Shown piece by piece: positions 1 through 64,000 of a DNA stretch of 64,000 nucleotides (position 1 is its first letter; every line of letters starts with the position of its first letter). Below the pieces are notes generated by a model that searched no databases, was not told the DNA's origin, and saw only the letters and a program-made list of their open reading frames with translations. The translations under genes and the position numbers were made by a program. The DNA lies in assembly GCA_963575745.1 (NCBI GenBank), contig CAUYUJ010020145.1, positions 99,107 through 163,106 of the forward strand, read 5' to 3'. The stretch comes from Prorocentrum cordatum. Lineage: Eukaryota > Sar > Dinophyceae > Prorocentrales > Prorocentraceae.

Positions 1-1
1 G

Positions 2-696
2 TTCGGTGGCATCATCGACTGTTGTGCTCCCGCTGCATCTCCTTGGCTGGCGATCCTATTGCGCGGTGCGTTCAAGGAGCTGCGCTCGTCGGTGTCCCTG
101 CCTGGAGTGGGGCACGTGGTGCAGGCCTTGTCGGAGGATCTCTTCTTTGTGAGCCTCCCGATCGACAATATCCTCGGCACGGGGGTGTCTTTGGGCGACT
201 TGACTGCGTTCATGGAGACCGCAGAGGCGGCGAAGGTCGTCAAAGATGTTGGGATCATCCAGAAGCTGAAGCCCATGCAGTGCGTCTACATCCCCTGGGG
301 CTGGTTGTTCATGCCTTTCCACGTGAACGTGGACAGGGCCAAGAAGGTGGAGCCGACTGAGTTTGCTGGAATCTGGATGCAGCCCTACTGGAACGTGGAG
401 GCCATGAAGATTGCCCCCTATAATGTTTTGGAGGCGGTCCTGAACTACAACGTGGAAGTGCTCACGAGGACAGGGTTGCAACACATTTCGCAACCCTCAT
501 CGTTATTTGATCGTCCATGCCAATACTCAGTATTGGCATGGATGCTCAAGTAACGCCCTGCCCCATCCTCCACAGCCCCAGGAAGATGGGCCAGGAGATG
601 TATGCTGAGCGCCGCGTGTATTTCATCGAGTTCATGAAGGAGATCGCCTCTCCGCAGCAGTCGGCCGCGTCCATGGCCGCCGCGGAGGGCAGCTAG
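2..696 (+). CDS. 3' part of an unrecognised host protein gene, two exons
   Basis: The frame is open from the left window edge (first full codon at 2), so the true start lies outside. Exon 1 (2-468) and exon 2 (582-696) join in frame across a proposed intron, giving 193 residues plus a TAG stop at 694-696. Without splicing the frame would end at a TAA at 551-553. The part after residue 30 is acidic/hydrophobic and includes a conserved-looking Pro-Trp-Gly-Trp stretch near residue 105; the C terminus is Ala/Ser rich. I do not recognise the family and assign no function. GC-rich third positions and a balanced composition separate it from the spurious frames nearby. It is the only convincing host gene in the window. 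Confidence 0.6.
469..581 (+). other. Probable GA-AG intron with two internal hairpins
   Basis: The 113-nt segment starts GA after an exon ending ACGAG and ends CAG before GAAG, so the same AG|GA string lies at both borders. Removing it restores a continuous frame. Dinoflagellate introns are known to use GT, GC or GA donors. Inside are a 13-bp perfect inverted repeat with a 3-nt loop (514-526 and 530-542) and a 7-bp inverted repeat (473-479 and 491-497). This resembles recently inserted introner-type introns. The exact borders are inferred. Confidence 0.5.
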
Positions 697-1200
697 AATA
701 CCGCCGCTTGCACGGGCCGAGGGTAGGAGAACCCCGAGGAGAACGGGGAGTGGAGGAGGAAGGATGATGACGCTGACGACGACCGACGACGACGACGATG
801 GTGACAACGATGAGGATGGGTGGTTCCGGAGGATGAACAGAATCGATGTCGGCTAAAGCCCGACTCGACGCTCGACTCGACGCTGGGTGGTCCCCGTGTT
901 GCTCGGCTTGCGCCGCTCTGCCAGCCGGTGGGACACGCCCGTGTCATGGCCGTCTCGATCGCAATGACGGTCGCGGAGGCGAGTATATTCAAGATAGGGA
1001 TGGGGACTGAGGCATTAGGCCTGAACGACGTCCGAGGAGGAGGTAGGGGAGGGGGGAGGACGGCGACGGTGGAAGGGGGAGGACATGAACGATTGGGAAG
1101 GAGGTAGGACCTAGGAAGGTATCACTAAGGATGCGTGGATGAGCTGGGTCTCATCCTCTCTATCCTACTCTGGTCTCAAACTCCGACCGTGGCGCTATCC
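697..1200. other. Intergenic, no gene seen
   Basis: Downstream flank of the first gene. Purine-rich stretches (GGAGGA) but no supported reading frame, RNA gene or element. Confidence 0.5.
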
Positions 1201-1500
1201 CGTTTAAGAGGGTGATGGCCATCGTAATCACCATATCCAGCATCATCATCATAATCATTACCATCACCATCATCATCATTATGTTAGCCCTCATCAGCAT
1301 CAGTATCATCATCTTGACCGCTAGATCTCGATCTCCATGAATATCATGATCATCATCACCTCGCGCACACACACCATGACGGTGATGAGCATCCGCAATC
1401 GCCATCACCTCCATCCTTTTCAACATCGCCTCCAATATTCCACATCTCATCATCAGCATCACCAACACCATCCGCGACAGCGTCCCCCCGATCAATCATG
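1201..1500. repeat. Imperfect CAT/ATC trinucleotide tract
   Basis: Degenerate runs of CAT/ATC triplets. The Met-rich frames across it are by-products of the repeat, not genes. Confidence 0.7.
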
Positions 1501-2460
1501 ATGACTACCATCACGGTGGAGGGCGGAGGATGTACGAGGTAACCTGCATACGAGTATGCATTGCTGCTTTCACGAGCCATCTAATGGCATGGCACGCATC
1601 GGTCGATGCGGTGTTTCTGTGGACTGTGATGTCAATGCGCGCAGATGGGGAGCGCGTGTTGCCACTGACCTTTCAGAATGAAAGATTATGAGCATAGTGC
1701 TAGCTTGATATCTGCACTGTGTCGTTGTTTCCTTTGCCCGCACCACCCCAGCCCGCGTCCCCCTTTGTACGGGACGCAATAGTAGGCATACGGATGGTCA
1801 CGGAGGAATGGAGGATCAGGGGAGGGGCGAAGATGCGTAAAAGTAAGATGCGGATGACGGGATGATGAATGGATGGATGGATGGATGGGTGATTGAAGGT
1901 AAAGGGGGGATGATAAATCATGACACGGAGGGCGCGGCAACGAGGAGACAGGACACATGACGCACGATAGATACTGAGGGCTATGCGAGGAATGCGGGTT
2001 GGGGGGTTGGCACTATATCAAAACATGGCATGACAATGATGGTGATGCCAATGAGCCAGTGGGGGGCCGAGGATGGCTGAACGGATGATGAGTAATGCCG
2101 AGAGTACCTACTAGATGATAATCGAAAGATGAAGATGCGGAGGGTTAGTAAGGGGGAGGACGATGGGAGTGGCGGAAGATTGATAGGAGGAGGAGAAGGA
2201 GGAAGAACGAGCGTCCGCTCGGTCACGGCACTTTTCGGCCGCCGATGCAGATCCGTGATTCGGAGATTCGCTGCTCCAGGGTCCGCGCTGCACATTAGAC
2301 ATGTGAAGTTCAGAGGAAGCCTACGTACGCTGGTCACGTCGATATGTATTCGCAGACGAGTTGGTAACGCCTATTACGGTGTGTTATCGTGTATATCGAT
2401 GCGCTGTGCAGGACTAGCGTTGATGAAATGATAGTTTTCTTGTTGACAGCGCCCCCCCCT
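1501..2460. other. Intergenic, no gene seen
   Basis: Contains a short GGAT/TGGA run near 1868-1890 and otherwise nothing I can classify. Confidence 0.4.
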
Positions 2461-2576
2461 CACACCAACACATGTTGACGTGACGGGCCATCACGTCAAC
2501 ACGTGTTGATGTGAAGGGCCTTCACGTCAACACGAGTTGATGTGAAAGCTCTTCGCATCAACACGTGTTGGTGTGC
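2461..2576. repeat. Four palindromes spaced about 31 bp
   Basis: The half-palindrome CAACAC starts at 2467, 2497, 2528 and 2559, giving steps of 30, 31 and 31 bp. Each lies in a CAACACGTGTTG-like inverted repeat (one copy has CATG, one has CGAG in the centre). The flanking TCACGTC/GATGTGA arms extend each unit to about 24 bp of dyad symmetry. Possible protein-binding array or cruciform-forming tract. Confidence 0.8.
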
Positions 2577-2654
2577 ACGCGCTAAGCATCCACTTGTGTG
2601 GCGGGTGTGTTGGGGCTGGTTGCCGCGTGGGGTGTCCGCCAGCCCTTGCCTTAC

Positions 2655-2682
2655 TAGGAGGAGGAGGAGGAGGAGGAGGAGA
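2655..2682. repeat. (GGA)n microsatellite
   Basis: About eight uninterrupted GGA triplets. Confidence 0.9.
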
Positions 2683-2870
2683 CCCGCCCCCTGAGGTGCA
2701 CCGACGTCTTCCTGCTTGCGCCGCACCTTCAATGCGCTAGCGCCCTCACTAGGGCACTGCGCTTTGCGCACAAGCGGAGCCGACTCTCGAGGAACTTTAC
2801 CCCCAGTGGCTGGGGCTGCAACTGGCGAGTACGGAGACTCGAAACAATTGAATCGGCAGCAGCAGCTGTA

Positions 2871-2872
<2 letters not shown>

Positions 2873-2910
<38 letters not shown>
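2873..2910. repeat. (AT)19 microsatellite
   Basis: 38 bp of pure AT dinucleotide. Similar runs occur at 23740-23775 and 59802-59834. Confidence 0.95.
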
Positions 2911-2915
<5 letters not shown>

Positions 2916-3439
2916 TTCGGAACGGTCGAAAGGAAGCGAAAAGAGATCGAAGCAGGCTCGAGGATAACTTTACCCCCGCCACAAAGGAAGAGAGGGAAGG
3001 AGACGCCCCAGAACAGAAGCGACATGAGGATAAACGAAGTAGTGGAGGAGATCGTCATGACTTGGACACCCGAATCGACACAACAATTTCGCTTGACGAT
3101 ATCGACGACGTATCCACAGCGTTACATACACATCTCAACATACTCATTCCGATGAAGCACGGGAGCTTGTCACCGATAGTCTTCAGGCGGGGGCGGGAGA
3201 GGGATACTTTGCCTTTGGCGAGGCCAGGCCACCAATATCGCAACCTGCGACCTATCTATGGCTTCCTGAAAAGAGGGCAGCGGAAACAAATCCTGATATG
3301 TTCGTTTCATCACCCTTTGGATCTTGGGGCACTCGAGACACCCCCCGCGGTCTATCACGCCCAGTGGGCGGCAACGACCAAGTAGTAATAATAGGAAAAC
3401 AGACTCGGAAATATTATGCGCAAGAGGGGAGTGGAGGTA
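2911..3439. other. Unclassified; one open frame of 107 codons
   Basis: A plus-strand frame at 3062-3385 has a balanced, non-repetitive composition but no motif I recognise and no supported start context. It could be a gene fragment or the 3' flank of the minus-strand LINE next to it. Confidence 0.2.
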
Positions 3440-5479
3440 AAACTAATTGACCCTCCACCCGATAATCACCCCAACGCTATCCACCACCTCCTGACTCTCC
3501 GGCTTCCATTCCCAGAGCCTTGGGGAGCAAACTGCGTTGAGGCATCGCGCCGCGCGAGCTTCGTGCCCCAGAACGCGAGCGCTGATGCCCGGCGACAGGA
3601 CGTCCCCGAGCTGCTGCAGCATGGCAGGCAATCGGGATGGCATAACGCGGGCGGGCCGTTAAACGCTGAAGCCCGTCTGTCTCGGCGTCAAAGGTGTGTT
3701 TGTTGATTTTGAAGCATGGCCCGACACATAACAGCACGGACAACGCGATCGAGTTGTAGGCGACGAGCGAACGACCCCCCCATCGATCGAATACATCGAC
3801 ACCAGTCAAGATAGTTCGCCACAGGAACCACCCGATACCTGTTCCACCCCTCGTCTCCCAAGGTAATGGCCAAGTATTTTCCCCCATGTCTGGATCGTGA
3901 ACCTTCGGACTCGAACCCCGTGCTCGGCGAACCTCCTCACCTTCTCCGCCCTCTCGACCGTCCCATAGAAGACAATGGTGCACTTTCTGAGGTTGAGACT
4001 GAGGCCCGTGGCGAAGGCACTGTTCACCAGCACCCGCAGCATCGCGGGGAGCGACGCATACAGTTTCTGAAAGAAAAAACCATGCCATCTGCGAGAGCGG
4101 TAAGCTCCGACAGCGGGGAGGGCAACTGATTCGCTAACTTCCGCAACGCGGGATCCAAGCAGAGGACAAAGATGCGACCTCACATCGGGCAGCCTTGGCG
4201 CGCTCCACGACGGATCGGGAACCCTTGGAATTTGCGGCCCCCCAGGATCATCTCCACCGATATGTCAGTGTACAAAGCCGACCACGAAGTCAAAATGGTG
4301 TCGGGAACCCCATGGTCCGCAATTCAAACAGGATCCAGGCGTGGAATATGCTTGGAAACGCGGCTATCACATCGAGGAAAACACATCCTGCTTCCCCCAT
4401 GCACAGCAAGACTCCGTACCGGAGCATGTTCCACTCAAGCTTGAAACTGTTGTCGGCCATCTGCCGAGTCCGATCGAATCCGTTCTGAATGGGCGAGGCG
4501 CCCAGCTCACACTGATCGGCCAAAGATCGATTGATGGCAGATCCCGAGATCTTCGCGTCGCTGTTGCTCAAGGTGATGGGGCGCATCTCGTCGGGCCCCC
4601 CCCGGAAGCTGGCGGAGTCTTCCTCGCGGGGGCCTTTGGGGATGAAGACCGTGGTGCCTTTGTTTAACTCGGGGCCTAATGGGGCTCCTGTTTGCGAGTG
4701 CTGAAGGAGGTCGTAGAAGGTCGTAGAGGGCGTCGATCACGAGGGGGCCACGATTTATCCTAGCAGAGTAACATGCCCCATCAAGACCAAGGGCGCAGTC
4801 GTGGAAACGGGAAACCAAAGCCTCAAACCTCTCCCGAGATGACGTCCACACAACCGCGGGGTCAACGCTTGTGACGCGCGGGGCGAGCTCGTTCGCGGCT
4901 CCGAGAGACATGGGGGCATCTTCGCGGACGCGCGCCCAGTGGTTGCGGAGAGCGTCAGCGCCAGCTTCAAGAGTAGGAAGATGAGACCCGTCTGGAACAC
5001 GAATGCCCGCAATGGTCATCCGACGATTGCGAGGTGCCCAAGTCTGCGCCTGGCGCCGTGGATTCTGCAAGCTAGCTTCGCGGAGGCCCCGCGGGAAAAA
5101 AAAACAACTCACCCATCGCTTCTCTCCTTTCCTCCTCGAGCCCGCCCCTGGCCACTTCCCCCATATAATCGTGAAAGCCCTGCCTGTCGATCCACTGGGC
5201 AACCTGCGGATCGACGAACTCGGCAAATTTCGGGATAATCTGAAACGCAGGCCTGGCGGTAGCTGCCCTGCCAGCATGCGTGGCCCTATTCGCTGTGGGC
5301 AGCCAGGGCTGGCGCTGCGACGCAGACTCAGGAGGGGGGTTTCGGGATTGCTGTTTGGCTCTGGAGGCTGCCAGATGCGCGCGCCCCTTAATCTCCTGAA
5401 TTTGCGTGGGCAGGTCATCCGATAAACCGTCGCCGGCTTTGACGAGGCGAAGCGCGGCGGGATGGAACTTGCGCTTGGT
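3440..5479 (-). pseudogene. LINE 1 reverse transcriptase, decayed
   Basis: The frame 4586-4290 starts with Arg-Pro-Ile-Thr-Leu-Ser-Asn (finger motif), then a Gln-Asn-Gly-Phe...Arg-Gln-Met-Ala-Asp stretch and motif A (Phe-Leu-Asp-Val-Ile-Ala-Ala-Phe). After a frameshift near 4310, motif B reads Arg-Arg-Gly-Ala-Arg-Gln-Gly-Cys-Pro (about 4190-4215), followed at once by a TGA. The catalytic YADD box is damaged near 4100, where only Ala-Tyr remains. The next segment (about 4020-3970) is a typical Gly-Leu-Ser-Leu-Asn...Lys-Cys motif. The segment 5418-4640 is the endonuclease-RT linker. Conclusion: real RT ancestry, not functional. Confidence 0.8.
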
Positions 5480-6240
5480 CGCCCGAGACGGGGCCGACGC
5501 CTTCCAATCGGGGGCAGCAGCGCGAAGGGAGAGGTAGACGGGGCAGTGGTCGCTCGGGGCCTTCAAGTCGCAGACGCCCCACGACGCCCCAGAGATAGGA
5601 TGGTCGTCTAACGTGTCGGCTGCATGTGAGTTTGTGAGGATTCTACGACCGTTGACAGTAGACGTAATGCGACGAGTAGGAGAAGGCTGCAACGCTTCAA
5701 TGATTTCAAGGAAGAGCGTCTCAAAGAAACGGGCGATGCCGTCTGACGCAGGCTGGCGTCTCCCCTGAGACATAGTGGACGCCCTCGCCAGGCAATGGGA
5801 AATTGAAATCGCCGAGCACGGATGTCTGCACCTGAGCCGGCGGCAAAATCGCCTGGCGGAGCGTCCTCAAGTGATTTGCTGCTCTGCTCTCAATAACTTG
5901 GGATCAGTGTGAGCGTTGGCGATCGCAATCTCATTATCCCCCGCAGAGGCCCGAATGATGCGGGCCCGCCCAGGGATCGCCACCGTGCGCTGGGGGTTCC
6001 GCAGTTGATGAATGATGGCGGGGTGGGTGGACATAACAACCCCAGCGCGGATATGCGTCTCCTCGTCGAACGACCCAAGAATGCCATGATGAGGGGGCCC
6101 CCTTGGAGCGCCACGCGATCCTCTTCGTGGCCGTGAGCTTCATGGAAAGCCACGATGCCATAAGCGACGTGCGTGGGCAGCATGAGACTTCGTTTAGCGG
6201 CTCGACTTGCATGATGCCCGTGGACCGGCACAAAAAGACC
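5480..6240 (-). pseudogene. LINE 1 endonuclease domain, decayed
   Basis: In the frame beginning at 5773, residues 74-76 (5554-5546) are Ser-Asp-His followed by Cys-Pro, the signature end of the endonuclease/exonuclease/phosphatase fold of LINEs. Upstream, in shifted frames, a Gly-Asp-Phe-Asn-like segment (here Arg-Arg-Phe-Gln) and a region reading like the strand with a terminal Asn-Ala-His can be followed. In active LINEs this domain nicks target DNA for primed reverse transcription. Frame changes at about 5780 and 5890 break the domain. Confidence 0.7.
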
Positions 6241-6765
6241 TAGTGAGCCCCACGCGGCGAGGCGGGGGCCCGAGCCGCTGCGCGACCCGAAGAGGGGGGG
6301 GGGCCAGCGGGGGGCCCGGGAGCCCGCAGCGGGGATGGAATTCCATCCCTCGGTCTAGAACTAGACTGGGAGCGGATGGCGCGATCGCGCAGAGATGAAC
6401 GTGAGAATTGCTGTCGCTGCCGACTAACAAACTGCGAATCTGGCGAAGGAGGCGCAGGCTCGATCCCCAGAACACCAGAATCGCACATAAAACTGATGAG
6501 GCTCGCAGGCAGCTCAGGAATTTCTCAAACATACCCTGCAATCGTCACATCCGTGGCGACTTTGATCAGTGTCGGCGGCCTCGGAATCGGTGCCCCACTC
6601 CCTGAGGTTGTCGAAGTCGGGTTGGATGCTCGACTGGTTCTCGCTTTCCTCAACCGTGTGGAAGAGCCGCCAGTGGTCGTTCTCCTGGTTGTCGATGATG
6701 GAGAACTCACTGCGAGCGCCGTTGGCAGTGAGCCTGTGGCTGATGGAAACCCAGCGTACGAGACC

Positions 6766-7575
6766 CTACAGCTTGGACATGATGTGGAGCCAGAGACACG
6801 AGAGCGTTCGCTGATGCGACATGTGGACCAGCGGCGTGTCGGGCCTGGCGCGGAGGTGTACCTGTACCTTCTTGCGCGGGTCGTGCCATGTGGGCATGTT
6901 GTCGTGCGACCACTCTCGGAACAGCTTGCGCGCGTCCTCGGTGCTGAAGTGGACGCCGTTGCCCATAGACACCTTGTGAAACTTCGCGGTGGTGCCTTGG
7001 TGGAGGGCGGGCTGCGAATTCTCCAGAGCCGTCTTCAAGGTGGCGGAGTGTGCGCGACGATGGCTCTCCAGCACAGCTCGCGGGACCCCCCAAATCCCAG
7101 CCCGAGCGCGGTCAGGCTCATCATATTTGATCGTGATAGTGGGCTCAGTCGGGGCCTCAATCCTACGACGCGTCGAGCGCGAACCACTGGGTGCCGTAGT
7201 GCCGACTGAGGAAGGAGGGCGAGACAGCGCATTGACTTGCCTCTGGATGTCCGCTACCTTCGAATCGATGGTGTTCGTGATGCGGGCGGCGACGTCCGCG
7301 TTCTCCATCGGGATGGCGGTTCCTTGCTGCGCGGAAGTCAGCAGCTCGGAGAAGCGGGACTACCGCGACGTTTGCATCGATTGGACCATGGACGGCGTAT
7401 CTGAGTAGGACTGCGCTTGGTTCGCCTGCAGCTGCCCAAGCTGCATCGCGAGCGCACCTGCGCGTGAGTTGTAGCTCTCGATGGCGTTGCGCATCGTGCC
7501 CATCTCCTGGCGCTCCTCGGAGGACTGAGTCTGGGTGGCTTGTGTGAGCGCAGCCAGAGCATCCGCGGAAACCAT
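6766..7575 (-). pseudogene. LINE 1 ORF1-like protein, one in-frame stop
   Basis: An ATG at 7575, about 130 nt after the spliced-leader relics, opens a Gln/Ala-rich, probably coiled-coil frame. A TAG at 7360-7362 interrupts it and the same frame then continues to about 6766. The second half holds a Ser/Arg-rich linker followed by a basic segment ending near a His/Trp-rich motif. The position right behind the leader and before the endonuclease fits an ORF1 or an N-terminal extension of the LINE polyprotein. Nucleic-acid binding is inferred from position only. Confidence 0.5.
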
Positions 7576-7706
7576 CTTGGGATCGATTGGGGAAGCTAGA
7601 ATGACTGCTGACCGCGAGCGAGCGGGCAAACAAAATGTCGCCCTGATGCCTTGGGCCACCCCTTGGCAGCGTCCAAGTTCGAAGCGCCAGTGACGCACTT
7701 CGCGAA

Positions 7707-7758
7707 CTTGAGCCAAACTGGCTTGAGCCAAAATGGCTTGAGCTAAAATTGCTACGGA
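7707..7758 (-). other. Three tandem relict dinoflagellate spliced leaders
   Basis: Read on the minus strand, 7758-7737 is a nearly full-length 22-nt spliced leader (starts TCCGTAG and ends GCTCAAG, with two internal changes). It is followed by 15-nt relics at 7736-7722 (CCATTTTGGCTCAAG, exact) and 7721-7707 (one change). The 15-nt size is what trans-splicing at the AG inside the leader itself (CCGTAG) is known to leave. The sequence therefore records three rounds of transcription, trans-splicing and reverse transcription, and it sits directly before LINE 1 ORF1. Confidence 0.92.
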
Positions 7759-7832
7759 AGGAGGATGAGGATGAGGATGAGGACGAGGAGGAGAAGGAGG
7801 AGGAGAAGGAGGAGGAGGAGGCGGAGGAATAT
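7759..7832. repeat. Purine-rich GGA/GAGGAT tract
   Basis: Microsatellite immediately upstream (minus-strand sense) of the spliced-leader relics; it marks the 5' insertion flank of LINE 1. Confidence 0.8.
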
Positions 7833-8934
7833 TACCAAGCGCGCTACAGGCTTACAAGGTACCTAAGCCCATCTTTAAGGATGAGGCGGCACTCAGCGAA
7901 GTACTGGATACTGTGCGACTGCGAGAGATACAGAATAGTTTGCCGGCCCCAGGCCACGTCCTCGAAGTCGGAGGCACTGCCGAAAGCTATTGGCCACCTG
8001 CTGACACCAAGGGGGGCCCATGTACCCGTTTTTCTGCGCCAGCAGCCGTGAAGACGTATTCCACCCCACTTATAGTTTTCGGCCATGCCCCGGGATAAGG
8101 TGCCAAACCCTTCGACGAGAATGTGGGATGTCACCCCCGCTCTGCTCGAGCGGATTGGGGCTCCACTGTCGAGGAATACCTCCTCGGGCGCGGCACCGAA
8201 ATTCGTGATATTTTCGTTGCGTCGCGAATTTGGGTGCGATCTGGCTCCTCGACCCGTTTAAAGGCCGACCTCGGATCGTGGCTCTACCGGCCTATCCGCT
8301 GTGGGGGCGAGCCTGCCCATCTGCTATCCCGCGACACTGGGAATAAAGAGCCCTCAACGCACGCAAAACGGCCAACCGCAACAAGGGTAGAGCGAGGGAG
8401 GGAGAGAGGGAGGGAAGCAAAGGGAGAAGAGCCGGGGGGAGAGCGAGTGAAAAGGGGGGAAGGAAATGCCAGGGGAGAGCTGGAAGGAAATGGGACTAGG
8501 GGGGACGCAAACGGGAGGGCGGAGATGGCGGCGGAGAGAGCACGGGTGAGCGAAATAGGAACCGGGCCAGAAACACAAGGTCCTCTGCGGAGATGCGGAG
8601 GGATCTCGCGCCGCGGGAACACCACCGAGGACTCGCCGCACCAATGCGATGAGTGCGGCTGGGGGCGCCCACCACAGGGCGTCGCCAACGGTAAGACGAG
8701 GCCGATTTTGTTATGTGCCAGGGCCAACACAATCAGGGGCCAGTTTGGGTCCGACGAGAGAAGCAGCAGACGACAGCCGCAAACAGTCTCCGGCTGCGTA
8801 CAAGTACGGGCGTCCCGCGCAGCATTCAGCTGCAGACGCAAAAGGTGCGCACGCATTACGGGCGCGACCATGAGGAGAAGGACTGAAAGCCTGTGGGGGA
8901 GGAGAGAGGGAGGACGGCGGAAGAGCCGCTTTCT
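7833..8934. other. Unclassified; two competing open frames
   Basis: About 7841-8095 is open on plus (84 codons, exon-like composition) and on minus (8134-7844, 96 codons). At most one can be real and I recognise neither. From 8380 to 8530 the sequence is GGGAGA-rich low complexity, which explains the longer plus frame at 8123-9067. Confidence 0.25.
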
Positions 8935-9187
8935 ATATCCCCGCCTCTGCCTCCAAAGGGCGATCCAAAGGAAACAATTCATTCAGCACCTTCGCGCAGC
9001 GCGGGGACATCCTGTTCCAATTGCTGCAGTTGTGCGGGCTTGCCAACCTGTATGTGCACGTCTCTGAGAGCCCAGCTGCTCTCCGCCCCTAGCAGATGCA
9101 CCCGCATGAAGAGCAGACAAAGATCAACTGGTCTTCGTCGTCGCTGGCTATAAGTAAGAAGTGGCCTCGCGGATTCGCTGTGATGAG

Positions 9188-10317
9188 TTAGAAAGCGGCG
9201 CAGTGACCAAGACATGCAAAAGTCTGCGGCGGGAGCTCTGACTGGCACCTCGTGTAGCAGACCCTCCATGCCCACAAGTCGGGCTTAATCCACTTCCAGT
9301 TGTGGCCCCTGGCTTGGCCGAAGACTTCTGGCTGGGGGGCCTGAGCGACAGATGAAGCCGTCAATAAGACCCCATTTCGGGTTGGGTCTGCTGGCACTAG
9401 CGGCGGGGGGGGAATGGAGGAGGGAGGAGGGGCGGGGAAAGGAGGGGGGGCCGCGGTCAAATCCGCTGCGACCGCTGCTGGTGCACGATGGGCACGGGGC
9501 GCCGAAGGAGGGGGCGGGACCAGAGGAGGTGGCAGAGGGAGTGCATGACGGGCAACCCTTATGCCCGTGATAAGCCCAGGGACTCTTTGCCGCGTGTCAA
9601 ACGCGTGTCGCAACGCCTTCGAGGGAGCTAGCCGTGGGAACAAAAGCAGCGCCCGGGCCGCATAGCGAAGGCAACGCTCGAGGGAGGTGCTCTCTTCAAC
9701 CCAAGACTCTATCTGCGACTTGGAGGGCCGCGCCAACGTTAAAGCCCCTTTCTTGGCGTATCTGTCGGCCAAATCGTTCCCTACGGCTCTATACCACTCC
9801 GGGGATCCAGCGGCCAGCTCGTCAGGACACACGTGCGCCTGGACTCCGACAACGCAGACGTCCTGAGTCCACGTGGGCGTCCCCCTGATTTGGATCTGGA
9901 GGCCAGCGTAGACGTGGTGCCGGGCCGTAACCTGCCACCACGGCTCAGTCGTTAGTTTGACCAGGCCCAAGAAATCAGAGTAAATCGAAGTGGCCTTGGG
10001 GCAGAACTGCATCACTTCAAGAACAGCGATGTGCTCTGCCGCTGGGGAGGTTTGCGGGTAGTCTGCTCCCACGGCCCCCCCAAGGGGCATCAACACCGCC
10101 CAGCCTGCGGCATGAAAGATTTGAAGGGACCCTGGGACACTCAAATAAATAAACACAAATAACAGGATTCCCCATATTTTAGTTTTTTTGGGGGGTTTTC
10201 GTTTTCCCCCCCCCACTTCCCATAGTCGCAGATTTTCCTGGAATCGACGATGAATTGTGTTTGTGTGCTTTCTTCCCTCCTGGAGATTACTGGCCCGTCT
10301 TTGAAACAGGACCCGTC
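9188..10317 (-). pseudogene. LINE 2 ribonuclease H domain
   Basis: A first catalytic Asp lies in Asp-Ala-Asp-Gly-Ser-Cys at about 10323-10309 in one frame. After a frameshift the 342-codon frame starting at 10216 carries Ala-Gly-Trp-Ala-Val-Leu, Glu61 (Ala-Ala-Glu-His), Asp81 (Tyr-Ser-Asp) and a Gly-Asn-Asp-Leu-Ala-Asp box with Asp151. That is the D-E-D-D order of retroelement ribonuclease H. A Pro-rich linker and a Cys-x2-x-Cys region follow. In active LINEs it would degrade template RNA; here the frameshift makes it a pseudogene. Confidence 0.75.
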
Positions 10318-10502
10318 TGCATCAAGACATCGCCAGTAGAGGCGCCCGCTGTGGAGAAGCCCCTCGACTGGGCACCAGCAGCTGTGGCTGCTGGTGCCCG
10401 TGCCCGTGCCCGGCGGCGGGGTAGGGCGCCGGGCTGGGCTGCTCGTGGACGCCACAGACAAGAGGGAAACTTCTGGCAGGCTCAGGCACGAGGGCCCTTC
10501 GT

Positions 10503-10612
10503 GCACGAAGGAGGAGGCCGAGGAGGACGAGGAGGCCGAGGAGGACGAGGAGGACGAGGAGGGCGAGGAGGGCGAGGAGGCGGAGAGGGGGAGGAGGAGG
10601 AGGTTGGCAGAG
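10503..10612. repeat. GAG/GAC-rich tract inside LINE 2
   Basis: About 110 bp of GGA/GAG triplets between the Cys-His box and the ribonuclease H start. It separates conserved parts and was probably expanded after insertion. Confidence 0.85.
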
Positions 10613-11404
10613 GAGGTGCCCGCAACGCCGACCTGGGCCGTGCGGCCCCCGCCCTCCGGATGCCTCTCGTGCACGAGCGAGATGAGAAATGCTGTCGGAT
10701 GGGGCTCCGCAGATGCACGTTGCGTCTACGCTGTGCCCAGCCTGCCGCACTTGATGCGCCGCCCACAACGAGTGGCAGACGGAGGCGAGAAGCAGCCCTC
10801 GCTCATGCCTCGGGGGGCTGCACTCCTGGATTACACGCCTAGCCACGCTGAAGTCAAACGTCGTTGATGCTGGCATTCCTAATTTGCCCGCTATGCGACT
10901 GGAGTGGCCCTGCGCCCAATACTCTCTGAATTGAAGCTCCATGAACTTGGGAGAGAAGGCTGTCAGAGGCCAGCGCCTTCCCGCTGAGTCTTACAAAATG
11001 ACAGCCGTGTGAATCGACCAGCCCACGCGGGCTGAGGACAAAACTGCGGCACCGAGTGGGCCCCTCACCTGGGACCACGCACCAGGGAGGCGGATGAGAA
11101 TGGGCTGGGCGAGGGAATGGAGGCGGGGTAAAGGGCAGGGGTTTGACACGGCAATGTCGATGCCCGATTTCCAGACGATCTTGGACCAAAGGAGGGCCGG
11201 CGCAGGCCCCTGCCTCCATGTGGGATCCTCATGAACCGCCAGGGAGACGAAGCGCGATCTGGAATCTCCCCGGGCACCGACCAGCCTCAAGCAAACATGT
11301 CTGGGCACACGCAAGTTCGGCGTGGTCGACTCCGGCGACCGACACCCCATACATGCCATATTGGTCGAGACCAGTGGTATAAACTTTCCGAAGGTCCGCG
11401 CCTG

Positions 11405-11735
11405 GAGGAGTAGGGGGAGGAGGAGGCGGAGGAGGAGGAAGAGGAGGAGGAGGAGGACGAGGGCGAGGAGTGAGCGACCACATTGCACACCAGTGCGACA
11501 TCACCAGATGCGTGCATCAGTTTGGCCGCGCGCGCACCCTGTGGTGTGCGGCATTTCAACTTTCGCAGCCGTCTGCAATTGGCTGACACACGGACCGAGG
11601 AGAAAGAGTGAAGTGGAGCCCGTTGCGCAAGCAAATTGAGCGAGGAGGAGGAGGAAGTGGAGGAGGATGAGGAGGAGGAAGGGAAGGAGGAGGAGGAGGA
11701 GGAGGACGAAGAGGGGCAGAAAGAGGACGAGAAGG
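11405..11735. repeat. Two GGA-rich tracts
   Basis: GGA/GAG runs at about 11405-11475 and 11640-11735. The segment between them is unclassified. Long Leu- or Pro-rich frames opposite them are repeat artefacts. Confidence 0.85.
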
Positions 11736-11744
11736 AGACGACGT

Positions 11745-12270
11745 AACCGTGATGGCCTGTGGCCGCACCTCAACCTCTGCGCCACTCGGGTGGGCACAGA
11801 GGGAGACCGTGGACTCCCGAAGGGTGGCGCTAGGCTTGCTCTACACGGAGCCCTGACACCGCGTAGGCCACCTGCGAAGCCCGCGCCAGCGCTCAGGACA
11901 AGCCTGGTTGGTCAGTAAGGCCCAGGTCTCGGGAGATCTCACCGCAGAGCGGAACAAAAGGAAGAGCTGGGGCGACAGCGCTGATCGGCAGCAGGAGCGC
12001 CATCTCCGAAAGGAGAACGAGCGGAACACAATGCACAGATCGAGCTTTCTGCGGACCTTCTCGGTGGGGTGCTGGGCAGCGACCCTCCCTCCTCCACGCC
12101 GCTGGCATAGCGAAGCGTGATGGTCTGTCTGTGGCCACACCTCGACCTCCGCACCGTGTGGATGGGTGCAGAGGGAGAAAAGGGGGCCCCTGCAGGTTGG
12201 CTCTGGGGCCTTTTCTCAGACCGTTCGCTGACGCCACCTGCAGAGCCCGCGACAGCGCACAGGACAGGCC
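11745..12270 (+). repeat. Imperfect direct repeat of about 170 bp
   Basis: 11745-11930 and 12110-12270 share ordered blocks, e.g. GTGATGG...CTGTGGCC...CACCTC and CCACCTGC...AGCCCGCG. No coding function is recognised. Confidence 0.55.
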
Positions 12271-13335
12271 TGATAGAACATCGCGGCAAGGCTGGCAGAA
12301 GATTTGCTGCGAGCGAGGCGTTCGATGGATCAGCGAAGACTGCCGAGACCAGCAACGGGCGGACTCACCGCCAAACGATCTACGGAAAGAGATGAGAGCG
12401 CCGCACCCATTATGCCATTCGCTGCAGGTCAAAGGGGACTGGCGCCTGTGCCATAGACAGCGCTGCTTCCCTGGGTGCGATTTGGGCACGCGTTCGTTGT
12501 CGATCTACTTCGCTTTTGTGGGCTCGATCTTGGAGGCCACGTGCGCCGCGGTCACACTGTTCGACAATTCTGGACCTAAACGTTGTTTTTCGTTTTGGTT
12601 TCCTTTCGTTGTTCGTTTTGTTATACCTGTTTTCCTGCACCCCCCTGCCAACACGAACGACAGCACACAGCCGAAGTCCAGCAACACATCCTTCAGGTCC
12701 AACCCTGCTGCTCGAGGTGTATTCTGCCCGCTGTGCCGGAGGGGTTCCTGCGCCTGGGAGCCTGAACGCCAACTGCTGCTTCCTTCGGCGGTGGACAAAC
12801 CTCCCTTCAGTAAGCCTCCCCCTAGTGAAAACGACCCAGGGCCGAAATCGAAGGACCCAGACACGCAAAAATGACGGCCGCGAACGCCCTCTCGCGAACC
12901 GAACACGGCCAATTCCTGAATCGACGTGTCAGGGCAGGAGGCCTGCCCACCTCCGATTCCCGACGAGGCTGTTCGCCGCATCTGTGGGCTGCGCCGTCGC
13001 CGATGCAGTCTGCTCTGGCCCCAGCGGTGCCAGGCGCCTCTCGGGGCCGGGCAGCTCAGCGGGAGGGTGAGGATCGGCAGCGACGAGAAGGGCGACTAGC
13101 CCAGGCGCGGGCATTCCATGCACTCACCCGGGAGCCTTGTCGAAGACACAGATCATCGGCGCCCCTGCACACACGTGTTGCTCTCCCCTGGGCTACTCGC
13201 CCCTATCGTCGCCTCTGAGAGCTGCGGGGGCGTGGGCCTGCCCTCCACCCCCAGCGGGTTCACGAGCCTGGGGCGGCAGGGCCAGCAGGTGCAGGCTCAC
13301 AAGGGGAGTGTGGCTGCGGCTTCGAGCTCCTGAGC
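12271..13335. other. Unclassified, no gene seen
   Basis: Several frames of 150-250 codons are open because the region is GC-rich, but none shows a motif or consistent composition. Nothing supportable. Confidence 0.35.
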
Positions 13336-13339
13336 TGCA

Positions 13340-13343
13340 CAGG

Positions 13344-13376
<33 letters not shown>

Positions 13377-13418
13377 AAAGAGAGAGAGAGAGGGAGGAAG
13401 AGAGAGAGAGAGAGAAAA
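13340..13418. repeat. (GA)n microsatellite
   Basis: About 80 bp of GAGA with scattered AAAG and GGAAG interruptions. Confidence 0.95.
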
Positions 13419-13424
13419 CAAATA

Positions 13425-13815
13425 ACATGTTGTTGTGGAGCTGCTGCAGTGGCGAGGTCACCGCTAGCCCCAACATGTCCAGCGGGAAGATGGGCATTCG
13501 CATCTCGCCATGGGTCGCGTTGTTGGGAGGGTCGGACCTGCCAGAAGAGAGCCCAGCTCTTCTCCTTGGGCCACGGTCCAGAGCAGCTTGCTCACGTTGC
13601 GTGTGCTCATGGGAATCAGCACGATGTTCTGAATGCCTTCCACGGTCTCGTTGGTCAGAGCGCCTGTCACGATGTCGGCCTCTGCGGTCGCGGCGCCCTC
13701 GCTCTTCTCCACAGCTGCGACTCTTTGACGGACTTGAATCCACTGTTCTCCGTCGGTGATGTTGCGAATGGTGTCTGCGTCCATTTTCACTTCTGCTGCT
13801 TCGGCTGCTTTCTGA
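13425..13815 (-). other. Candidate exon fragment(s), unrecognised protein
   Basis: A minus-strand frame from about 13815 to 13560 has normal protein composition (alternating charged and hydrophobic residues). It begins right after TTACAG|G, a possible splice acceptor. About 13530 the protein-like signal moves to another frame that runs to about 13435, suggesting a frameshift or a second exon. No family recognised; it could be a decayed host gene or element ORF. Confidence 0.3.
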
Positions 13816-14125
13816 TTCCATGCCTGTAACTACGATGGGTGAGGTACGGCTTGGCGCCAGTGTCCAGGAGACCCCATGAGCCAGTGAGACGTAGCCGATG
13901 ATGGGGCTTGGCAGCACGAGTGTATATATGCGGCACGATGGTGTACTGGGACCGGGACCACTGCACAACAAATTAATCAAGAGCTCGAACGGGTGCAGGA
14001 TATGGGAGCCAGCGCTGCAACGATTGCGGGCGCTGGACTTGGAATATCGAGCGCCCACTTTCACGTGAAGCTTGCGCAAGAAGACTCGACCTAGCCGCGG
14101 ACCAGCAGTATCCGCGGACAGCTAC

Positions 14126-14770
14126 GGCGCGAAGACGAGGAGGAGGAGGAGGAGGAGGAGGAGGAGGAGCAGGAGGAAAAGGATGAGGGGGATGAGGGCG
14201 AGAGCGAGGACCTCGTTCTCGCCCTCCCTCTCCTCCTCTCCTCCTCCTCCCTCCTCCTCCTCCTCCTCCTCCTCCTCCTCCTCCTCCTCCTCTCCTCCTC
14301 CTCCTCCTCCTCTTCCCTCTTCTCCTCCTCCTTCCTCCTCCCTCCTCCTCCTCCTCCTCCTCCTCCTCCTCCTCCTCCTCCCTCCTCTTCCTCGTCCTCC
14401 GCATGTCAGGCCAGCCACCTCCTCCTCCTGTTGCTCCTCCTTCTCCTTCTGCTGCTCCTCCTCCTCTTCTCCTCCTCCTCTCTGCTCCTCCTCCTCCTCC
14501 TCCCCTCCTTCTCCTCCTTCCTCCTCCTCCTCCTCCTCCTCCTCCTCCTCCTCCTCCTCCTCCCCCCTCTCCTCCTCCTCCTCCTCCTCCTCCTGCTGCT
14601 CCTTCTCCTCCTCCCGCTGCTCCTCCTCCTCCTCCTCCTGCTGCTGCTCTCCTCCTTCTCCTCCTCCTCCTCTCCTCCTCCTGCTCCTCCCCATCCCCCC
14701 TTCCCCTCCCTCTCCCCCTCCTCCCCCCCTCCCCCTACCCCTCCCCCTCCCCTCTCCCCGCTCGCAAACG
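14126..14770. repeat. Purine-to-pyrimidine inverted microsatellite (GGA then CTC)
   Basis: A GGA tract (about 14126-14200) turns into a CTC/TCC tract of about 550 bp through a near-palindromic centre at about 14197-14227 (AGGGCGAGA...TCTCGCCCT). The first part can fold back on the second, and mirror symmetry would allow triplex DNA. Poly-Pro, poly-Ser and poly-Glu frames are artefacts. Confidence 0.85.
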
Positions 14771-15170
14771 CCCCGCTGCCCCGCGGCTGCCATTCGGCAG
14801 CGCAGCGGGGGGCCCGCTGGGGCGGCAGCCCCTGCGGAAGAGCCCCCCCTGCCGGCGCCGCCTCCCGCTCGCAGCTCGGCCGCGCCGCCCCTGTGCCGCT
14901 CCGAGCCCCGGCCGCCGGAGGCGCGGCCGCGCCGCCCGGCCGAGGCGCAGCGGCGCCTCCGACGCGCCGCCGTCGTCGTCGCCGCCGCCGCCGCCGCCAC
15001 TGGAGGCCGCCCAAGACCCCCTCGCGCTATGGAAAAAATCACGACGGGAGGTTTTTCGCCATCATCGGGGGTCCTTGCCGGGCCTTGGGGCCATCCAAAA
15101 ACAACTCAGGATAAAAAACTGGTCCCGGGGAAGGGTCCAGACCTCTGCGAGATAGCGCGTTTCACGGGCG
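14771..15170. other. GC-rich unclassified sequence
   Basis: Very high GC with CGCCGC runs up to about 15000, then an A-rich 15-mer GAAAAAATCACGACG at 15032-15046 that recurs at 16580-16594. No gene seen. Confidence 0.4.
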
Positions 15171-15311
15171 CTTGCCTTGGGAACATTCGGCGCCCCCCCC
15201 CCCAATACTCGGCGCCGTCGATCAGAACCAGGGGGACTCCCCCCCCCCACCTCCCCCCTCCCGAAACTTCCCTCCCCCCCCCCTCCCAGGGGGTCCCAAC
15301 CCACCCGCCCT

Positions 15312-15495
15312 CCTGGCGCCGGCGCCGGCGCTGGCGGCCGCCGTAGCGCCAACGCAGCGACGACGACCAGAGAGAGCCCAGGAGGGGGGGGGGTTCGACC
15401 CCCCCCCCTGCGCCGGCGCCGGCGCCAGCGCTGGCGGCGGCCAGCAGCGCCGACGCGTGGACGCAGCTACGATGACCAGAGAGGGCCCAGAGGCC
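15312..15495 (+). repeat. Duplicated GC block around a G9/C9 palindrome
   Basis: Two related blocks (about 15312-15390 and 15411-15495) each contain GCGCCGGCGCCGGCG, a gap, then GACCAGAGAG. Between them is a run of nine G, TTCGA, nine C (about 15382-15407), a potential hairpin or G-quadruplex site. Confidence 0.7.
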
Positions 15496-15639
15496 GCAGA
15501 GGGAACACACAAATCGCCATATCGAGCCCTCGCATGCTCCTCAGACGCCCCCAAAACCCTTCTGAAGAGACCTCAAGAGGCATCCATTCGAACTCTGACC
15601 CTTTGCAAAAACACAGTGGCGGGAAGAGCCGAAGGCCAC

Positions 15640-16435
15640 ACCACCACCACCACCGCCACCACAGACCACCATACTACCACCACCACCGCCACCACCGCAA
15701 TCACCACCACAACCACTACAACCCACCATCACCACAACCACCACCATCACCACAAACCACCTCACCACCACCACCACCACAACCACCAAAACACGCCACC
15801 ACCACCAGCACCACCACCACAACCCACCACAACCCACCACAACCACAACCACCACCACCACAAACCACCACACCACTACCACCACCATCACTGCCATCGC
15901 CACAACCACCACCATCACTGCAACCTACCACCAACACCACCACCACAAACCACCACACCACCACCACAACCACCACCACCACGACCACCCACCACCCACC
16001 ACTCACCACCACCACCAGCAACACTACCAGCAGCAGCACCACCACCAACACCACAGCCCACCACCACCACCAACACCACAAACCACCACGCCACCACCAC
16101 CGCCGCCACTACCACGACCACCACCATCACCACCTTAACCCACCACCACCACCACCAAACCACCACACAAACACCACCACCACAGCCACCACCACCACCA
16201 CCACCACAACAGCTCACCACCACCACCACCACCACCACCACCACCAATACAACAACCCACCACCACTACCACCACCATCACCACAATCTACCACAACACC
16301 ACCACCACCGCCTCAACCACCACCACTACTACCAGCAACACAACCCACCACAACCACCACAACCACCACAAACCACCTCACCACCACCACCACCGCCACT
16401 ACCACCACCACCAGCACCCACGCCGCCGCTAGCCG
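15640..16435. repeat. 800-bp CAC/ACC microsatellite
   Basis: Nearly pure CAC/ACC triplets with AAC and ACA interruptions. His-, Thr- and Pro-rich frames on plus and Val/Gly/Trp-rich frames on minus result from the repeat. Confidence 0.95.
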
Positions 16436-16744
16436 CCGCCGACGCCGGCGCCGGCCTAAGGGAGAGTGGAGGAGAAATAAGGGAAGGGGAGGGGGGGGAG
16501 GGGGGGGGTCCGGTTCCAACCACCCCCCTTCAAGCGACCACAGAACGCGCTCTTTCAGACCTCTGGGGGTAGACGCTGCGAAAAAATCACGACGTCGGGG
16601 GTCTGGGAACGTCGGATGAAACGTCTTCGAACGTCGGATGAAGCGTCGGTGGCGCCAATACCACTTCCGCCACTACCCACCCAGGACCCATACAGGGTGG
16701 TGGGGAAGAAAAGAATGGTGAGCAGACAAGGCTAGGCCAGGACG

Positions 16745-16852
16745 TCGTCGGAGGGAGAAGAAGGAGGGAGGGGGAGGGGGAGGAGGGGGAGGAGGAGGAG
16801 GAGGAGGAGGAGGAGGAGGAGGAGGAGGAGGAGGAGGAGGAGGAGTCAAGCG
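16745..16852. repeat. GGA tract
   Basis: GGA/GGGA repeats, uninterrupted GGA from about 16790. Confidence 0.9.
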
Positions 16853-17076
16853 CCGCTCCCAGCGGGACAAGCCGGCGCTCGCACCGCGGCGCGGTGCAGC
16901 CGTGTGAGGATGCGTGCCTCTGCCGCCGCAGCGCCCTCGCCAGGGCGGGCGGCGGGCGGGCCTCAGCTGCCGCCGACGTGCACCAGTGAACGGGCACGGC
17001 CTCGTGGTTAGGCATGGGATTATTGGCGGGATGCAAATGGGGGGATAAGTCCAGGGGGGGAGAGAGGCGCAACCGA

Positions 17077-17245
17077 GGTACAAATTGTACCTACGCCCCA
17101 TGGAGAAGGTACAACTTGTACCGACGCCACGCAGACAAGGTACAACTTGTACTTTTGACAACGTCCGCGACATGTGCGAGGATGTTAACGGGGGGGAGAA
17201 TGTACAATTTGTACTTGCAACCCGCAGAGAAGGTACAAATTGTAC
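17077..17245. repeat. Five GTACAANTTGTAC palindromes on a 31-bp grid
   Basis: Copies at 17077-17091, 17108-17122, 17139-17152, 17201-17214 and 17232-17245. Steps are 31, 31, 62 and 31 bp, so one grid position (about 17170) is occupied only by a degenerate ACATGT. Outer bases GG...CC extend the symmetry in the first two. The sequence between copies is not conserved. Regular spacing of about three helical turns puts every dyad on the same DNA face, as expected of a binding array. Confidence 0.9.
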
Positions 17246-17843
17246 ACCAACAAAACGGTACCGGATACTCATCCCCCCCTGTCCTGATCCCCCCATCGCC
17301 ATCCGGCCGAGATTAGCGATCCAGGCTCAAAGTGCGGCCTGTCTCAATGGCCCTTCGCAGAACCGGCCAGCGGCCAGGTGCTGTGTGAGTCGGCCCATCT
17401 TCTCGTGCTGTCTCATGCAACCGAGCATCGGGGGCCGTGGACCCATCGGGGGTCCTAATGATGGAATTTCGTCCTTCGGACCTGGACGGTCGTGGTTGTC
17501 TTGAATCGCTCGCCAGCTTCTTAACATCTGTAATCGTTGATGGGTTCCCTTGAATGGTGCAGGGCCTCTTGTTCGTCGTCATCCTCCCCCACCATCCTGT
17601 CCATCATAGATAACTCCTCCTCGCTATACCGCCAAACGTTTGAGCCAGACGGACTAGGTGTTTCGCCTTACGTTTTCTCACCTTGTGTGCCGCGCGCAAT
17701 CGAACGGTTTCCATAAATTATGCTCGGATGGATGAGGAAGCGTCTGTCGAATGGATCTTTAACATTTCAGCACCTACACGGGTGGAGTGCGATTCCTTTT
17801 CAAAAAAGGGCTCGCGCTGTGGCGCTACCGCGCAACGAGTAGT
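17246..17843. other. Unclassified, no gene seen
   Basis: Moderate GC, open frames below 140 codons, no motif. Confidence 0.35.
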
Positions 17844-18082
17844 TAAGCGGATGGGCAGCGGATAGTTTGTGGCTCGTCGTGGCGCTGCGAGCATTCGTCT
17901 TAACTCGCCAGAATTCTCAAGCTCATGCTCATGCAGAGAATATGGAATGTTTAGCTTTCCTTTAAGCGGATGGGCAGCGGATAGTTTGTGGCTCGTCGTG
18001 GCGCTGCGAGCATTCGTCTTAACTCGCCAGAATTCTCAAGCTCATGCTCATGCAGAGAATATGGAATGTTTAGCTTTCCTTT
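17844..18082 (+). repeat. 119-bp tandem duplication
   Basis: 17844-17962 and 17963-18082 are essentially identical, which indicates a recent event. Confidence 0.9.
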
Positions 18083-19017
18083 CAAGACAAGGCTTGCCAT
18101 TACAGTGAATATGATGTTCCACCTTGAGGTGCTTCTTCTGGTCAGAACAGTGGAAGGTGGTTCATTGCAATGTCCGAACTCTCGCCCGAATTGCACATCC
18201 ATTGGGCGCTCGTCATTCGGGGTGGCGCCCCCGCAGAGAGAAAGGACTGCTTGTATGGGACGTGAGAGCCGTTGGGTTTCTGTGGTCCTCCAGCCCGTGG
18301 CGCCCGCGGATTTGGCGGACCCATTGGCACTACGGGGGCTACCCGCAGCAAGGCGGTCCTGGCCGCCTCCTTTCAGTCCCCGGGTCCTCCCCCTGGGTCG
18401 CTCAGTTTTCGGGCCAGAGCCCGGCTCTCCCGCGGCCGTTCGGGACGATCTGGGCATCCCCAGAACGCCCTCGGTGAGGCGCAGCTTCTGGAACGTATCC
18501 CGAGGCAGGCCCGAAAACCTCGAACAAATCTTGAGCCCCTCCTCCCCTCCTCTCCTCCCGCCCGTGGCCCTCACCCCGCTGCACGCCGCCTGCTGCTTCG
18601 CGACCTGCTCCGACAAGCCGCCAATCGTCGTCGCCGCCGCGGCAGCCCCTCGCGGCTCTCGGGGCCCCACGACGACGACGACGCGCTGCGCGAGCGCAGC
18701 GCGCCGCCGCGCGGCTGCGCCGCCGCGCGGGCCGAGCGCCGCTGCCGCGCGCGCAGCTCCTTTAGAGGAAAGTGCATCACTACCGCTGGTCGTCCTGGAG
18801 GAGCCCTCGCCGCCACAGCTGGGCTCGCCTCACAAATCCTGTCGCCTACGTGCGCGCAAGAGCGACCCGCTGCGAGAGTGGCCTTCGCTGCGCGGCTTTG
18901 CGCGCCCGCGCGGGCGTCAAATATAAGGGGGACCCTGGCGGGCACGCGCCAGAGGTCACTCCAGCGAAGGGTCACTCTTGATGGGCCGATTTTCCACCAC
19001 CACTACCATAGGTAGGA
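18083..19017. other. GC-rich unclassified sequence
   Basis: Overlapping long frames on both strands reflect the composition. None is recognised. Confidence 0.35.
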
Positions 19018-19070
19018 GAGGGAGGAGGAGGAGGAGGAGGAGGAGGAGGAGGAGGAGGAGGAGGAGGAGG

Positions 19071-19110
<40 letters not shown>

Positions 19111-19118
19111 AGAGGAGG
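19018..19118. repeat. GGA then GCAGGA microsatellite
   Basis: About 55 bp of GGA followed by about 40 bp of GCAGGA hexamers. Confidence 0.9.
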
Positions 19119-19661
19119 GGGACCTCCCCATCCTCCCTGCTCCCCCGTCCTGCCTATGGCAGCGGTGGTGGAAGACTCGCCCATCACCTCTTGCGCGTGG
19201 CCGATCCTGGGCAGCACACGCCCCGGGAGAGAGGTCGGAGGAGTGGCGGTGCCAGGCGGGCCTTCTCCCCCCCCCCCCCCCGCAGCTCCGCAGGCCCGCG
19301 GCCGGCCCGGGCGCGCCCCGCCCGCTCCATGGGCGCGGGCGTGCGGGAGGCGGCCGCCAAGCGCGGTGCGGGCCCGTCGGGGGGGGGGCGCCCAAATCAC
19401 CGCTGGCAGGATTCTTGCAACCACTGGCGAGTTTTTTCCACCCCCTCTCCCTGGGCCGGGATTTTTTCCACCCCCTCTCCCTGGGTTCCCCCCCCCGGGA
19501 TTTTTGCAAGATTTTCCTCACCCCTCTCTCCACCCCCTCTCCCTTTATGAACCGATAACTCCTCCCTGTCGCACCCCGAGGCCGGTCGAAAGGACGGGCC
19601 GAGCGTTTCGCCGGAGACTTCCTCACCCTTGGTGGTCCTGAAGCTTAGGAGTTGCAATGAT
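19119..19661. other. Unclassified; short CACCCCCTCTCCCT repeats
   Basis: The block TTTTTTCCACCCCCTCTCCCTGGG occurs twice (about 19433-19490) with partial copies to 19550. No gene seen. Confidence 0.4.
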
Positions 19662-19995
19662 TCGCGGATGGAGGGCGGCCCGTTTTCAACATGTGGCTCT
19701 CGCCTTAGCTCCGCGCACATTCGCTTTTTGACACCTTGCACGAGTTACGGATGGAGGGCGGCCCGTTTTCAACATGTGGCTCTCGCCTGAGCGCCGCGCG
19801 CACTCCTTTCAAAAGCTTGCAAGAGCTTCACGAATGGAGGGAGGCGCGTTTTCAAAATGTGGCTCCCGCCCTAGCGCCGCGCACAATCGGTTTAAATACT
19901 TGCAAGAGAGTTTCACGGATGGAGGGCGGTTTCATTTCAACATGCGGCTCTCGCCTTAGCGCCGAGCACATTCGTTCTAAGAGTTTGGAATCGTT
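19662..19995 (+). repeat. Four tandem copies of an 84-bp repeat
   Basis: GGATGGAGGGCGG-like starts at 19666, 19749, 19832 and 19917 (steps 83, 83, 85). Each copy holds TTTCAACATGTGGCTCTCGCC and CGCGCACA blocks. Confidence 0.85.
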
Positions 19996-20288
19996 TCAAG
20001 GATTCTCGTGGTGAAAATCCTGGAGATGGTATTTTGGCACGATGTCGGCATGTCAGGGCGCAGCAGTCACGTTGATTCGCGGTGTTGAAGTCCCACGAAT
20101 GGTGCTGGCGCGACTCAGCATCGTTGATGTCCCCGGAATGGTGTTCTGGCACAAATCAAGATTTTCAAAGGGTTCTCTTCCAACGGGGCACGTCCCTCAG
20201 TGAAAATAAATCCGTGTATGGGGCCTACGAAGAGGGAGCTTCGAGGGAGTGCAATGTCGTTGATGAGTCTTGGAATTGCGCTGGTCCC

Positions 20289-20343
20289 TCCACCTCCTCC
20301 TCCTCCTCCTCCTCCTCCTCCTCCTCCTCCTCCTCCTCCTCGT
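20289..20343. repeat. (CTC)n microsatellite
   Basis: About 18 uninterrupted CTC triplets. Two imperfect copies of a CGTTGAT...GAATGGTG block precede it (20070-20150); 20344-20720 holds nothing recognised. Confidence 0.9.
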
Positions 20344-20721
20344 CCTAACGGCACCAGCTGCGGCCTCGGCAACTTTTGAATTGCGCTTTCTGCCCACGAG
20401 CCCTTCATGGACTCTCGGCCTTCTTTGTCTTGCCCTGTCCTGGCGCTCTGCCTTCTCGCTTCTGCCTCCAAGGGCCTACTCTCCGGCCTGGGGGCCATCC
20501 CGGATGTGCAGCTGGGGCGAACAGGTGGCCCCGGGGAAGGGCTTTGGACCTCCGGGGCAAGGGACTGAGAAATCACATCGGAAGAGGTCTGTGCACCCAA
20601 GCCCCCGACGTCATGACTTTTTCATAACGTCGATACTGAAAGGTCTTGACCCATTCCCCAGGACCGGCTTCTCATCCCGAGTCGTCTTCTGACGGTCCCG
20701 AGGCCTGGGGAAGCCCTGCGA

Positions 20722-20809
20722 ATTATGGGAAATGCAATTTTCCTAAAAAAACCGCACTCCATGAGGCACAATTGCGTTTCCCATCATTTTAAATTATGGG
20801 AAACGCAAT
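20722..20809. repeat. Three alternating inverted copies of ATGGGAAACGCAAT
   Basis: 20725-20738 (one mismatch), its complement at 20771-20784, and the forward copy again at 20796-20809. The last two form a perfect 14-bp stem with an 11-nt loop, and the middle copy can pair with either neighbour. Confidence 0.85.
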
Positions 20810-20989
20810 CCCGGACGACTGCCCTGGGAAGGGCCGCCAGAGGCCGAAAACATGGAGGAACCTGCCGTCAGGATTTTTGTCGCTACGCGAGGCAGACCCC
20901 CCCCTAACCAACGAAAAAAAAAAAACCAACGAAAACACCGACGAAAACGCACTCTGTCATACATGAAGAAGAAAGAAGAATCACACGCC

Positions 20990-21329
20990 CAGAACGGCAA
21001 TCTGAGCACGGAAACGCCCAGAACAGCACTCTGAGCACGGAAACGCCCAAAACGGCAATCTGAGCACAGAAACGCCCAAAACGGCAATCTGAGCACGGAA
21101 ACGCCCAGAACGGCAATCTGAGCACGAACGCGCCCGCAACGGCAATCTGAGCACGAAAACGCCCAGAACGGCAATCTAAGCACGAAAACGCCCAGAACGG
21201 CAATCTGAGCACCAAAACGCCCAGAACGGCAATCTGAGCACGAAAACGCCCAGAACGGCAATCTGAGCACGGAAACGCCCAGAACGGCAATCTGAGCACC
21301 GAAACGCCCAGAACGGCAATCTGAGCACG
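20990..21329 (+). repeat. 29-bp minisatellite, about 12 copies
   Basis: Unit CTGAGCACGGAAACGCCCAG plus AACGGCAAT, with few changes. It forms the left flank, and probably the original target, of the Z element array: the last unit breaks off at GGAAA where Z segment B2 begins. Confidence 0.92.
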
Positions 21330-21454
21330 GAAAATCATGGCGGCCGCCAAGCCCTCGCATGTGCAGACAAATGGCCGGCGCCCTCGCGCCAGCAAGGGGC
21401 TTGAGGGAAGCGCTGCCTGGCTGGGATCTTCTGGATCTCAATCCGAGACTCCCA
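21330..21454 (-). repeat. Z split-repeat segment B2
   Basis: 125 bp, nearly identical to 22378-22502. On the minus strand it ends GATTTTC at the minisatellite border, the same type of core as in E1 and E2. A 47-bp unique spacer (21455-21501) separates it from A2. Confidence 0.75.
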
Positions 21455-21501
21455 GCCAGGACAGGGCACCGGCGAAAGCCGCGAGGGTGGTATGCGGGTG
21501 G

Positions 21502-22377
21502 GCCAGAGACGGCGCGCAGGCGCGGTGAGAAACAGCCCTTAGGGCTTGGGTTTGTCCGCGACAAGACACGACCCTGGGTTTGCCCGCGAAAAGGCAGGGA
21601 CCCATGCCAGAGGCCCCCAAGTCGGCGGGCTTAGCGCCAGAGGCCTCCAAGTCGGTAGGCGTGGCAAGCCAGAGGTCTCTAAGTCGGCGGACATGGCTGA
21701 GGATGCCCTCTCGGCGGGCCAGGGTGGCGACGAGCGCGGGCACGCCAGACAGAGCGCTCCCGCCAGAGAGCATCACGCTGTTGAAGCAGCACTTGTCCGC
21801 GAGAAAGCAGGAAGCCTCGGTTTGCCCGCGAAAAGGCAAAGGCCCGAAGGGGGGCAGCCCTTAGGGCTTGGGTTTGTCCGCGAGAAGACAGGGACCCTGG
21901 GTTTGCCCGCGAAAAGGCAGGGACCCATGCCAGAGGCCCCCAAGTCGGCGGGCTTGGCGCCAGAGGCCTCCAAGTAGGTAGGCGTGGCAAGCCAGAGGTC
22001 CCCAAATCGGCGGACATGGCTGTGCAAGAGCGGCAGGACAACACTTCCAGCGGTCAAGGCGACGGAGGAGCGGCAAGAATCGACTAGCTTTCGACGCCGC
22101 TACCTCCAGGAACCTCAAGCGAGGACAACGGACACGCCTAGGCGACGAGGAACGCGGGCTGTGGCGACGAGGAGCGCGGGTAAGCCTCGAGAAACCCCAC
22201 GCCAGCAGAGCCACGCCCAGGAGCTTACTTCCGCCGTTCCACGGAATCGCCGGCCTGCGGAGGACTACTAGCCCGCGAGGCAGGCGAAGAGGCATAGAGG
22301 CGAAGAAGCAAGGAGAAAACAATGCGAGGGCTTGCTCCTGATGACTTTCCTGTGACGGAAACAAGTTTACGCGCCAT
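21502..22377 (-). repeat. Z split-repeat segment A2
   Basis: About 876 bp, repeated at 26841-27718 and 46628-47500. Contains irregular copies of a 28-bp motif with TTTGCCCGCGA(G/A)AAGGCAGG. The open frames across it are repeat artefacts. Confidence 0.75.
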
Positions 22378-22502
22378 GAAAATCATTGCGGCCGCCAAGC
22401 CCTCGTATGTGCAGACAAATGGCCGGCGCCCTCGCGCCAGCAAGGGGCTTGAGGGAAGCGCTGCCTGGCTGGGATCTTCTGGATCTCAATCCGAGACTCC
22501 CA
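22378..22502 (-). repeat. Z split-repeat segment B1
   Basis: 125 bp, ending (minus strand) GATTTTC directly next to A2, so 22378-22384 represents the junction expected in the circular intermediate. Confidence 0.72.
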
Positions 22503-23685
22503 ATGCACCAGAAGACGCCAGACAGCGCAGCAGCTTGCGATGCAATCGTGAATATTCGTCACCCAATGCGCACGATCAGCGTCAACGCTGCCAGCTGCTT
22601 ACTGATGCGTGAGCTTCTGCATCCCGCCGCCGATGTGCGCGGTGACGCGCAATTTCCCCCGCGGCCAATGTGCACTGATAACGTTCCTGCGCGCTGGCGC
22701 AGCCATGCCTGTCTTGTCCTCAGCGCTTGTGTGCTCGTTTGCGCTCTGCATGCGCGACCGCTCGCGCTTCTCAGTGTGCGCGTCTGCGCACGACTGCGCG
22801 ACTTCGTCTGTTGCGGCGCGCTGCAACAAGCCATTGCATGCCAAGACGCGCATCTTTGCGCGTCTGCGCTCCTGTACACTTGTGGCGCGCCTTTGGACAT
22901 ATGCGTGCATCCGCGCGCTTGCGCGCGCTTCTGAAGTTGTGCGCGCTCCCTGTGCGCACGTGCACTTCGGCACGCGTTCCCGCGCGCATCTGCACTCCGC
23001 GCGCCTCTGCGCGCTTGCGCGCGTTTCAGCGTTTCCGTGCGCCCGTGCGCGCTACTGCTCACCTCTTCGAGCATCGCGCGTCTTCGCACCTGTGCGCACG
23101 TCCGCGCGACACTCTGCGTCCCTTACCTATGAGCGCGAATATCTACGCACCTCGGCACGCTGTTCCACGCTCGCGCGCGTCTCTGCGCGTCCGTGCGCAC
23201 TGCGTGCTGCTGCGCGCTCTGTGGACGATTCTGCGCGCCTCTTGCGCATGTGCGCTCCGCTGCCGCCTCTGCGATGTCTCTGCGCTCACGCGTTTCCGCG
23301 TGCCGCTGCTTGCATGTGCGCGTCTGCGCGACGCTGCGTGTCCCTGCGCGTCAGCGCGTTCCGCGCGCCGCTGCGCAATTGTGGTCCTTCTGTGCGCTTT
23401 GCGCGTGCGCACTTGCGCGACCGGGCAGGTCTGTGCACAATTGCGCGTCTGCGCGCTCCCGCGGGCCTGTGTGCGCTCCTGCGCCCCATCCCGCCTGTAC
23501 GCTTGTTCTGCGTACTTCCGGTGTTTTTGCGCGCTCCTGTGCGCCTGTGCACCTCTGCATGGTTCCGCACACCTCTGCACGCTGCGCGCTTCTGCGCGTC
23601 TCTGCGCGTCTTTGAGAATGCTAATCTGGGCGCCCCGCTCCGCAGAACGCACGAAACTGCGGAACGCGCACAAACTGCAATTTTG
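22503..23685 (-). repeat. Z internal region, GCGC-rich
   Basis: About 700 bp built from irregular GCGCGTCTGCGC-type words. Long frames on both strands (up to 460 codons) arise because stops are rare in such sequence; no motif supports a protein. 23680-23685 (ATTTTG) is the empty site used by E2 in unit 2. Confidence 0.7.
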
Positions 23686-23736
23686 GTCGCAATTCTGGGC
23701 GCACCAGCGCCGCCGAGCGCGGAATTGCGCTCCAAA

Positions 23737-23778
<42 letters not shown>

Positions 23779-26700
23779 GGCGCCTCGCGCTGGAGACTGC
23801 ACGAAACCGCGGAATCGCATCCGAATTGCAATTCTGGGTGCACCTGCGCCACCGAGCGCGGAAGAGCTCGGGAACGCGCTCGAAATGCTAATCTGGGCGC
23901 TCCGCGCCGCAGAATGCAAGACTCGAACTGCGATTTTGGGCGCACCTGCGCCGCGAAGGCACGAAAACTGCATTCATTGATGCCAATCTAAGCGTGCGGC
24001 TTCCTGCAACGCAGGCAACCGCTGAATCGCGTGCAATCGCAATTCTGGGCGCACCAGCGCCGCTGAGCGCGGAACTGCGCTCAGAATACCACTGCGGGCG
24101 CCCTGCGCCGAAGATTTGGAAAACTCGCCCCGAAGACGATTTGGGCCACCTCCTGCGCCGCCGAGCGCAGAAACGCGCTTGGAATGACAATCTTGGCGCC
24201 AGAATGCGGAATCGCGCTTAGTTGCAAATCTGGGCGCGCCTGCCAGAGTGCGCGGATTCGCGCTCCATTTGCGAATCTGCGCGCGCCTGCGCCAAAATGC
24301 GCGGACTCGCGCTCCGTTTGCGATTCTGGGCGCGCCTGCGCCAGAATGCGCGGAGTCACGCTCGGTTTGCGATTCTGGTCGTGCCTGCGCCAGAATACTC
24401 GGACTCGAGCTCCATTTGCGACTCTGAGCGCGCCTGCGCCAGAATGCGCGGAGCCGCGCTCCATTGGCGATTCCGGGAGCGCCTGCGCCAGAATGCACGG
24501 AATCGCGCCCCAGTGGTCATTCTAGGCGCGCCTGCGCAAGAATGCGCGGATTAGCATTCAATTTGCGACTCTGGACGCGCCTGCACAGAATGCGCGGGTT
24601 CGCGCTTCGTCTGCGATTGACTGCGCGGAGTCGCGCTTGGCGCTTTTCGGCGCGCGTGCGCCAGAGAATGCGAAGTCGCGCTCCATTTGCGCTTCTAGGC
24701 GCGCCTGCGCGAGAGAATGCAGAATCGCGCTCCAGTTGTCATTCTGGGCGCGCCTGCGCAGACATGCGCGGATTCGGACTCCACTTGCGATTCTTGGCGC
24801 ACCTGCGCCACAATGCGTTGATTCGGGCCTCGCAAATTCGCGTTCCTTTTGCGATTATGGGCGCGCCTGCGCCCGAACGCGCTGAGCTCCACTCCATGTG
24901 TGAATCTGGGTGCCTGCGCACGAATGCGCGGAGTCGCGCTAACCATTTGCGATTCTGGGCGCGCCCGCGCCAGAATGCGCGGAGTCGCGCTCGGTTCGCT
25001 TCTGGTCGCGCCTGCGCCAGGATGCGCGGAATCTCGCTCCATCTGCGATTCTGGGCGCGCCTGCGCCAGAATGCGCGGAGCCGCGCTCTATTGGCGATTT
25101 CGGGCGCGCCTGCGCCCGAATGCGCGGAATCGCGCTCTAGTTGTCATTCTGGGCGCCCTGCACACTCACTCCATGTGCGATTCTAGGCGGGCCTGCGCAA
25201 GAATGTGCGGAGCCGCGGTCCAGTTTCGATTATGGTCGCGCCTGCGCCAGAATGCGCAAACTCGCGCTCCGTCTGCGATTTTGGGCGCGCCTGTGCCCGA
25301 ATGCGCGGAGTCGCGCTCCATTTGCGATTCTGGGCGCGCCCGCGCCAGAATGCGCGGAGTCGCGCTCCATTGACGATTCCGGGCGCGCCTGCGCCAGAAT
25401 GCGCGGAATCGCGCTCCACTTGTCATTCTGGGCGCGCCTGCGCGAGAATGCGCGGAGCCGCGCTCTATTGGCGATTCCGGGCGCGCCTGCGCCAGAATGC
25501 GCGGAATCGCGCTCAAGTTGCCATTCTGGGCGCGCCTGCGCAAGATTGCGCGGATTCGCATTCGACTTGCGACTCTGGGCGCGCCTGCGCCAGAATGCGC
25601 GGGTTCGCGGTTCTTCTGCGATTCAGGGCGCGCCTGCGCCAGAATGCGCGGAGTTGCGCTGTATTTGCGCTTCTCGGCGCGCGTGCGCCAGAGAATGCGG
25701 AGTTGCGCTGTATTTGCGCTTCTCGGCGCGCGTGCGCCAGAAAATGCGGAATCGCGCTCCAGTTGTCATTCTGGGCGCGCCTGCTCAGAAATGCGCGGAT
25801 TCGCGCTCCACTTGCGATTCTGGGCGCATCTGCGCCAGCATGCGCCGCTGCACTGCAAAACTGGGCACGCGGACGCCCACGAGCGCAAAGTCGCGCTCAG
25901 ACTGCGAATCTGAGTGCGCCTGGGCACCAGAACGCAGAAAGGAAGGAGCATAGAGTGCAATACTGGGCAAGCGAATGCCGCCCGAGTGCACAGTCGCGCT
26001 CAGACTGGCCAGCACAGACCTGGGAATGGCAAGCGGCGAGGGCCAGAGAGAGCACGGCCCCCACGGCGGCAGCAACGACGCACTCTACGTTTCACCACAG
26101 GCGGCAAGGACCAGCGAGAGAGTAGCCCTCACGGTGGGGTGCGAGAATGGCCCTCAGCGGCACCAGGAATGCACTGAGAGCCGCACCCACTGGAAACCAA
26201 CGAGGAGCCAGCGCCCCGGGACGCCCGGTCCTCTGGCGAAGAGGGCCGGAGAGCGTAGCTCGACAAGCCTGGGTTTGCCGCTCGCGAGAAGGCAGTGAAC
26301 GTCCACATCGCAGGAGGTGAAGCCCGCGAGAAGGCAGCGACCCCAAAGTGATGCAGCTTCTCGCGACAAGGCAAGAACTTCGGGTGCGTGCGAGAAGGCT
26401 TTGCCCGCGAGAAGGCAGCGAATAAACTGCACGCAGCATGCCACACAGAACCCGGCAGAGCCTGGGAGAAGTGCGGCCTGAGTTTGCCCGCGAGAAGGCA
26501 GGGGCTCTGGGTGTGCCCGCGAGAAGGCAGGGACCCTGGGTTTGCCCCGAGAAGGCAGGGGCCCTGAACTTGCCCGCGAAGGCGGAACCAGAGAATGAGA
26601 AACACGGTGGCCTGAGTTTGCCCGCGAGAAGGCAGGGACTCTGGGTGTGCCCGCGAGAAGGCAGGGACCCTGGGTTTGCCCGCGAGAAGGCAGGGGCCCT

Positions 26701-26840
26701 GAACTTGCCCGCGAAGGCGGAACCAGAGACTGAGAAACACGGTGGCCTGAGTTTGCGCGGGAGAAGGCAGGACTCTGGGTATGCCCGCGAGAAGGCAGAG
26801 ACCCTGGATGTGCACGCGAAACGCAGGGGCCCTGGATGAC
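23686..26840 (-). repeat. Z leader: 49-bp satellite plus 28-bp array
   Basis: From about 24210 to 25860 the block GATTCTGGGCGCGCCTGCGC recurs every 49 bp (e.g. 24322, 24371, 24420, 24469). About 26460-26830 is an array of a 28-bp motif containing CCCGCGAGAAGGCAGGG. In minus sense the 49-bp unit resembles the leader array of E2, in the same orientation relative to the element. An (AT)18 run lies at 23740-23775. Not coding. Confidence 0.8.
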
Positions 26841-29011
26841 GCCAGAGACGGCGCGCAGGCGCGGTGAGAAACAGCCCTTAGGGCTTGGGTTTGTCCGCGA
26901 CAAGACACGACCCTGGGTTTGCCCGCGAAAAGGCAGGGACCCATGCCAGAGGCCCCCAAGTCGGCGGGCTTAGCGCCAGAGGCCTCCAAGTAGGTAGGCG
27001 TGGCAAGCCAGAGGTCTCTAAGTCGGCGGACATGGCTGAGGATGCCCTCTCGGCGGGCCAGGGTGGCGACGAGCGCGGGCACGCCAGACAGAGCGCTCCC
27101 GCCAGAGAGCATCGCGCTGTTGAAGCAGCACTTGTCCGCGAGAAAGCAGGAAGCCTCGGTTTGCCCGCGAAAAGGCAAAGGCCCGAAGGGGGACAGCCCT
27201 TAGGGCTTGGGTTTGTCCGCGAGAAGACAGGGACCCTGGGTTTGCCCGCGAAAAGGCAGGGACCCATGCCAGAGGCCCCCAAGTCGGCGGGCTTGGCGCC
27301 AGAGGCCTCCAAGTCGGTAGGCGTGGCAAGCCAGAGGTCCCCAAGTCGGCGGACATGGCTGTGCAAGAGCGGCAGGACGACACTCCCAGCGGTCAAGGCG
27401 ACGAGGAGCGGCAAGAATCGACTAGCTTTCGACGCTGCTTCCTCCAGGAAGCTCAAGCGACGAGGACAACGGACACGCCTAGGCGACGAGGAACGCGGGC
27501 TGTGGCGACGAGGAGCGCGGGTAAGCCTCGAGAAACCCCACGCCAGCAGAGCCACGCCCAGGAGCTTACTTCCGCCGTTCCACGGAATCGCCGGCCTGCG
27601 GAGGACTACTAGCCCGCGAGGCAGGCGAAGAGGCATAGAGGCGAAGAAGCAAGGAGAAAACAATGCGAGGGCTTGCTCCTGATGATTTTCCTGTGACGGA
27701 AACAAGTTTACGCGCCATGAAAATCATTGCGGCCGCCAAGCCCTCGTATGTGCAGACAAATGGCCGGCGCCCTCGCGCCAGCAAGGGGCTTGAGGGAAGC
27801 GCTGCCTGGCTGGGATCTTCTGGATCTCAATCCGAGACTCCCAATGCACCAGAAGACGCCAGACAGCGCAGCAGCTTGCGATGCAATCGTGAATATTCGT
27901 CACCCAATGCGCACGATCAGCGTCAACGCTGCCAGCTGCTTACTGATGCGTGAGCTTCTGCATCCCGCCGCCGATGTGCGCGGTGACGCGCAATTTCCCC
28001 CGCGGCCAATGTGCACTGATAACGTTCCTGCGCGCTGGCGCAGCCATGCCTGTCTTGTCCTCAGCGCTTGTGTGCTCGTTTGCGCTCTGCATGCGCGACC
28101 GCTCGCGCTTCTCAGTGTGCGCGTCTGCGCACGACTGCGCGACTTCGTCTGTTGCGGCGCGCTGCAACAAGCCATTGCATGCCAAGACGCGCATCTTTGC
28201 GCGTCTGCGCTCCTGTACACTTGTGGCGCGCCTTTGGACATATGCGTGCATCCGCGCGCTTGCGCGCGCTTCTGAAGTTGTGCGCGCTCCCTGTGCGCAC
28301 GTGCACTTCGGCGCGCGTTCCCGCGCGCATCTGCACTCCGCGCGCCTCTGCGCGCTTGCGCGCGTTTCAGCGTTTCCGTGCGCCCGTGTGCGCTACTGCT
28401 CACTTCTTCGAGCATCGCGCGTCTTCGCACCTGTGCGCACGTCCGCGCGACACTCTGCGTCCCTTACCTATGAGCGCGAATATCTACGCACCTCGGCACG
28501 CTGTTCCACGCTCGCGCGCGTCTCTGCGCGTCCGTGCGCACTGCGTGCTGCTGCGCGCTCTGTGGACGATTCTGCGCGCCTCTTGCGCATGTGCGCTCCG
28601 CTGCCGCTTCTGCGATGTCTCTGCGCTCACGCGTTTCCGCGTGCCGCTGCTTGCATGTGCGCGTCTGCGCGACGCTGCGTGTCCCTGCGCGTCAGCGCGT
28701 TCCGCGCGCCGCTGCGCAATTGTGGTCCTTCTGTGCACTTGCGCGACCGGGCAGGTCTGTGCACAATTGCGCGTCTGCGCGCTCCCGCGGGCCTGTGTGC
28801 GCTCCTGCGCCCCATCCCGCCTGTACGCTTGTTCTGCGTACTTCCGGTGTTTTTGCGCGCTCCTGTGCGCCTGTGCACCTCTGCATGGTTCCGCACACCT
28901 CTGCACGCTGCGCGCTTCTGCGCGTCTCTGCGCGTCTTTGAGAATGCTAATCTGGGCGCCCCGCTCCGCAGAACGCACGAAACTGCGGAACGCGCACAAA
29001 CTGCAATTTTG
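26841..29011 (-). repeat. Z unit 2: segment A, B1 and internal region
   Basis: Near-identical copy of 21502-23685. Unit 2 and unit 3 share a 15-nt deletion relative to unit 1 (unit 1 has GCTTTGCGCGTGCGC at about 23396-23410). Unit 2 is interrupted at 29006-29011 by E2. Confidence 0.85.
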
Positions 29012-29381
29012 ATACCCCCTAAACCAAAGGTTTCGATGGGGAGGAAAATCTAGAAAGCCCCGCCCGATGTAAACCGGTTGGTGGATTCATCAGTTGATGG
29101 CTTTAACCGTGTACGTAAACTCGTGGGCAGTCACGGCTTGGGCTCCCGACGGAGCAGCGGATTTCTTCCAAGGCCTGGTTGGCTCCAACTCGGAGCAGCG
29201 GTGGTCTTCGACAACTCCGGAGGCCGATCGGGGCACCGCCCGGCTCGGGGGCGGGATAGCAAGTTCCCGGCGCCACGGCCGCCGCGGAGCAAGCGCCCTG
29301 CGGGGTGCACTCGCTCCGCCGGGGGGTCTTTGCAAGCCCCCAGTGGTCCACATAGTGGGCCAGGTGCTGTTCGCAGCGCCC
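29012..29381 (+). repeat. E2 split-repeat segment A1
   Basis: Matches A2 at 42905-43266, apart from a 6-nt AAGGTT present only in A1 and two extra bases near 29052. The first 30 bases hold CCCCTAAACC AAA GGTT...GGGG, a hairpin containing a plant-type telomere-like CCCTAAA. Confidence 0.88.
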
Positions 29382-30527
29382 TGGCTGCCATGCTCTGGCC
29401 TGCGCCCTTGCTGGCCAGTGCTGTGCACAAGTGGGTCCCTGGCCTGGCTGCCATACCCCAGGCCCGCGCCCTTGCTGGCCAGCGCCTTCCTCGTCGCATG
29501 CTGGTGCGCCTCGCAAGCGCTGGGGTCGTTCTGGCGCCAGCACGCCCAGAATTGCATTCTGCGCGCGATTCTGCACAATCTGGCGCCGGCGCGTCCAGGA
29601 GTGCAATCGCAGCGAATCCCTGCATTTGCGGTCAGGGCGCAAACTTGCGCATTGCACTCCGAATGCGCTCATTCTGGCGCCAGCCTGCCCGGAGTGTACC
29701 TGCCCTGGCTGAAATACCTGGGCTCGTGCCCTTGCAGGCCGCACCCTTGCTGGCGCCTCCTCGTCGTGTGCCCGCGCATGTCTCTCCTGCGGGCCTGCTG
29801 GGCTGGCTCGCCGGCCACCCTGGCAGGGCTGCCCGTTGCTCGCTGGTACAGCGCCCGTATCTGTGCGCAAAATCGCGCATTCTGGCGCTAGCGCGCCAAC
29901 AGGTGCTGTCTGGGCGCAAATCTGCACACTTTCGCGCTGGCCCGCCCAGAATTGCAATCGGGGCGCGAACCTGCGGAATCTGTCGCCAGCTCGCTCAGAA
30001 TGGCATTCTGAGTTCTAATCCGCGCATTCTGGCGCCAGGGCGCTCAGAATTGCATTCGGGCCCCGACTCTGCGCAATGTGGCGCTCGCACGCCCCGAATT
30101 GCAATCAGAGCTGGACTCCGCGCAATCTGGCGTTGGAGCGGACAGGGTTTCAATCGGAGCTCGAATCTGCGCAATCTCGCGCTGGCGCGCCGAGAAGAGG
30201 CGAACAGGCGCTTTCGGCGCTAGCGCGCCCAGAAATGCATTCTGAGGCCGAATTTGCGCACTCTGCCGCCAGCGCACCCCAAATTGCATTCTGGGCGCGA
30301 CTTGCGCATTCTGACTCTAGCGCGCCCAGGGAGGCATGCTGAGGCCGAATTTGCGCAATCTGGCGCCCTCACGCCCAGAAGTGCCGTCGGAGGGAAACCT
30401 TCGCCTTTCGGGACTGGTGCGCCGAGAATTGCATCTGGAGGGCAAACCTTGTATTCTAGCGCAAGCGCGCTCAGATTCGCACTCTCAGCGCGAATTCGCG
30501 CGCCTGGGCGCCAGCGCGCTCAGAGTT
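29382..30527 (+). repeat. E2 leader with 49-50 bp degenerate array
   Basis: From about 29520 the words GCGCCCAGAATTGCATTCTGG and CTGCGCAATCTGGCGC alternate with a period of about 50 bp. E3 has the same leader (49162-50306). At 30527 the array is joined abruptly to the middle of gag, so the gag 5' end has been deleted. Confidence 0.75.
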
Positions 30528-30756
30528 CTGGGGCGTGAAGATGGTCCTCACGAAGGCCATCACCTCCACGCAGTTGCTCGCGTACCAGATCGTACTCACC
30601 CGGGTGGCAGAATAATACGGCGGCTTCAGGGTGTGCACACACTACGATCTCTTGCTCAGACAGAAGCTCCCCCGATGAAAGGGACGAGCGGTCGCAGATA
30701 GAGACGCTCCTGTGCACTCTGGACCGCGACGTGCTGGCGGACGCGAAGAACAGCGC

Positions 30757-30878
30757 TGAAAATCTTCTGCGTTCGGCCATGCGACCGTGAAGTTGGGCGT
30801 CGCCTCCGCGCTAACAATTGGCGAGCGGAAATGTTTGGCGCCGCCAGGTTGGCCCAGACTGGACATCCACCAGGGCCC
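30757..30878 (-). repeat. E1 split-repeat segment B2 (3' end)
   Basis: 122 bp including core TGAAAA (30757-30762); its outer border joins the E2 gag codon. Confidence 0.92.
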
Positions 30879-30940
30879 CAACCTGACCAAGGCGCCGCCC
30901 AACAAACGCGTAGCCACAAGGGCGGGAATGGGTGGGATGC

Positions 30941-31350
30941 GAGCCCAATGGGCGCGCTTGCACCGCACGGCCTGGGAACGACGGTGGGCGCCGGCCCCCG
31001 TGCAGCCTTCACTGCGACGCCGCCGCCACCTGCCAGCCCAGGAACAGCGGAGCGCGGCCCAAGGCACGCCAATCAACCAACCAACCAACCAACGGCAGGA
31101 GAAGGAGGAGGAACCGCCTGCTGCTACGCAGCGCGCGGCCGTGAGAACCACCTGCTGCAATGCAGCGCACGGCCGTGAGCATCCGCCTGCTGCGCTGCAG
31201 CGAAAGGCTGTGAGACACCACTCCGCTGCACCACAGCGGTGCCAAGGCTGTGAGAAGGAAGGAAGCCCAGAGGCACAGAAGCCAAGAAGCCTACAAAGGC
31301 CTCCCTGAAGATTTTCCTGCCCCCCAAACCGCTACGCGATTTTGGGGCTA
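30941..31350 (-). repeat. E1 split-repeat segment A2
   Basis: 410-bp copy of A1. The spacer 30879-30940 separates it from B2. Confidence 0.92.
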
Positions 31351-33305
31351 TGAAAATCTTCTGCGTTCGGCCATGCGACCGTGAAGTTGGGCGTCGCCTC
31401 CGCGCTAACAATTGGCGAGCGGAAATGTTTGGCGCCGCCAGGTTGGCCCAGACTGGACATCCACCAGGGCCCAACGCATGCAGTCTGGGCCAAATGGCTA
31501 CTCTGCCCGAAAACGACAGCATGCGCGGACAGCCGCCAGGCGCAGGGCGAACGTTGCCACGGACGATGAGGGATATTTGTTTTGGCTTCCGCGCCCAATG
31601 CATGCGAAGACGCTCTCTCGTCTTCGTCACCGCTCGATTCCGAGTGTTCGGTGAGCCACTGCGCAACTGCAAATTGCCCTCGAGATTGGGCAGTGGCATA
31701 GCCGAAAGCGGCCACGCCCTTCCACCCTCCAGACCAAAAGAGAGCTGACAAACCACCTGCCTGGAGAGCGTCGTTGGCGAAACCCCGCCGGAACGCATGC
31801 GTGCCCCAGTGCTCACTTTGGGGCAAAGCTATAGCCGTAGCACCTGCTTTCAGAAATCCCAGAGCTTCCGCATAAGTGATGTGTGCGAAAGGCAGAGGAT
31901 TACCATGCGCAGCTTCGCGCAGGCCACACACGCCACAAAGATCACTTCGCGCGTCCCCGCATAAACACTTGCGAACTACCTCGACAGGCGTGCTGTAGCA
32001 TTTTCTGCGGGTGAACGTGACAACTGCCTCTGTGCCTCCGCCGTTGAACCGGTAAAGTGCTGAAGGCGAGCCCAAAGGAAGCACCTCCGAAGCGTGCCGC
32101 AGACAAAAGTGCCGAGCCACCACGTATGACAGGGCCAAGTCACGACGATTGGCGTCAGTTGCCCACTGTGCCAAATCCCGCGTTTGCGCCTTGGATGCCC
32201 ATATACGTGGGCGCACTCGATCGGCCGCTGCCTTCTGAGCGCCTCTCACTAACCGTGTCGTATCGCTCAATTCCCCAGCAGGAACACGCAGAAGGGCCAA
32301 CACCGACCGGATATGAGAGAAATAACGTCCCAGAGAAGCACTGCTGCGGAAGAAAACACAGAAAGCTGACACGGAAGAGTGCGACGGCGGCCACGGCGGT
32401 TCACGCGCCAGGGCCGCGGCCTGACCCCACAGATGAACCGCACTCGCATATTGCGACGCGCTGCGCTTCCAACCAGAGAATTCCAGCCACGTAGCTTGCA
32501 ACTCGAACGAATCCACGCTTGCATCGTCCTTCCGTCGTTTTGCAACAGCCCGTGGGCCTAACTCGAGCACTCCGAACGGTTGGTCGGGCAATTTGGCCGT
32601 GTCCCGGAGAGCGTTGGCGAGCACGTCCGGCCCCAGAGCCAGTCGTTGCTGTCTGGCCTGCGCGACAAGCGCCAGTGCGGCCATGCCTCGGCCCCCGCGC
32701 TGCGCCCCAGACTGCGCCGCAAAAGCGGGGGGCGCTTGCGCGGGGAAGGGCTTCTGAGCTGCCGCGGCAACCTCGGCATCCTCGGTCTGACCGCCGACTG
32801 GCGATGGCAATGTCTGCGCCAACCCACGCTGAGCAAGAGACGAGTAATTGTCGCATAAACGTAATAACCTGGAAAGGAATTCAGGCGTACACGTTGCCAG
32901 CGGCTTCCAAATGATACGGGCGCTGTCTTGGTCCAATCCTGAAAAATCCAGGGGGTCCTCAGCGCCAGCACGAGCCAGTCCAGAACACAACTCTTCCAAT
33001 CCAATTCCCGGGGCATGCGTGCCCGCGGCTTGTCGGATTAAGTCTGGCAGAGCGCCGCGGAGGCCAAGCTGGGGCGCGGCTTCGGCCTGGCCGCCTCCTG
33101 GCCCATCACTGGCGGTGTTGCTGGCTGCTGCTATGGCTTGGGCGCGGCTTTTGCCAATGAGCTGAAGCATTTGGGCCTTGGGGCTACGGAAAGCCCTTGG
33201 CAGAAGGCAGAAGCGCGACAAGCGCAACAAACGCCACACTCGATGACTGACGATGCGGGCGATGCATTTTCCGACCGCAGGCCGCAAGGCAGTCATTGGA
33301 GCCAT
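31332..33305 (-). CDS. E1 tyrosine recombinase
   Basis: 657 codons from ATG 33305 (good context, 13-nt overlap with pol, frame -1 relative to pol). The catalytic part shows Arg in Cys-Leu-Arg-His-Ala-Ser-Glu-Val, then Gly-Thr-His-Ala-Phe-Arg-Arg (His-x-x-Arg, about 31780-31805), Gly-Gly-Trp and Phe-Gly-Tyr, i.e. the full R-H-R-W-Y set. A Cys-x-Cys-x7-Cys-x2-Cys cluster lies inside the catalytic domain. It should join a circular cDNA to the genome at the TTTTCA core without target duplication. The last 45 or so residues are encoded by B1 and the start of A2, so the protein end depends on the terminal repeat. Confidence 0.93.
   Translation of the reverse strand: MAPMTALRPAVGKCIARIVSHRVWRLLRLSRFCLLPRAFRSPKAQMLQLIGKSRAQAIAAASNTASDGPGGGQAEAAPQLGLRGALPDLIRQAAGTHAPGIGLEELCSGLARAGAEDPLDFSGLDQDSARIIWKPLATCTPEFLSRLLRLCDNYSSLAQRGLAQTLPSPVGGQTEDAEVAAAAQKPFPAQAPPAFAAQSGAQRGGRGMAALALVAQARQQRLALGPDVLANALRDTAKLPDQPFGVLELGPRAVAKRRKDDASVDSFELQATWLEFSGWKRSASQYASAVHLWGQAAALAREPPWPPSHSSVSAFCVFFRSSASLGRYFSHIRSVLALLRVPAGELSDTTRLVRGAQKAAADRVRPRIWASKAQTRDLAQWATDANRRDLALSYVVARHFCLRHASEVLPLGSPSALYRFNGGGTEAVVTFTRRKCYSTPVEVVRKCLCGDARSDLCGVCGLREAAHGNPLPFAHITYAEALGFLKAGATAIALPQSEHWGTHAFRRGFANDALQAGGLSALFWSGGWKGVAAFGYATAQSRGQFAVAQWLTEHSESSGDEDERASSHALGAEAKTNIPHRPWQRSPCAWRLSAHAVVFGQSSHLAQTACVGPWWMSSLGQPGGAKHFRSPIVSAEATPNFTVAWPNAEDFHSPKIA
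31351..31472 (-). repeat. E1 split-repeat segment B1
   Basis: 122 bp including core; identical by eye to 30757-30878. Lies within the recombinase frame. Confidence 0.92.
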
Positions 33306-35497
33306 GGTGCGTCTGATGGCATGCTCCACGGAACATTGGTGAAACCTGCTCGCTGCATCGCCTCCAGCGAAGCATATTTTTCTTTCGGTCTCGTTGGCGC
33401 ATCTGCGAGATTCAACTGGCTAGGCACGTAGAAACTCGACAGCAGCGTGCCTGTCCTGGCTACGCGGAGCCAAAGGTCACCGATCAGCTCGTTCCAATCT
33501 GCTTGCCTGGACGGGCCGCGGACCAGCGTCCCCAACGCAGTTTTGTTGTCCACGAAAAGAAGCGCATCGAGGTCCCCGAGGCCTTGCCCCAGAAGCCACT
33601 GCAGCGCGCAGATTGCTGCAAGCAACTCCCACGTAGCAATTTGTGTTTTTCTGAAGCACGCCCAGCGCCACACAGCTTTAGGCACCTGGGAAGCCGCCCA
33701 AAACCGCGCATTAGGCAGACAGATGGCCCACGCCACGTTGCCATGCCCTGTTGCGTCGGAATAGACGATGCACCGAGTTCTAGCGAGTGGACTGGCGCAG
33801 GGAACGATTCGCTGGGGCACGCACTCCAGAAAGCAGAGCCACCAGCGCAGCGCGCGCTCCACGCGGCCAGACAAAGACGAACTGCAGCGCGACGCGTGGT
33901 AAAATAGCGGGGCCAAATGCACCCGTCCAGCACGACCGAACACTGCAGACGAGCCCCAGCTGAGTTTCCCAGCGAGCTTTTTCGCTGCGTTTGGCTGCAG
34001 GCGCTGCTGAGCCAACACGTCTCGAATTTCATGCGTCCACTCAGCGATCTTCGCCGGAGGGATGGCCACAATAACGCATCCGGCGTCCTTGTCAATTGCG
34101 CAGTCGACGCCAAGAACTGGCGCAGCGTCCGCCTGCGCAACTCTTTTCTCGCTGTCCAACTCCCAGCCGAGCAGATCGGTGACAACGGCACGCACGACGT
34201 CAGATGCGCCAGCTGGCGCTGCCAGGTGCGGCGCTCCGTGCAGCACGCGATCTGCGCCGAACAAATCGTCGACAAAACGCAAGAAAACGACGAAAAACAG
34301 CTCAGCCAAAATGGCGCGAACGGCTGCGCCGAACCGCTCCCAGCTGTACACTGACGCCGTTGCCCCAAATGGGCATGCAAGGAGCTGGAGAGCCTGGCCG
34401 CGACTGGCGGCAGATCCCCACGTCACAACTGCAAACTGCAAATGAGAGCTGGCGAGGGGCAGCGTCTTAAACGCGTTTACAAAATCCTCCTTGCGCAACG
34501 CGGCTCCACCAGCGTTGGCCAGCATGACCTTGCAGAGAACAGCCAAAAACCTGTCCAGCGTGTCGTGCTGGGCAACCTCGCACGGCGATGCTGCCAAATT
34601 CACCTTGGACGCTGTGAAGTCATCTATGCAACGCACTTTGCGCTCCCATTTGCCGAATTTCATTCTCCAGCCTTCGTCGGCTGGAAAACGAGCACTGAGA
34701 ACGCAACGGTCGTCCAGAGCGCGCCAGCGAGCGTGGCCCTCGGCAACCTCGCGCTCGCACTTCATTTCAAAAACTTGGCGAACGGAGGCTTCGAGGCAAT
34801 CTGGGCGCCCGACGCGCCAGAGCGTACCGCGATTGATCTCGCTGGCCTGCTCGCGCAGACTAGACGCAGATTCCAAGCAATCTCCAAAAGAGCTGCTTGG
34901 CAAAACCCCGCTCCGCGGGAGTGCGCCTATCAAAGGAAAACCTCGCTTGAGATCATCCACGAGAGCCTGGTCGGGCCATTCCAGCGCCTGGAGCATTTCG
35001 GAAAGCACAAGCAGATTTTTCTTCGGACCCAACACACAACGCACGTGCTCAGGCAGCAGCGCCCATTCACGCGCCCAAAGTGGGTCCAGCACGCGCTTGC
35101 GCTCACGCCAATGCTGCAGACTATCGTAGCGGGCCTGCGCTAAACGGGGCGGCTCGAGAGAAAGTTCTCTGTCGAGCCACTTCTGGAGCTGGAAAGGCAA
35201 AACTGGCGAGTCTTCGCCGGGCGGAAGGGCCAATGCCCACTCTAGATGCTGCAGGGGATTTAAAGTCTCCACGCCCGGAGCAGAGAGGAAATTATGCACA
35301 AGCTCTTGGATCCGGGACAGGCCAGGAAAGGCCGGGAATTCAAGCTTAAATCCAGGCTCGACCCGCCGCTGGGGGGAGCGGGGCGCGCTGGCAGCGCCGC
35401 TTAAACTGCGGCAAGCATGCGATGCTACATCGCTCGATTCCGCATCAAAACGGCGGGAATCGTCGCTGGAGCCTGAGCTGCAGCTCCGGCTCTGGCT
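33293..35497 (-). CDS. pol: E1 pol: reverse transcriptase and ribonuclease H
   Basis: 734 codons open in the gag frame after the TGA; 66 codons precede the first point where the frame could start with GTG (35299), so readthrough of gag is the simplest expression route. Motif A Glu-Asp-Phe-Val-Asn-Ala-Phe, motif B Cys-Pro-Phe-Gly-Ala-Thr, motif C Phe-Val-Asp-Asp (34275-34264). Ribonuclease H: Tyr-Ser-Asp-Ala-Thr-Gly, Trp-Glu-Leu-Leu-Ala-Ala, Phe-Val-Asp-Asn, Asn-Leu-Ala-Asp-Ala-Pro-Thr-Arg. All catalytic acids are present. The stop overlaps the recombinase ATG by 13 nt (ATGGCTCCAATGA). Confidence 0.93.
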   Translation of the reverse strand, partial: SQSRSCSSGSSDDSRRFDAESSDVASHACRSLSGAASAPRSPQRRVEPGFKLEFPAFPGLSRIQELVHNFLSAPGVETLNPLQHLEWALALPPGEDSPVLPFQLQKWLDRELSLEPPRLAQARYDSLQHWRERKRVLDPLWAREWALLPEHVRCVLGPKKNLLVLSEMLQALEWPDQALVDDLKRGFPLIGALPRSGVLPSSSFGDCLESASSLREQASEINRGTLWRVGRPDCLEASVRQVFEMKCEREVAEGHARWRALDDRCVLSARFPADEGWRMKFGKWERKVRCIDDFTASKVNLAASPCEVAQHDTLDRFLAVLCKVMLANAGGAALRKEDFVNAFKTLPLASSHLQFAVVTWGSAASRGQALQLLACPFGATASVYSWERFGAAVRAILAELFFVVFLRFVDDLFGADRVLHGAPHLAAPAGASDVVRAVVTDLLGWELDSEKRVAQADAAPVLGVDCAIDKDAGCVIVAIPPAKIAEWTHEIRDVLAQQRLQPNAAKKLAGKLSWGSSAVFGRAGRVHLAPLFYHASRCSSSLSGRVERALRWWLCFLECVPQRIVPCASPLARTRCIVYSDATGHGNVAWAICLPNARFWAASQVPKAVWRWACFRKTQIATWELLAAICALQWLLGQGLGDLDALLFVDNKTALGTLVRGPSRQADWNELIGDLWLRVARTGTLLSSFYVPSQLNLADAPTRPKEKYASLEAMQRAGFTNVPWSMPSDAPWLQ

Positions 35498-36736
35498 TCA
35501 CTTCTTCTTCGACCAGGCGTTCTGGTGCCAGCTGTCCTGCTTCCAGCTCGAGCTCTGCTTCCAGCCACTGTCCCGGGGGCTGCGCGAGCGCGGCGGCGCC
35601 TTTGGTGAAAGAGACCTCGGGGCCTTGCCGCCGCCCTTGCCGCCGCTGCTGCCCTTGGCCGCACCAGAACCCCTCGCAGAAGCTGCTTTCGCTGCTTCGG
35701 CCGCCCTGCTCGTGACCTTGTCTTTGGCCTCGCGGAGCCTGTCCATGTCGACTTTGGAGAATAAACGCTTCCACCCAGCATCGCCCTTCTCCAAAGCTTT
35801 GGCCATGGCGGTCCGGTTGAGCAGGTCGCACTGGTACGCCGTCCGGACGCCCCCATTCTCCTCGGCCATTTTGCTCAGGAGGCCCGTGTAACCCAGGATG
35901 TCCACGGGCGTCGCAACCTTCATGAGGATCAGTTTAGTACCCCAATCCATCAGGTGCGACTGGAAGGACGCGTACCCAGGATACTCCAGCTCCCCGCTGG
36001 CCTTGGCGCGCTTGAAATCCACCATCTGGCGGTGCCGCTCAGCAACGCTGCCTTCGCCAACGGGGACATCAATGCGCGGCATCTTCGACCAAGCGGGGCG
36101 GAAATGCTTCTGGAGATCCTCTCCATCAGCGCTCCCCACGTATGGGCGGCCCTTATCTTTGGCCACGCGGCCCCTTTCCTCGAAGGTAGCCAGGCCTTCC
36201 TCAGATGGCAGGAGGTCCTCAGGGAAATTCTCCATGCTCAGCTCTGCGACGCGGTCCGACAACTTGAACGAAAGAGCCTTCACTGAACGCTTGTGCGTTG
36301 CAGCCTGGGCTTCGAGATACTCAGCCATTGTCTTGGCCAGGGTGTTTTCAGCAGTCGGAGGTGGCGGCACGGACGTGGCACATTTCCCCTGGACGCGGAG
36401 AGCAAAGGCCACTTGGGCGGGCTGCACCTTCCAGGCGCGAAACTCAGCGCTCTCGCCCTCTTTGTCATAAGGCTTCTCCCCGTTTTTCACCAGATTCGTG
36501 ATCATGTCCCGCATTGCGGGGTCAGCGAAATCGAGCGGGGAAATTGAACCCATCGAGTCACCAAGAAGACGCCCAACCGACAGATACCAGAACAGGTCGT
36601 GGCGCGCTTTCGGTGTGGGATCGACGCTCAAGAGGAAATTGCACCACTCCTCCATGGCCTGTGGCTCTGCCCCAGTGAGCGCGCCACTCGGAAGCGCGGC
36701 GACAAAGGCTGACACCTCGGAGGTTGCGAAAGCCAT
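35498..36736 (-). CDS. gag: E1 gag-like capsid protein
   Basis: 412 codons from ATG 36736 to TGA 35500-35498. Largely helical, charged; the N-terminal third is acidic, a Pro-Pro-Pro-Pro stretch lies near residue 125, and the C-terminal 70 residues are Ala/Lys/Gly/Ser-rich and end in Arg-Ser and Trp-Lys-Gln repeats with a Lys-Lys-Lys tail. No zinc knuckle. It would form the particle and bind RNA through the basic tail; this is inferred from position and from similarity to the E2 copy. It follows the leader array by only a few bases and is separated from pol by one stop codon. Confidence 0.85.
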   Translation of the reverse strand: MAFATSEVSAFVAALPSGALTGAEPQAMEEWCNFLLSVDPTPKARHDLFWYLSVGRLLGDSMGSISPLDFADPAMRDMITNLVKNGEKPYDKEGESAEFRAWKVQPAQVAFALRVQGKCATSVPPPPTAENTLAKTMAEYLEAQAATHKRSVKALSFKLSDRVAELSMENFPEDLLPSEEGLATFEERGRVAKDKGRPYVGSADGEDLQKHFRPAWSKMPRIDVPVGEGSVAERHRQMVDFKRAKASGELEYPGYASFQSHLMDWGTKLILMKVATPVDILGYTGLLSKMAEENGGVRTAYQCDLLNRTAMAKALEKGDAGWKRLFSKVDMDRLREAKDKVTSRAAEAAKAASARGSGAAKGSSGGKGGGKAPRSLSPKAPPRSRSPRDSGWKQSSSWKQDSWHQNAWSKKK

Positions 36737-38126
36737 CGCGAAGATGTCACGCAGAAGTCTTCGCTAGAGGCAGTGCAATAGCAGTGCAGAGCAGATGCTG
36801 CCACTCGAGCCTGGCAGGCAACGGACATGCACTTTAGCGTGCACCTTGCACGTGGGGCCACTCCAGGCCGACACAGCGCCAACGGCCCGCGTACGAGGGC
36901 ACCAGACAGCACCCCAGGCCAATCGAACCCCCCGGTGGCCCGATTGGGCCGAGTGGGTCACAGAACGGGCACACTGGAAGGGCACGGCGCCAGCCAGGAC
37001 ACTGCGTCGGCAAATGCGGCGCCAATCACCCTGGGGGGCCAGCAGGCCCTAAACGCAACCGCAGGCCCACTCCACTCGGCCACCGGTGGGGCCCAATCGG
37101 ACCGCAGACCGGCACCTCGGCCCGAACTGCGCCGCAAGGCCAAGGCCACAAACCCCAAGCACACGAGCGACAACTGGGCCAATCCAGCGGTCACTGGGCA
37201 GGCCGCTCCGGCCCCAAACACGCCACTTGGCCATTCGGGCTACCCCAAACCCCACTGCGTTAGTGGGCCAATCCGGCCCCGAGGCGGGCCAATCCGGCCC
37301 GCAGCTGCGCCGCTGGGCCAGTCCGGCCACTGGGCGGGCCAATCCGGCCCAAACTGCGCCACTGGGCCAACAACTGGCCGCTGTTCTGGCCCAACCCAGC
37401 CCCAACCGCGACACTCGGCCAATCCGACCACTGGGCGGGCCAACTGAGCCAATCCGGCATCCGGCCAGTGGGCAGGCAATCTCGGCCCCAACTGCGCCGC
37501 TGGGCCAAACAAACGGGCCTGGGCGGGCCAATCCGACCCCCAACTGCGCCACTGGGCAATGCGGCCACTGGGCGGGCCAACCCGGCCCCAACTGCGCCAC
37601 TGGGCCAATCGAGCCACTGGACGGGCCAATCGGGCCCCAACTGCACCACTGGGCCATCCGGCCACTGGGCGGGCCAATCCGGCCCCACCCTGGGCCAATC
37701 TGGCCACTCGGCGGGCCAGTCCGGCCCCAACTGCGCCACTGGGCCAATCCGGCCACTGGACGGGCCCATCCAGCCCCAACTGCACCACTGGGCCACTCCG
37801 GCCACTGGGCGGGCCAATCCGGCCTCAACTGCGCCACTGGGCCAATCCGGCCACTGGGCGGGCCAATCCGGCCCCAACTGCGCCACTGGGCCAATCCGGC
37901 CACTGGGCGGGCCAATCTGGCCCCAACTGCGCCACTGGGCCAATCCGGCCACTGGGCGGGCCAATTCGGCCCCAACTGCGCCAGTGGGCCAATCCGGCCA
38001 CTGGGCGGGCCAATTCGGCCCCAACTGCGCCACTGGGCCAATCCGGCCACTGGGCAGGCCAATCCGGCCGCAAGCGAACCCACGCGTTTTTGCACGGCGA
38101 GCCCGCCGGCCAACTGATAGCACGAG
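36737..38126 (-). repeat. E1 leader with exact 49-bp tandem array
   Basis: From about 37200 to 38075, the unit GGGCCAATCCGGCCACTGGG plus CGGGCCAATCCGGCCCCAACTGCGCCACT repeats every 49 bp (CCCCAACTGC at 37872, 37921, 37970 and 38019), about 17 copies. 36737-37199 is a more degenerate version and 5' untranslated sequence before the gag ATG. Long frames here (up to 366 codons) are artefacts. The unit sequence is unrelated to the E2/Z array, but the period is the same. Confidence 0.88.
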
Positions 38127-38536
38127 GAGCCCAATGGGCGCGCTTGCACCGCACGGCCTGGGAACGACGGTGGGCGCCAGCCCCCGTGCAGCCTTCACTG
38201 CGACGCCGCCGCCACCTGCCAGCCCAGGAACAGCGGAACGCGGCCCAAGGCACGCCAATCAACCAACCAACCAACCAACGGCAGGAGAAGGAGGAGGAAC
38301 CGCCTGCTGCTACGCAGCGCGCGGCCGTGAGAACCACCTGCTGCAATGCAGCGCACGGCCGTGAGCATCCGCCTGCTGCGCTGCAGCGAAAGGCTGTGAG
38401 ACACCACTCCGCTGCACCACAGCGGTGCCAAGGCTGTGAGAAGGAAGGAAGCCCAGAGGCACAGAAGCCAAGAAGCCTACAAAGGCCTCCCTGAAGATTT
38501 TCCTGCCCCCCAAACCGCTACGCGATTTTGGGGCTA
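38127..38536 (-). repeat. E1 split-repeat segment A1 (5' end)
   Basis: 410 bp, copy of 30941-31350. Borders E2 gag through the core TGAAAA. Confidence 0.93.
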
Positions 38537-38789
38537 TGAAAAGCGCGTGAAAGAGACCGCGAAGGCGGCCACGAAGACGGGCCAGGCCTCTGGCTCCCAG
38601 CCGTCGCGGCCGGCGCCCGCTTCCAGCAAGGGAGGCGGCAAGGGACCCTCCAAGGGAGGCAAGCTGCCCGCCCAGCACCCCAAAGGGCGCCAGGTCCACT
38701 CTCCTGTACGTTCGCGCAGCCCCAAGGGGAACGGTGACTGGTATGCCAAGAAGTGGGACAACACCAAGAAGGGCGACAAGAAGTGGTGA

Positions 38790-40952
38790 GCTGGTTCGCA
38801 AAGCGCCAGCGATGCGTCTGGGGATCATCCAGCGGCTCCTCCCCTCGCGCAAGAGACTTGCGAAGATAGTCTCGACGGGTCCGTCGGTTTTGCCACGGAT
38901 CTGCATGAATTACAAGCTGAAGTGAACAGCTTGTTGCAAGATGTACATAGACTTGCTAACGTGTCGCCTGTAAGCCATTTCAAGTGGGCGTTTGCCCTGC
39001 CTCCTTGCTTAGGCGTCTTCCGTGTACCTGCCAGCGCGCACAGCTCAGTTCTTCATGAAAGTGGGGACAGGAGCTCTTTACACAGCTTCCGGGCGTCTGC
39101 CTTAGCTTTCTGGCGCGAACGCAAGCGAGTGACAGATTTTGAATGGCAGCGGGAGTTCAGAACACTCCCAGCACACGTGCAAGCCGTTCTAGGTCCGGAC
39201 AAAAACTTGCTTTTGCTGGCAGAGATGCTGGAGGCATCGAATAGCCCAGACGCTCAATTAGTTAAAAATTTAAGGCGTGGTTTCAAGCTCGTTGGGGAGA
39301 TCCCCCCGAGCGGCACGCTCCCCGCATGCTCACCTGTTCCGCCCTTGTCGTTAGAGGAACTCTGGCGACGCGCCCCTGCGAACAACGCAGCGCTGATTTT
39401 GAGAGCGGCTTCTTCTACCCTGTCGGATGAAGAAGCGGCAGCAGCACTGCGGGCGCAGACGGCAGCCGAGGTGGTGGCAGGTAAAGCTAGATGGACGCCG
39501 TTGTCGGCGACACTCAGCGAGGCGGCGTGTTCTCCACGTTTCGGAGTGGACGAGGGGTGGAAGTTTAAAGGTTCATCTTTTGTGCGCGCTGTCCGCGCCA
39601 TTGATGATTTTCACGCTTCCAAGGTGAACGAAGCCACGCAAGTCGAGGAGCGGGTGCGTCACGAGCACCTCGACGCACTAGTAGCAATTGGCCAAGGCAT
39701 CTGGGAAGCAAGTGGGCCAGATAGAGGCCCAGCAACACTTCGTCTTCGCAAGGATGACGTTGTAGGCGCATACAAGACTTTGCCGATTTGCGCGGATGAC
39801 CTGCCTTGCGCTGTGGCCGTTACAGAGGACACGGCGCGAACAGGCTTCGCGTTGCAGCTCTTTTCTTGCCCGTTTGGGGCTGTTGCAAGCGTGCATGCAT
39901 GGCGCCGCGTCGGTGCTGCGCTCCAACACGTGCTTGTAGAGCTGTTCCGCATGTTATACCCGCGTTTTGTCGATGACTTCTTCGGCGTCGACCGCGCGAC
40001 GCCGGGAGATACTGCCCTCACAGGACCGAGTGGTGCTGCATTTCTTGCGCGCGAAGTCGTGCAAGAATTGTTGGGTTGGCAGCTGGACGACGCGAAAGCT
40101 ATCACCGACGCTTCTGTAGCCGTAATTCTCGGCATCCAGGTTGCCCTGGATGATGCCCGGGAGCTTTTCGTCTTTAGCATTCCCGAGGCAAAGCGCGTGA
40201 AGTGGATTGCTGAGATCGATAAGATTCTCGAATTGGGCATGCTGTCGCCGGCGCTGGCCCGGAAGCTAGCAGGGAAACTGAGTTGGGGAGCAACGATGGT
40301 GTTTGGCAGGAGCGCAAGAGTGTATCTTGCAGCTCTGTTCTTCCACTCGGCCCGTCGTCTCTCCAAACTCTCTCTGCGCCTGCGCCGGGCTTTCCACTGG
40401 TGGCTTCGCTTTTTGCAATCCAACCCTCGCCGCGAGATACCCTACCTGCCAGCTGCGCGGCCCCGGTTGGTCATTTATACCGACGCAGCGGGGTGCGGAG
40501 CACTCGCGTGGGTTCTCGCGCAGGGCAACCAAAAGCAGTTCGCCCGAGCGTGGGTCCCGCGATGGCTTCGCGACAGAGTGAAGCCGCGCCGGCAGCAAAT
40601 CGGCACGTGGGAGCTCATTGCTGCGGTGTGTGGCCTTTGGCACGCGTACACCTTTCTGGAGCCAGGGTTGGAGATTTTGTTATTCGTGGATTCCAACCCA
40701 GCGCTCGGAGCATTGCTCAAAGGGACGTCCAGGCAGATCGATTGGAATGCTTTAGTGACGTCCATTTGGTTCGCGGCAGCAGACAGGGGCGACGTCTTGT
40801 GCCCCTTCCGTGTGCCGTCTGCTCAGAACCTTGCAGACGCCCCGTCCAGAGCCCATGAAGAGCCAGACAAACTGCGCACTCTGCTCGAGCAAAGGATCGA
40901 GGAGGTGCACTGGCGCTGGCCGGAAGCAAGCGTTTGGGACGAGCTCTGGTGA
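38790..40952 (+). CDS. pol: E2 pol: reverse transcriptase and ribonuclease H
   Basis: Open for 720 codons in the same frame as gag, directly after its TGA. No ATG near the start: the frame continues upstream for 44 codons to that stop, so expression by readthrough is likely. RT motif A is Arg-Lys-Asp-Asp-Val-Val-Gly-Ala-Tyr-Lys, motif B contains Cys-Pro-Phe-Gly-Ala, and motif C is Phe-Val-Asp-Asp at 39966-39977. Ribonuclease H shows Tyr-Thr-Asp-Ala-Ala, Trp-Glu-Leu-Ile-Ala-Ala, Phe-Val-Asp-Ser and Asn-Leu-Ala-Asp-Ala-Pro-Ser-Arg. It would copy element RNA in the particle. It looks intact, unlike its gag and recombinase. Confidence 0.9.
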   Translation, partial: AGSQSASDASGDHPAAPPLAQETCEDSLDGSVGFATDLHELQAEVNSLLQDVHRLANVSPVSHFKWAFALPPCLGVFRVPASAHSSVLHESGDRSSLHSFRASALAFWRERKRVTDFEWQREFRTLPAHVQAVLGPDKNLLLLAEMLEASNSPDAQLVKNLRRGFKLVGEIPPSGTLPACSPVPPLSLEELWRRAPANNAALILRAASSTLSDEEAAAALRAQTAAEVVAGKARWTPLSATLSEAACSPRFGVDEGWKFKGSSFVRAVRAIDDFHASKVNEATQVEERVRHEHLDALVAIGQGIWEASGPDRGPATLRLRKDDVVGAYKTLPICADDLPCAVAVTEDTARTGFALQLFSCPFGAVASVHAWRRVGAALQHVLVELFRMLYPRFVDDFFGVDRATPGDTALTGPSGAAFLAREVVQELLGWQLDDAKAITDASVAVILGIQVALDDARELFVFSIPEAKRVKWIAEIDKILELGMLSPALARKLAGKLSWGATMVFGRSARVYLAALFFHSARRLSKLSLRLRRAFHWWLRFLQSNPRREIPYLPAARPRLVIYTDAAGCGALAWVLAQGNQKQFARAWVPRWLRDRVKPRRQQIGTWELIAAVCGLWHAYTFLEPGLEILLFVDSNPALGALLKGTSRQIDWNALVTSIWFAAADRGDVLCPFRVPSAQNLADAPSRAHEEPDKLRTLLEQRIEEVHWRWPEASVWDELW

Positions 40953-41092
40953 GGACAGACGCGAGCGCAGGAGGGGAAAACAAATTGCACGCAACAGTTG
41001 ACCGTCGTGGCCTTCTCTTCTGGCTTCGCGGCCACCTGCCTGTCGCAGCCTGCGCCCTCATTCCGTAGCCGGTTGGGCACAAGCGTTTCTTG

Positions 41093-42618
41093 ATGGCCTT
41101 CCAGTTTATCGATGCTTCCCGGCGGCGCCATCTGGAGGCCGCCCGGGGCGCGCAGGTGCCGCAGCAGACTCCTGTGCCAACAGAGCTGAAGGCACGGTTC
41201 CAGAGTGTGCTGGCCCGGACGCCAGCTTCGTGCCATCCGGCATCGCCTGACGCAGTCTTGCAGGCGCTGGCCGATTCTGGCGCTGTTCATGGCGGCGACC
41301 TCCAAGGCCTTTCAGCAGCAGAGTTGCGAGAAGTGTGGCCACCTCTCAGAACGCTGCCCGATGACTTCCTGCGTTCCGTGTCGTGGCAGACGGGCGCGCG
41401 CGGCTCAAGCGCCGTCGTGCCTAAGTTGAAAAGACACAAGCCAGAACGCTTTTGTGAGCAAGAACTGCCTCCCGGGAGGCCGGCTGCCAGGGCGGCGGCC
41501 GACGAGCTTTCTGCAGCAGTGGAAGTTTTGGTGCAAGCCAGAGCTCAGAGATGCGCGCCTCCCGCTGATGTCCTGGCGCAATCAATTTCTGTCATTTGCA
41601 GAGCGCCAGCTCCGGGACTGCATGACGGCGCCGCGGCCTCATCTCTGCCATCGGCGAGAGCGCGGTGGCTGGCGCAAATTCCGGCGGAGCGTCGTGATGA
41701 TGTGCTCCGCGGCCGCTTGCTGCTCCAGGAAATGGAAAACTGGCGACAGAGTGGACAAGGCTACGCATCAGCTGTGCGATTGTGGGGCAGGCTGGCAGCG
41801 GCAACTGGCGTACCAGAGTGGCCGCCTGATCAGGTGGTGCTCGCAGCGCTTGCATTTGCAGTCCCACGGGCGTCCACGCTGTCCCGGTACTGTTCTCATT
41901 TGCGGTCCACGCTCAGGCTTATACAGGCGCCTTCGGGGTCGCTGGCTGACACGAGTATGCTAGTCAAAGGCGCCCAGAAGAGCTGCACTTCTGCGCCGCG
42001 CCCCAAGGCCACTGCGTCTGCGAGGCAGACCCGCGAACTCGCGGGCTACGCCCGGGACGTGTTGCAAGACGCGGAGCTCGCAGACAGTTGGGTCGTGGCC
42101 AGACATTTCACATTGAGGTATGGCTGTGAAGTACTTAAACTAGGTGCCGACCCGTCGCACTCTGAAGTGCGGTGCCACGTCCGTGACAATGTGTCTGAGG
42201 TTACCGTCGTTTTGCACAGAAGGAAAATGCAAGAAAATCTGTGCATGTGGTGCGGCAGTGCATTTGCAAGTTCGCATCGCCAGACTTGTGCGGGGTCTGC
42301 GTCTTGCGTCGACGTTGCGGCCAGGGAGCAGTATTTCCAATCCTCCAGTACGACAGGGTTTTAGCAGCATTGAAAACTGCAGCTCTAGCACTTGGTTTCC
42401 CGAGAGGAGCAGAATGGGGCACCCGCTGCTTCCGCCGCGGTTGGGCCAATGACGCCCTGCGCCATGGGGGAGTGCCAGCCTTGTTTTATTCAGGCGGCTG
42501 GCGTGGCTTAGCTGCGTTCGGCTACGCCGCGGCGCAGACGAAGGGGGAAGTTCTGGCTGCTAAGTGGGCAGCAGAGTTTTCCGATTCGTCAGACGATGGA
42601 TCAGGCGTAGAGAGTTGA
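41093..42618 (+). pseudogene. E2 tyrosine recombinase, frameshifted
   Basis: The frame from ATG 41093 runs to about 42240. A probable one-base loss there moves the rest to another frame ending at 42618. The N-terminal half would bind element ends. The catalytic half shows Arg in Thr-Leu-Arg-Tyr-Gly-Cys-Glu-Val, then Gly-Thr-Arg-Cys-Phe-Arg-Arg (42418-42440; the usual His of His-x-x-Arg is Arg), Gly-Gly-Trp and Phe-Gly-Tyr (nucleophile, about 42520). A Cys-x-Cys-x7-Cys-x2-Cys cluster lies before the His/Arg motif, as in E1. The frameshift and His loss suggest it is inactive. Confidence 0.88.
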
Positions 42619-42796
42619 GAAAACGACAGCAATATGTCATCTGGCTGGCGCTATTCCGAGCGAGCCCTGCTTGTCCCAAGTCCAGGAGGTCCGGGATTTA
42701 AAAACGGAGCGATGCTCCAGAACTCACGCGGGGATCCGGGCCCGAGTCGCCTACATTGGGAGTGTTATGGACAGGGCGAGTCGAGCTCTCACCATT

Positions 42797-42904
42797 GGGG
42801 CGCTTCTCTCGGGGCTCTCACTCGCCTGTCGCGCCGGCAGCGTCCAGATTCCTGGCCCACTGCAGGCGCGCCCACTCCACCAGAAGGCGGGCAAATAGAT
42901 TTTC
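42797..42904 (+). repeat. E2 split-repeat segment B1 with core
   Basis: 108 bp, identical by eye to 43359-43466. It ends ATTTTC (42899-42904) at the A2 border, the sequence expected at the junction of a circular E2. Confidence 0.9.
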
Positions 42905-43266
42905 ATACCCCCTAAACCATCGATGGGGAGGAAAATCTAAAGCCCCGCCTGATGTAAACCGGTTGGTGGATTCATCAGTTGATGGCTTTAACCGTGTACG
43001 TAAACTCGTGGGCAGTCACGGCTTGGGCTCCCGACGGAGCAGCGGATTTCTTCCAAGGCCTGGTTGGCTCCAACTCGGAGCAGAGGTGGTCTTCGACAAC
43101 TCCGGAAACCGATCGGGGCACCGCCCGGCTCGGGGGCGGGATAGCAAGTTCCCGGCGCCACGGCCGCCGCGGAGCAAGCGCCCTGCGGGGTGCGCTCGCT
43201 CCACCGGGGGGTCTTTGCAAGCCCCCAGTGGTCCACATAGTGGGCCAGGTGCTGTTCGCAGCGCCC
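42905..43266 (+). repeat. E2 split-repeat segment A2
   Basis: Copy of A1. A unique spacer (43267-43358) separates it from B2. Confidence 0.9.
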
Positions 43267-43358
43267 GTGGTGTTGTTTGTCATCGCCTTCGTCGTTGCCC
43301 GCCCGCCCGCCCTTATGGCTTGGTGTGGCTTCTGGGGAGTGTGGGGCTGGCGCGTGGC

Positions 43359-43466
43359 GGGGCGCTTCTCTCGGGGCTCTCACTCGCCTGTCGCGCCGGC
43401 AGCGTCCAGATTCCTGGCCCACTGCAGGCGCGCCCACTCCACCAGAAGGCGGGCAAATAGATTTTC
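43359..43466 (+). repeat. E2 split-repeat segment B2, right end
   Basis: Ends ATTTTC, immediately followed by Z sequence GTCGCAATTC. Confidence 0.9.
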
Positions 43467-46400
43467 GTCGCAATTCTGGGCGCACCAGCGCCGCCGAGCG
43501 CGGAATTGCGCTCCAAAAACTTATATATGTGGGCGCCTCGCGCTGGAGACTGCACGAAACCGCGGAATCGCATCCGAATTGCAATTCTGGGTGCACCTGC
43601 GCCACCGAGCGCGGAAGAGCTCGGGAACGCGCTCGAAATGCTAATCTGGGCGCTCCGCGCCGCAGAATGCAAGACTCGAGCTGCGATTTTGGGCGCACCT
43701 GCGCCGCGAAGGCACGAAAACTGCATTCATTGATGCCAATCTAAGCGTGCGGCGTCCTGCAACGCAGGCAACCGCTGAATCGCGTGCAATCGCAATTCTG
43801 GGCGCACCAGCGCCGCTGAGCGCGGAACTGCGCTCAGAATACCACTGCGGGCGCCCTGCGCCGAAGATTTGGAAAACTCGCCCCGAAGACGATTTGGGCC
43901 GCCTCCTGCGCCGCCGAGCGCAGAAACGCGCTTGGAATGACAATCTTGGCGCCAGAATGCGGAATCGCGCTTAGTTGCAAATCTGGGCGCGCCTGCCAGA
44001 GTGCGCGGATTCGCGCTCCATTTGCGAATCTGCGCGCGCCTGCGCCAAAATGCGCGGACTCGCGCTCCGTTTGCGATTCTGGGCGCGCCTGCGCCAGAAT
44101 GCGCGGAGTCACGCTCGGTTTGCGATTCTGGTCTTGCCTGCGCCAGAATACTCGGACTCGCGCTCCATTTGCGACTCTGAGCGCGCCTGCGCCAGAATGC
44201 GCGGAGCCGCGCTCCATTGGCGATTCCGGGAGCGCCTGCGCCAGAATGCACGGAATCGCGCTCCAGTTGTCATTCTAAGCGCGCCTGCGCAAGAATGCAC
44301 GGATTAGCATTCAATTTGCGACTCTGGACGCGCCTGCACAGAATGCGCGGGTTCGCGCTTCGTCTGCGATTGACTGCGCGGAGTCGCGCTTTGCGCTTTT
44401 CGGCGCGCGTGCGCCAGAGAACGCGAAGTCGCGCTCCATTTGCGCTTCTAGGCGCGCCTGCGCGAGAGAATGCAGAATCGCGCTCCAGTTGTCATTCTGG
44501 GCGCGCCTGCGCAGACATGCGCGGATTCGGACTCCACTTGCGATTCTTGGCGCACCTGCGCCACAATGCGTTGATTCGGGCCTCATTTGCGCTTTTGGGC
44601 GCGCGTGCGACGGAACGCGCAAATTCGCGTTCCTTTTGCGATTCTGGGCGCACCTGCGCCCGAAAGCGGTGAGCTCCACTCCACGTGTGAATCTGGGTGC
44701 CTGCGCACGAATGCGCGGGGTCGCGCTAACCATTTGCGATTCTGGGCGCGCCCGCGCCAGAATGCGCGGAGTCGCGCTCGGTTCGCTTCTGGTCGCGCCT
44801 GCGCCAGGATGCGCGGAATCTCGCTCCATCTGCGATTCTGGGCGCGCCTGCGCCAGAATGCGCGGAGCCGCGCTCTATTGGCGATTTCGGGCGCGCCTGC
44901 GCCCGAATGCGCGGAATCGCGCTCTAGTTGTCATTTTGGGCGCCCTGCACACTCACTCCATGTGCGATTCTAGGCGGGCCTGCGCAAGAATGTGCGGAGC
45001 CGCGGTCCAGTTTCGATTATGGTCGCGCCTGCGCCAGAATGCGCAAACTCGCGCTCCGTCTGCGATTTTGGGCGCGCCTGTGCCCGAATGCGCGGAGTCG
45101 CGCTCCATTTGCGATTCTGGGCGCGCCCGCGCCAGAATGCGCGGAGTCGCGCTCCATTGACGATTCCGGGCGCGCCTGCGCCAGAATGCGCGGAATCGCG
45201 CTCCACTTGTCATTCTGGGCGCGCCTGCGCGAGAATGCGCGGAGCTGCGCTCTATTGGCGATTCCGGGCGCGCCTGCGCCAGAATGCGCGGAATCGCGCT
45301 CAAGTTGCCATTCTGGGCGCGCCTGCGCAAGATTGCGCGGATTCGCATTCGACTTGCGACTCTGGGCGCGCCTGCGCCAGAATGCGCGGGTTCGCGGTTC
45401 TTCTGCGATTCAGGGCGCGCCTGCGCCAGAATGCGCGGAGTTGCGCTGTATGTGCGCTTCTCGGCGCGCGTGCGCCAGAGAATGCGGAGTTGCGCTGTAT
45501 TTGCGCTTCTCGGCGCGCGTGCGCCAGAAAATGCGGAATCGCGCTCCAGTTGTCATTCTGGGCGCGCCTGCTCAGAAATGCGCGGATTCGGGCTCCACTT
45601 GCGATTCTGGGCGCATCTGCGCCAGCATGCGCCGCTGCACTGCAAAACTGGGCACGCGGACGCCCACGAGCGCAAAGTCGCGCTCAGACTGCGAATCTGC
45701 GTGCGCCTGGGCACCAGAACGCAGAAAGGAAGGAGCATAGAGTGCAATACTGGGCAAGCGAATGCCGCCCGAGTGCACAGTCGCGCTCAGACTGGCCAGC
45801 ACAGACCTGGGAATGGCAAGCGGCGAGGGCCAGAGAGAGCACGGCCCCCACGGCGGCAGCAACGACGCACTCTACGTTTCACCACAGGCGGCAAGGACCA
45901 GCGAGAGAGTAGCCCTCACGGTGGGGTGCGAGAATGGCCCTCAGCGGCACCAGAAATGCACTGAGAGCCGCACCCACTGGAAACCAACGAGGAGCCAGCG
46001 CCCCGGGACGCCCGGTCCTCTGGCGAAGAGGGCCGGAGAGCGTAGCTCGACAAGCCTGGGTTTGCCGCTCGCGAGAAGGCAGTGAACGTCCACATCGCAG
46101 GAGGTGAAGCCCGCGAGAAGGCAGCGACCCCAAAGTGATGCAGCTTCTCGCGACAAGGCAAGAACTTCGGGTGCGTGCGAGAAGGCTTTGCCCGCGAGAA
46201 GGCAGCGAATAAACTGCACGCAGCATGCCGCGCAGAACCCGGCAAAGCCTGGGAGAAGTGCGGCCTGAGTTTGCCCGCGAGAAGGCAGGGACTCTGGGTG
46301 TGCCCGCGAGAAGGCAGGGACCCTGGGTTTGCCCCGAGAAGGCAGGGACCCTGAACTTGCCCGCGAAGGCGGAACAAGAGAATGAGAAACACGGTGGCCT

Positions 46401-46627
46401 GAGTTTGCCCGCGAGAAGGCAGGGACTCTGGGTGTGCCCGCGAGAAGGCAGGGACCCTGGGTTTGCCCGCGAGAAGGCAGGGACCCTGAACTTGCCCGCG
46501 AAGGCGGAACCAGAGAATGAGAAACACGGTGGCCTGAGTTTGCGCGCGAGAAGGCAGGGCTCTGGGCATGCCCGCGAGAAGGCAGAGACCCTGGATGTGC
46601 CCGCGAAACGCAGGGACCCTGGATGAC
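43467..46627 (-). repeat. Z unit 2: leader array, resumed after E2
   Basis: Matches 23686-26840, beginning GTCGCAATTC exactly where unit 1 continues after its empty site. Differences: the AT run is reduced to TTATATATG (43521-43529), and about 44583-44620 holds sequence missing from unit 1 near 24830. Confidence 0.88.
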
Positions 46628-48793
46628 GCCAGAGACGGCGCGCAGGCGCGGTGAGAAACAGCCCTTAGGGCTTGGGTTTGTCCGCGACAAGACACGACCC
46701 TGGGTTTGCTCGCGAAAAGGCAGGGACCCATGCCAGAGGCCCCCAAGTCGGCGGGCTTAGCGCCAGAGGCCTCCAAGTAGGTAGGCGTGGCAAGCCAGAG
46801 GTCTCTAAGTCGGCGGACATGGCTGAGGACGCCCTCTCGGCGGGCCAGGGTGGCGACGAGCGCGGGCACGCCAGACAGAGCGCTCCCGCCAGAGAGCATC
46901 ACGCTGTTGAAGCAGCACTTGTCCGCGAGAAAGCAGGAAACCTCGGTTTGCCCGCGAAAAGGCAAAGGCCCGAAGGGGGACAGCCCTTAGGGCTTGGGTT
47001 TGTCCGCGAGAAGACAGGGACCCTGGGTTTGCTCGCGAAAAAGCAGGGACCCATGCCAGGGGCCCCCAAGTCGGCGGGCTTGGCGCCAGAGGCCTCCAAG
47101 TAGGTAGGCGTGGCAAGCCAGAGGTCCCCAAGTCGGCGGACATGGCTGTGCAAAAGCGGCAGGACAACACTTCCAGCGGTCAAGGCGACGGAGGAGCGGC
47201 AAGAATCGACTAGCTTTCGACGCTGCTTCCTCCAGGAACCTCAAGCGACGAGGACAACGGACACGCCTAGGCGACGAGGAACGCGGGCTGTGGCGACGAG
47301 GAGCGCGGGTAAGCCTCGAGAAACCCCACACCAGCAGAGCCACGCCCAGGAGCTTACTTCCGCCGTTCCACGGAATCGCCGGCCTGCGGAGGACTACTAG
47401 CCCGCGAGGCAGGCGAAGAGGCATAGAGGCGAAGAAGCAAGGAGAAAACAATGCGAGGGCTTGCTCCTGATGACTTTCCTGTGACGGAAACAAGTTTACG
47501 AAAAATCATTGCGGCCGCCAAGCCCTCGTATGTGCAGACAAATGGCCGGCGCCCTCGCGCCAGCAAGGGGCTTGAGGGAAGCGCTGCCTGGCTGGGATCT
47601 TCTGGATCTCAATCCGAGACTCCCAATGCACCAGAAGACGCCAGACAGCGCAGCAGCTTGCGATGCAATCGTGAATATTCGTCACCCAATGCGCACGATC
47701 AGCGTCAACGCTGCCAGCTGCTTACTGATGCGTGAGCTTCTGCATCCCGCCGCCGATGTGCGCGGTGACGCGCAATTTCCCCCGCGGCCAATGTGCACTG
47801 ATAACGTTCCTGCGCGCTGGCGCAGCCATGCCTGTCTTGTCCTCAGCGCTTGTGTGCTCGTTTGCGCTCTGCATGCGCGACCGCTCGCGCTTCTCAGTGT
47901 GCGCGTCTGCGCACGACTGCGCGACTTCGTCTGTTGCGGCGCGCTGCAACAAGCCATTGCATGCCAAGACGCGCATCTTTGCGCGTCTGCGCTCCTGTAC
48001 ACTTGTGGCGCGCCTTTGGACATATGCGTGCATCCGCGCGCTTGCGCGCGCTTCTGAAGTTGTGCGCGCTCCCTGTGCGCACGTGCACTTCGGCGCGCGT
48101 TCCCGCGCGCATCTGCACTCCGCGCGCCTCTGCGCGCTTGCGCGCGTTTCAGCGTTTCCGTGCGCCCGTGTGCGCTACTGCTCACTTCTTCGAGCATCGC
48201 GCGTCTTCGCACCTGTGCGCACGTCCGCGCGACACTCTGCGTCCCTTACCTATGAGCGCGAATATCTACGCACCTCGGCACGCTGTTCCACGCTCGCGCG
48301 CGTCTCTGCGCGTCCGTGCGCACTGCGTGCTGCTGCGCGCTCTGTGGACGATTCTGCGCGCCTCTTGCGCATGTGCGCTCCGCTGCCGCCTCTGCGATGT
48401 CTCTGCGCTCACGCGTTTCCGCGTGCCGCTGCTTGCATGTGCGCGTCTGCGCGACGCTGCGTGTCCCTGCGCGTCAGCGCGTTCCGCGCGCCGCTGCGCA
48501 ATTGTGGTCCTTCTGTGCACTTGCGCGACCGGGCAGGTCTGTGCACAATTGCGCGTCTGCGCGCTCCCGCGGGCCTGTGCGCGCTCCTGCGCCCCATCCC
48601 GCCTGTACGCTTGTTCTGCGTACTTCCGGTGTTTTTGCGCGCTCCTGTGCGCCTGTGCACCTCTGCATGGTTCCGCACACCTCTGCACGCTGCGCGCTTC
48701 TGCGCGTCTCTGCGCGTCTTTGAGAATGCTAATCTGGGCGCCCCGCTCCGCAGAACGCACGAAACTGCGGAACGCGCACAAACTGCAATTTTG
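46628..48793 (-). repeat. Z unit 3, interrupted by E3
   Basis: Copy of segment A, B1 and internal region. The A/B1 junction at about 47500 has lost seven or eight bases (CGCCATG) seen in units 1 and 2. It ends at ATTTTG (48788-48793), where E3 begins. No further leader follows, so the array is broken here. Confidence 0.85.
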
Positions 48794-50560
48794 ATACCCC
48801 CTAAACCAAAGGTTTCGATGGGGAGGAAAATCTAAAGCCCCGCCTGATGTAAACCGGTTGGTGGATTCATCAGTTGATGGCTTTAACCGTGTACGTAAAC
48901 TCGTGGGCAGTCACGGCTTGGGCTCCCGACGGAGCAGCGGATTTCTTCCAAGGCCTGGTTGGCTCCAACTCGGAGCAGCGGTGGTCTTCGACAACTCCGG
49001 AGGCCGATCGGGCACCGCCCGGCTCGGGGGCGGGATAGCAAGTTCCCGGCGCCGCGGCCGCCGCGGAGCAAGCGCCCTGCGGGGTGCACTCGCTCCACCG
49101 GGGGGTCTTTGCAAGCCCCCAGTGGTCCACATAGTGGGCCAGGTGCTGTTCGCAGCGCCCTGGCTGCCATGCTCTGGCCTGCGCCCTTGCTGGCCAGTGC
49201 TGTGCGCAAGTGGGTCCCTGGCCTGGCTGCCATGCCCCAGGCCCGCGCCCTTGCTGGCCAGCGCCTTCCTCGTCGCATGCTGGTGCGCCTCGCAAGCGCT
49301 GGGGTCGTTCTGGCGCCAGCACGCCCAGAATTGCATTCTGCGCGCGATTCTGCACAATCTGGCGCCGGCGCGTCCAGGAGTGCAATCGCAGCGAATCCCT
49401 GCATTTGCGGTCAGGGCGCAAACTTGCGCATTGCACTCCGAATGCGCTCATTCTGGCGCCAGCCTGCCCGGAGTGTACCTGCCCTGGCTGAAATACCTGG
49501 GCTCGTGCCCTTGCAGGCCGCACCCTTGCTGGCGCCTCCTCGTCGTGTGCCCGCGCATGTCTCTCCTGCGGGCCTGCTGGGCTGGCTCGCCGGCCACCCT
49601 GGCAGGGCTGCCCGTTGCTCGCTGGCACAGCGCCCGTATCTGTGCGCAAAATCGCGCATTCTGGCGCTAGCGCGCCAACAGGTGCTGTCTGGGCGCAAAT
49701 CTGCACACTTTCGCGCTGGCCCGCCCAGAATTGCAATCGGGGCGCGAACCTGCGGAATCTGTCGCCAGCTCGCTCAGAATGGCATTCTGAATTCTAATCC
49801 GCGCATTCTGGCGCCAGGGCGCTCAGAATTGCATTCGGGCCCCGACTCTGCGCAATCTGGCGCTCGCACGCCCCGAATTGCAATCAGAGCTGGACTCCGC
49901 GCAATCTGGCGTTGGAGCGGACAGGGTTTCAATCGGAGCTCGAATCTGCGCAATCTCGCGCTGGCGCGCCGAGAAGAGGCGAACAGGCGCTTTCGGCGCT
50001 AGCGCGCCCAGAAATGCATTCTGAGGCCGAATTTGCGCACTCTGCCGCCAGCGCACCCCAAATTGCATTCTGGGCGCGACTTGCGCATTCTGACTCCAGC
50101 GCGCCCAGGGAGGCATGCTGAGGCCGAATTTGCGCAATGTGGCGCCCTCACGCCCAGAAGTGCCGCCGGAGGGAAACCTTCGCCTTTCGGGACTGGTGCG
50201 CCGAGAATTGCATCTGGAGGGCAAACCTTGTATTCTAGCGCAAGCGCGCTCAGATTCGCACTCTCAGCGCGAATTCGCGCGCCTGGGCGCCAGCGCGCTC
50301 AGAGTTGCACTCTGAGCTCATTTGTGCGTTCTGGCGCCGGTGCGCGCCCAGATTCGCAATCGGAGCGCTCGTGCTCCGAGGCGTCCGCGCGCCCAGAATT
50401 GCATTCAGAGCACACTTTTGCGTCGTGGCACCGCCCAGGTTCGCAATCGGCGCAAATTCGCGCTCCTGGGGGCACTGGAGCACCTCAGAGGACGGCTGCA
50501 CGAGAATCGTCCTGGGCGTGATTTCGCGGACCGCACGAGCGGGGTCGGATGTGTGCAGGC
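48794..50560 (+). mobile_element. E3: truncated E2-family element
   Basis: Begins ATACCCCC right after ATTTTG in Z unit 3, at the same position as E2 in unit 2. A1 (48794-about 49162) and the leader match E2 to 50306; E3 then continues the array to about 50520, sequence deleted from E2. No gag, pol or recombinase follows, so the copy is cut off near 50560. The same site in two units suggests one insertion copied with the unit. Confidence 0.8.
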
Positions 50561-51293
50561 GTCAGAAGCTCGTCCTTGATGGGGGGGCATTGGCTAACCC
50601 CCCACCTGCACACAACGGGGGCGGGGGTGCTTTGCACTTGTGCAGCGCGCCCGTCCTCGACCGACCCCGGGGGGCCCGCGCCCCAAACGGCGCGTAATCG
50701 GAATATCGATGCTGACGCCCTTTCACCAGAGAACTCAGAATTAAATTCTGGTGTAGCTCGAAAAAATTGGGCTCAGGCCACTGGCCATTCGTTCCGCTAC
50801 GGACGGATTTCTTAGGCGCAATTTTCGGGCAGTCCGAAAAATCTCAGGGCGACGACGCCCCCCTGCATTAGCGTGGGATGAGCGGAAGCCCCCTCGCGTG
50901 CTGCCACTTGGCCAAAACAGGCCTCGGTACGCTGAAAATAACTCCCTACTCACTCTGGCCCGGCGGAGGGGGAGGAGCAGGGAGACCCGTGTAGTTCCCC
51001 TGGCCGCTGAGCGGTCAAAGGGGTTCGACTGGGATCGGCGTGGCACTGCTGTAGCTTGCATGGTTTCGCCCCAAGCTGACCCGAGTGGCCCCCCTGGCCG
51101 CGATGGAAGTCAAAGGGGGGTCGCCGGGGTGTGCGGCAGCGAGAGCTGTGCGAATTTGCATCCAGGGAAGGCGGAGCGGAGCGGAGGACTCTCTCCCCTT
51201 CCTTCCTTCGTGCTGGGGCTCAAGCGGCCGACGTGCCGTTGCGACAGCTGGGCGCGATCGGAAAACTGGCTGCTGGACGCAGGTGGGGGGTGC
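50561..51293. other. Unclassified, no gene seen
   Basis: Contains an imperfect duplication (AGTTCCCCTGGCCGC...GGTCAAAGGGG and GTGGCCCCCCTGGCCGC...GTCAAAGGGG at about 50992-51025 and 51086-51120) and a small inverted repeat at about 50737-50755 (CAGAATT/AATTCTG). It is the 3' flank of the polyprotein frame. Confidence 0.4.
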
Positions 51294-53490
51294 TCAGGAG
51301 GCTGAAACGGTGGTGCGCCCATGTCCCACAGAAAGAATGGCCGTGTCAGTCGCGTTGCAATGGCTCCAGGCGTTCATGCATTGGCTCTTCCGGAGTCGTC
51401 TGGGCTCAGAGTGATTGGTTGCTCTGTGTAGGCGCCCACTGCCGTTGACACGGTGCACCTGGAGCGTGACGGCGTCGAGGTCGGCGACAGGGCATGCTGC
51501 CAGGCAGCGATAGTCCTTGTCGTGGTGCGGGTGCACCGCATCGTGGACGTAGGAGCGGACATCGGCCTCCAGGGCCGTGATCCACGGCGGGGAGTCGCCC
51601 AGGGCACGCAGGGCCTCATGGGCCTCCTCCCATAGTGCATGGCGATACGTCGCGGCCAACTGCTGCACCGCGTCCGGGCTGGGCTCACCTGTGCCCTCGC
51701 CCGCGCGTAGCAGGAGCACCCCCGCAGCTACGTGCAGTAGCAGGCACTGCCGCTCCTCGGTGTCGCCCACCTCCAGGCCCATCGCCTGGCCCATCTCCTC
51801 TGTAGGGCCGAGGCGGTCCCGATAGTCGATGAAGTCCCACTGGATGCGGGTGCCCCCGTCCCAGAAGGCATAGGACCCGCGGCCTATCAGCCCGCCGGGG
51901 TCCCACGCAACCGGGCCAACCTCGGCCCCGCCCTCGGTGACGTATCCTGCGGCGCAGCTAAGCGCCTCATGCAGGTCGGCTGCCTCGCTGCTGAGACCCC
52001 GATGGCCTCGGTCCACGGCTTCCTCGAGGGCTCGCTCCAGAGTAAGCCGCTCCCCGCGCAGGCGCGCCCCCAAGACGCGCCCGCGCACGTGGCTCTGCAA
52101 GTACTCGCTGGCCCCCTTCAGAGGTGCGAAGATGCCCTCGGCTTCGAGCTCCTGCATGAGTTTGAGGCGAAGCTCCGGCCCATCACCCGCGGGCTGGGCG
52201 TCCCAAGTGGCCGCCGCGCGCGGGTGGTCGTGGTCTTCGAGCCATCCGAAGTCGGGGCCCTTAACCGCTTCCCGGAGGTCGGATTCCATCGCGGTAAGCT
52301 GGAGCGCGGTGTAGTCGTCCGGGGCCTGCCCCGGGCCCGGGTCGCCCGCTGCTCGCGAGCCGCTGCCACGGCCCCGGCCCTTTTCCTCCTGGGAGTCAGG
52401 GGGAGCAGGTGGGGAAGTGTCCTCGCCAACCTTCTCGGCCTCGGCTGCCTTGGCTTGCGAGCGCAGCTGCGCAATCATCCCATCCACCTGCTTGGGATCG
52501 ATCCGGGGCGTCCCAAGGAGCCCCCCGCGCCTCGTGAGCTGCATGACAACCGAGTAGTCCAATCCGCGCGTTGACTTGATGGGGTCATGGGAGTTAGGGC
52601 AATCGCAAGCCTTCCGCGAGCAGCCCATGTGCGTGGTGGCCCCCCAGCAGATAGGGACGTTGTCTTTATTGCGGGGCGCATGCGCCACGGATCGCGTCCG
52701 CTCCGGGCGTGTTAGTTCCCTGCCCGCTGGGTACGCCCTCTTGGGGGCTGTCCCCGCTGGAGCCCCGGTGCCCGCCTTGGGCCCCGCCTTCGGCTGGGGC
52801 CCAGCCCCCGCCTTGGGCCTGTCATCCCCCTGCGCCGTGGGCCGGGGATCGCCCATTTCCTCGCTCCCTCCCGCTTTGGGCGGTCGCTTCGTGAGGTGGG
52901 CGTTCAGCTGCACATTGAGGAGGCGCGTGAGTGCGGCCTTGCGCCGGGGCACGACCACCTGCTGGTAGTAGGCGTTCGGGTCCCCGAGGTCGAACGTTCG
53001 GGGCAAATCGTAGCCGTTCTCCGGCATGAGTAGGACATACTTGATGTCCTCCCTCCTCGGGTTCTCGGTGTCGAGCTCTCGACAGAGTCGGCGCCTCAGC
53101 TCCCGCAATTCCTCGACCCAGGTGCTTCGGAGCTCTTCCCCCAGATCCTTGACCCAATGGTCTGGGAACTCCGATGGGTCCCTCTCGAAGGCCGCCTCCA
53201 AGAACCCCAACGACCGCCGACGCTCCGCCCCGTGTGCGACCCCTATGATGGACTCGAACATCTGGATCTCGCACCGGGCCCTCTTGAACCAGGTCGCCAT
53301 GTGGGTGGCGGGCCGTTGGCGGGGCTCCAGCTTGACGTCCACAGGGAGCCGATAAAAAAAAACCCATAAACTAAAAAAGAAATAAAAACATAGAATAAAA
53401 AAAAGAAAAACTAAAACAAAAAAGCATAAAAGAAAAAAAAAAAAAAAAAAATAAAAAAAAAAAAAAAAATAAAAAAAAAAAAAACTAAAA

Positions 53491-53525
<35 letters not shown>

Positions 53526-54730
53526 AAAACAAAAAACAAAAAAAAAGAAAGCCATCGAAGTCTCGTCACGCGCGCGGACGCAGTCCGTCCACCGCCAGTG
53601 CGTGAGGCCAGTCCCGAAGGCGAGCGCCGCGTAGCCGTGTGCCACACGGTTGGTAACCAGGCAGGGAAACCCGATCGTCTTGAGCGTGCTCTTGGAGTGC
53701 GCACACATGCGCTTGAGTGAGTCGAACAAGTCCTTCCCCGTGATACCCTCGCAGGCCTCAACCACGAAGGTGTTGCAACCCCGGGCTATGTAAAGATCAA
53801 GTTCCTCGTCCCGACCGATCCCTGCCCTGGTGCCCCGGGCCTTCTTGTCGCCCTCGGTGGCCCGCGCCTGCCGCTCGGCGGCGAGGACGTGGCGTTCAGT
53901 GCGGCGGTTCTGGCGATCCAGGCGCTCGATGATCTGGGCTTCGGCCTCGACTGTAAGCCCGCCCAGGGCGCCCGCCGCCCCGGCGTCGTCTGGACCCCCA
54001 GCTCGCTCCCCACCCAGGCCGCCCCCGTGGGGCGTCTGGCCAGTGAGGTGGCCAAGGACCGAGGCCCCGTCGAGGAGCGGATTGGCCCCGCGGGCGGCCC
54101 CCCCGCGTCCATCGCGTGCCAGCAGGTCCCGATCACCCAGCAAGCCCCGTCGTGGGCCCGTGGGTTGGATGGGGGGCATGGCACCGAAGAGCTCGCGTCG
54201 GGGTCCCTGCTTCGGGCTGGGATCCCGTCCCCGCGCCGAGCGACTCCGCGACCCCTCACGTGAGAGGCTCCCCTGCAGGGGAACCTTGTCGGCGGCCGCA
54301 GCACGCTCCCGCGCGCGCGCTTCCAGCTGCGCATCCTCCAAATCCGCGAGGGCGCGCTCTAGGTCGGACCCCAGTGGGCCCGCCGCTGCCACCTGTGCGA
54401 CCCTCCGCCGCAGCTGCCGCTCCGCCTGATCAAGCGGAACCCCGAGCAGGTCCGCGGCCATACCTAATGCACTGAGAGCCGCCGCTTGGCTCCCCCGTCC
54501 TTTGAGATCCTCGGCTCGCAAGGAGTCCATGAACATTTCGAGCGGGTCGGGCTCCTCGGCATCCTCGCTCGCGCCGGCGGCGGCCGCCGCTAAGCGCGAC
54601 AGTGCCGCCACGGGGGCGGGACGGGGCAAGCCCTCCATCCCGGGCGCAGGCGGCGCCCCCTGCGCGCCACCCCGCCGATGGTGGCCGAGTGTGCGCACCG
54701 GGTCGTGCTGCAGCTGCTGGCGCTCCGTGT
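51294..54730 (-). pseudogene. Polyprotein, segment 3: gag-like with CCCH-type motif
   Basis: About 1,140 codons. Ala/Arg-rich coiled-coil-like start, Ser/Arg stretch, then a globular part (about 53800-53560). An A/T-only insert (53352-53550) keeps the frame open as poly-Phe. A second globular part (about 53350-52900) and a Cys-x8-Cys-x6-Cys-x3-His motif (about 52655-52590) follow, then an acidic C-terminal domain to TGA near 51294. A nucleocapsid-like role is possible but unproven; no protease, integrase or RT is visible downstream. It could also be a decayed large host gene. Confidence 0.5.
53352..53550. repeat. A-rich 199-bp insert inside the polyprotein
   Basis: Almost only A and T on plus (T-rich on the coding strand), with occasional C/G. 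It interrupts GC-rich coding sequence abruptly on both sides. It has no splice-like borders in the sense strand. Confidence 0.85.
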
Positions 54731-56370
54731 TCGTCCAGGTAGCGCCGCCTCCAGCCGCTCGCGCTTTCCACGCCCACACCGCCCCACTGCTCCTGGCGTA
54801 ACATCGCCAGCAGATCCTGCGGGATGTGGTGGGCGATGACACGCAACCCCACTTCCCGAGCCCCTTGGGGGACCTCGTACAGCAGCCGATTGATCCAATC
54901 TATCGGGTAGCGCCCGTCCTCCAGCGGAGGGGGGTGCCGTACGACCTCGCTGGCTGGGACCTCCACCCTGACGCCCTCGAGGCTAGTCCCGATGATAAGT
55001 CGAGCGTCCCCGCCAGTGCCCCGTACGTCGAGCCCCTCGCATTCTCCCAATAGAATAAACCAAGGACTCGCCGGGGGCGCGCCGTACGCCTCCTCGGCTC
55101 CCCGAGGGTCGCCCGGGAGTATCGGGCAGACCTTCGCGAGTAGGGGCTCCTGAAGCCACCCGTGGTGGGCGATCCGATCGCCCGGGGCCCCGCGGTCGGC
55201 AGACCGTGAGCGTCCGCTGGCCCTTGCTTCCGCGGAGCGTGTGCGACGCGGCTGCGGCCCAGAGGCTAGGGCCTGCGCCCCCGTGGGCTCCACATCGACA
55301 GATGGGGCCACGGCGGGCGGTGGCGGTGCAGCGGGGGGAGGTAGAGGCGGGGGGAAGACCGGCCCGGGCGCTATGCCAACCCCATCGGCAGCGTGCGCGG
55401 TCCAATCGCGCGCCCTGGCGGGGCTTGGAGCCCGCGCCCGCATGCGGCGGCGCAGGCCCCCGAGGATCCCAGGTTGGACCGTCGCCTCGACGCGCACGGT
55501 GTGACCCTCGTCCCGTCGGAGATGTTCCCCGCACATCGGGCCCCCCCCGCAGCTACCCTTCGCCATGCGGAGACAGGTGGGGAGGCTGCACTTGCGGCCG
55601 ATCAGGGTAGACCGATACTTCTGCGCATGGTGGGCGCAGAGGTGCACCTGTGCATTGAGACAATGCCCCGGCCGGGGAACGTCCGACACCTCCGCGTCCT
55701 CCTGTAGCAGGACAGTAGCCTCCTGCATCCCTCGGTCGCCGCACCCCTCCGGCTGGAGGGGGCGTGCGCCACCCGCGAGCTGCGCCCCAACTTGTGCGGC
55801 TTGGCAGGGGCGCTCCTCCGCCTCCACCTCGCTCTCCGAGTCGATGTCCAGGCGGCGATAGCCCGCGGCGTCGGTGATGTAGCGGGGCTCCGGCCGGCCC
55901 CGGCACAGCCATCCGAGAACCGACCAGGGTGAGCAAAGCAGCCACTTGACGACCCCGAATACCTTCCGGAGTCCTACGCCGACTGCCCGGCAGGCCGTGG
56001 CCCTTCCGTGCTCAGCCAAGTCCACGATCTGTGTGTGGTCAATGGCCGCGTACTGGTCGACGTGCATGGGATGCGCCACTGGACAGGAGGCGCACTCGAC
56101 GGCACGACATAGATGCACATTCCCTGTCTCCTCGAGGTTCAGCCGCCACTTGCGACTGGTGCACCCCAGGACCTGCCCGATCTTGATGTTGAGCCCGTGG
56201 CGGTCCAGTCGGTAACGGTCCGCGAAGTTGCAGCTGATGCGGGCCACCTGCCCGTGCTTACGCAGAAGCACGTGGTTGTACGCCCGATTGGTCCCTCGGC
56301 CGCGGACCCCCTTTGTGTAGAACTCCGTCTCCACCACGCCGCCCAAGCCCGGCCCGCGCCAGCGCACCAG
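54730..56370 (-). pseudogene. Polyprotein, segment 2: Cys/His-rich, hydrophobic helix
   Basis: Open frame beginning right after the TAG. It holds a conserved-looking basic domain (Arg-His-Gly-Leu-Asn-Ile-Lys-Ile-Gly region), Cys-Arg-Ala-Val-Glu-Cys-Ala-Ser-Cys with following His residues, a Trp-rich hydrophobic segment (about 55960-55900), and a second Cys/His cluster (Cys-x4-Cys...Cys-x6-Cys-x2-His, about 55590-55530). A Pro-rich linker follows. At about 54730 the protein-like reading shifts by one base to segment 3. It resembles an element or virus-like polyprotein, but there is no polymerase motif. Confidence 0.5.
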
Positions 56371-57302
56371 CTAGGGGGTCGGAGGGGGTGGGGGAAGATG
56401 GGCGCCGGGCCCATCGCCTCCGCGTCGCTGGCAGCACCGGGTAATCTGGTACCACGCCCAGCGGAGTCCCCCGGCAGCCCACAGCATAGGCTGGGCTGCG
56501 GTGTTGACGATGAAGGCCAGGGCGCCCAACACGAACGTGAAGATGCCTAGGGCAAAGCATAGGACCGCGGTCTCCCACCAGTACCCAAGCATCTTAACGC
56601 CCAGGCGGTCGACGGCGGATCCAATCCATCCGCCACTCGTGCGGATCGTGCCCGGGTGGTCGGGGGAGCTTACCCACGCTCCATAGCCCACGAACTCGAA
56701 GACCCAGGCTGCGAAGCCCCAACCGGGACCCGGCCCCGCTTCCGGGGGCGGGGTAGGTGGCGGCGGCGGCGGTGGGGGTTCGTTCCGGCCAGCCCACCAA
56801 TGGGGCAGGTGCGGGACCCAACCACTCCACCCCCAATACCCGTCCAGCCCACGCGGCAGGTCAGGCTCACCATCGCCCGTCCGGTTTCCCGGGGCGGACG
56901 GCTGCCCAGGCGCGCCCGTGGGCTCGTTGTTACCTCCGTTTGCCGGCGTAGCTGGGCTGCCTGTGGGCTCGCCCTCGCCTACGCGCCCGATGCCCGCGGT
57001 CGTGGTCGTTGTAGTCGACCCTGACCGCGGCGGCGGTGGACGCCCGGCGTCCCCGGGGGCTTGGCCTGCGGCCCTCGCCCCTTTCCCCCTGCAGGCGCGG
57101 GCTTGGCGGGCGGTCCTCGCCCCTTGCCTCGCCCCCCACCGCCTGCCGGCGGCGCTGTCGGCCCGGGCAGGGCTGGCGGCGTCGGCGCTGGGACCTCCTG
57201 TCCCCCGCGCCCGAACGGCAGCCAGCCAAGTGCCCCTTGGACCGTAAGAGCGCCGCCCGTAACCAAGATCATCAGGTGCGCCCCCAGGAAGCCCACAGCC
57301 AT
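56371..57302 (-). pseudogene. Polyprotein, segment 1: hydrophobic and Pro-rich N terminus
   Basis: ATG 57302 opens a frame whose first 30 residues are hydrophobic (signal or anchor), followed by Gly/Lys/Pro-rich sequence. At about 57040, in a C5G4 run, the protein-like reading moves to the frame that continues to 56371: Thr-rich, then poly-Pro, then one or two membrane segments (Tyr-Trp-Trp-Glu followed by about 40 hydrophobic residues, about 56590-56470), ending in TAG at 56373-56371. Segment 2 continues in exactly the same frame. Whether the TAG is a mutation or is read through is unknown. Family not recognised. Confidence 0.5.
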
Positions 57303-57321
57303 GGCACCACAGGCGCGCTAC

Positions 57322-57337
57322 CTAGTCCGCGGACTAG
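57322..57337. other. 16-bp perfect palindrome upstream of polyprotein ATG
   Basis: CTAGTCCGCGGACTAG, 20 bp before the ATG at 57302 (minus strand). Possible regulatory dyad; function unknown. 57338-57670 otherwise holds nothing recognised. Confidence 0.5.
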
Positions 57338-57674
57338 CACGGCTGTGGTTATGGCCGCCCCGCGGCCCCCTGGAACACCCGCGCGTCGGCCAGAGCCGAA
57401 CGCCACGGACCCAAAATGGCTACCTGAGCCCACGCCCCCTCCCACTTAACCTGCAGTCTACAACCAATCAGACTATGCAAAAAAGAGAGCCCTGGGCCCG
57501 AGCCCTTTTCCGGGAAAAAGGAAGAGCTATACTGAGCCGTCTTAGACAACTGCTTCAAACACGTATTGGGCAAACTTCGGTACATCTTGAGCCGTGTTGG
57601 GGTCCTATTGATTTGTCCTTGGCACCCAAAACTGAGAAGATGTTGCAAACAATCATGATTTCGAAAGCGCCTCC

Positions 57675-58262
57675 ATGTCTGAGAACCTGAACCCAGAACC
57701 CGGAACCACGAATCCGCATATCCGAATCCGGGGGTCCAATCCGAAACCTGGACCCGGAATCCGGAACCTGGGATCCGAATGTCCGAACTCGGAGGTCCAA
57801 TCTGGAACCTCGAACCCAAAACCCGGAAACCCGAATCCTGACATCCGAATCCGGAGGTCCAATCCGGAACCTGGAACCCAGAACCCAGAACCCCGAATAC
57901 GCATATCCGAATTCGGAGGACCAACCCATGACCTGGAACCCAGAACCTGGGCCCAAAATCCGGAGATCCGAATTCGGAAGCCCAACCCAAAACCGGGAAT
58001 CCGGAACCGGGAACCACGAATCCGCATATCCGAATCGGGAGGTCCAATCCGGAACCTGGAAGCCCAAACCCGGAAACTGGAATCCGGATATTATCCGAAT
58101 TCGGAAGCCCAACCCAAAACCTGGAATCCGGAACCCTGAACAACGAATCCGCACATCCGAATTCGGAGGTCCAATCCGGAGCCTGGAGCCCTGAACCCGG
58201 ACCCCGGAATCCGGATATCCGATCTCGGAGGTCAAATCCTGAACATGGAACCCAAAACTCCG
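57675..58262 (+). repeat. X array: about 62-bp repeat with TCCGAATTCGGA
   Basis: About nine units. Each has a 12-bp palindrome TCCGAATTCGGA or a variant, then GGTCCAATCCGGAACCTGG. Starts near 57710, 57776, 57840, 57904, 57965, 58028, 58095, 58155 and 58218. Recurs in the same orientation at 61500-61790. Confidence 0.88.
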
Positions 58263-58559
58263 AATCCTTGTAAGGCAGCCACTAATGGACAGCCTCAGAA
58301 TCCAGGAAAAAAGCTTAATTGCATGAAAAATCTTGACAAAATAAGTGATGTGAAATAAGTCATAATTAGGCCGCTGCAGTATGTTCTTACATACATAACA
58401 AAAATATACAAGGCCCCGAATGTAACGGCAGCGGCGGCGGCGACGCGACGGCAAAGCAGAGAGAAGGGAAATAAACTGCAACTGCGCAACTGTCAGGAGA
58501 AAGTGAGTTCCAGCCGGAGAGGTTGCGTGACATCGCATGGCGAATGACATTGAAACAAA

Positions 58560-58830
58560 GAAAGCAGAAGGAGGAGGAGGAGGAGGAGAAGGGGGGGAAT
58601 GATATGGACGAGGAGGAGGAGAAGAAGGAGGAAGAAGTTGATAGAGGAGGGCGAGGAGGAACATGAGGAGTTGGACGAGGATGACCACGGCGACGAACAC
58701 GAGGAGGGGTCAAGGGAGGATGAGAAGGAGGAGGAGGAGAAGGAGGAGGAGGGGGAAGAAAAGAGGAGGGGAATGAGGAGGAGGAGGGGGAGCAGGACGA
58801 GGACGAGGAGGAGGAGGAGAGGGGGTGGAC
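58560..58830. repeat. GGA/GAG-rich tract
   Basis: Degenerate purine triplets. Glu-rich and Ser/Pro-rich frames are artefacts. 58263-58559 holds nothing recognised. Confidence 0.85.
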
Positions 58831-58969
58831 ATTTTTCGAGCATCCCCCACGAGTGGAAACCCTGCCGCAGCAGGCTTGCTGCACTCTCGAGCACCAGCCC
58901 CCACCCCCGCTGATGCGGAAAGGAGTGAAGGCGCTGAGTTGGGCTTGGCGGGGATCGCTGTGGTCTTAT

Positions 58970-59425
58970 CGCAGGCCCGCCGCAGGCGCCGATTTTGAAT
59001 CAAAGCAAAAATCTGCATTGATATCGCAAGCCCGCAAAAGACGCTATTTCTTTATAAAAAGAAAGCGGATACTGTTTGCAAACCTGCCGCAAGCGCCGAT
59101 TCTGCATTGAAGCCAAAACCGGCGTGAAGATGGCAAGCTCGCCGCAGGCGCCGATCTTATGATCAGGAAACGAATTATGATTGCAAGCCCGCCGCAGGCA
59201 CCGATTAAAAACTGAAGCCGTAACAAGCATGAAGATGGCAAGCCCGCCGCAGGCGCAGATTTTTTTCACCGTAAAATAAATTCTACAAAACGAATTCATG
59301 ACGCAAGCCCACCGCAAGCGCCGATTTGTCATTAAAAACGTGAATGAAATGACGATCGACGCCGATTATTTCAAGAACCATGAGGAAATCGCAAGCGCCG
59401 CAGGCGCCGGTTTTTGTCTTGTACA
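58970..59425 (-). repeat. Y array, minus orientation
   Basis: About eight copies of GCAAGCCCGCCGCAGGCGCC plus GATT spaced 50-65 bp. Its reverse complement forms the array at 60985-61375. Confidence 0.88.
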
Positions 59426-59439
59426 GAAAAAGCTTTTTC

Positions 59440-59660
59440 CCCTCCCACGAGGCCGCGGAAGCCCCCCCTATTGGGCGGCATGGCAGGGGGGGTGGGGGGC
59501 GTGGGGAAATGGGGGGGGGTGGGGGGGGGGGGAGGAGTGGGTAGTGAGAGACTGAGGAAGTAGGTGGGGGGGGGAGAGGTAGGTGGATGCGGGATGATGA
59601 GGGCGGAAGGGGGAGGGGGAGGAGGAGGAGGAGGAGGAGGAGGAGGAGGGGCGGGTAGAG
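59440..59660. repeat. G-rich and GGA low-complexity sequence
   Basis: Runs of up to nine G (about 59510-59535) and a GGA tract (59620-59650); potential G-quadruplex sites. Confidence 0.8.
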
Positions 59661-59797
59661 AAATAGCGAAAACATAGCGAAAAAAATGCAAAACAATAGC
59701 GGGAAAAAAAAGTGCATCCCCGGGGACTCTCGCGGCGCCTATTTTTTATATATTTTATCGCTATTTGTTTCGACGGCCGAAACATGCAATTCCGCGC

Positions 59798-59801
<4 letters not shown>

Positions 59802-59834
<33 letters not shown>
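59802..59834. repeat. (TA)n microsatellite
   Basis: About 33 bp of alternating TA. Confidence 0.95.
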
Positions 59835-59837
<3 letters not shown>

Positions 59838-60984
59838 TTATTTTCGATACTTATTATACAAAAAATACGGAAATATATATACAAAAAATGAGTTTCGCTG
59901 GGCGCACCTATTTTTTTTCAAAAAAAAATAAACGTCAAACATATGTCAGCCGAAGCGATTGAAATTGTAGAAAAATCAAATTTAAAAATGAAACGAAAAC
60001 AGAAAAAAACCAAAGAAAGCAACCGAAATGATGTGTTCCCCGGGGCCGCCGGCCGGAGCAAGGTGAAACAGCGCGACGCCGCCGGGGATCCTGCGGCGGA
60101 TTGCTGCCGCCCCATCCCAAAGAGCCTTGCCCCACCCCCCTGCCGCAAACACCATTGGGTAGAGGGGCGGGCCGTCCCGGGCGGGGGGGCGGGCGGGGGC
60201 GCAACGCCAAGCGAAGCGCGCAGCCGCGCGGGTCGCAAACGAGGCGGCGTGACTCTTGTAGCGGGGCCCAACAGTGCATCCCGTCGGCCCTGTCGGCGAT
60301 CCCTGCTTTCTCAAACGAATTCCTTGTCGGGGATGGGCGCGACCCTTGTCCCGGGCCCCCTTATAGCAGGTCCATCAAAGCGCCCGCGATGGCTCAAACA
60401 TTGCCCCCGCATGCGGCAAGGCTCAAGACGGCCCGCGATGCGGCTCCAGATTGCCAGAGGTCTTCCAAGACCCAAAGCGCCACCGCGCCCTGAGGCACGG
60501 AGCGGGCGTGTTCCGACGTCATCTACCTCACTCTTGAGCCTCAGCCCTCTGTCTTCAAAATTCTTTGAAGGACCTGGAGCCCAAACTCAGAAATCTTCTG
60601 GTCCTCCATTATCACGCCTTTCGCCCTGATTTGTTGACGCGAGTGGCTCGTATTGAGCGCGGTGAGGTTTGTGATCGGCTTCTTGACCAGATCAAAGAGG
60701 CCCCGAGAGGCAACAAGGGCACCCAAGAGGGCCCGCAAGAGGCCCCAAAGAAGCCGCAAGAGCTCTCAAGAGTCCTCCGAAGAAGGCCCCGAAAGGCCAA
60801 CATCGGAATGAGGAGGGGGTTCCGCCCACGCGAATTCGTTTCAAGTCGCGCGCTTGTTGGTTGCTCTGGGGTCGGCAAGTCGCTCTGTTATTTCTGTGTT
60901 CTTCCGGCCGAGGGGGGGGCGGCAGGCCCGCCAATGGGGGGGCCTCCGCGGCGTCGTGGGAGGGGAAGGGCCCTCTCGGTGCAA
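59835..60984. other. Unclassified segment between inverted Y arrays
   Basis: Lower GC to 60030, then GC-rich. 60685-60790 has short AAGAGGCCCC-type repeats that recur at 63690-63960. Open frames lack motifs. Confidence 0.4.
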
Positions 60985-61375
60985 GAAAAAATCGGCGCTG
61001 GCGGCGGGCTTGCGACCTCCCCGTGGTTCTTGAAAAAATCGGCGCCTGCAGCGGGCTCGCGATCTTCATTCCATTTGAGGCTTCACTGAAAAATTGGCGC
61101 CTGCGGTGGGCTTGCGACAAGAATTCGCGCTCTGGCGATAAAATCGGCGCCTGCGGCGGGCTTGCCGCCCTCATGTTTTTTATCGCTTCAATGAAAAATC
61201 CGCGCCTGCGGTGGGCTTGCGACAAGAATTCGCGCTCTGGCGATAAAATCGGCGTCTGCGGCGGGCTCGCCATCCTCATGTTGGTTCAGGTTTCAATCCA
61301 AATCGGCGCCTGCGGCGGGCTTGCGATCGAAATTGGCTGTCTGGCGGTAGTTTCGGCGCCTGCGGCGGGCCTACT
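60985..61375 (+). repeat. Y array, plus orientation
   Basis: Eight copies of AAAATCGGCGCCTGCGGCGG plus GCTTGCGA at about 52-bp steps (60988 to 61350); inverted relative to 58970-59425. Confidence 0.9.
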
Positions 61376-61499
61376 CCTATGGTATATGTATATATGGTGA
61401 AGATGTGATAACAATCTACGTTCGCAACCTAATTTCCCCTACTTTGAAACTGTTCCACATGCCAGAACCTGTGCATATTACCATTCATTCCAACGCATC

Positions 61500-61790
61500 G
61501 GATAACTATCCGAATTCGGAGGTCCAATCCGAAACCTGGAAACTGGAAACCCGGAAACCGGATATCCGCCGTCGGAGGTCCAATCCGAAACCGCGAACCT
61601 GGAACCCGGAACCCCGATTCTGGATATCCGAATTCGGAGGTCCCATCCGGACTGGAATCCGGAACCTGGAATCCGGATATCCGAACTCGGAGGTCCAATC
61701 CGGAACCTGGAACCCGGAACCGGAACACGGATATCCGAATTCAGATTTCCGACTTCCGAATTCGACCTCCGAATTGGACCTCTCCAGCCT
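61500..61790 (+). repeat. X array, second copy
   Basis: Four to five units like 57675-58262. The last part (61735-61790) contains inverted half-units (CCGAATTCGACCTCC). Confidence 0.88.
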
Positions 61791-62229
61791 GATTCTCTGG
61801 ATCGCCACTGAGTCCAGCGCACCCGTGCGCGCGTGCTCCGCAGCATTCATCTTTCCGCATTGCCCCTCGGCGCGCAGTGTATGAAGAGAGACCCGCACCC
61901 TGAGCGAAGACAGTTTGGCCTCCCGCCGGGGCCCTCCTGGGGCGCACCGTGGAGTCTTCTTGGGATGTCTTCGTGGCCTCTTGAGCCGTCTTACTCGCGC
62001 GTCTGCGGCCTTGTCAGTCTGCTCTCGTCGCTTCTAGCCTCTGGAGCTGTTTGGGCGGCGGGAGAAAAAAGCCAAGGAGGCCCAGGAGGCCCCGCACGGG
62101 TCAACGATGACGTGGGCCAGGAGGGGGGATCCGGGAGGGTGTCTGGGCCTGGGCCCCAGGGCCCCTGGTACCCCAGCAGGGTCTTCGAATGCGGAGGAGC
62201 CGAGGCATATATTGCACAAGGTCTCTCGT
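61791..62229. other. Unclassified, no gene seen
   Basis: No motif or repeat beyond short runs. Confidence 0.4.
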
Positions 62230-62615
62230 AGCGGCCTTCACGAATGCTGTAAAGGGTGGGCGCTCATGTGCACAGACGTCTCAGGAGCTAAAACAGACTC
62301 CAGACATGCTGGTGGAAAGGACCCACGCACCAGCCTCCAGGCTGTGGCTTGAATGGCAACAAGATGCTGCCGCACAGCCACTGAAAGTGGTGCAAAGTGG
62401 CACAAGCCATGCACAGAAGTCTCAGAAGCCGTCTATAACAGACTATGGGGGAGAGGACCCACGCAGCAGCCTCATAGCTGTGGCTTGAATGGCAACCAGA
62501 TGCTGCTGGGCAGCCCCACCCACATGCGTTTCAAATTGTCACAATCCAGTGCAACAAAAACTCAGGAAAGCCCTTTAAAACAGACCCCAAACAGTCCGGT
62601 GAGGCACGAGCAACG
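62230..62615 (+). repeat. About three copies of a 136-bp repeat
   Basis: GTGGCTTGAATGGCAAC(A/C)AGATGCTGC at 62344 and 62480, with AGTCTCAG(A/G)AG and AAACAGAC blocks in each unit; the third unit is degenerate. Confidence 0.8.
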
Positions 62616-62819
62616 TAAGACAGCCAAGCCACACCTGCACGCTGCCACTGAGAAAAAAAACATGTTGGCCTGGGCCGCCCATGATGCTTCACGACACTCG
62701 CAGGGGCTGGGAGCCTCGAAGGGGGCCCCTGGGGGCGCCAGCGACCAGATGCGTATAAATATGTATATATATACACTACAGCCATCGCGCGGCTCCGCGC
62801 GCTCAAGTTCTAGCTAGTA

Positions 62820-63520
62820 TAATCGTCATCGTCTCATCATCCGCCATCCTCATCACCATCATATCCGGCGTCATCATCAGCGGCATCGTCATCATCACCA
62901 TGACCATCACCATCATCACAATCGTCACCATCACCACCATCAGCAGCAACATCGTCATCACCATCGTCTTCATCGCCATCGTCGTCATCATCGTTAATAT
63001 CGTCACCTGAATCATCAACATAATCATCCTCATCATCGCCATCGTCATCATTATCGTCGTCGTCTTCGTGATCGTCGTCATCGTTATCGTCATCATCATC
63101 GTCATCATCTTCATCATCTTCATCATCCGCCCACTCCTGCATCACAAGCACCAAAAACAGCATCGCCACCATTATTATCAGCATCGGCGTTATCATCCTG
63201 ACCATCAGCAACATCATCATAATGATCGTCAGCATCACCATCCTCAACGGCATCACCGTCATCGTCATCATGACCGTCAGCATCACCACCACCATCATCA
63301 TCATCATCATCATCATCACCATCACTCACATCACGATCACCATCATTAACATCATCATCATCAGCATCATCATCATCATTCCCACTGTCAACATCATCAT
63401 CATCATAATATTCTTCCTCACCATCATCATCATCATCATCATCATCATTATCATCATTATTATTGTCGTCGTCAACTTCATAATAGTCGTCATCATCGTC
63501 ATCATTTTCGTCACCGTCGT
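62820..63520. repeat. 700-bp CAT/ATC microsatellite
   Basis: Nearly pure (CAT)n/(ATC)n with CGT interruptions. Asp-, Met-, His- and Ile-rich frames are artefacts. Confidence 0.95.
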
Positions 63521-64000
63521 CTCCGAAGCTCCCCCGCCGAACTCGAGGATATCTCCGCAGCATCTTGCATGCCGCGTGAGCAGTATTGGGGATTTAGGTT
63601 GTGGGCCTGAGGCCGCCCTGCATAATCATCATTGTCATTATCACCAGCGTCAGGAAGCCTTGCGGGGCCCTTTCGTCGCCTTTTGAAGGCCTCTTGGAGC
63701 TTCCTGGGGGCCTCTCGAGGCCTCTTGCGGACTCCTGGGGGCCTCTTGGGAGCTTCTGGTGGGCGAGTTCTCGAAATGTCAGTTCGTGTTCCCCATCTGG
63801 GGCTCCTCTTGGAGTGTTCTGGGAGCTCTTTTGGGCCGTCTTGGAAGCTTCCTGGGCCGTCTTGGGGCCCTCTTGGGCTGTCTCGGCGGTCTTTTGGGGG
63901 CCTCTGGGCTCGTCTTGAGGCGATCTTTCGGGCCTCTTGGGCCGCCTTGGAGCGTCTGGAAGCCGAACTGGGGAGAACGCCAAAACCCTTCAAAACCCAC
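63521..64000. repeat. CTCTTGGGGGCC-type short repeats
   Basis: From about 63660 the words GGGCCTCTTG and TCTTGGGGCC recur at irregular 20-40 bp spacing; related to 60685-60790. Arg/Pro-rich frames here are artefacts. Confidence 0.6.

Follow-up and report, generated by a model that had tools for sequence, protein, structure and literature searches.

Tandem Z units in the window

The window (the whole stretch analysed, 64,000 nucleotides of DNA from Prorocentrum cordatum, a bloom-forming alga) corresponds to C19296:99107-163106, and its end coincides with the end of the contig, inside an array region. On the minus strand it carries three 5339-bp units of an element, Z, arranged in tandem and set in a 29-bp minisatellite. 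In the element orientation, an interior of 4338 bp is followed by B1 (125 bp), A2 (876 bp), a spacer (47 bp) and B2 (125 bp), and the next A repeat lies 5339 bp upstream, giving a unit length of exactly A plus interior plus B. An earlier note on this DNA had recognized split-repeat ends and a circle-length tandem array in what looks like a segmental duplication; this observation was confirmed, the repeats being direct and in the order A1-interior-B1-A2-B2.

The minisatellite that serves as the target of Z occupies positions 20985 to 21329 and forms the right flank of the array, with the element-strand unit reading ...GGGCGTTTC/CGTGCTCAG... around the insertion point. It is adjoined by the outer 3' repeat B2 (21330 to 21454, minus strand), which has GATTTTC at its outer edge, and by the A2-B2 spacer (21455 to 21501, minus strand), both junctions of which, allowing up to 2 mismatches, were also present at 19 places in stretches fetched from outside the window. 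Unit 1 (21502 to 26840) is uninterrupted. It comprises, all on the minus strand, A2 (21502 to 22377), B1 (22378 to 22502), with a GATTTTC core at the B1/A2 junction, and a noncoding interior of 4338 bp (22503 to 26840) that includes a leader minisatellite (24196 to 25845) with a 49-bp period identical to that in the E1 and E2 leaders. The A repeat at the boundary between units 1 and 2 (26841 to 27718) and the B repeat of unit 2 (27719 to 27843) are likewise on the minus strand.

Unit 2 starts at 26841, and at interior position 3155/3156 it is interrupted by a second element, E2 (29006 to 43466, plus strand), whose A1 starts at 29006 and whose B1 (42797 to 42904), A2 with spacer (42899 to 43358) and B2 (43359 to 43466) lie at the other end. 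The 3' part of the unit 2 interior (interior positions 3156 to 4338) is at 27844 to 29011 and the 5' part (interior positions 1 to 3161) at 43461 to 46627, both on the minus strand. E2 in turn holds E1 (30757 to 38542, minus strand), a split-repeat element with gag-like, RT and YR frames, so that the nesting order is E1 in E2 and E2 in Z. Unit 3 starts at 46628 with the unit 2/unit 3 A repeat (46628 to 47500), which lacks its first 6 bp, followed by a B repeat (47502 to 47625) and the 3' part of the interior (47626 to 48793), all on the minus strand. Here a second E2 copy, E2' (5' part, 48788 to 50306, plus strand), enters at a site identical to that in unit 2; the corresponding position in unit 1 (23680 to 23685, minus strand) is free of E2. 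E2' contains an insertion at 50307 to 57480 with long minus-strand frames at 51294 to 57321. In the 2.2 kb common to the three units, 15 substitutions in 2168 positions separate units 1 and 2, 18 in 2163 separate units 1 and 3, and 17 in 2165 separate units 2 and 3. Elsewhere in the window, a 119-bp unit at 17843 to 18086 forms a head-to-tail duplicate with 99 to 100% identity; it was considered as a B1-B2 remnant and rejected, as it has no GATTTTC core.

In line with the earlier note, in which no reading frame looked real, none of ten Z frames had a Pfam match above the cut-off. The longest frame, 461 aa, is antisense (the maximum in 50 mononucleotide shuffles was 321), showed at least one frameshifting gap in its alignment to each of 18 other stretches, and had no excess of substitutions at third positions. 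Seven other long frames gave a like result, save for short gap-free alignments. A GT4-conflict match was set aside, because it falls in a minisatellite frame and scores under the curated cut-off; neither Rfam nor tRNA scans of the window gave any hits.

Dispersed copies and insertion sites of Z

Genome-wide searches covered a 4.13-Gb assembly of 21,875 contigs; the published genome of P. cordatum CCMP1329 is given as 4.15 Gb in 22,724 scaffolds with a GC content of 59.7% (PMC10666404). B/A junctions were found at 31 places (up to 1 mismatch; 0 for a backward-pattern control) and A starts at 62 (up to 2 mismatches; control 0). Single copies of Z were checked for the order A1-leader-B1-A2-spacer-B2, and a complete right end was present in 17 of the 20 fetched stretches, 9 of these 17 also having the A1 start. 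An independent existence of the 125-bp repeat, which would have spoken against the earlier reading, was not observed, as 60 of the 70 B starts found genome-wide (up to 2 mismatches) lie where B1 or B2 is expected with respect to an A start. The remaining 10, which include window unit 3, have no matching A start nearby and are mostly in DNA outside the stretches read. This check and that of the far-end minisatellite, described below, both came out in favour of the interpretation in the earlier note. A gene-bearing relative, W, and the DNA-level copying of E2-bearing units, also described below, go beyond it. A second kind of tandem, with a B1-to-B2 period, was seen in L013 (3636 to 5854, on C5236) in the order B1-A-spacer-B-A-spacer-B, the A repeats differing at 6 of 873 positions.

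The complete B2 ends in the fetched stretches have GATTTTC against host DNA in 16 of 17 cases and GGATTTC in the other (L025), and GATTTTC ends are also found at the window B2 and in a copy on C13764 (L057). At the other end, A1 starts with ATGGCGCG (or one base off) and is preceded by a host-derived core; left flanks vary between copies and there is no target duplication. TTT was present within the last 7 bases of 20 of 25 distinct A1 left flanks compared with a background of 5.0% (binomial P of 4e-22), the 25 being counted after merging identical flanks and including some from copies represented among the fetched stretches by their A start alone. The five flanks without TTT belong to L009 (outer and nested copies), L011, L039 and L052.

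Empty sites, where the joined flanks match uninterrupted related DNA, were found for 4 of the 9 Z insertions tested. In L009 (3225 to 7060, on C18849), one Z lies inside the interior of another at about interior position 945; its clean empty site matched L018, L012 and L021 at 99.3 to 99.7% with no gap. The empty site of L024 matched L017 (98.7%, no gap), and that of L017 matched L016 (97.2%, no gap), with the last core base being A in the empty and C in the filled site; L017 also has a second, gapped match to L016 (86%). The L019 empty site matched L015 at 96.9%, the one gap lying away from the join. L012 and L018 gave only partial matches of about 80%, and the remaining insertions had none among the matches listed. 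Because the flanks of L018 and L012 are the same on both sides, these two insertions may be one event that was copied. The flanks of L012, L018, L015 and L016 match the E1 end palindrome (local scores of 52 to 56; shuffles at most 32). Tyrosine-recombinase exchange at a short core would give the insertion pattern of Z, and the manner of insertion of E1 and E2 is similar. An inverted core, GAAAATC, lies 26 to 35 bp inside the A repeat of E1, E2, Z and W (the last as seen in L014), forming an imperfect palindrome; several array copies have GAAAGTC instead. E1-like palindromes of this kind have themselves been the insertion site of some Z copies.

Judging from the agreement between paired repeats, Z appears to have been recently active at L019, where A1 and A2 differ at 0 to 1 of 876 positions, and at L018 (2 of 877). 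Across the scattered loci L010, L013, L014, L017, L018, L019, L021 and L022, A repeats differ from their nearest relatives at 1 to 5 of about 877 positions, and older Z copies reach A1-A2 differences of about 2.5% (L011 and L027). The A1 of L022 differs from its own A2 at 8 of 873 positions and from L018 at 3 of 873, and the A1 of L012 differs from its own A2 at 10 of 872 and from L018 at 4 of 875, these last two copies perhaps being one copied event. Since its own A2 is sometimes not the nearest relative of an A1, exchange among copies is argued; such kinship would not be predicted by a simple one-template model unless copies had recombined. In L009, the A repeats of the two nested Z copies differ at 15 of 878 positions, and the pair belonging to the outer Z at 11 of 875.

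Relationship of Z to W, E1 and E2

A string adjoining one Z copy, GATTTTCATGAAGCGTAAACTCGTTTCC, had 72 exact occurrences in the genome, which represent junctions of the W family. Three open frames, of 418, 716 and 556 aa, are present in the W copy on C946; they have 47, 46 and 39% identity, respectively, to the E1 gag-like, RT and recombinase frames, the label gag being given by position. This W copy has A/B/A/B ends, with A1 starting at C946:73140 and B1, A2 and B2 downstream of the frames, and it lies inside the 29-bp minisatellite with the same cut as the Z array (ctgggcgtttc/A1 ... B2/cgtgcttag).

The families E1, E2 and W of this genome all have the GATTTTCAT core, the inverted GAAAATC core, the A/B/A/B layout and the repetitive leader seen in Z. 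On the A side of the core, W agrees with Z at 41 of 48 bases (score of 75; shuffles with a mean of 11.7 and a maximum of 39), whereas E1 has 30 identities and E2 has 27, with scores not above their own shuffle maxima. On the B side, the 28 bases next to the core fail to set W apart from the other families. The leaders of W and Z are 76.9% identical over 701 columns and the B ends 81 to 83% over 114 to 131 columns; outside the leader and ends the two are dissimilar. E1 had no match to Z, and E2 matched it in the leader minisatellite alone. Z thus has ends and a recombination site in common with an autonomous family, as seen in the A side and the B repeats, and W is the likely source of its enzymes. 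A different, unseen family could also be the helper, because W and Z differ outside the leader and ends and the 28 B-side bases do not single out W.

Searches with the E1 recombinase against Pfam, NCBIfam and PDB sequences gave nothing useful, and those with the E1 RT against Pfam and PDB sequences gave no match. A protein search returned 4 recombinase and 11 RT relatives, none of them Pfam labelled, and when 14 RT relatives were compared with Pfam, RVT_1 was detected in 5 (best E value of 0.006). In the predicted fold of the recombinase, pLDDT is below 50 from residue 540 on and the catalytic tyrosine has no placement. A 3.4-kb W copy on C12336 (L036 3845 to 4499 plus L014 1 to 2716), inserted in an E1-like recombinase gene, keeps the recombinase frame, altered near its end, and has no RT.

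From these sequence comparisons, we consider it very probable that Z is a protein-free element relying for its movement on the split ends of a gene-bearing relative, probably along with that relative's enzymes, and that it has formed a head-to-tail array at one spot. A W-type recombinase would exchange Z at a short GATTTTC-like core, Z would probably borrow W-type RT and recombinase, and the E2-bearing units would then have multiplied as DNA within the array. To our knowledge, few gene-less split-repeat retroelements have an identified enzyme donor. With a recombination site, target position and leader common to putative donor and parasite, cross-mobilization becomes testable.

TOC1 of Chlamydomonas is a nonautonomous, gene-poor element similar in size to Z, and Cryptons are recombinase-only DNA transposons without split repeats. 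Z lacks a recombinase gene but does carry split repeats, and it may still move as DNA only, a reading considered below. With its A1-interior-B1-A2-B2 direct repeats and its insertion at a short core without target-site duplication, Z resembles PAT-like elements, but it encodes neither an RT-RNase H nor a tyrosine recombinase. Its direct repeats also differ from the inverted terminal repeats with internal complementary regions by which DIRS1-like elements are defined (PMC3266345). The PAT superfamily (PAT-like, TOC and kangaroo elements), as outlined in that source, has split direct repeats as in Z in another host lineage; for Z, a partner (W) and a recombination site were identified here by sequence. 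Among dinoflagellates, SymbioDIRS-Dnmt3 of Symbiodinium is described as a DIRS-type element with the order A-coding region-B-A-B; its tyrosine recombinase has a frame of its own, and its RT is matched poorly by Pfam (PMC5890265). This element is autonomous and carries a DNA methyltransferase, in contrast to the gene-less Z, and its counterparts here are E1, E2 and W. For TATE of Leishmania braziliensis, a tyrosine-recombinase retroelement, at least one copy is described as having split repeats; its copies are clustered in tandem within a short tandem repeat, each at an equivalent position, and some may lie inside others (PMC6681497). The term DIRS is absent from the main text of the P. cordatum genome paper (PMC10666404), and no description of Z was found in the titles and opening lines of abstracts on nonautonomous split-repeat elements, dinoflagellate DIRS, TOC1 and P. 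cordatum. The parts of Z are of known kinds (PAT/TOC/kangaroo, SymbioDIRS and TATE clusters), and the Z family and its pairing with W appear to be undescribed in the literature searched.

Extent and growth of the array

The earlier note had proposed looking for the minisatellite at the far end of the array, and it was found on a second contig, where the A1 at C21270:65085 (L038) adjoins it in phase: ...GTTCTGGGCGTTTC before this A1 and CGTGCTCAG... after the window B2 make an intact minisatellite unit when joined. The array A repeats of C19296 and C21270 form one clade (local support of 0.957), and among the stretches read they alone have the A-to-interior junction GTCATCC, and this locus alone has B-A-interior tandems. 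If there is one array, its span is at least 63 kb on C21270 plus 43 kb on C19296, with five A repeats read, C21270:68201-106499 lying outside the stretches read. It is also possible that the two contigs represent separate arrays, because the minisatellite is common (569 near-exact units genome-wide) and repeatedly targeted. Both Z and W have entered it, cutting at one unit position within one base; a single Z on C13764 lies in the same minisatellite unit, cut the same within one base.

Units 2 and 3 and one unit on C21270 all carry E2 at an identical base position; in a fourth E2-bearing unit, also on C21270, about 300 bp are missing at the Z-E2 boundary and the insertion point is not base exact. 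The insertion that starts at window position 50307 occurs at the same E2 position on C21270, where further pieces of it recur with 97.1 to 98.7% identity. Because the E2-bearing units carry the same nested insertions, they spread by DNA-level duplication; as judged from these copies, they must have been copied as DNA, through either unequal exchange between repeats or a recombinase acting on DNA. For the first, E2-free tandem step, the choice between circle integration and unequal exchange is undecided, as both give identical junctions.

Growth mainly by site-specific integration, in which Z circles (cDNA or excised DNA) would repeatedly enter a resident core in a cassette-like manner in place of unequal exchange, is conceivable but rather doubtful. 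Such integration would fit a unit length of exactly A plus interior plus B, the entry of Z into cores even inside another Z (L009), and the second repeat-length kind of tandem on C5236. However, the common E2 base and the common insertion inside E2 on both contigs indicate that a whole unit of more than 12 kb was copied, unequal exchange between 0.88-kb A repeats yields identical junctions, and B-A-interior tandems are confined to this locus among the stretches read. A broader form of the idea, that Z arrays are live cassette arrays in which a helper recombinase adds and removes circles at chromosomal GATTTTC cores, we regard as unlikely; if true, units with nested cargo (E2, E1 and others) would be multiplied and moved, making a eukaryotic Cre/lox- or integron-like platform in minisatellites. 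Movement of Z as DNA, in which a tyrosine recombinase would excise and reinsert it with no reverse transcription in a Crypton-like use of a DIRS recombinase, seems distinctly improbable: the cores suffice for a recombinase, the short W copy keeps its recombinase frame without an RT, and empty sites exist, yet the near-identical copies at scattered loci imply replication, and the B1-A2 split repeats would be unneeded, though they are expected if reverse transcription rebuilds the ends, as in the model given in PMC6681497.

The array as an assembly artefact, with repeats collapsed or chained, is very improbable. The assembly is a draft, MaSuRCA-CABOG and RNA scaffolding having been used for the P. 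cordatum genome (PMC10666404), and the window ends at a contig end within the array region; against this, each unit has private substitutions (15 to 24 per 2.2 kb in the window units and C21270) as well as nested insertions, and the second contig repeats the same unit order. Least credible is a macrosatellite or segmental tandem duplication of nonmobile DNA with a coincidental 125-bp repeat at its edge. Units 1 to 3 alone, with less than 1% divergence in the common 2.2 kb, look so, and Z by itself would read as a segmental duplication or unknown repeat, but the 31 dispersed junctions, the single copies that have these ends too, the empty sites, the target preference and the placed B starts speak against it, and the dispersed copies already refute it. 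The Z array illustrates one route by which a recombinase element can give rise to satellite-like DNA in a giant dinoflagellate genome.

Nested copies at the same site allow events to be ordered. The dating of E2 relative to the array gave mixed signals and was not taken as proof: the A1-A2 divergence of E2 (9 of 371 positions) is greater than that separating unit 1 from unit 2, though unit 1 is without E2, and the absence of this older-looking E2 from unit 1 would require its precise loss or later homogenization. E2 and E2' differ at 11 of 1519 positions, and the A1 and A2 of the E2 copies on C21270 at 4 of 377. On the same contig, an E2 with a single core (L028, about 1239 to 2133) is free of E1 and provides the E1-free site.
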